A stretch of 25,806 nucleotides of DNA, taken from positions 1-25,806 of the forward strand of contig CAIYXE010000052.1 in assembly GCA_903930095.1 (NCBI GenBank). The letters are read 5' to 3'. The notes below the pieces were generated by a model. That model worked only from the letters and a program-made list of their open reading frames with translations. It was not told the DNA's origin and searched no databases. The DNA comes from an uncultured Hyphomicrobiales bacterium. Lineage in GTDB: Bacteria > Pseudomonadota > Alphaproteobacteria > Rhizobiales > Aestuariivirgaceae. Of this stretch, positions 1 to 25,806 are shown piece after piece. The position numbers and the translations under genes were made by a program. The stretch's first letter is position 1. Every line of letters begins with the position of its first letter.

Positions 1-1
1 C

Positions 2-553
2 GAGCCCTATGATGCCAGGCCCGTGAAGGCCACCCCGATCGGCCCGTGGCCGGGCGCACCGCTCGAGCCCGACGGCGACCCGATGGTCGATGGCGTGGGC
101 CCCGCTTCCTATGCCGAACGTCTGGACATTCCGGATGCCGCAATCAACGGCACGCCGAAGCTCGTTCCCCTGCGCAAGGCCGAGGGCTGGCACATCGAGG
201 AGCGCGACCCGGACCCGCGCGGCATGCCGGTGATCGGCGCCGACGGCAAGCAGGGTGGCACGGTGAAGGATGTGTGGGTCGACATCGGCGAATACATCAT
301 GCGCTACCTGGAGGTCGAGGTGACGGACAAGCAGGGCAACACACGCAATGTGCTGCTGCCCACCACGCTGTCGCGCATCTGGGCGTCGCGCAACCGCGTC
401 GAGGTAAAGTCGATCACTTCGAAGCAGTTCATGAAGGTGCCAGGCCTGCGCAATCCCGACGTGGTCACCCGGCTCGAGGAAGACAAGATCTGCGCCTTCT
501 ATGCCAGCGGCCATCTCTATGCGACGCCTGAGCGCGCGGAGCCGCTCGTATGA
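2..553 (+). CDS. puhA: Photosynthetic reaction centre H subunit (5' truncated by window edge)
   Basis: The reading frame is open from the first bases of the window, so the visible 183 residues are the C-terminal part of the protein. H subunits are usually about 255 residues, so roughly 70 residues, including the single membrane helix, lie off the left edge. The visible part begins EPYDARPVKATPIGPWPGAP and continues into the cytoplasmic PRC-barrel-like domain (around GTVKDVWVDIGEYIMRYLEV), which caps the L/M core on the cytoplasmic side and shapes proton delivery to QB. The stop overlaps the puhB start (ATGA), implying translational coupling. Identity rests on recognisable H-chain sequence plus the puhB-puhC-acsF neighbours. 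A GTG at 23 is an internal codon, not the start. Confidence 0.95.
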   Translation, partial: EPYDARPVKATPIGPWPGAPLEPDGDPMVDGVGPASYAERLDIPDAAINGTPKLVPLRKAEGWHIEERDPDPRGMPVIGADGKQGGTVKDVWVDIGEYIMRYLEVEVTDKQGNTRNVLLPTTLSRIWASRNRVEVKSITSKQFMKVPGLRNPDVVTRLEEDKICAFYASGHLYATPERAEPLV

Positions 554-1206
554 GCAAGGACCATGACGATTTCGACTTCGAGCCGGTGCGCGGGCTGCCG
601 CAGGTGCTGCCGAAGGGCGAGCGCATGCTGTGGCAGGGTGCTCCGCGCTGGCAGGACCTGGCCGTGCACGCCTTCCACGCGCGCAAGGCCATCTGGTACT
701 TCGCCGCACTGGCGCTGGCCCAGGCTGCCTACCGCTTTACGCAAGGCCAGAGCCTTGCCGAAGCCGTGAGCCCCTTCCAGTGGATGATGGTGATGGGCCT
801 GATCTTGGCCGGGATGCTCACCGGGCTCGCCTATCTCTCGGCACGCACCACCGTCTACACGGTGACCAGCAAGCGGCTGGTGATGCGCATCGGCATGGCG
901 CTGCCGGTGACCATCAACCTGCCCTTCTCCCAGATCGACGGCGCGTCGCTGCGCCTCTTTGCCAATGGCTCGGGTGACATTCCGCTGAAGGTGACGGCGA
1001 AGGAGCGCGTGGCCTATCTGCTGCTGTGGCCCCATGCCCGGCCCTTCCACGTCTCGCACCCGCAGCCCTGCCTGCGCTGCATTGCAAATGCCGACCAGGT
1101 GGCGGGCCTTGTGGCCGCGGCACTGGCTGGCACCGCGACCCCCGCCCTGAGCGAGGCGGCCGCACCCGGCCGGCAGACGGCCACACAGCAACCGGTGGCG
1201 GCCTGA
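550..1206 (+). CDS. puhB: Photosynthetic complex assembly protein PuhB
   Basis: A 218-residue membrane protein starting at the ATG that overlaps the puhA stop. An acidic N-terminus is followed by LPKGERMLWQGAPRW, typical of bacterial PH-domain (bPH) membrane proteins. Two hydrophobic segments follow (about residues 40-60 and 75-97), then a cytoplasmic PH-like domain containing TVYTVTSKRLVMRIG and LPFSQIDGASL. In Rhodobacter the homologue is needed for efficient reaction-centre assembly. Position directly after puhA and family-typical length support the call. The C-terminal 25 residues are Ala/Thr-rich and probably disordered. Confidence 0.93.
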   Translation: MSKDHDDFDFEPVRGLPQVLPKGERMLWQGAPRWQDLAVHAFHARKAIWYFAALALAQAAYRFTQGQSLAEAVSPFQWMMVMGLILAGMLTGLAYLSARTTVYTVTSKRLVMRIGMALPVTINLPFSQIDGASLRLFANGSGDIPLKVTAKERVAYLLLWPHARPFHVSHPQPCLRCIANADQVAGLVAAALAGTATPALSEAAAPGRQTATQQPVAA

Positions 1207-1209
1207 GCC

Positions 1210-1671
1210 ATGGCAAGCGCACCCGCCCGCAGCCACGTTCCACCGCTTCCGCTGGCCCTGAGCTTCGGCATGGCGCTGTTGGCGCTGATGCTGGTGGCCG
1301 GTGCCCGCGTGACGGGATATTCGCCCGAACTGACGCTGCCCGGCGCCAGCGTCGTCGATAGCCGCCTCTTGCGCTTCGAGCAGGCAGCCGATGGCCAAAT
1401 CACCGTGCGTGACGGAACCACCGGCGAAACCATCACCGCTACCGCACCCGGGGCCGAGGGCTTCCTCAAGGGTGCGCTCAGGGGCCTCAACCGCATGCGC
1501 ATGGCTGATGAGACAGCCGGTGCCGTGCCCTACCGCCTGGAGCGGCTAACCAACGGGCAATTGCTGTTGATTGACACGGCTTCCGGTGTGAAGCTGGATC
1601 TCAATGCCTATGGCCGCGGCAACGCGGCCGTCTTCGCCGAATTCCTCGAACCCACAGGAGACCAGAGCTGA
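1210..1671 (+). CDS. puhC: Photosynthetic complex assembly protein PuhC
   Basis: A 153-residue protein with a short Pro/Arg-rich cytoplasmic N-terminus, one membrane helix (about residues 15-36, LALSFGMALLALMLVAGARV) and a periplasmic domain rich in short beta segments. PuhC homologues in purple bacteria support light-harvesting/reaction-centre supercomplex organisation. The gene starts three bases after puhB and its TGA overlaps the ATG of the next gene by one base (TGATG). No strong Shine-Dalgarno is visible before the ATG, consistent with coupled translation from puhB. The call rests on size, topology and strict gene order. Confidence 0.9.
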   Translation: MASAPARSHVPPLPLALSFGMALLALMLVAGARVTGYSPELTLPGASVVDSRLLRFEQAADGQITVRDGTTGETITATAPGAEGFLKGALRGLNRMRMADETAGAVPYRLERLTNGQLLLIDTASGVKLDLNAYGRGNAAVFAEFLEPTGDQS

Positions 1672-1973
1672 TGCTGAATCCCTTCGCTTCCGCCACCCGC
1701 GAAGACGTGATGTGCACCGTTCGCGTGGTGAACACCTTCGAGAACCTCGCCGCCCATGTCGAACTGGATGACGGCGTGACCGTGGAACCAGGAGACGAGG
1801 TGCTGGTCCACGGCAAGCCCATCATCGTGCCCTATGGCGAAAGCGCCATCGAGCGGCGCAAGGCCACCATCACCCGCGCCACCTGGCTAGAGCGCAAGTG
1901 GACGAAGATGACAGGCGATCTCGAATTCATGGAACTGCTGGAATTCAGCTTTTCGGGGGAGGAGCTCTCATGA
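1671..1973 (+). CDS. bciE: Small accessory subunit of the aerobic cyclase, BciE-like
   Basis: A 100-residue soluble protein between puhC and acsF. It overlaps puhC by one base (TGATG) and acsF by four (ATGA), so it is built to be translated with the cyclase. The N-terminal half contains [31 protein letters not shown] split over two short beta-rich stretches; the C-terminal half is charged ([21 protein letters not shown]). From what I recall of the literature, alphaproteobacterial AcsF needs a small partner called BciE, encoded immediately upstream of acsF in Rhodobacter sphaeroides. Position and size match that gene. I have not aligned the sequences, so the symbol rests mainly on context. Confidence 0.8.
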
Positions 1974-3037
1974 CCATCGAAACACTCGGAATCAGGCCTG
2001 CGGACACGCTTGCCAAGGCACAGGAATCCACCGTGCTGAGCCCGCGCTTCTACACCACCGACTTCAAGGCGCTGGACAAGCTGGACGTCACACCCGTGCG
2101 CAAGGAATGGGACGCACTCATCGCCGAACTGCAGTCAGACCCCAACAAGTCCCACTTCAAGCGCAACGAAGAGTGGGACAAGATGGACCTGGCCGACCTG
2201 CCGGACGGCCTGCGCAAGGAATTTGTCGATTTTCTCGTCAGCTCGCTGACAGCGGAATTCTCGGGCTGCGTGCTCTATTCGGAAATGCGCAAGCGCGGCT
2301 CGAACCCCGACATTTGCGAATTGTTCCGCCTGATGGCGCGCGACGAGGGCCGGCATGCCGGCTTCATCAACGACACGCTGAAGGACTTCAACATCGGCGT
2401 TGATTTAGGCTTTCTGACGAAGAGCAAGAAATACACCTTCTTCAAGCCCAAGTTCATCTTCTACGCGACCTACCTGTCGGAGAAGATCGGCTATGCACGC
2501 TACATCACCATCTTCCGGCACTTGCAGGCCCATCCGGAACGCCGCATCCACCCGATCTTCAAGTGGTTCGAAAAGTGGTGCAACGACGAGTTCCGCCATG
2601 GCGAGGCCTTCGCGCTCCTCATGCGGGCGCACCCTGAGCTGCTCTCCGGCGTCAACAAGCTGTGGGTGAAGTTCTTCCTGCTGGCTGTGTTCGCCACCAT
2701 GTATGTGCGCGATCACCAGAGGCCGCATTTCCATGAGGCGCTGGGCATCGAGCCCACGGATTATGGCTACAAGGTCTTCAAGATCACCTCGGAGATCTCC
2801 CGCCAGGTGTTCCCGCTTGAAATCGACATCGACAACCCCGCCTTCTTCGCCGGCCTCGAGAAATTGCGCAAGATCAATGACCGCAACGGCGAATGGCAGA
2901 AGAAGGGTGGAATGACAGCGAAACTGGGCAAGGCCTGGACGGCCGCGTCGGCGGGCTTGACCTTCCTGAGGCTCTACATGCTGCCATCCAAGGCCAACGA
3001 CCTGCCGGGCCAGGTCCGCCTGGCCCCGACCTGGTGA
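1970..3037 (+). CDS. acsF: Oxygen-dependent Mg-protoporphyrin IX monomethyl ester cyclase
   Basis: A 355-residue di-iron oxygenase that forms the isocyclic (E) ring of bacteriochlorophyll using O2. The start is the ATG overlapping the bciE stop, preceded by a strong purine-rich site (GGGGGAGGAG, 1956-1965). Candidate di-iron ligands form the usual pattern: Glu in TAEFSGC (residue 96), DEGRH (125-129), Glu in [11 protein letters not shown] (171) and DEFRHG (206-211). Length is as expected for alphaproteobacterial AcsF. Its presence implies chlorophyll synthesis under oxygen. An anaerobic BchE is not in this window and may or may not exist elsewhere. Confidence 0.97.
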
Positions 3038-3047
3038 CCGGCCACTG

Positions 3048-3875
3048 ATGGATTACGCTCTTCCCATCGCCTTTGCTCTTTGCCTCTGGTGGTTCTCGAC
3101 CGGGCTGATCTTCTATCTCGATCAGCTGCCGGTCCGGACCTTCCGCTGGAGCATGGCGGGGGCGACGGCGCTGCTGTTGGCTTCCCTTTACGTCATCTGG
3201 AGCGGCGGGGCGGATGTCTCGCTGTGGGGCGTCTACGCGGCTTTCACGGCGGGCGTTATTGCCTGGGGCTGGCAGGAGATCAGCCTCTACACCGGCTTCG
3301 TGACGGGACCGCGCAAGCACCGCTGCGCGGAAGGCTGCTCCGGCTGGCGGCATTTCGGCCATGCCATCGGCGTCAACCTCTGGCACGAGATGGCGATCAT
3401 CGGAGTGGCCGTCGTGATTGCCGCCCTGAGCTGGGGTAACGAAAACCAGTGGGGTCTGTGGTCCTACCTGCTGCTCTGGGTCATGCACCTGAGCGCGCGG
3501 CTGAACGTCTTCCTTGGCGTGCGCAATGTGAGCGAGGAATTCGTGCCCGCCCACATGGAGGTGCTGAAGAGCTTCCTGACACGTAAGCCCATGAACCTGC
3601 TGTTCCCCGTCTCCGTGACGGGGGGCACCATCGGCGCGGTGCTGCTGTTCCAGCAGGCCATGTCGGCCAGCGACCCGGCCGCGGTGGCGGGCTTCTCCCT
3701 GCTGGCGGCACTGGCCAGCCTGGCCGTGGTGGAGCACTGGCTTCTGATGCTGCCGCTGCCCGTCGAAAAGCTGTTCCGCTGGAGCCTGCCGGCACGGCGG
3801 GACGCGGCGAAATCGCGCAAGTCCAATATGCCCCATTTTGACTATACAGCCCTGAAAACGAACCTGACGCCATGA
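3048..3875 (+). CDS. puhE: Putative photosynthetic complex assembly protein 2, PuhE (DUF3623)
   Basis: A 275-residue polytopic membrane protein with about seven hydrophobic segments, starting [21 protein letters not shown]. Central motifs include [35 protein letters not shown] and [20 protein letters not shown], all recognisable from PuhE proteins of purple bacteria. In Rhodobacter capsulatus loss of PuhE alters bacteriochlorophyll production, suggesting a role in pigment supply or assembly. The gene starts 10 nt after acsF with no clear Shine-Dalgarno. Its TGA overlaps an upstream in-frame ATG of hemA. Confidence 0.92.
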
Positions 3876-3925
3876 CTCCTTACGAAATGACAAGTGGCGG
3901 CAGAGAGCCCTCCAGAGAGGACCAG

Positions 3926-5137
3926 ATGGATTACGAACTTTTCTTCAAGTCCGAACTCGACTTGCTGCGCAATGAAGGCCGCTACCGGGTCTTCGCCGAC
4001 CTGGAGCGCAAAGCAGGCCAGTTCCCGCGTGCCACCCACCATGGGGCCGGCGGACGCGAAATCACCGTCTGGTGTTCCAACGACTATCTGGGCATGGGTC
4101 AGAACCCCAAGGTTCTGGCCGCCATGCACGAGGCCCTCGACCGCTGTGGTGCAGGTGCCGGCGGCACGCGCAACATCTCCGGCACCAACCATTACCATGT
4201 GGAACTCGAGCGCGAACTGGCCGACCTGCATGGCAAGGAAGGGGCCCTGCTCTTTACCTCCGGCTATGTGTCCAACTGGGCCGCACTCGGCACGCTGGCG
4301 AGCTGCATTCCCAACTGCATCGTGTTCTCGGACGCGGGCAACCATGCCTCGATGATCGAGGGCATCCGCCACAGCCGTGCGGAACGGCACATCTTCAGGC
4401 ACAATGATCTCGCCGATCTCGAGCGGCTGCTGAAGGCAGCTGATCCATCGCGCCCGAAGCTGATCGCCTTTGAATCCGTCTATTCGATGGATGGCGACAT
4501 CGGGCCGATCAAGGAGATCTGCGATCTCGCCGACAAGTACAATGCCATGACCTATCTCGACGAGGTCCACGCGGTGGGCATGTATGGCCCGCGCGGTGGC
4601 GGCATTGCCGAGCGCGAGGGGCTGATGGACCGCATCACCGTGATCGAGGGCACGCTGGGCAAGGCCTTCGGTGTGGTCGGCGGCTACATCACGGGTTCCG
4701 CAGCGCTGTGCGATTTCGTGCGCAGCTTCGCCTCAGGCTTCATCTTTACCACCGCCCTTACCCCGGCGGTTGCCGCAGGGGCTGCGGCCTCGATCCGCCA
4801 CCTCAAGGGCAGCGAAATGGAGCGCATGCGCCACAAGGAGCGCGTGGCCAAGCTCCGCCGCAAGCTGGACGCCGCCGGCGTTCCCTACAAGGCGAATGAC
4901 AGCCACATCGTGCCGGTGATGGTAGGCGATGCCAAAAAGTGCAAGTGGATCAGCGACATACTGCTGGAGCAGCATGGCATCTACATCCAACCCATCAACT
5001 ACCCGACTGTGCCGCGCGGCACGGAGCGGTTGCGCATTACGCCGACACCGCTTCATAGCGACGCAGACATGGACCACCTTGTTTCGGCCTTGTCAGAGCT
5101 GTGGTCGCAATGCGCCTTGGCACGCGCCGTTGCCTGA
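3926..5137 (+). CDS. hemA: 5-aminolevulinate synthase (Shemin pathway)
   Basis: A 403-residue PLP enzyme condensing glycine with succinyl-CoA to give 5-aminolevulinate, the first tetrapyrrole precursor. The start at 3926 gives the standard N-terminus MDYELFF and follows a good Shine-Dalgarno (AGAGAGGA, 3914-3921). A longer in-frame start at 3872 overlaps puhE but adds 18 atypical residues. Visible motifs are [12 protein letters not shown] (50-61), [13 protein letters not shown] (79-91), the PLP-ring Asp in [17 protein letters not shown] (Asp212) and the Schiff-base Lys in EGTLGKAFG (Lys246). Placement after puhE is the usual alphaproteobacterial order and ties precursor supply to photosystem expression. 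Confidence 0.97.
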
Positions 5138-5192
5138 AGTGATCTTCCGTACCCTCCGTCCGTAATGGATGATCATGATGGGGGCACGGGTA

Positions 5193-5600
5193 ATGACAAA
5201 CTGGATCGTTCTCTGGATCGTTGCGGCGGTCATCTTTCTCGCCATCGACCTGATATGGCTGGGATGGCTGGGGCGCGGCATCTATCAGGCAGAGATTGGC
5301 GCCCTTATCCGCCAGCCATTCAACTTGCCGGCTGCGGGAGCTTTCTATGTCCTCTACGTCACCGGGCTGATGATCATGGTGATCTGGCCGGCATTCCAGG
5401 CGCAGTCGGTTTCTCAGGCCTTGCTGCGCGGGGCGCTTCTGGGTCTCATTGCCTATGGCACCTATGATCTGACGAACCTTGCAGTGATGAAAGGCTTCAC
5501 CACGAAGATCGCCATCATCGACATGATCTGGGGTACAGTGCTCACCGGCACGGTGGCCGCTCTCACTGTTCTTCTCGGAACGAAAATCCTGCCCCGGTGA
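5193..5600 (+). CDS. DUF2177 family membrane protein
   Basis: A 135-residue protein with four predicted membrane helices (N-terminal IVLWIVAAVIFLAIDLIWLG, then FYVLYVTGLMIMVIWPAF, LLRGALLGLIAYGTYDLTN and IDMIWGTVLTGTVAALTVLLG). AIDLIWLGW, YGTYDLTNLAVMKG and DMIWGTVLT are typical of DUF2177 proteins, whose function is unknown. I chose the ATG at 5193, which matches the family's start just before helix 1; an in-frame ATG at 5169 would add eight residues. It begins 55 nt after hemA without an evident terminator, so it may be cotranscribed. Its stop lies two bases from the stop of the convergent downstream gene. Confidence 0.85.
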   Translation: MTNWIVLWIVAAVIFLAIDLIWLGWLGRGIYQAEIGALIRQPFNLPAAGAFYVLYVTGLMIMVIWPAFQAQSVSQALLRGALLGLIAYGTYDLTNLAVMKGFTTKIAIIDMIWGTVLTGTVAALTVLLGTKILPR

Positions 5601-5602
5601 AC

Positions 5603-5938
5603 TCAGCTGAGCTGGTCGAAGGTTTCCAGCGCCCTCGCGGCATACACAGCACCCGGTCCGCCCGCCATCTCGACTGAGACGGCCAGCATCTCAACAAGTT
5701 CCTCACGCGAGGCGCCATGTTTCTTGGCGGCCGCGACGTGATAGACGATGCAATCCTCGCAACCCTTGGCCACCGCGATTGCCACCGCGGTCAGTTCCTT
5801 GATGGCGGGAGAGATCTTGCCCTCCCGCGTTGCGGCCACGGTCAGGCCGTTGAAGGCCATCATCGTCTGCTTCTCGGCCTTGAACAGCCCCATGAGGCGG
5901 GCATTCACGGATTCGAGTTTTTGCTTGGCGTCAGACAT
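5603..5938 (-). CDS. Carboxymuconolactone decarboxylase / AhpD-like family protein
   Basis: A 111-residue protein of the AhpD/CMD fold. The diagnostic motif is the redox pair and histidine in GCEDCIVYHVAAAKKHGAS (CxxC followed by H), preceded by LTAVAIAVA. Such proteins act as peroxidase or decarboxylase partners, usually as oligomers in the cytoplasm. The ATG at 5938 is chosen because a GGAGAA Shine-Dalgarno lies just upstream on this strand; an open-frame extension to 6076 would overlap the ATPase gene. It starts 14 nt after the ABC ATPase stop and is probably the last gene of that operon. Its substrate cannot be inferred; it may detoxify or process a product of the imported compound. Confidence 0.87.
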   Translation of the reverse strand: MSDAKQKLESVNARLMGLFKAEKQTMMAFNGLTVAATREGKISPAIKELTAVAIAVAKGCEDCIVYHVAAAKKHGASREELVEMLAVSVEMAGGPGAVYAARALETFDQLS

Positions 5939-5952
5939 GTATTTCTCCGGTT

Positions 5953-7047
5953 CTAGAAGAAGGCCTTGCCGTTCTCTTTCGAGAAGGCGTGCCACTTCGA
6001 GCGGTTGACGGTCATGTAGCAAGTCTGGCCTTCCACGCCTTCGAAGTCGGTCGAGGTCTTGACGCGTACGCGGCAATCATCCAGGTCGACGTCGATGATC
6101 ATGTCGCCGCCCAGAAGCTCGGTCACGAAGATCTTGCCGGTGATGTGGTCATCTGACGGCTTGGTCATGGAGATCGACAGCGCATCGGGCCTAACACCCA
6201 CGCGCAGCGCATTCTGGCGCGCACCAGACGCGATGATCCGCTGCTGCTCGTCGTTGACGGCAATCGCAAAGTTGGGGTGGACGAAATGCGTGCGCCCCGC
6301 CCGGTCCTCGATCTTCGCATCCATGAAGTTCATCGCGGGCTCGCCCACGAATCCGGCGACCCAGGCATTGACCGGCTTGTTGTAGACCTCGCGCGGGGAG
6401 CCCAGCTGCTGCAGCTCGCCGTCATGCATCACGGCGATGGTGTCAGCCATCGACATGGCCTCGAGCTGGTCATGCGTCACGTAGATCATGGTCGTTCCCA
6501 GCGTGCGCTGCAGATGCTTGATCTCGCCGCGCATGTGGGCGCGGAGCTTCGCGTCAAGATGGGCGATAGGCTCATCGAACAGGAACAGGTTCGGCTCGCG
6601 CACGATGGCGCGGCCGATGGCGACGCGCTGTTTCTGACCGCCGGACAGTTCCTGCGGGCGCCGCTCCAGCAGGTGCCCAATCTCGAGCAGCTTTGCCGCC
6701 GCGGTCACGCGCTCCCTGATCTTGGCCGTATCCTGGCCACGCAGCTTCAGGGGGTTCGCCATGTTGTCGAAGACGCTCTTGTGCGGGTAGAGCGCATAGT
6801 TCTCGAACACCATGGCAACGTCGCGGTCCTTGGGTGGCAGCGCGTTGATGGGCTTCTCGTCGAACAGGATCTCTCCCGACGTGATGTGCTCAAGACCGGC
6901 CACCATGCGCATGGTCGAGGACTTGCCGCAGCCCGAGGGACCGAGGACCGACAGGAAGGAGCCGTCCGGACACTCAATGTTGAGATCCTTTACGGCGGAG
7001 ACGTTGCCGTACTTCTTCCAGACGTTGCGGAACGAAACTTTCGCCAT
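5953..7047 (-). CDS. Carbohydrate-type ABC importer ATPase (MalK/UgpC-like)
   Basis: A 364-residue ATPase of the carbohydrate uptake CUT1 type, with nucleotide-binding domain followed by a TOBE-type regulatory domain. Visible motifs are Walker A GPSGCGKS (36-43), signature LSGGQ (134-138), Walker B LFLFDE (154-159), D-loop AHLDAK and switch His in VTHDQ (His192). The Q-loop position carries Glu rather than Gln (VFENYALYPHK, Glu82; codon GAG read directly). The start has a clear AGGAG site. It energises the two permeases encoded immediately upstream. The substrate is unknown; the neighbouring aco genes suggest a carbonyl, polyol or sugar-like compound, which is inference. Confidence 0.93.
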   Translation of the reverse strand: MAKVSFRNVWKKYGNVSAVKDLNIECPDGSFLSVLGPSGCGKSSTMRMVAGLEHITSGEILFDEKPINALPPKDRDVAMVFENYALYPHKSVFDNMANPLKLRGQDTAKIRERVTAAAKLLEIGHLLERRPQELSGGQKQRVAIGRAIVREPNLFLFDEPIAHLDAKLRAHMRGEIKHLQRTLGTTMIYVTHDQLEAMSMADTIAVMHDGELQQLGSPREVYNKPVNAWVAGFVGEPAMNFMDAKIEDRAGRTHFVHPNFAIAVNDEQQRIIASGARQNALRVGVRPDALSISMTKPSDDHITGKIFVTELLGGDMIIDVDLDDCRVRVKTSTDFEGVEGQTCYMTVNRSKWHAFSKENGKAFF

Positions 7048-7059
7048 TGTGAGCTCCTG

Positions 7060-7938
7060 CTATTCCTTGACCGCGCCCATGGTGAGGCCGGTGACGAGAT
7101 ATTTTCTGATGATGAGACCGAGGAACATCATGGGGAGCGCGGTGACGGTACCGGCTGCCATGATCTGACCCCACTGGATGTTCTGCGGCTGGACCAGCTC
7201 ACGCGTGGCGGCGGGCAGCGTCTTGGCGCCGCCCGAGCCGATGATGGCTGCGAACAGGTAGTCGTTCCACGCGAAGAGGATGCACAGCACGACGAAGGCG
7301 CCGATGCCGGGGGCCACCAGCGGTAAGATGGCGCGCAGCGCCTGGAACCGCGTGGCGCCGTCCACCATCTGCGCTTCCTCGATGGCGTATGGCACGTTGT
7401 CGAAGAAACCTTTCAGGATCCAGATGGCAAAGGGAAGGTTGAAGGTGGTGTAGGCGAGGATGAGGCCGGGCAGTGTTCCCACCAGGTTCAACTCGCGGAA
7501 GATCCAGTAGAGCGGCACAAGAACCGCCACCACCGGCGCCATGCGGGTCGAGATGATCCAGAAGAACAGATCGCTCTTGCCGCGGAACTCGATGCGGGAG
7601 AGCGAATAGGCGCACATCGAACCCAGCACCACCGACACCACGGCCGACCCGCCCGCCGCGACGAGCGAGTTAAACAGGTAAGTCGAGAAACCAAGGTTGG
7701 CGAAGAGCTCGTAATAGTGCTTGGTCGTCGGCGTGAAGCTGAAGAATACGGTCACGCCGGCCCAGTCGCCAACTGCAGGAATCTGGAACGCCTCCAGCAG
7801 GTCCTTGAAGGACGACATGAACATGATGAAGATCGGCAGGACCGTCCACACCATATAGAAGGCGATGAACACCACCGAGAACCACTTGAACACCTTCGAG
7901 GGCCAGCCCTCGTATTGGATGACTTCGCGGGATGCCAT
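7060..7938 (-). CDS. ABC transporter permease, MalG/UgpE type
   Basis: A 292-residue inner-membrane permease with six predicted helices, beginning after a short cytoplasmic lead (WFSVVFIAFYMVWTVLPIFI). The cytoplasmic EAA coupling loop is clear: EEAQMVDGATRFQALRAILPLVAPG, shown here as two parts of one motif at about residues 190-214. It lies between the partner permease and the ATPase with gaps of 3 and 12 nt, so the genes are cotranscribed. The C-terminus ends LVTGLTMGAVKE, typical of CUT1 MalG-like subunits. Specificity cannot be assigned from sequence alone. Confidence 0.93.
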   Translation of the reverse strand: MASREVIQYEGWPSKVFKWFSVVFIAFYMVWTVLPIFIMFMSSFKDLLEAFQIPAVGDWAGVTVFFSFTPTTKHYYELFANLGFSTYLFNSLVAAGGSAVVSVVLGSMCAYSLSRIEFRGKSDLFFWIISTRMAPVVAVLVPLYWIFRELNLVGTLPGLILAYTTFNLPFAIWILKGFFDNVPYAIEEAQMVDGATRFQALRAILPLVAPGIGAFVVLCILFAWNDYLFAAIIGSGGAKTLPAATRELVQPQNIQWGQIMAAGTVTALPMMFLGLIIRKYLVTGLTMGAVKE

Positions 7939-7941
7939 GGC

Positions 7942-8946
7942 TTAGACCTTCTTGGGTTGCTGGCGGTCGAAGATGCGGACCAGCAGCATGCCGAGGATGA
8001 TGGTGACGATGAGCAGGATGAGTGCAATCGCGGCACCCCGCCCGAGCTTGAAGAACTTGAAGGACACCTCGAAGAGGTAGACCGGCAGGATCTTCGTCGA
8101 ATTGCCGGGCCCGCCGCCGGTGAGCACCAGGATGGAGTCGATGAAGCGGAAATTGTCCATGAAGCGCAGCATGATGGCGATGAGCAGCACGGGATAGAGG
8201 TTGGGCAGGGTCACCGACACGAAGTTGCGCAAGGGCGACGCACCGTCCACCATGTTGGCTTCGAGCTGGTCCTGCGGCACGCGCTTGAGACCCGCCAGCG
8301 TGATGAGGGTGATGAGCGGCGTCCACTGCCAGACGTCCACCAGCACCAGCCCGATCATGGCCGTGTCGGCGCTGGCGAGGATCGACTTGGGCCCAAGGAT
8401 CCCAAGGCTCTGGAACAGCCAGTGATACCAGCCGAATGTGCCGTTATAGAGGAAATACCAGACCATGCCGGCCACAAGCGGTGCCACCATCATGGGCATC
8501 AGCAGTGTGGTGACAAGCACTTTTTCCCAGCGTGAACCGTTGAGCGCCACGGCAAGAAACACGCCGATGAAGAGCTGCAGCGTGAGGCACATGACGCTGT
8601 ATTGAATGAGGAGCCACCAGCCCGAAAGGAAGCGCGTATCGCTGGCAAGCTTGGTGAAGTTCTCGAAATTGTTCCATTCGACCTTGCCGATGTCCACGTC
8701 GTGGAGGCTCATGTAGATCATCCAGAAGAATGGATAGATCGAGATGAAGGCGAGCACGATGATGGCGGGCATCATCAGCCAGAAGTAATAGGCCTTGGAT
8801 GCGGCAGGGTTGATCGACGGCGGGTCAGCCGCGACATAGGAAACTGGCTTCGATTCGACGCTGTCGGGAATCTGCCTGACGCGGAACAGTTCGATTCCGC
8901 CTGCAAGGCCCTTCGGCCGGTCGATCGTGGTGCTGGAATTGGACAT
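7942..8946 (-). CDS. ABC transporter permease, MalF/UgpA type
   Basis: A 334-residue permease. The ATG at 8946 is preceded on this strand by AGGGGA at a good distance; an upstream in-frame start at 8967 would bury this site. An unusually long N-terminal cytoplasmic segment of about 55 residues precedes the first helix (YYFWLMMPAIIVLAFISIYP). Five further helices follow, with an EAA-type loop (LEANMVDGASPLRNFVSVTLP). It ends three bases before the second permease. A stable hairpin separates this gene from the upstream binding-protein gene and probably sets their relative expression. Confidence 0.92.
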   Translation of the reverse strand: MSNSSTTIDRPKGLAGGIELFRVRQIPDSVESKPVSYVAADPPSINPAASKAYYFWLMMPAIIVLAFISIYPFFWMIYMSLHDVDIGKVEWNNFENFTKLASDTRFLSGWWLLIQYSVMCLTLQLFIGVFLAVALNGSRWEKVLVTTLLMPMMVAPLVAGMVWYFLYNGTFGWYHWLFQSLGILGPKSILASADTAMIGLVLVDVWQWTPLITLITLAGLKRVPQDQLEANMVDGASPLRNFVSVTLPNLYPVLLIAIMLRFMDNFRFIDSILVLTGGGPGNSTKILPVYLFEVSFKFFKLGRGAAIALILLIVTIILGMLLVRIFDRQQPKKV

Positions 8947-8978
8947 GGGTTCCCCTGCGAGCAGCATCGCATTTTGGT

Positions 8979-9002
8979 ACCGGCGGCCTTTCGGCCGCCG
9001 GT
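8979..9002 (-). other. Perfect 10-bp hairpin with GAAA loop between binding-protein and permease genes
   Basis: ACCGGCGGCC and GGCCGCCGGT are perfect inverse complements separated by four bases. On the transcribed (-) strand the loop reads GAAA, a GNRA tetraloop, giving a very stable RNA hairpin. The bases after it on that strand are ACCAAAATGCG, not a U-run, so it is not a standard intrinsic terminator. It lies 24 nt after the binding-protein stop and 32 nt before the permease start. This matches hairpins that protect the 3' end of abundant binding-protein transcripts in other ABC operons (for example malE-malF). The role is inferred. Confidence 0.75.
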
Positions 9003-9025
9003 TCGTTTGTAGGTCCGGTTGAGCC

Positions 9026-10555
9026 TCAGCCCGCGCCGTTCAGCTCGTCGAGCTGGGTCTGGATCGACTTCGCGGCCTCTTCCGGAGACTGCTCGTTCGA
9101 CAGGCACTTCTGCACTTCCGCGGCGAGGATCGAGTGATACTCGTTGCCGTTCGGGATCTTCGGTCCGAGCACGAAGTTCGGGTCCTTGATGCCGAAGTTG
9201 TAGACGGGGTCGAAGGTCAGTGCGTTCGGCATGTTGGTCGGACGCTGCTGGGCCTTCTTGACGTCTTCGCGCTCGAGCACGGACTTGCGGGTCGGCGTGC
9301 CGCCCAGGCCCTTGAGAACGTTGTACTGGTTCTCCTGGGACACCGACCAGATCGCGAAGATGTAAGCCGCACGCTTGAGGTCGTCGGAAGCATTGCCGTT
9401 GATGCCGATGCCGCCGATGCCGCAGTTCGTGCCGTTGACCGCCTGGCCACCGTTCTTGATCCACTTGGGATCGCCCTTCGGGCAGGGGGCATAGGCGGTC
9501 TTGCCGCCGGCCGCGCGCGAGGTCTTCTCGTCTTCAATCGAAGCGGCGAACTCGTGATACTGCGTCTGCATCGCGATGTTGCCGGACTGGTAGACGGTGT
9601 TGAGCTCGAGCGTGCCGTTGGCCAGGTTGTCCGGGTGGCAAACGTCCGCCAGTTCCTTGAACTTGCCAAGCATGGCGATAGAGGACTCGTCGCCCCAGTT
9701 CGTCTTGCCCGGCTCCTTGGCGCCGTAGACGTCGTCGATGTTCCAGTCCATCCACCGGCCGTTGGCGAAGAGGAAGCGCTGGATGTCGAGCTGTGTCGTC
9801 CACGCGAAGGAACCCTGGTGCTGGGCGTAGCCATAGGGCACGTCCTTGCCGGCTTCCTTGGCCTTCTTGAAGAAGGCCGCCATGTCGATCACGTTCTGCC
9901 AGGTGGAGTCCTGGTTGAACTCGAGGCGATAGCCATATTCCGCTTCGAAGTCCTTGGAGTTGGCCTCGAACAGGTCCTGGCGGTAGAAGGTACAGGCGAT
10001 CGCTGCGTCATAGGGGAGCGCAATGATCTTGCCCTTCTCGTAGAAGCGTCCGCAGGCAGAGAGGAAGTTGGGGAACCAGGCGTCGTCGCCATAGCCTTCC
10101 GGATCCTGCGGCAGGGTCTCGTCGCCGAACATCGGCGTCATGTCGGCGTAGAAGTCGGCGAAGGGCGAGCCGATCGGCTTGTCCTGAACGTAGTTGAGCA
10201 CGTAGTCGGCCTTGCCGCCGCGCAGATCGATACCAACCTTCTGCTGCACGACCGGCAGGTCGTCCGTCAGAATGGTCACTTCAATGCCGGTCTTGTCCGT
10301 GAAGGCCTTGATATTGTCACGGATGGCGAAGGACGGCGGGGTGTTTTCCGACATGAAGACGAGCTTCGAGCCGGCATACTGCTTCCATTTTGCATCGTCA
10401 GACGAAGCCGCCTGAACCTTGCTGCGCGTAACGGTGGAACTGAGGCCCAGCGTCATGCCGCCCACGCCGAGGGCGGAGGCTGCTCCGCCACCCAGTTCAA
10501 GGAACTTGCGGCGGCTGATGCGCTGATAGACTGCGTTTTTCGGAATCGAAAACAT
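9026..10555 (-). CDS. Extracellular solute-binding protein (family 1), Tat signal
   Basis: A 509-residue periplasmic binding protein. The N-terminus has a twin-arginine signal SRRKFLELGGG (residues 14-24), followed by a hydrophobic stretch and a likely cleavage after VQAAS, so it is predicted to be exported folded. The mature part shows the family-1 architecture (KLVFMSENTPPSFAIRDNIK, FTDKTGIEVTI, ALPYDAAIACTFYRQDLFE, GGIGINGNASDDLKRAAYIF). It is longer than typical sugar-binding proteins (about 400-450). A GGGAG site precedes the start. It is the first gene of the importer and begins 158 nt after acoC on the same strand. The ligand is unknown. Confidence 0.92.
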   Translation of the reverse strand: MFSIPKNAVYQRISRRKFLELGGGAASALGVGGMTLGLSSTVTRSKVQAASSDDAKWKQYAGSKLVFMSENTPPSFAIRDNIKAFTDKTGIEVTILTDDLPVVQQKVGIDLRGGKADYVLNYVQDKPIGSPFADFYADMTPMFGDETLPQDPEGYGDDAWFPNFLSACGRFYEKGKIIALPYDAAIACTFYRQDLFEANSKDFEAEYGYRLEFNQDSTWQNVIDMAAFFKKAKEAGKDVPYGYAQHQGSFAWTTQLDIQRFLFANGRWMDWNIDDVYGAKEPGKTNWGDESSIAMLGKFKELADVCHPDNLANGTLELNTVYQSGNIAMQTQYHEFAASIEDEKTSRAAGGKTAYAPCPKGDPKWIKNGGQAVNGTNCGIGGIGINGNASDDLKRAAYIFAIWSVSQENQYNVLKGLGGTPTRKSVLEREDVKKAQQRPTNMPNALTFDPVYNFGIKDPNFVLGPKIPNGNEYHSILAAEVQKCLSNEQSPEEAAKSIQTQLDELNGAG

Positions 10556-10602
10556 GCGCGTTTTCTCCCATGATGATTATCATTGTCTTGAGTTGCTGGC
10601 AG

Positions 10603-10623
10603 GGCACGCGGTAAGCGCGTGCC
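10603..10623 (-). terminator. 8-bp inverted repeat between acoC and the binding-protein gene
   Basis: GGCACGCG and CGCGTGCC flank a five-base loop, within the 158-bp interval between acoC and the importer. It could reduce read-through from the aco operon or stabilise its message. There is no U-run on either side, so a Rho-independent terminator is not demonstrated. The rest of the interval shows no convincing sigma-70 or sigma-54 promoter to my eye, so whether the importer has its own promoter is open. Confidence 0.35.
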
Positions 10624-10713
10624 GCGCTTGCGCTTCCTGCCGAAGGTCTTCACGCTTACCTGCGAATGTGCCTCCTTTCTCTGGCCGCAACTTCGGCCCT
10701 CAAGAGCGTGCGT

Positions 10714-11826
10714 TCATGCACCTGCGACGTGCGCCTTGATGAGGTTGTTCACGTCGCTGGCCTTTTCCATGAAGACCATGTGCCCGGCTCCTTCCAGCAC
10801 ATGCACATGGGCGCCCGGCAGATTTGCGGCATGGGCGGCAGGGATGATCTCGTCATGCTTGCCCCAGATCACCAGGGTCGGGGGCAGCTTGCCTGCCAGC
10901 GCCTTGCCCGGCGCGTCGGCCTGCTTGCCGCCGCCGAAGAGGGCAGCCGCGAGCGACTTGAGGAGCGGTTCGACGCCGTCCAGGCGCTTGAACTTCAGCA
11001 CGTCGTCGACCAGCTGGCGGCTCACCAGGCTCTTGTCGGCGAACAGCTTCTCCAGCACCGGCTTCAGGTCCTTGCGGCCCTGGGCTGCGACGTATTCGTC
11101 GACGTAGCTGCCGATGTCGGAGCCGAGGCCCGCCGAGCAGATGAGAGTCAGGGACTTCACCTTCTCGGGGTGCTCTGCCGCCATCTGCATGGCGATAGCG
11201 CCGCCCATGGAATGCCCCACGAGATGCGCCTTGCCAATGCCGAGCTTGTCCATGAAGGCCGCCAGGGCGTTCTTCATGGCGGCAAGGCCCGGCTTGTCAA
11301 GCTTCTTGGAAGACTGGCCGTGGCCCGGCAGGTCGAGGGCATAGACGGTTGCCTTCTCACCCAGCGCGTCGATATTGAACAGCCAGTTGTCGAGATCACC
11401 GCCGAAGCCATGGATCAGGATGATGGTCTCGGCGCCGTCGCCGCGCTTGGCATAGCGGAGGTTGCCCGCCGCCGTGTCCGCGAACTCGAACTTCGGGCCC
11501 TGGTCCTCCTCGCCCTCGTCCGCCGCCGGCGTCACATAGGCTGCGACGAATGCATCGATCTCAGAGTCGGGAACCGCGGGGTCGGCGATGACGCCGAGCA
11601 GAGTCTTCACCGGGTACATCGTGTCGGCCTGGCCGACGCGCCGTCTCAGCACGCCGGCCTCATGCGCTTCGACGGATCCCGCGATCTTGTCGGTTTCGAC
11701 CTCGAGGATCGCGTCACCGACATTGATCTTCGAGCCATCTTCCAACAGCCAGCCCGTCACTTTACCCTCCTTCATGGAGAGGCCCCACTTGGGCATGACG
11801 ATCGGCACGATACGGGTATCTGTCAT
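10714..11826 (-). CDS. acoC: Acetoin dehydrogenase E2-like protein: lipoyl domain fused to alpha/beta hydrolase
   Basis: A 370-residue protein. Residues 1-80 form a biotinyl/lipoyl domain with the lipoylation site in EVETDKIAG (Lys47). A linker (about 95-115) leads to an alpha/beta-hydrolase domain with oxyanion region LIHGFGG, nucleophile elbow GHSMGG (Ser206) and a late His in GAGHMVFME. The canonical acyltransferase catalytic domain with HxxxDG is absent, as in the AcoC of Pseudomonas putida. ATG at 11826 is chosen over GTG at 11832 because GAGGAA lies at proper distance from the former. It is the last gene of the aco operon. It should move the two-carbon unit from the E1 enzyme to CoA. 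Confidence 0.92.
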   Translation of the reverse strand: MTDTRIVPIVMPKWGLSMKEGKVTGWLLEDGSKINVGDAILEVETDKIAGSVEAHEAGVLRRRVGQADTMYPVKTLLGVIADPAVPDSEIDAFVAAYVTPAADEGEEDQGPKFEFADTAAGNLRYAKRGDGAETIILIHGFGGDLDNWLFNIDALGEKATVYALDLPGHGQSSKKLDKPGLAAMKNALAAFMDKLGIGKAHLVGHSMGGAIAMQMAAEHPEKVKSLTLICSAGLGSDIGSYVDEYVAAQGRKDLKPVLEKLFADKSLVSRQLVDDVLKFKRLDGVEPLLKSLAAALFGGGKQADAPGKALAGKLPPTLVIWGKHDEIIPAAHAANLPGAHVHVLEGAGHMVFMEKASDVNNLIKAHVAGA

Positions 11827-11858
11827 AGTCACTTCCTCACTTGATTACGGGCGGCAGC

Positions 11859-12866
11859 TCAGTGCGCCATCGATCGGTTCACGGCCTTGGCAATCGCATC
11901 GGCCGAGGGGATGTAAAGGTCTTCGAGCACCGGCGAGAACGGCACCGGCGTATGCGGCGCCGTCACCATCTGGATCGGGCCCTTCAGCGCCTTGAAGCAC
12001 TCCTGCGAGATCATCGAGGAGACGTCAGACGCGATCGAGCAGCGCGGGTTGGCTTCGTCGACGCAGACGACGTGGCCGGTACGCTCGGCCGAGTCGATCA
12101 CCGTATCCCAGTCGATGGGAGACAGCGTGCGCAGGTCGATCACCTCGCACTCCACACCTTGCTTGGCCAGTGTGGCCGCGGCATCCATCGCACGGTGCAC
12201 CATCATGCCGTAGGTCACGATGGTGGCATGCTTGCCGTCACGCACGATGTTGGCCTCGCCGAAGGGAATGGCGTAGGACTCGGTCGGCACGTCGGTTTCG
12301 AGGCCGTAGAGGTTCTTGTGCTCGCAGAAGATCACGGGATCATTGTCGCGGATCGACTGGATGAGCAGACCCTTCGCGTCATAGGCGTTGGACGGGCACA
12401 CCACCTTGAGGCCGGGGATGTGCACGAAGAGCGGCGTCAGCATCTGGCTGTGCTGGGCGGCGGCACGGAAGCCGGCACCCACCATGGCGCGGATGACGAC
12501 GGGCGTTTCCGCCTTGCCGCCGAACATGTACTTGAACTTGGCGGCCTGGTTGAAGATCTGGTCGAAGCAGACGCCCATGAAGTCGAGGAACATCAGTTCC
12601 GCCACGGGCCGCATGCCGCAGGCCGCCGCGCCGACGGCCGCGCCGATATAGGCCGACTCGGAGAGCGGCGTGTCGAGCAGCTTGCCCTTGTGCTTGGCAT
12701 GCAGGCCCTTGGTGACGCCAAGAACGCCGCCCCATGCATCTTCTTCGCCTTCACCGCCCGCACCGCCGACGATGTCTTCACCCATCACGATCACATTCGG
12801 ATCGCGGGCCATTTCCTGGTCGAGCGCCTCGTTGATCGCCTGGCGCATGCTGATCTTGCGTGCCAT
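11859..12866 (-). CDS. acoB: Acetoin dehydrogenase-type E1 component, beta subunit
   Basis: A 335-residue transketolase-fold protein with the pyrimidine-binding domain first (IVMGEDIVGGAGGEGEEDAWGG, DTPLSESAYIGAAVGAAACGM) and a C-terminal transketolase domain (ATIVTYGMMVHRA, EVIDLRTLSPID, VCVDEANPRCSIAS). It pairs with AcoA to form the thiamine-diphosphate E1 that cleaves acetoin or a related alpha-hydroxyketone. A GGAGAG site precedes the ATG, 19 nt after acoA. Beta subunits of acetoin, pyruvate and branched-chain E1 look alike; the call as AcoB depends on acoX, acoC and AcoR around it. Confidence 0.93.
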   Translation of the reverse strand: MARKISMRQAINEALDQEMARDPNVIVMGEDIVGGAGGEGEEDAWGGVLGVTKGLHAKHKGKLLDTPLSESAYIGAAVGAAACGMRPVAELMFLDFMGVCFDQIFNQAAKFKYMFGGKAETPVVIRAMVGAGFRAAAQHSQMLTPLFVHIPGLKVVCPSNAYDAKGLLIQSIRDNDPVIFCEHKNLYGLETDVPTESYAIPFGEANIVRDGKHATIVTYGMMVHRAMDAAATLAKQGVECEVIDLRTLSPIDWDTVIDSAERTGHVVCVDEANPRCSIASDVSSMISQECFKALKGPIQMVTAPHTPVPFSPVLEDLYIPSADAIAKAVNRSMAH

Positions 12867-12885
12867 GTGTTATCTCTCCTTCAGA

Positions 12886-13884
12886 TCAGTAGCTGTTATA
12901 AACATCGGTGAGCAGGTCGGCGGCCGTCGGCAGCGGGGCTGCCTTGGCGGAGGCCACTGCATCCTGGATCTGCGCGACGATCTCGCGGTCCATCGCGTCC
13001 AGTTCGCCGCGGCCGATGACCCCGGATTCGGTGACACGCTGCGAGAACATCTTGATGCAGTCCTTGTTGACGCGGATGTCCTCAAGCTCGCCCTTGGCGC
13101 GGTAAGTCTGCTGGTCGCCCTCGAAGTGGCCGAACATGCGGATCATCTTGCACTCGAGAAGCGCCGGTCCGCCGCCTTCACGCGCACGCTTGATGATTTC
13201 GCCGGCAGCTTCGTAAACGGCAAAGAAGTCGAGGCCGTCCACGGTCACGCCCGGCAGGCCGAAGCCCGCTGCGCGGTCGACGTAGGAGTCGACGGCGACG
13301 GCGTAATCGCGCGAGGTCGATTCCGCATAGCCGTTGTTCTCGACCACGAAGATCGCAGGCAGGTTCCACACGGCAGCCAGGTTAAGGCTCTCGAGGAAGG
13401 TGCCCTGGTTCGAGGCGCCGTCGCCCACGAAGCAGATCGCCACAGCACCGTCGCCGCGGTACTTGGCGGCCAGTGCCGCGCCGCAGACCAGCGGTGCGCC
13501 GGCGCCGAGGATGCCGTTGGCGCCCATCATGCCCTTGGACAGGTCGGCGATGTGCATCGAGCCGCCCTTGCCGCGGCAGGAACCCGTCACCTTACCGTAG
13601 ATTTCCGCCATCATCTCCTTGGGGTCCACGCCCTTGGCGATACAGTGGCCATGTCCGCGATGAGTGGAGGCGATGCGGTCCTTGTCCTCGAGATGCATCA
13701 TGATGCCGGTGCCGGCAGCCTCTTCACCCGCATAGAGGTGAACGAAGCCCGGAATGTCGCCCTTGGCGAAGTCCGCGTGGAGGCGTTCCTCGAACTCGCG
13801 GATCGTGCGCATGGTCCTGTAGGCCTTCAGCAGTCCCGGCTTGTCCAGCGGGAAAATTCCCGCCGTGCTGTTTGGAGCAGTCAT
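12886..13884 (-). CDS. acoA: Acetoin dehydrogenase-type E1 component, alpha subunit
   Basis: A 332-residue E1 alpha subunit. The thiamine-diphosphate/Mg2+ motif starts at FVGDGASNQGTF and ends about 30 residues later at VVENNGYAES (GDG...NN). Other family segments are YRTMRTIREFEERLH near the N-terminus and THRGHGHCIAKGVDPKEMMAE. The ATG at 13884 has GGGAGG at good distance; a TTG one codon upstream is less likely. It lies between acoX and acoB. Substrate specificity (acetoin versus another alpha-hydroxyketone or 2-oxoacid) cannot be read from sequence, but the gene set is that of acetoin dehydrogenase. Confidence 0.93.
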   Translation of the reverse strand: MTAPNSTAGIFPLDKPGLLKAYRTMRTIREFEERLHADFAKGDIPGFVHLYAGEEAAGTGIMMHLEDKDRIASTHRGHGHCIAKGVDPKEMMAEIYGKVTGSCRGKGGSMHIADLSKGMMGANGILGAGAPLVCGAALAAKYRGDGAVAICFVGDGASNQGTFLESLNLAAVWNLPAIFVVENNGYAESTSRDYAVAVDSYVDRAAGFGLPGVTVDGLDFFAVYEAAGEIIKRAREGGGPALLECKMIRMFGHFEGDQQTYRAKGELEDIRVNKDCIKMFSQRVTESGVIGRGELDAMDREIVAQIQDAVASAKAAPLPTAADLLTDVYNSY

Positions 13885-13918
13885 CAATGTCCTCCCATGG
13901 GTTTAAAGTTGTCGTTGT

Positions 13919-14950
13919 TCATGCCGCGGCGCCGGGTTTGGACCGCATCAGCCCGTGGCGCGATGCGTACTGCATGCAGCCGCTGACATTCACGGTGCGG
14001 AACGCATCGGGCACCAGCTCGATCGTCACATCGTCGTCGCGTGTGAAGGATAATTCACGCTCGCCGTCGAGCGCAATTGAACCGTCCGTGATCGACGGAC
14101 GGTATTTGACGTTGGGCTCCATCGGCGCGAAGTCGCGGATGCCGATGCCCCGCATGTAGCCGGGCGCGATGGGGGTATCGAGGATGATGTTGGCCTCGTC
14201 CTCGGGTGCCAGGCGCACATGCAGGCCGCCGGGGTCGAGCCGGGTCACCGGCGTCAGCAACCCGGCGATCGCCGACATGCCGATCACTTCCGGGTCGGCG
14301 AAGGTCACGAAGAGTTCGCGGAAGGTCTCGGTGCGCCACAGGGCCCGCGCGCCGATGTAGCGCTCGGTGACCACGGCCACGTCCACAAGTGCGATCTCCT
14401 CATGGTCGTTCACCCGCACCACGATCTTCTTGTTGGGCAGGAATGCTTCCTTGGGGGGCACCTTGCCGGTCACGGCGAGGCCCACGGCCAGGCCGGTGAT
14501 GGTGGGTTCGCGGTGCTCGGGGAATGCATTGTTCGTGCCCGTCGAAATGCCCGCGATGGGAACATCGCCGCAGGACGTCACCACGGCGCGGTGGGTGCCG
14601 TCGCCGCCCAGCACCACGATGGCGGCAACGCCCTTTTCCTTCATCAGCCGGGCACCCTTCAGCGTGTCCTCAACCGTGCCCGAAATCTTATAGTCGAGAT
14701 ATTCGAGCTTGGGGAAATGCTTCAGCCCCTGGTTCTCGGCCCGGTCGATGCCGCGGCGCACATGGTGCCGGATGCCGCCATTCTCCGGCATCATGTAGAC
14801 ATGGTCCACCCCGCAGGCCTTCACGCAGGACAAGACGCGCAGCACGATATTGGCACGGTCGGTAATCTGCAACGCCGTGGCATTGGCGATCACCCGGCGG
14901 ATGTCGCGCGCAGATACCGGATTGGCGATGATGCCAATGGCGCTTCCCAT
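13919..14950 (-). CDS. acoX: AcoX, ATP-NAD kinase-like protein of the acetoin operon
   Basis: A 343-residue protein with the NAD-kinase-type nucleotide motif GGDGTHR (about 115-121) and downstream GISTGTNNAFPE, and an N-terminal GIIANPVSARDIRR typical of AcoX. AcoX is regularly encoded with acetoin dehydrogenase but its exact role is unsettled. I chose ATG 14950 because the frame is open further to 15133 only across the sigma-54 promoter and activator-site region. From this start the predicted transcript has a leader of about 29 nt. No strong Shine-Dalgarno is visible. First gene of the acoXABC operon. Confidence 0.88.
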   Translation of the reverse strand: MGSAIGIIANPVSARDIRRVIANATALQITDRANIVLRVLSCVKACGVDHVYMMPENGGIRHHVRRGIDRAENQGLKHFPKLEYLDYKISGTVEDTLKGARLMKEKGVAAIVVLGGDGTHRAVVTSCGDVPIAGISTGTNNAFPEHREPTITGLAVGLAVTGKVPPKEAFLPNKKIVVRVNDHEEIALVDVAVVTERYIGARALWRTETFRELFVTFADPEVIGMSAIAGLLTPVTRLDPGGLHVRLAPEDEANIILDTPIAPGYMRGIGIRDFAPMEPNVKYRPSITDGSIALDGERELSFTRDDDVTIELVPDAFRTVNVSGCMQYASRHGLMRSKPGAAA

Positions 14951-14989
14951 TTGAACCCGAACCTTTTCATTCTCGTTTGTAAGTATGAC

Positions 14990-15005
14990 AGCAAGCAACG
15001 TGCCA
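14990..15005 (-). promoter_or_regulatory. Sigma-54 (-24/-12) promoter of acoXABC
   Basis: On the - strand the sequence reads TGGCACG-TTGC-TTGCT. The -24 GG and -12 GC are exactly 10 bases apart and every base of the consensus TGGCACG-N4-TTGCW is matched. Transcription should start near 14979, about 29 nt before the acoX ATG. The upstream neighbour encodes a sigma-54 activator, so sequence and context agree. Confidence 0.93.
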
Positions 15006-15092
15006 TTTCGCATTGCGCCAAGCAAATGTTGCATTTTCGAGAAAAGCACCGCAACAGAGTTTTTTGCAACTGCGAAAAGATCAGAGAGTGAC

Positions 15093-15129
15093 CGCCACAC
15101 ATGTAGCGCGAACCGCAACATGTGTGGCG
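15093..15129 (-). promoter_or_regulatory. 12-bp inverted repeat, probable AcoR upstream activator site
   Basis: CGCCACACATGT (15093-15104) and ACATGTGTGGCG (15118-15129) are perfect inverse complements 13 bases apart, centred about 130 bp upstream of the predicted acoX transcription start, the normal position for an enhancer-binding protein. A related half-site ATGTGGCG lies at 15142-15149, at the very end of acoR. The right arm also overlaps a 10-bp palindrome (15124-15133). No U-run follows on the - strand, so an acoR terminator is less likely, though the hairpin could have both roles. Confidence 0.7.
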
Positions 15130-15139
15130 CCACGCCTCG

Positions 15140-17119
15140 CTATGTGGCGCGCGGGCGCAGCGTGACGCCCAGCCGCCTCATGCGGCGGTGCAGCGTGGTA
15201 CGGTCGATTCCCAGAAGGCGTGCGGCGGCGGAAACATTCCACTGCGCTTGAGCAAGGTGCTGGCGCAATATGGCGGCCTCCTCGCTCATGTCGGCGGGCA
15301 ACAATTCCACGCTACCGGGTATTGCCTCGCGGGCGCGGGTGAACACCTGGTCCGGCAGGTCGTCGATGCCGACTTCCGGATCGCTTGCCACGGCACAGGC
15401 AAAATCGATCACGTTGAGAAGTTCGCGGATATTGCCCGGCCAGTGATAGGCCGAGAGCACGCCCAGCGCCGTCGCTGAGATGCTGCGGGCCGTACCATCG
15501 GCATAGGGCCGCTTTTCGAGTAGCTGCTTGACGATCCAGCCGAGGTCAGAGCGGTCACGCAGCGCCGGCAGGGCGATGGTGGCGCCATTCAGGCGGAAAT
15601 AAAGGTCCTCGCGGAACTTTCCCTGCTTGACGAGGTCGAGGAGGTCGCGGTGGGTGGCCGCGATCACCCGCATGTCGACGGCAGTGGGCTTCGCCCCGCC
15701 GATGGGGGTCACCTCGCGCTCCGCCAGAACGCGCAGCAGGCGCGTCTGGGAGGCCAGCGGCATGTCGCCGATCTCGTCGAGGAACAGTGTGCCGCCATGG
15801 GCCTCGCGCACCAGTCCCTTCTTGCCCTTGTCGAGTGCTCCGGTGAAGGAGCCGGCCTCATAGCCGAACAATTCGCTCTCGATCAGGTTCTCGGGCAGTG
15901 CTGCACAGTTGACGGGAACGAAGGCAGCCCTGGCCCGCGCACTCGATTGGTGGATGGCCTTGGCGAGATACTCCTTTCCCGTGCCTGTCTCGCCATTCAC
16001 CAGAATGCTCATGTTGGTGTTGAGCAGGCGGGCGAGTTTCTTCAGATTCTTCTGGATCGCGGCATCTTCACCGGCGACGGCTTTCAATGCGGGGTGGAGC
16101 TTGTGGTCCTCTTCCGCCATAGCGGATGGCAGCACGCGAATGGTTTTGGGTGGCACCACCTGGATAAACAGGTTTCGCCCCGACGATCGCGACCTGACGA
16201 CATTCCTTTCGATCGCATGAGACGCCACATACCGCGTAAGGCTGTCGATCTCGCAGTCGAAGGCGTCGCTGATCGGCCGCCCGAGAAACATGGCCGTGTT
16301 CCGCCAGTCCGTTGCGAACTCCTCGGCAAGCAGGCGGGCGCCAAGATTGTTGAACCCCGTGATGTTGCCGGAGGAATCAAGAACCAGCACATATTCCGTA
16401 TCGACCTCCGCCAGGGCACGGTTTGAGGTCAGCTTCACGATCCAGTTCCGCGAGCAGGATCGGATCAGATTGGCGGTTTCGATCCTGTGGGCAAAGTTCT
16501 TGACCATCTGCAAAGCCAGGAACTGGCTCGACTTCTCCTCCGGCGACATCAGCGCCGCGACGTCCAGCACGGCGGCAAGCTTGCCTGCCGCGTCGAAGAT
16601 CGGCGCTGCCGTGCAGGTGAGTGGAATATGCGTGGCGTCGAAGTGATCGCTCTTGTGAACGACGAGGGCTTCACCCGTCGCGATTGTCGTACCCACCCCA
16701 TTGGTGCCAACCAGCGTTTCGCTCCAATCGAAGCCATGGTGAAGACCAGCCGAACGCGCCTCTTCTGAAACAGCGGAATCACCGATGTAATCAACCGTGA
16801 TCCCGTTCTGATCGGTAAGCAGCAGGAGATAGCCGAGGCCCGAAATCTGGCTGTAGAGCGCCTCGACGCCGAAGCGCGCGGTGCGCAGCAGCTCCTCCAT
16901 CGCCTCGCGGTGTTCGCGCAGGCGGCCGTCCTCCACGATCACGGCGGGGCGCAGCACGGTGGGGTCCAGCTTGTGGCCGTCGATGCAGCGCCGCCAGGAC
17001 GCAAGTATCAAATCGTCACGATTCGTGCTGCCGCCCTCAGCGACCCGGACGAGTTCCTTGATATGCTCTACCTTGGCGGACAAAATGTCTTTATCCTCAC
17101 TTGGGGAGAGTATCGGCAT
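15140..17119 (-). CDS. acoR: Sigma-54-dependent transcriptional activator, AcoR type
   Basis: A 659-residue enhancer-binding protein. The N-terminal half has a GAF-like sensing domain (about 75-210; motif FDWSETLVGTNGVGTTIATG) and a PAS-like segment (about 240-325). The AAA+ domain has Walker A GETGTGKE (376-383), the sigma-54-contacting loop as GSFTGA (423-428) in place of GAFTGA, and Walker B LFLDE (445-449). A Fis-type helix-turn-helix ends the protein (WNVSAAARLLGIDRTTLHRR). It lacks a receiver domain, so a small ligand is the likely input. It lies between two operons that both carry -24/-12 promoters, and probably activates both. Confidence 0.92.
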   Translation of the reverse strand: MPILSPSEDKDILSAKVEHIKELVRVAEGGSTNRDDLILASWRRCIDGHKLDPTVLRPAVIVEDGRLREHREAMEELLRTARFGVEALYSQISGLGYLLLLTDQNGITVDYIGDSAVSEEARSAGLHHGFDWSETLVGTNGVGTTIATGEALVVHKSDHFDATHIPLTCTAAPIFDAAGKLAAVLDVAALMSPEEKSSQFLALQMVKNFAHRIETANLIRSCSRNWIVKLTSNRALAEVDTEYVLVLDSSGNITGFNNLGARLLAEEFATDWRNTAMFLGRPISDAFDCEIDSLTRYVASHAIERNVVRSRSSGRNLFIQVVPPKTIRVLPSAMAEEDHKLHPALKAVAGEDAAIQKNLKKLARLLNTNMSILVNGETGTGKEYLAKAIHQSSARARAAFVPVNCAALPENLIESELFGYEAGSFTGALDKGKKGLVREAHGGTLFLDEIGDMPLASQTRLLRVLAEREVTPIGGAKPTAVDMRVIAATHRDLLDLVKQGKFREDLYFRLNGATIALPALRDRSDLGWIVKQLLEKRPYADGTARSISATALGVLSAYHWPGNIRELLNVIDFACAVASDPEVGIDDLPDQVFTRAREAIPGSVELLPADMSEEAAILRQHLAQAQWNVSAAARLLGIDRTTLHRRMRRLGVTLRPRAT

Positions 17120-17219
17120 CCCGACTTCCCGGTGTCAACCGGTTATCGGCTGAAGCGGGATGAAGATGCAGCGCAACAATAACGGCCATCTTGGGGCCCT
17201 TTGTTACCGCACTGCACTT

Positions 17220-17235
17220 TGGCACGCGACGTGCA
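17220..17235 (+). promoter_or_regulatory. Sigma-54 (-24/-12) promoter of the formamidase-Lin0512 operon
   Basis: TGGCACG-CGAC-GTGCA: GG at 17221-17222 and GC at 17233-17234 are exactly 10 bases apart, with one mismatch from TGGCACG-N4-TTGCW. The predicted start is near 17246, giving a leader of about 49 nt before the ATG at 17295. It lies in the divergent 175-bp interval upstream of the acoR start, so the same activator may drive it. Confidence 0.85.
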
Positions 17236-17294
17236 AGTACAGCGGGTCTGGCAAGGGTGGTATCTCGCAAGTGCAAAAGGGAAGGCGGTAAGCA

Positions 17295-18281
17295 ATGGAC
17301 TGGATCAGCGAGAGTTACATGGGCCGAAAGGCTGTTGCGCGGGGCACGGCGGGCAAGACCCACCTCCTGAACAAGGAGGTGCAGGGCGAATACCACTATG
17401 TCTACGGACCCTATGCCAAGCCGGTCATGACGATCAGCCCAGGCGACATCGTTGTCGCCGAAACGGAGGATGCCTTCGGCGGCGCCATCAAGACCGAGAA
17501 GGACCTGCCGTCCCAGAAACTGAGGATGCCTTTCGTCAATCCGCAATGTGGACCGATCGCGGTCGAGGGTGCGGAACCGGGTGACGTGCTCTGCGTCCAC
17601 ATCCATTCGATCCTGCCGCGCGGAGAACAGCCCGTCGGAACCTCGGCACTGATCCCGGAATTCGGCGGCCTCGTGTCCAACGGGCAGACGGCGATGCTGA
17701 ACCCACCGCTTCCCGAACGCGTGATGAAGTATGAAGTGACCGAAAAGGGCGTGAAATTCAACGACCGGGTCACCCTGCCCTACGAACCGTTCATCGGCAC
17801 GCTCGGCGTCTCGCCGCTGATCGAGGCGGTACTCTCCTTGCAGCCTGATTACTGGGGCGGCAACATGGACCTGCCGGATGTCGCACCCGGCGCAATCGTC
17901 TATTTCCCTGTCCTTCACAAGGATGCCTACCTCTATATCGGCGATTGCCACGGCCGCCAGGGAGACGGAGAACTCTGCGGCGTTGCCGTCGAGATGCCAT
18001 CGACAACGACCGTGCAGGTCGATCTCATCAAGAACTGGCAGATTTCCTGGCCACGGCTCGAGAATGAAGACTTCATCATGACCATCGGCTCGGCACGGCC
18101 CATGGAAGATGCCGCGCGCATCGCCTATCGGGAGCTTACGCGCTGGCTCGCAGCGGACTATGGCTATGACGAGCTCGAGGCCTATTTCCTGCTCACCCAG
18201 GCCGGCCGCGTGCGCGTCGGCAACATGGTTGATCCGAAATACACGCTTGGTGCATCAATTCTGAAATCATATCTCGTCTGA
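17295..18281 (+). CDS. Acetamidase/formamidase family protein
   Basis: A 328-residue protein of the FmdA/AmdA family, amidohydrolases that release ammonia from formamide, acetamide or related short amides. Family motifs visible are SPGDIVVAETEDAFGG, the NPxxGP element as NPQCGPIAVEGAEPGD, WGGNMDLPD (acidic metal-site region) and GDCHGRQGDGE (His/Asp/Glu site). No signal peptide, so cytoplasmic. First gene after a sigma-54 promoter, followed 15 nt later by the SDR gene. Usual FmdA enzymes are somewhat longer (around 400), so this is the shorter, less characterised branch and its substrate may not be a simple amide. Confidence 0.87.
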   Translation: MDWISESYMGRKAVARGTAGKTHLLNKEVQGEYHYVYGPYAKPVMTISPGDIVVAETEDAFGGAIKTEKDLPSQKLRMPFVNPQCGPIAVEGAEPGDVLCVHIHSILPRGEQPVGTSALIPEFGGLVSNGQTAMLNPPLPERVMKYEVTEKGVKFNDRVTLPYEPFIGTLGVSPLIEAVLSLQPDYWGGNMDLPDVAPGAIVYFPVLHKDAYLYIGDCHGRQGDGELCGVAVEMPSTTTVQVDLIKNWQISWPRLENEDFIMTIGSARPMEDAARIAYRELTRWLAADYGYDELEAYFLLTQAGRVRVGNMVDPKYTLGASILKSYLV

Positions 18282-18296
18282 CAGGGAGGAACGACA

Positions 18297-19061
18297 ATGG
18301 ATCTTGGTCTCAAAGGTTTGAACGTGCTCGTCACCGGTGGCACAAAGGGCATCGGCCGCCGTGCGGCGGACATATTTGCCGCGGAAGGCGCCAATGTATC
18401 GATCTGCGCGCGCAATGCGTCGGAGGTGGCTGAAACAGTCCAGAGCCTCAAGAAGCAGGGCGTCGCCGCCTTCGGACAGGCAATCGACGTGGGCGACAAG
18501 GCCGCCCTCGAGGGCTGGGTCCACGAGAGTGCCAAGGCTCTGGGCGGCATCGATATCGTGGTCGCCAATGTTTCGGCGCTGGCCGCGGCGGAAGACACCG
18601 AGGCTTCATGGAAGGCAGAATTCGAGATCGACATGATGCACACGGTGAGGACCGTCAACACCTCCCTGCCCTATCTCGAGAAGTCGAAGTGGCCCTCAAT
18701 CGTGATCGTGTCCTCCGTGTCGGGCCGCGAGATCGACTTTACGACTCCCGCTTATGGCGCCTTCAAGGCGGCCCTCATTCACTACGCGCACGGCCTGGCG
18801 CACAAGCTGGCGCCGAAGCTCATCCGCGTGAACTCGGTCTCACCAGGAAACGTCTATTTCAAGGACGGCATCTGGCATTACATCGAGCAGAACATGCCGG
18901 ACCTGTTCAAGCAGGCGCTCGCCCTCAATCCCACTGGCCGCATGGCGACCGCGGAGGAGATCGGCAGCGGCATCGTGTTCCTCGCAAGCCCCGCCTCGAG
19001 CTTCACCATGGGCACCAATCTGGTGATCGACGGTGCACTCACCAAGGGCGTTCAGCTCTAA
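18297..19061 (+). CDS. Short-chain dehydrogenase/reductase (SDR)
   Basis: A 254-residue classical-type SDR. The N-terminal nucleotide motif is TGGTKGIGRR; the catalytic Ser and Tyr-Lys are in IVSSVSG and AYGAFKAA. The usual NNAG motif is replaced by VVANVSA, and the tetrad Asn position (normally in DVNLxG) appears to be Asp (EIDMMHTVRT), so this is not a textbook family member. The C-terminus (RMATAEEIGSGIVFLASPASSFTMGTNLVIDG) is standard. Strong GGGAGGA site before the ATG. Could interconvert a ketone or hydroxyketone in the pathway; specificity is unknown. Confidence 0.9.
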   Translation: MDLGLKGLNVLVTGGTKGIGRRAADIFAAEGANVSICARNASEVAETVQSLKKQGVAAFGQAIDVGDKAALEGWVHESAKALGGIDIVVANVSALAAAEDTEASWKAEFEIDMMHTVRTVNTSLPYLEKSKWPSIVIVSSVSGREIDFTTPAYGAFKAALIHYAHGLAHKLAPKLIRVNSVSPGNVYFKDGIWHYIEQNMPDLFKQALALNPTGRMATAEEIGSGIVFLASPASSFTMGTNLVIDGALTKGVQL

Positions 19062-19077
19062 CCCAGGGAGTACCGCA

Positions 19078-19920
19078 GTGGCTTCGAACAGGACGATAGA
19101 ACTGCCAAGCGGGGCTGTGCTGCATGCCCTTGAAGAGGGTGTGGGCCAGCCTCTGGTGATGATCCCCGGCTGGTCGCAATCGGCTGCGGAGTTTGGCCGG
19201 AACATCACGGAACTGGCCAAGTCGCGCCGCGTCATCGCCCTCGATATGAGAAGCCACGGCGAGAGCCCCGACGCCGCCTCAGGCCACCGCATCCAGCGGC
19301 TTGCCAAGGACCTGGAGGAGGTGCTCGCCATCCTCGGCATCGACAGTGCCGATGTGCTCGGCCACTCGATGGGCAGTTCCATCATCTGGAGCTATCTCGA
19401 CCTCTTCGGCACGAAGAGGCTCCGCCGCCTGGTGATCGTCGACCAGGCGCCGATGGTGGCGGCCCTTCCCGGATGGGACGAAGACACGAAGAAGAAGTTC
19501 GGCTGCCTGCTGCCTGACGTGCAGTCGGTTGCCGGCTTCTGTGACGCCGTGCGCGCCACCGGCAGTGTCGATGGCACCATGGACATACTCAAGGGCATGT
19601 TCACCGCTTCATTGCCTGAGCAGGACCTGCGCTGGATCGCCTCCGAGAACCTCAAGATGCCGCGGGCCGCAGCCGCGGATCTTCTCTTCGATCACTGCCT
19701 CAATGACTGGCGCGATGTGATCACCGGAACGAGGCTGCCGGCACTCGTCATCGGCGGCCGCAAGAGCATTTTCTCTCCTGAGTCCCAGGAGTGGATTGCG
19801 TCGGTTAATCCCAACGCCAGGGCCTCGATCTACGAGGCGCATGAAGGTGGCGGGCACTTCATGTTCTTCGAAAACCCCCGCCGCTTCAATGATGAAGTGG
19901 CGGCTTTCCTTTCCGCATGA
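19078..19920 (+). CDS. Alpha/beta-fold hydrolase
   Basis: A 280-residue alpha/beta hydrolase. The GTG at 19078 is preferred: AGGGAG lies seven bases upstream, and the in-frame ATG at 19033 would overlap the SDR end. Motifs are oxyanion region MIPGWSQSAAEF, DMRSHGES, nucleophile elbow GHSMGS, and the catalytic His in GGGHFMFFENP. No signal peptide. It may cleave an ester, enol-lactone or C-C bond of the pathway intermediate. Third gene of the sigma-54 operon, 16 nt after the SDR and 18 nt before the first Lin0512 gene. Confidence 0.89.
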   Translation: MASNRTIELPSGAVLHALEEGVGQPLVMIPGWSQSAAEFGRNITELAKSRRVIALDMRSHGESPDAASGHRIQRLAKDLEEVLAILGIDSADVLGHSMGSSIIWSYLDLFGTKRLRRLVIVDQAPMVAALPGWDEDTKKKFGCLLPDVQSVAGFCDAVRATGSVDGTMDILKGMFTASLPEQDLRWIASENLKMPRAAAADLLFDHCLNDWRDVITGTRLPALVIGGRKSIFSPESQEWIASVNPNARASIYEAHEGGGHFMFFENPRRFNDEVAAFLSA

Positions 19921-19938
19921 ATTCAGACAGGAGACCAC

Positions 19939-20289
19939 ATGGCGCTCACCCGCATGATCGTCGAAATCGGCATGGGTACGGACCTCACCGGGGCCGACTA
20001 TACCAAGGCCGCGATACGCGCCCTCAAGGACGCGCTCTGGCACAACTCCCTCACCATCGCCAACGCCGTGGGGCTGACGCCCCATGACATGCATGTGAAG
20101 GTTCTGGTGGGCGTGCCAAGGCCCGATCTGGTGGACAAGGCAGCGGTGGCAGCGACCCTGCCCTACGGCAAGTCCACCGTCGAGGTCGTCGAAGGCGGCC
20201 TCGAGATCATGAACGATGAAGGAACCAATCTGACGCTGATGGCAAATGCCGCAGCGATCGTCTACCTCGACATGCCGGAGAAGAAGTAA
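19939..20289 (+). CDS. Lin0512 family protein, paralogue 1 (divergent motif)
   Basis: A 116-residue protein of the Lin0512 family (unknown function). It shares with the next gene the pattern MALxRxIxExG, DYTKAAxRA, VDKAAVAAxLP and VVxGGLxI, so the two are tandem duplicates. The family's N-terminal GxGxDxHG motif is GMGTDLTG here, with Thr for His, and the later PHG is PYG. The loss of two histidines suggests a structural or regulatory partner rather than the active copy, if the histidines are catalytic or bind metal. ACAGGAGA precedes the start; stop and next start overlap as TAATG. Confidence 0.82.
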   Translation: MALTRMIVEIGMGTDLTGADYTKAAIRALKDALWHNSLTIANAVGLTPHDMHVKVLVGVPRPDLVDKAAVAATLPYGKSTVEVVEGGLEIMNDEGTNLTLMANAAAIVYLDMPEKK

Positions 20290-20648
20290 TGGCTCTGAAG
20301 CGCATCATCCTCGAAATGGGCCACGGCAATGACATGCATGGTGGCGATTACACCAAGGCGGCGCTGCGCGCCGTCCAGGACTGCATTCACCACTCCTCGT
20401 TGCCGTTCCTGCGGACCTTGTCCATCCCGCCCGCAGAGATGCAGATCGAGGTGACGATCGGCGTTCAGCAGCCGGACAAGGTGGACAAGGCGGCGGTTGC
20501 TGCCAGCCTGCCGCACGGCCAGGTGACGGTGAAAGTCGTCAAGGGCGGCCTCGACATTCCCGATGAGGAGCGCGGCGGTGTATCCGTGATCGCCATGGCA
20601 GGTGTGGCGGTTCGGCTTGATCTCAATGAGCGGCTCGGACTTTCCTGA
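20289..20648 (+). CDS. Lin0512 family protein, paralogue 2 (canonical motif)
   Basis: A 119-residue protein starting on the last base of the preceding stop (TAATG), so the pair is translationally coupled. It carries the intact family motif GHGNDMHG at residues 11-18, plus HHSS and LPHG. The family has been noted in scattered bacteria and in plants without an assigned function. Coupling with paralogue 1 suggests a hetero-oligomer. Last gene of the operon; its stop is nine bases from the stop of the convergent STAS gene, with no obvious terminator hairpin between. Confidence 0.85.
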   Translation: MALKRIILEMGHGNDMHGGDYTKAALRAVQDCIHHSSLPFLRTLSIPPAEMQIEVTIGVQQPDKVDKAAVAASLPHGQVTVKVVKGGLDIPDEERGGVSVIAMAGVAVRLDLNERLGLS

Positions 20649-20657
20649 GCACTTCCG

Positions 20658-21014
20658 TCACGAAGCGGGCGGGCGGTCTCCGCGGAACGCTTCGAGGGAT
20701 TGGCTTTCGAGGCTGTCGATCTTGATCAGATTGTCGAAACCCGAAACTTCGAGGGTCTTGGAAACAAGGGCATTCGGCTCACACAGCCGCATGCCGCCGT
20801 TCAGCGTTTTCGTCATCTTTGCTGCAACGAGAATGCTCCGGAGCCCGGCGCTGCTGATGTAGGTCAAGTCCTTCAGGTTCACGATCAGCCTGGTCGCTCC
20901 CGCGTTCACCGGTCCGTTGAGTTGATCCATCACGTCGCCAGATGTCGCGCTGTCGAGCCTGCCGGACAGGTTCACAACCGTCACGCCATCAACCTGCCGA
21001 TGCTTAATGTTCAT
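20658..21014 (-). CDS. STAS-domain anti-sigma factor antagonist (SpoIIAA/RsbV-like)
   Basis: A 118-residue single STAS domain. It begins MNIKHRQVDGVTVVNLSGRLD and contains LIVNLKDLTYISSAGLRSIL, where the Ser of the SSAGL segment is the usual phosphorylation site of anti-anti-sigma factors, then MRLCEPNALVSKTLEVSGF. The ATG at 21014 has GGAGAG upstream at good spacing; the longer open frame reaches the tRNA and is unlikely. No kinase (RsbW) or PP2C phosphatase gene is adjacent, so partners must be elsewhere. Probable role: partner-switching control of a stress sigma factor or of polysaccharide/biofilm output. Confidence 0.9.
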   Translation of the reverse strand: MNIKHRQVDGVTVVNLSGRLDSATSGDVMDQLNGPVNAGATRLIVNLKDLTYISSAGLRSILVAAKMTKTLNGGMRLCEPNALVSKTLEVSGFDNLIKIDSLESQSLEAFRGDRPPAS

Positions 21015-21146
21015 CGTCACTCTCCACCCCTGATGGTCATCACCTGAAGGTAGCGGAGAAAAACACAGGCGCAAGATCGATTTCAGGGCCTGCAGACCGA
21101 ATGCACCATGCCCCTCGATGGCGGAATGGAGCGCGAAGGGATCTCG

Positions 21147-21222
21147 TGGTGGGCCCACCAGGACTCGAACCTGGAACCAGACGGTTATGAGCCGTCAGCT
21201 CTAACCATTGAGCTATGGGCCC
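21147..21222 (-). tRNA. tRNA with CAU anticodon, probably tRNA-Ile2 (lysidine-modified)
   Basis: The - strand folds into a complete 76-nt cloverleaf: acceptor GGGCCCA/TGGGCCC, D stem GCTC/GAGC, anticodon stem GACGG/CCGTC with loop CTCATAA (anticodon CAT), T stem CCAGG/CCTGG with loop TTCGAGT, and an encoded CCA end. CAU may be elongator Met or Ile2. The C4-G69 and C5-G68 pairs, which TilS recognises in E. coli, and the short D loop favour Ile2 decoding AUA. It is not initiator tRNA: the anticodon stem lacks the three G-C pairs next to the loop and position 1 pairs normally. Confidence 0.93.
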
Positions 21223-21279
21223 TCCACGCGGCACGCATGGCTACAGCAATTCGCGGCTGCATGCTATAGGCTCGGCGGC

Positions 21280-22731
21280 ATGAACCATAACCTTACACCC
21301 GAAGCCGCCGTCGAAAGGCTGACCAGCCTTCACCGGGAGGCAACCGGCAGCCTCAAGACCTGCCTCGAGCGATATTTCGAGACCCGCGTGCCCCCCGGCG
21401 AAGAGGAACGGCGGAGCTTTTGCTACCCGGAACTGCGGGTGGACTACCGCGCCTCCGGCATCCAGCCCCGAATCGCCCGCGCCTATGCCAAGTTCCAGGG
21501 ACCAGGAACCTACGCCACCACCGTCACCCATCCTGATCACTTCAGCCGCTACCTGATCGAGCAGTTGCGTTTCCTCGTCAAGGATTACGGAGCGGTCATC
21601 ACTGTCGAGCGTTCGCAACAGGAGATACCCTACCCTTACGTTCTGGAGCAGGGTGACGATCTCGGGCGCAACGGCGTGACCGCGGCGGAACTCGCTCTGC
21701 ACTTTCCCGCGCCGAAGCTCGCACATGTCGGTGACGAGGTGGCGGACGGTCTTTGGCAACATCACCCTGGCAATCCGCTTCCCCTCGCTTTGTTCGACGC
21801 GGTGCGGGTCGACTATTCTTTGAAGCGGCTGCAGCACTATACGGGAACGAGCTGGCGCTCCGTGCAGCCGTGGATACTTCTGACCAACTATCACCGCTAT
21901 GTGGACCAGTTCGTGAAATGGGGCCTGGAGCAGATGAGCCAGGACAGCCCCTATGCAGCATTGGCCCTGCCGGGCGGGGCCAGGATCACGCGAGGCATGG
22001 GGGAGGCCGAGGCGTCCGCCATCATCGCCAATTCGCAGTGGCACCGGTTCCAGATGCCCGCCTACCACCTCATGCGGCACGACGGCCAGGGTGTTACGCT
22101 GGTCAACATTGGTGTCGGCCCGTCGAACGCCAAGAACATCACGGACCATCTGGCCGTTCTGCGCCCGCATTGCTGGCTGATGGTTGGCCATTGCGGCGGG
22201 TTGCGCCAAAGCCAGCGCATCGGCGACTATGTGCTGGCGCACGGCTACCTGCGTCAGGACAGGATCCTCGATTCGCTGGTGCCGCCGGAAATCCCCATCC
22301 CCGCGCTGGCAGAGGTGCAGGTGGCGCTGCAGGGTGCCGCGGCGCGCGTGACGGGCGAAAGCGGCGAGGCGTTGAAGGAGCGGCTGCGCACCGGAACCGT
22401 GGTGACCAACGACGACCGCAACTGGGAACTGCGCTGGAGCCAGGAGCTGCGCCGCATCAACCTCTCGCGCGCCATCGCGGTCGACATGGAATCGGGAACG
22501 ATTGCGGCACAGGGCTACCGGCTGCGCGTGCCCTATGGCACGCTGCTCTGCGTGTCCGACAAGCCGCTGCATGGCGAGATCAAGCTGCCGGGAGCGGCCA
22601 ACGCCTTCTATGACCGGGCGGTGGGCGAGCACCTGCTGATCGGCCTTGAAACCATCGAGCAGTTGCGTGGCAATGTCGGCCAGCTTCATTCGCGCAAGCT
22701 CAGGAGCTTCGACGAGCCGCCCTTCCGCTGA
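21280..22731 (+). CDS. amn: AMP nucleosidase
   Basis: A 483-residue protein, matching the E. coli Amn length (484). It hydrolyses AMP to adenine and ribose 5-phosphate. The N-terminal half is the AMP-nucleosidase-specific domain (SFCYPELRVDYRASG, FSRYLIEQLRFLV, QPWILLTNYHRYVDQFV). The C-terminal half is a nucleoside-phosphorylase fold (VNIGVGPSNAKNITDHLAVL, LMVGHCGGLRQSQRIGDYV, and IAVDMESGTIAAQGYR carrying the substrate-binding Glu). The ATG at 21280 gives the usual N-terminus; an upstream frame extension would run into the tRNA. No clear Shine-Dalgarno; TATAGG lies about 10 nt upstream, so a very short leader is possible. Confidence 0.95.
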   Translation: MNHNLTPEAAVERLTSLHREATGSLKTCLERYFETRVPPGEEERRSFCYPELRVDYRASGIQPRIARAYAKFQGPGTYATTVTHPDHFSRYLIEQLRFLVKDYGAVITVERSQQEIPYPYVLEQGDDLGRNGVTAAELALHFPAPKLAHVGDEVADGLWQHHPGNPLPLALFDAVRVDYSLKRLQHYTGTSWRSVQPWILLTNYHRYVDQFVKWGLEQMSQDSPYAALALPGGARITRGMGEAEASAIIANSQWHRFQMPAYHLMRHDGQGVTLVNIGVGPSNAKNITDHLAVLRPHCWLMVGHCGGLRQSQRIGDYVLAHGYLRQDRILDSLVPPEIPIPALAEVQVALQGAAARVTGESGEALKERLRTGTVVTNDDRNWELRWSQELRRINLSRAIAVDMESGTIAAQGYRLRVPYGTLLCVSDKPLHGEIKLPGAANAFYDRAVGEHLLIGLETIEQLRGNVGQLHSRKLRSFDEPPFR

Positions 22732-22787
22732 CGCCCAACTGGCGCCGCAATCGGGATACATCCATTTGCCACTGGAAGGAGAAACTC

Positions 22788-23498
22788 ATGCATCGTCTGA
22801 CCGTCGCCGCCGCGGCCCTTGCCGCAACCCTTGCTGCCGCCAGCCCCGCTCTTGCAGAGGATACCAGGATGCCCCGCCTCATCTCGCTCTCCGGCCACGG
22901 CGAAATGCGGATGGCGCCCGACATGGCCTTCGTGACCACCGGCGTGCTGAGCCAGGGTGTCACCGCGGCAGATGCGCTTGCCGCCAACACCGCTGCGATG
23001 AACGCCCTGTTCGCCGCCCTCACGGGTGCCGGCATCGCCGAGAAGGACGTGCAGACCTCGAACTTCTTCGTGCAGCCGCGCTATAACTTCCAGGACGGCA
23101 AGGCGCCGGAACTGATCGGCTATGATGTGTCGAACACCGTGACCGTCATCGTGCGCAAGATCGGCGACCTCGGGCCGTTGCTGGACAAGGTGGTTCAGGC
23201 CGGTTCCAACCAGATCAACGGCATCGGTTTCGAGGTGTCGAAGCCTGATGCCGCATTGGACGAGGCGCGCAAGCTCGCCACCGCGGATGCCACGCGAAAG
23301 GCCAAGATCTATGCCGAGGCGATGGGCGTGGGCCTGGGGCGCGTCATGTCGATCAGCGAAGGCGTCAACTACCAGCCGCCCATGCCCATGGCGCGCAGCA
23401 AGGTGATGATGGCGGACGCCGCCGCAGCCCCCGTGCCGGTGGCCGCGGGAGAGCAGACGCTCTCAGTGGACGTCAACATCACCTGGGAAATCCAGTAG
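22788..23498 (+). CDS. Secreted SIMPL-domain (DUF541) protein
   Basis: A 236-residue protein with a Sec signal peptide (HRLTVAAAALAATLAAASPALA, cut before EDTRM). The mature part is a SIMPL/DUF541 domain: ISLSGHGEMRMAPDMAFVTTGV, AANTAAMNALFAAL, DVQTSNFFVQPRYNF, YDVSNTVTVIVRKIGDLGPLLD and a closing VDVNITWEIQ. Relatives include E. coli YggE, linked to oxidative-stress tolerance; the biochemical role is unclear. Good AAGGAGAAA site before the ATG. It stands alone, 56 nt after amn on the same strand. Confidence 0.93.
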   Translation: MHRLTVAAAALAATLAAASPALAEDTRMPRLISLSGHGEMRMAPDMAFVTTGVLSQGVTAADALAANTAAMNALFAALTGAGIAEKDVQTSNFFVQPRYNFQDGKAPELIGYDVSNTVTVIVRKIGDLGPLLDKVVQAGSNQINGIGFEVSKPDAALDEARKLATADATRKAKIYAEAMGVGLGRVMSISEGVNYQPPMPMARSKVMMADAAAAPVPVAAGEQTLSVDVNITWEIQ

Positions 23499-23543
23499 CA
23501 GCCGCATTGCCCTCAAGGCCCGGCGTGATAGTCTCGCGCCATC

Positions 23544-24467
23544 ATGCCGGTTCTCGAGCGCGACCCGTGGCGGTTCCAGTACTTCGACCATGTTCCCTGC
23601 CCGGATCATGTGCTGATTCCGACCGACGATCCTGACTGCTGGCAGCTCTTTCCCGATCATCGCTGGATCTATGACAAGCTGCGCATAGCGCAAACGCAGG
23701 CCCTGGACGCGGGCCCCCATGGCGTGATGCCGGCGTCCTATCCGGTCTTCTCCAAGCCCATCGTCAATCTGAAGGGGATGGGCCTCGGCAGCCGGATCAT
23801 CCTGTCCGCGGCTGAGATGGAACATCACTACCAGCCTGGCCACATGTGGATGCCGTTGCTGGCGGGTGATCATGTCTCCACCGACTGCGCCGTGCAGGAC
23901 GGCGCCATTGTGTGGTGCCGCCAGGCCACGGGCGTGCCGTGGGCGGAGGGCATGTTCCGCCACTGGACCGTTCACGCCCGCCCTGCCCGCGAACTGGAAG
24001 AGCGGCTGGCGGGCTGGGTGGCGCGCCATATGCCAGGCTACAGCGGGATGCTGAATTTCGAGACCATCGGCGGCGCCATCATCGAGGCGCACCTGCGCTT
24101 CGCCGACCAGTGGTGCGATCTCTATGGCGAAGGCTGGGTCGCGGCGCTGGTCGAGCTATATGCCTCGCGCCGCTGGGCATTCGCAGACGATGAGAGGCTG
24201 GACGGTTTCTCGATGCCGCTGTTTGCCCGGCACGGCCAGCGCTATGCGCACCCGCCCGCAGCACTCCAGGCCGAGGTGAGGGCGATGGCGCAGGTGAAGA
24301 GCCTGCAGATTACCTTTCACGAGGAAAAACCGCCGGAAGACCACGCCATGCCACCAGGCGGCTTCCGCCTCGCCGTCATCAACGCAACCAGCCTCGACGC
24401 CGCGCGCGCGGCACGGCGGAAGCTGGCTGCGGCCTATCCGCCGGGCGCCATTCTGCACCAAGACTAG
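23544..24467 (+). CDS. Hypothetical protein, possibly ATP-grasp-like
   Basis: A 307-residue soluble protein I do not recognise. It starts MPVLERDPWRFQYFDHVPCP. The middle has a lysine in a loop-like context (FSKPIVNLKGMGLGSR), then HMWMPLLAGDHVSTDCAVQDG, and then YSGMLNFETIGGAIIEAHLRF, which resembles the metal- and substrate-binding end of ATP-grasp enzymes (acidic residues followed by a basic residue). This is pattern resemblance only. No signal peptide or membrane segment. No Shine-Dalgarno is visible; GATAGT lies about 15 nt before the ATG, so a leaderless or short-leader start is possible. It ends inside a CTAG shared with the stop of the convergent gene. Confidence 0.75.
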   Translation: MPVLERDPWRFQYFDHVPCPDHVLIPTDDPDCWQLFPDHRWIYDKLRIAQTQALDAGPHGVMPASYPVFSKPIVNLKGMGLGSRIILSAAEMEHHYQPGHMWMPLLAGDHVSTDCAVQDGAIVWCRQATGVPWAEGMFRHWTVHARPARELEERLAGWVARHMPGYSGMLNFETIGGAIIEAHLRFADQWCDLYGEGWVAALVELYASRRWAFADDERLDGFSMPLFARHGQRYAHPPAALQAEVRAMAQVKSLQITFHEEKPPEDHAMPPGGFRLAVINATSLDAARAARRKLAAAYPPGAILHQD

Positions 24468-24862
24468 CGCTTGCGCCGCCCCGGGCGGGGCGCGGCCTCG
24501 CCGGTTTCTTCCTCGTCCATGTGGAAGCGGTGCAGGATGCGGTGATAGATCGGCGCCAGCATCAGCCCCGCGATGGCGAAGAGCAGCAAGCCCGAGGCAA
24601 TTGCATAGAGCGAGACGAAAATCTTTCCGCCGCTGGTCTTCAATGGCGCGATCGGGCCCATGCCGGAGAGGATCATTGCTGCATTGGCGAAGGCGTCGAG
24701 CACGCCCATTCCCTCAAAATACATGTACCCGCTGCAGCCGAGAAACAGGGACAGTGCCACGGTGGCCAGCGACAAGAAGCCGTTGCGGGTGAGGCGGCCA
24801 TGGAAGACCGCCCGCGTGGCGATCGGCTCGTGCTTTTTCTCGAAGTTGAAAAGCCTGCGCAT
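24464..24862 (-). CDS. Two-helix membrane protein resembling a K+-channel pore without the filter
   Basis: A 132-residue protein with a basic N-terminus (RLFNFEKKHEP), a first helix (LSLATVALSLFLGCSGYMYFEG), a re-entrant-like segment (DAFANAAMILSGMGP), a second helix (IFVSLYAIASGLLLFAIAGLML) and a charged tail. The layout is that of a two-transmembrane K+ channel subunit (ion_trans_2), including the GGKIFVSLYAIASG stretch after the pore. The selectivity filter (TVGYGD) is replaced by LSGMGP, so potassium conduction is unlikely. Function unknown. Its TAG and that of the opposite gene share the CTAG at 24464-24467. Confidence 0.8.
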   Translation of the reverse strand: MRRLFNFEKKHEPIATRAVFHGRLTRNGFLSLATVALSLFLGCSGYMYFEGMGVLDAFANAAMILSGMGPIAPLKTSGGKIFVSLYAIASGLLLFAIAGLMLAPIYHRILHRFHMDEEETGEAAPRPGRRKR

Positions 24863-24966
24863 TCTGGAGTTCCGCCCGGTTCAAGGGAGATGTCTTATTT
24901 GATCTTTCGCAAGGCGGGAACCCTTGGCCTGCTGTCTTGTTGGGCAAATTCACGGAGGTATCTGCA

Positions 24967-25422
24967 ATGAAGCGACTTTCCCACAACGCTCGCGTACTGG
25001 TGACCGACGGCGGACGCGCCATCGTGTTCCGCAATGACGGCCAGGTGGGCAAGCCCGACCTGCGCCAGTTCAAGGTCTATGCCCATGACAACCCGCCCAG
25101 CCGCGAACTGGGCACGGACAAGGCGCCGCGGGTGAATGAAAGCATGGGCCACCGGGGCTCCGCCTCCGAACAGACGGACTATCACCAGCAGGCGGAAGAC
25201 CGCTTCGTGAAGAACATTGCCCAGGACATGGAGGCAGACCTGAAGGCCGGCGAATTCACGGAGCTGATCGTGGTGGCCCCGCCGGTGGCGCTGGGCGTCT
25301 ACCGCAAGGCCGCCTCGCCGGAGCTGCAGAAAGCGACGCTGATGGAAATCAACAAGGACCTGACCAAGCATGCGGCGGCTGAGGTGGCGGCGATCGTGGT
25401 CAAGGCGCTTGAAGGCGATTGA
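24967..25422 (+). CDS. Host attachment family protein
   Basis: A 151-residue soluble protein of the 'required for attachment to host cells' family (Host_attach). It starts MKRLSHNARVLVTDGGRAIVFRN, then a polar middle (HRGSASEQTDYHQQAEDRFVKNIAQDM) and the C-terminal LIVVAPPVALGVYRKAASPELQKATLMEINKDLTKH, a family hallmark (APPxxLGxxR, and KDLT). The name derives from an Agrobacterium mutant; most members are in free-living bacteria and the molecular role is unknown. The start at 24967 has GGAGG eight bases upstream; the frame is open to 24937 without a ribosome site. Divergent from the channel-like gene. Confidence 0.9.
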   Translation: MKRLSHNARVLVTDGGRAIVFRNDGQVGKPDLRQFKVYAHDNPPSRELGTDKAPRVNESMGHRGSASEQTDYHQQAEDRFVKNIAQDMEADLKAGEFTELIVVAPPVALGVYRKAASPELQKATLMEINKDLTKHAAAEVAAIVVKALEGD

Positions 25423-25443
25423 GGCCTCCGCTAACGGAAGGCC

Positions 25444-25806
25444 ATGCCAGAAAAGACGCAACCGCCCGCACCGAAGCTGCATGATCTCTTCGTCACCCGC
25501 CTCTACCGGGCGGAGAAGATCGTGCCTGCGAAGCTCAACAACGCCATCGAGGCCCTGGCCATGTCATTGGCGGTGGATGACGAGGCAGGCCTCAAGTGGT
25601 GTGAGAAGCACGGCTACCCGGGCTATACGTCCTATGCCTCGCTCAATGACCTGCCGTGGCGCTTTCCCGAATTCGCCAGGCTGGTGAAGGCCATCGACAA
25701 GCATTGCCTGGCCTATGCGAAGGAACTGCACTGGGACCTGCGCGGCACGAAACCCCGCGTCGATTCGCTGTGGGTGAACGTGATGCCCGAGGGCGGCTCG
25801 CACACC
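25444..25806 (+). CDS. Putative 2-oxoglutarate/Fe(II) oxygenase, TIGR02466-like (3' truncated by window edge)
   Basis: An ATG-initiated frame that stays open to the end of the window (121 residues). LHDLFVTRLYRAEKI opens the protein; YPGYTSYASLNDLPWR, FPEFARLVKAIDKHC and LWVNVMPEGGSHT match the N-terminal half and the start of the iron-binding core of TIGR02466 proteins, in which SWVNVMxxGxxHxxHxHP follows. The visible final His would be the first of this conserved His cluster. It starts 21 nt after the host-attachment gene. The catalytic residues lie off the right edge, so activity cannot be judged. Confidence 0.82.
   Translation, partial: MPEKTQPPAPKLHDLFVTRLYRAEKIVPAKLNNAIEALAMSLAVDDEAGLKWCEKHGYPGYTSYASLNDLPWRFPEFARLVKAIDKHCLAYAKELHWDLRGTKPRVDSLWVNVMPEGGSHT

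Follow-up and report, generated by a model that had tools for sequence, protein, structure and literature searches.

Does one catabolic pathway account for the genes on both sides of acoR, and what would it break down? The window, meaning the whole 25,806-nucleotide stretch of DNA analysed, carries a minus-strand row of acoR, acoX, acoA, acoB, acoC, a binding protein, two permeases, an ATPase and a CMD/AhpD-like protein. A divergent plus-strand row consists of an FmdA_AmdA protein, an SDR, an alpha/beta hydrolase and two Lin0512 proteins (Table 1). Gene identities were assigned by Pfam/NCBIfam profile scoring of the window proteins in the span 5603–21158, and the matches bore out the gene content and positions given by a first-pass annotation of this DNA. 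The acoXABC/acoR operons and amide operons are known kinds; this locus differs from them in linking acoXABC with this importer and a formamidase-SDR-hydrolase-Lin operon. From the gene content, order, linkage and promoters observed, we infer, at a probability of about 0.58, a peripheral catabolic pathway, with its reactions and substrate, that is plugged into an acetoin-type dehydrogenase.

Table 1. Features of the locus, in window coordinates.
Feature	Position	Strand	Evidence
AhpD-like CMD protein (CxxC...H)	5603..5938	-	PF02627, 71.6 bits, scored on the longer 157-aa ORF
ABC importer ATPase, MalK/UgpC-like	5953..7047	-	PF00005
ABC permease 2	7060..7938	-	PF00528
ABC permease 1	7942..8967	-	PF00528
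Binding protein, SBP_bac_8, Tat-like signal SRRKF	9026..10555	-	PF13416; signal from sequence
Gap from acoC to binding protein, strong predicted RNA hairpins	10556..10713	-	MFE -60.5 kcal/mol, z -2.74, window sequence alone
acoC, lipoyl-alpha/beta hydrolase E2	10714..11832	-	NF011457, 465.7 bits, cut-off 307
acoB, E1 beta	11859..12866	-	PF02779, PF02780
acoA, E1 alpha	12886..13887	-	PF00676
acoX, AcoX-type NAD-kinase-fold protein	13919..14950	-	PF01513
Sigma-54 -24/-12 element before acoX, TGGCACGTTGCTTGCT	14990..15005	-	0 mismatches
Two palindromic candidate AcoR sites (CGCMACANNTGTKGCG)	15093..15129		Motif and comparison with relatives
acoR, GAF-AAA-Fis sigma-54 activator	15140..17119	-	PF01590, PF00158, PF02954
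Sigma-54 -24/-12 element before formamidase operon, TGGCACGCGACGTGCA	17220..17235	+	1 mismatch
Acetamidase/formamidase-family enzyme	17295..18281	+	PF03069, 118.1 bits, cut-off 27
SDR dehydrogenase	18297..19061	+	PF13561
Alpha/beta hydrolase, start not certain	19033..19920	+	PF00561
Lin0512 protein type 1, here GMGTDLTGADYTKAA...DALWHNS	19939..20289	+	PF09585, 115 bits; type comparison
Lin0512 protein type 2, here GHGNDMHGGDYTKAA...HHSS	20289..20648	+	Over PF09585 and TIGR02058 cut-offs

The aco system was recognised from the AcoC family, the TPP-dependent E1 alpha and beta subunits, the gene order X-A-B-C, the AcoR-type activator and the sigma-54 promoter before acoX. The products of acoA, acoB and acoX were 76%, 74% and 56% identical to those of the Paracoccus denitrificans aco operon, and the CMD protein was 54% identical to that of the same operon. 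The nearest solved structure of the CMD protein was 5dik, an AhpD (75.5 bits). Two gene starts were corrected from the sequence: CMD starts at ATG 5938 (111 aa), and acoX at ATG 14950 (343 aa) rather than at the GTG that opens a 404-aa ORF. Among the matches listed, plasmid homologues of acoX aligned from residues 24–66 of that ORF. The AcoC score over the curated cut-off favours the pathway reading. AcoA was under the pyruvate dehydrogenase E1 alpha cut-offs. AcoB also passed the pyruvate dehydrogenase E1 beta subfamily model (327 bits, cut-off 321), so the substrate is not fixed by the E1 models alone, which weakens the reading. An acetoin-type dehydrogenase is the likely last step of the pathway, with activity on acetoin predicted.

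The acoX-A-B-C order and an AcoR-type activator are common to the acetoin operons of P. denitrificans plasmid 1, Chelatococcus and Azospirillum, and the Paracoccus operon also has the AhpD-like CMD protein. The Chelatococcus locus has another ABC importer, divergent to the activator gene. Unlike these operons, the window operon has no butanediol dehydrogenase or aco-type SDR, and it has a different importer and the divergent formamidase-SDR-hydrolase-Lin operon. The first-pass annotation had noted that genes for a dihydrolipoamide dehydrogenase and a standard butanediol dehydrogenase were absent, and the scan of the window proteins detected neither. The genome does encode a lipoamide dehydrogenase on a different contig (C703; 512.4 bits, cut-off 408.8), where the gene is cut by the contig end. 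In the Chelatococcus, Azospirillum and Paracoccus operons an SDR follows acoC, and in two loci of another family an SDR lies near the importer. These arrangements would fit import of acetoin or 2,3-butanediol itself, with the SDR as butanediol dehydrogenase and the extra operon dispensable. The window SDR, however, shared only 25–29% identity with the SDRs of Chelatococcus, Paracoccus and the other family and 67% with the SDR that accompanies formamidase in an amide operon of Palleronia, and it missed the BudC (meso-2,3-butanediol dehydrogenase, NF052558) cut-off (140.7 vs 270 bits). Acetoin and butanediol are also small molecules, for which no requirement for an importer of this type is known. 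Import of either compound was judged unlikely. It is more likely that acetoin or another acyloin arises within the pathway than that it is imported, as had been suggested for acetoin.

A dedicated importer had also been claimed, and this was supported; its ATPase, two permeases and Tat-like binding protein are encoded beside acoXABC. The ATPase was below the UgpC model cut-off (422.4 bits vs 432). Searching plasmids for the binding protein at a threshold of E 1e-40 gave no match. Its nearest solved structure, 5iai, matched weakly (E 0.00036), so no ligand can be derived from it.

The formamidase-branch enzyme belongs to the acetamidase/formamidase superfamily (PF03069) and scored below the FmdA formamidase equivalog NF045496 (82.9 bits, cut-off 500). 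Against solved structures it gave 431 bits with 5ubu and 126 bits with the acetamidase 2ii1, and a GD-x-H...GDGE stretch was common to it and 2ii1 in the alignment. The SDR was 76% identical to that of Alsobacter MAG L037, which also has a neighbour gene 47–49% identical to the hydrolase. In L016, a member of the genus, no hydrolase lies between the SDR and the Lin pair, which weakens the pathway reading. Amide-utilisation operons contain an acetamidase/formamidase, a urea-type ABC importer and AmiC/AmiR-like regulators; the name AmiC is an assignment from the annotation and from PMC13209695. These operons share the formamidase branch and often the same SDR with the window. The window differs in its importer type, its sigma-54 promoter and its acoXABC link, and no AmiC-like sensor, ANTAR protein or urea-type ABC importer was found among the proteins scanned in 5603–21158.

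Elsewhere, formamidase-SDR pairs belong to amide operons that also encode urea-type ABC transporters and ANTAR-type regulators, which weakens the pathway reading. Such pairs would fit two pathways abreast: one, the importer with acoXABC, would serve an acyloin or diol; the other, the formamidase-SDR-hydrolase-Lin operon, would take short amides as nitrogen source and only happen to share the acoR intergenic region. The formamidase operon here, however, has no importer of its own, and such an arrangement is conceivable rather than probable.

The sigma-54 promoters bear on the same choice. The -24/-12 promoters assigned to both operons were found, and the element before acoX was conserved in 7 of the 7 loci having that gap and that before formamidase in 7 of 8 genus loci. 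With up to two mismatches, the sigma-54 pattern gave 4 matches in the window, fewer than in shuffles (mean 8.4); the weight therefore lies on position and conservation in relatives. The RpoN gene is present in the genome. Conservation of the elements on both sides of acoR favours a single pathway. One activator for both operons, as proposed in the first-pass annotation, is less well supported by the candidate AcoR palindrome, which in the genus was found only on the acoX side and not before the formamidase operon. This one-sided position weakens the single-pathway reading and would suit two pathways. AcoR control of the formamidase operon is therefore graded as likely. Only in the Alsobacter MAG did the palindrome stand before an importer-formamidase row.

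The formamidase branch was found in 8 of 37 same-genus genomes and the binding protein in exactly those 8 (Fisher p 2.6e-8, without correction for relatedness). Every genus genome with either formamidase or importer thus has both, and this exact co-occurrence favours one pathway over two. L037 has the same gene set as the window in a different order: the palindrome and one sigma-54 element precede a single row, SBP-perm-perm-ATPase-fmd-SDR, divergent from acoR, which also argues for one pathway and against two. Its formamidase falls in another tree clade than the window's, so the link to formamidase is either ancient or evolved on two occasions. Of 4 genomes from another family, 3 have the importer next to acoABC, which favours the pathway reading, and acoX and an SDR lie close to the importer in 2 of those 3. 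In the stretch read around these three importer-aco units no formamidase was found, which weakens that reading and fits two pathways. It is also weakened by G029 (99% complete), which gave no acoX match at E 1e-60 and keeps the importer, formamidase, SDR, hydrolase, CMD and Lin pair. The linkage of the two operons on which the earlier proposal hinged held in relatives; G029 and the other family correct it in part.

The patchy distribution in the genus would also suit a mobile catabolic island beside photosynthesis genes, with neighbours co-inherited without common function. Lin pairs of other genus members have similar-looking flanks but different partners, as hitch-hiking would predict. Yet the set is kept in different order in Alsobacter, the importer-aco unit is kept in another family and the promoters are conserved, which makes hitch-hiking quite improbable.

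Both Lin0512 proteins exceeded the PF09585 and TIGR02058 cut-offs, and the predicted fold of the second matched 3c8l; the window differs from the family in encoding two unlike types in tandem. The family occurs in Listeria and Azospirillum; within the class, roughly one genome in every thirteen sampled has it, and 27 of the 29 class genomes having it carry two copies, of two unlike types. Neighbours within 8 kb were compared all against all for 27 loci (25 from the class sample, L135 and L136), with at least two further sample pairs, G340 and G419, left out. Four clusters occurred in at least 5 loci: the Lin genes, their antisense frames and two others, each of these two in 7 loci at scattered positions. 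Poor gene calling in some of the genomes means that weak partners could have escaped notice. Across the class, Lin0512 pairs usually have other neighbours. The pair is a separable module, not specific to the window pathway. The earlier proposal of import and breakdown of a specific compound stood for the importer, the linkage and the acetoin-type last step, but not for the Lin pair as a specific part. The literature searched gave no paper on Lin0512/TIGR02058 and no function for the family. The two proteins are probably dissimilar subunits of a single enzyme that was brought into the formamidase operon.

In the pathway favoured here, a polar compound would be imported by the ABC importer with its Tat-type binding protein, as the protein families suggest. 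The compound would carry or become an amide, which the formamidase-branch enzyme would hydrolyse. The SDR would oxidise or reduce a secondary alcohol or ketone to an acyloin or alpha-diketone; AcoAB with TPP would split it, and AcoC would transfer the acyl group to CoA, while a gene outside the locus would provide the lipoamide dehydrogenase. By analogy with the mycobacterial AhpD-lipoyl system, the AhpD-like protein probably swaps electrons with the AcoC lipoyl arm, or guards the arm from peroxide. Sigma-54 RNA polymerase would transcribe both operons, with AcoR as the probable activator. If this is true, the acetoin-type dehydrogenase is a shared outlet for different peripheral pathways, an importer family open to direct ligand screening is named and the Lin0512 family gains its first pathway setting.

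A similar arrangement is described in PMC9676059: the metaldehyde gene mahS on Sphingobium pSM1 adjoins CMD and aco genes, so that a peripheral pathway stands beside them. Its first enzyme differs from that of the window, and the main text of that paper never uses the words ABC transporter. None of the papers listed by a literature search dealt with both acetoin dehydrogenase and acetamidase. In tetramethylpyrazine breakdown by Rhodococcus jostii TMP1, according to PMC4647570, the SDR TpdE acts on N-(butan-3-one-2-yl)acetamide, acetoin and diacetyl. This is the chemistry that an amidase-SDR-aco pathway would need; the likeness is one of chemistry, and the host and gene set differ from those of the window. 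A far-reaching and very doubtful proposal is that the substrate is an N-acylated acetoin-type amino-ketone or amino-alcohol, imported, deacylated and oxidised to an acyloin for AcoABC, with Lin1/Lin2 as a two-subunit enzyme of new activity whose active site would lie between the unlike subunits. One candidate substrate would be N-(3-oxobutan-2-yl)acetamide, a compound known from the breakdown of tetramethylpyrazine.

The source genome of the window comprised 3.9 Mb in 820 contigs, and the window was contig C52. The first-pass annotation had described an acoR-acoXABC-importer-AhpD-like row and a divergent formamidase-SDR-hydrolase-Lin0512-Lin0512 row, and both were found as described. The minus strand carried acoR, acoX, acoA, acoB and acoC, followed by genes for the binding protein, two permeases and the ATPase of an ABC importer and for the AhpD-like protein (CMD). 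The plus strand carried the formamidase-branch, SDR and alpha/beta hydrolase genes and two Lin0512 genes. A gap of 15 bases separated the formamidase gene from the SDR gene, whose reading frame overlapped with that of the hydrolase gene; the Lin0512 genes overlapped by one base. The nearest relatives of the formamidase came from MAGs, several of them labelled Aestuariivirga, which is the probable genus of the source.

A total of 37 same-genus genomes, the source genome included, were surveyed with E limits of 1e-120 (acoR), 1e-80 (formamidase) and 1e-60 (binding protein and acoX). The linkage of the two operons was borne out in relatives: the formamidase branch and the binding protein occurred in the same 8 genomes. 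The Fisher p for this co-occurrence was 2.6e-8, a value that ignores kinship and overstates independence because the genomes are related. acoR was found in those 8 genomes and G001, and Lin0512 in those 8 and G001, G017 and G034. acoX was found in 9 genomes, 6 of them formamidase-bearing; the two formamidase-bearing genomes lacking an acoX match were G029 and G010, whose contig stopped inside acoR. The search for formamidase relatives confirmed 398 stretches, and the best 80 loci were kept. Of these, 7 (L016-L022) matched the window in having acoR divergent to formamidase, and the Lin0512 pair followed in 6 of the 7; the L021 sequence stopped after formamidase.

The -24/-12 promoters claimed for both operons were present and largely kept. 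A perfect element ended about 40 bases upstream of the acoX ATG in the window, and 11 or 12 of 12 positions matched in all 7 loci having the acoR-acoX gap. The same 7 gaps held the palindrome CGCCACANNTGTGGCG, a candidate AcoR site, with 0 to 2 mismatches. Perfect CGCMACANNTGTKGCG sites numbered 7 across 11 genomes, 6 of them within this gap. The TGGCAY-N5-NTGCA element before formamidase was kept in 7 of the 8 genus loci and was missing in G029. No palindrome preceded formamidase in these 8 loci, where the best candidates had 5 to 7 mismatches, the same as shuffles. In G001, where the Lin0512 pair alone was divergent to acoR, the Lin0512 side had neither a sigma-54 element nor a palindrome.

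The Alsobacter MAG locus L037 had a different gene order but retained acoA, a cut acoB, acoX, CMD, acoR and the importer, together with formamidase, SDR and hydrolase; its stretch contained no Lin0512 pair. A palindrome with 1 mismatch (equally good in 1 of 500 shuffles) and a -24/-12 element preceded its binding protein-permease-permease-ATPase-formamidase-SDR row. A second -24/-12 element, lacking a palindrome, lay behind acoR before CMD-acoX. The genus and the Alsobacter arrangements thus each combined a single palindrome cluster with sigma-54 elements on both sides of acoR, which is compatible with one activator for both operons. The earlier proposal of a shared activator fits these sequences, which are not proof of it; the sigma-54 elements favored it, but the palindrome lay only on the acoX side in the genus.

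In a tree of 88 formamidases, L037 fell outside the genus clade and grouped with L032, L033, L035 and L043 (support 100/100). About 220-250 bases upstream of formamidase, L033 and L043 had an E2 gene encoding lipoyl, E3-binding and hydrolase domains; L032 had an acoC-like match there. L035 began with formamidase. In L031, transporter genes separated formamidase from a fused E1-lipoyl gene about 3 kb upstream. The L032 and L043 setting was a different acyloin-dehydrogenase-like context.

Of the best 80 loci, 6 were too short to count; in 44 of the other 74, formamidase had an SDR of more than 50% identity no further than 300 bases downstream. Neighbors of the pair in relatives were urea-type ABC importers, ANTAR-type regulators, amidases, acyl-CoA ligases or an HpcH-type aldolase. 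The window SDR was 76% identical to the L037 SDR and 67% to an amide-operon SDR, versus 25-29% to aco-linked SDRs. From these identities and contexts, the formamidase-SDR pair seems to have been acquired from amide operons. In a tblastn search of plasmids, formamidase matched 1173 records (745 from Klebsiella), 1164 of them below 60% identity.

A search for the binding protein at E 1e-60 in 385 genomes of the class found it in 5: the source genome and 4 from one other family. In 3 of these 4, the binding protein, permease-permease-ATPase and acoABC genes lay on one strand, with acoX and an SDR nearby in 2; the fourth had no aco genes within its stretch. Formamidase, AcoR and the Lin0512 pair were absent from the 11.5-19.9 kb read in the 4 genomes, as were sigma-54 elements and palindromes at up to 1 mismatch. 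The importer is thus tied to an acetoin-type dehydrogenase independently of formamidase.

Beyond the observed gene set, order, linkage and promoter sequences of the locus, the importer would take up a polar compound, the formamidase-branch enzyme would hydrolyze an amide, the SDR would perform a redox step, and AcoABC would cleave an acyloin, with lipoamide dehydrogenase probably supplied from contig C703. Metaldehyde degradation in Sphingobium (PMC9676059) is a precedent for a peripheral pathway adjoining aco genes and CMD. TpdE of Rhodococcus jostii TMP1 (PMC4647570) is a precedent for an SDR active on an N-acyl aminoketone of acetoin type. Every part belongs to a known family; no report of the joined gene set was found in the open-licence papers searched. 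The value of the locus lies chiefly in a testable importer ligand and a two-type Lin0512 rule.

Coordinates of features in the window and compared loci
Locus	Position	Feature
Window	23-5600	Photosynthesis-type genes adjoining the locus (reaction-centre H chain, rubrerythrin-domain protein, DUF3623, class I/II aminotransferase)
Window	10556-10713	Gap from acoC to binding-protein gene, with strong hairpin prediction (z -2.74)
G029 (L137)	3392-9617	acoR, then another ABC importer, histidinol-dehydrogenase-family gene, SDR; no acoXABC there
L032	26-982	Transaldolase/FSA-family gene plus E2 gene upstream of formamidase(-SDR)
L043	175-1395	As L032
G034 (L187)	6296-13347	acoXABC preceded by isochorismatase-family, gamma-glutamylputrescine-synthetase-like (below cut-off) and N-formylglutamate-amidohydrolase-family genes
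G242 (L149)	8600-12300	Lin0512 pair between 35% SDR match and other-strand frames matching acoA (28%) and acoB (38%); low identities
G017 (L167)	9374-10504	MenC-like enolase-superfamily gene after Lin0512 pair; TIGR01928 over cut-off
G018 (L169)	4178-5305	Gene 86% identical to G017 MenC-like gene, beside second Lin0512 pair
Paracoccus denitrificans plasmid 1 (L184)	7753-8943	Gene annotated RpoN, divergent to acoXABC operon

The predicted hairpins could lead to unequal expression of the neighboring genes. The genes ahead of acoXABC in G034 were another nitrogen-type front end. ORFs with lengths like those of the photosynthesis-type genes flanked the Lin0512 pair in G001 (L135) and G017 and, in G018, lay close to the second pair, a hint that this edge is prone to insertion.
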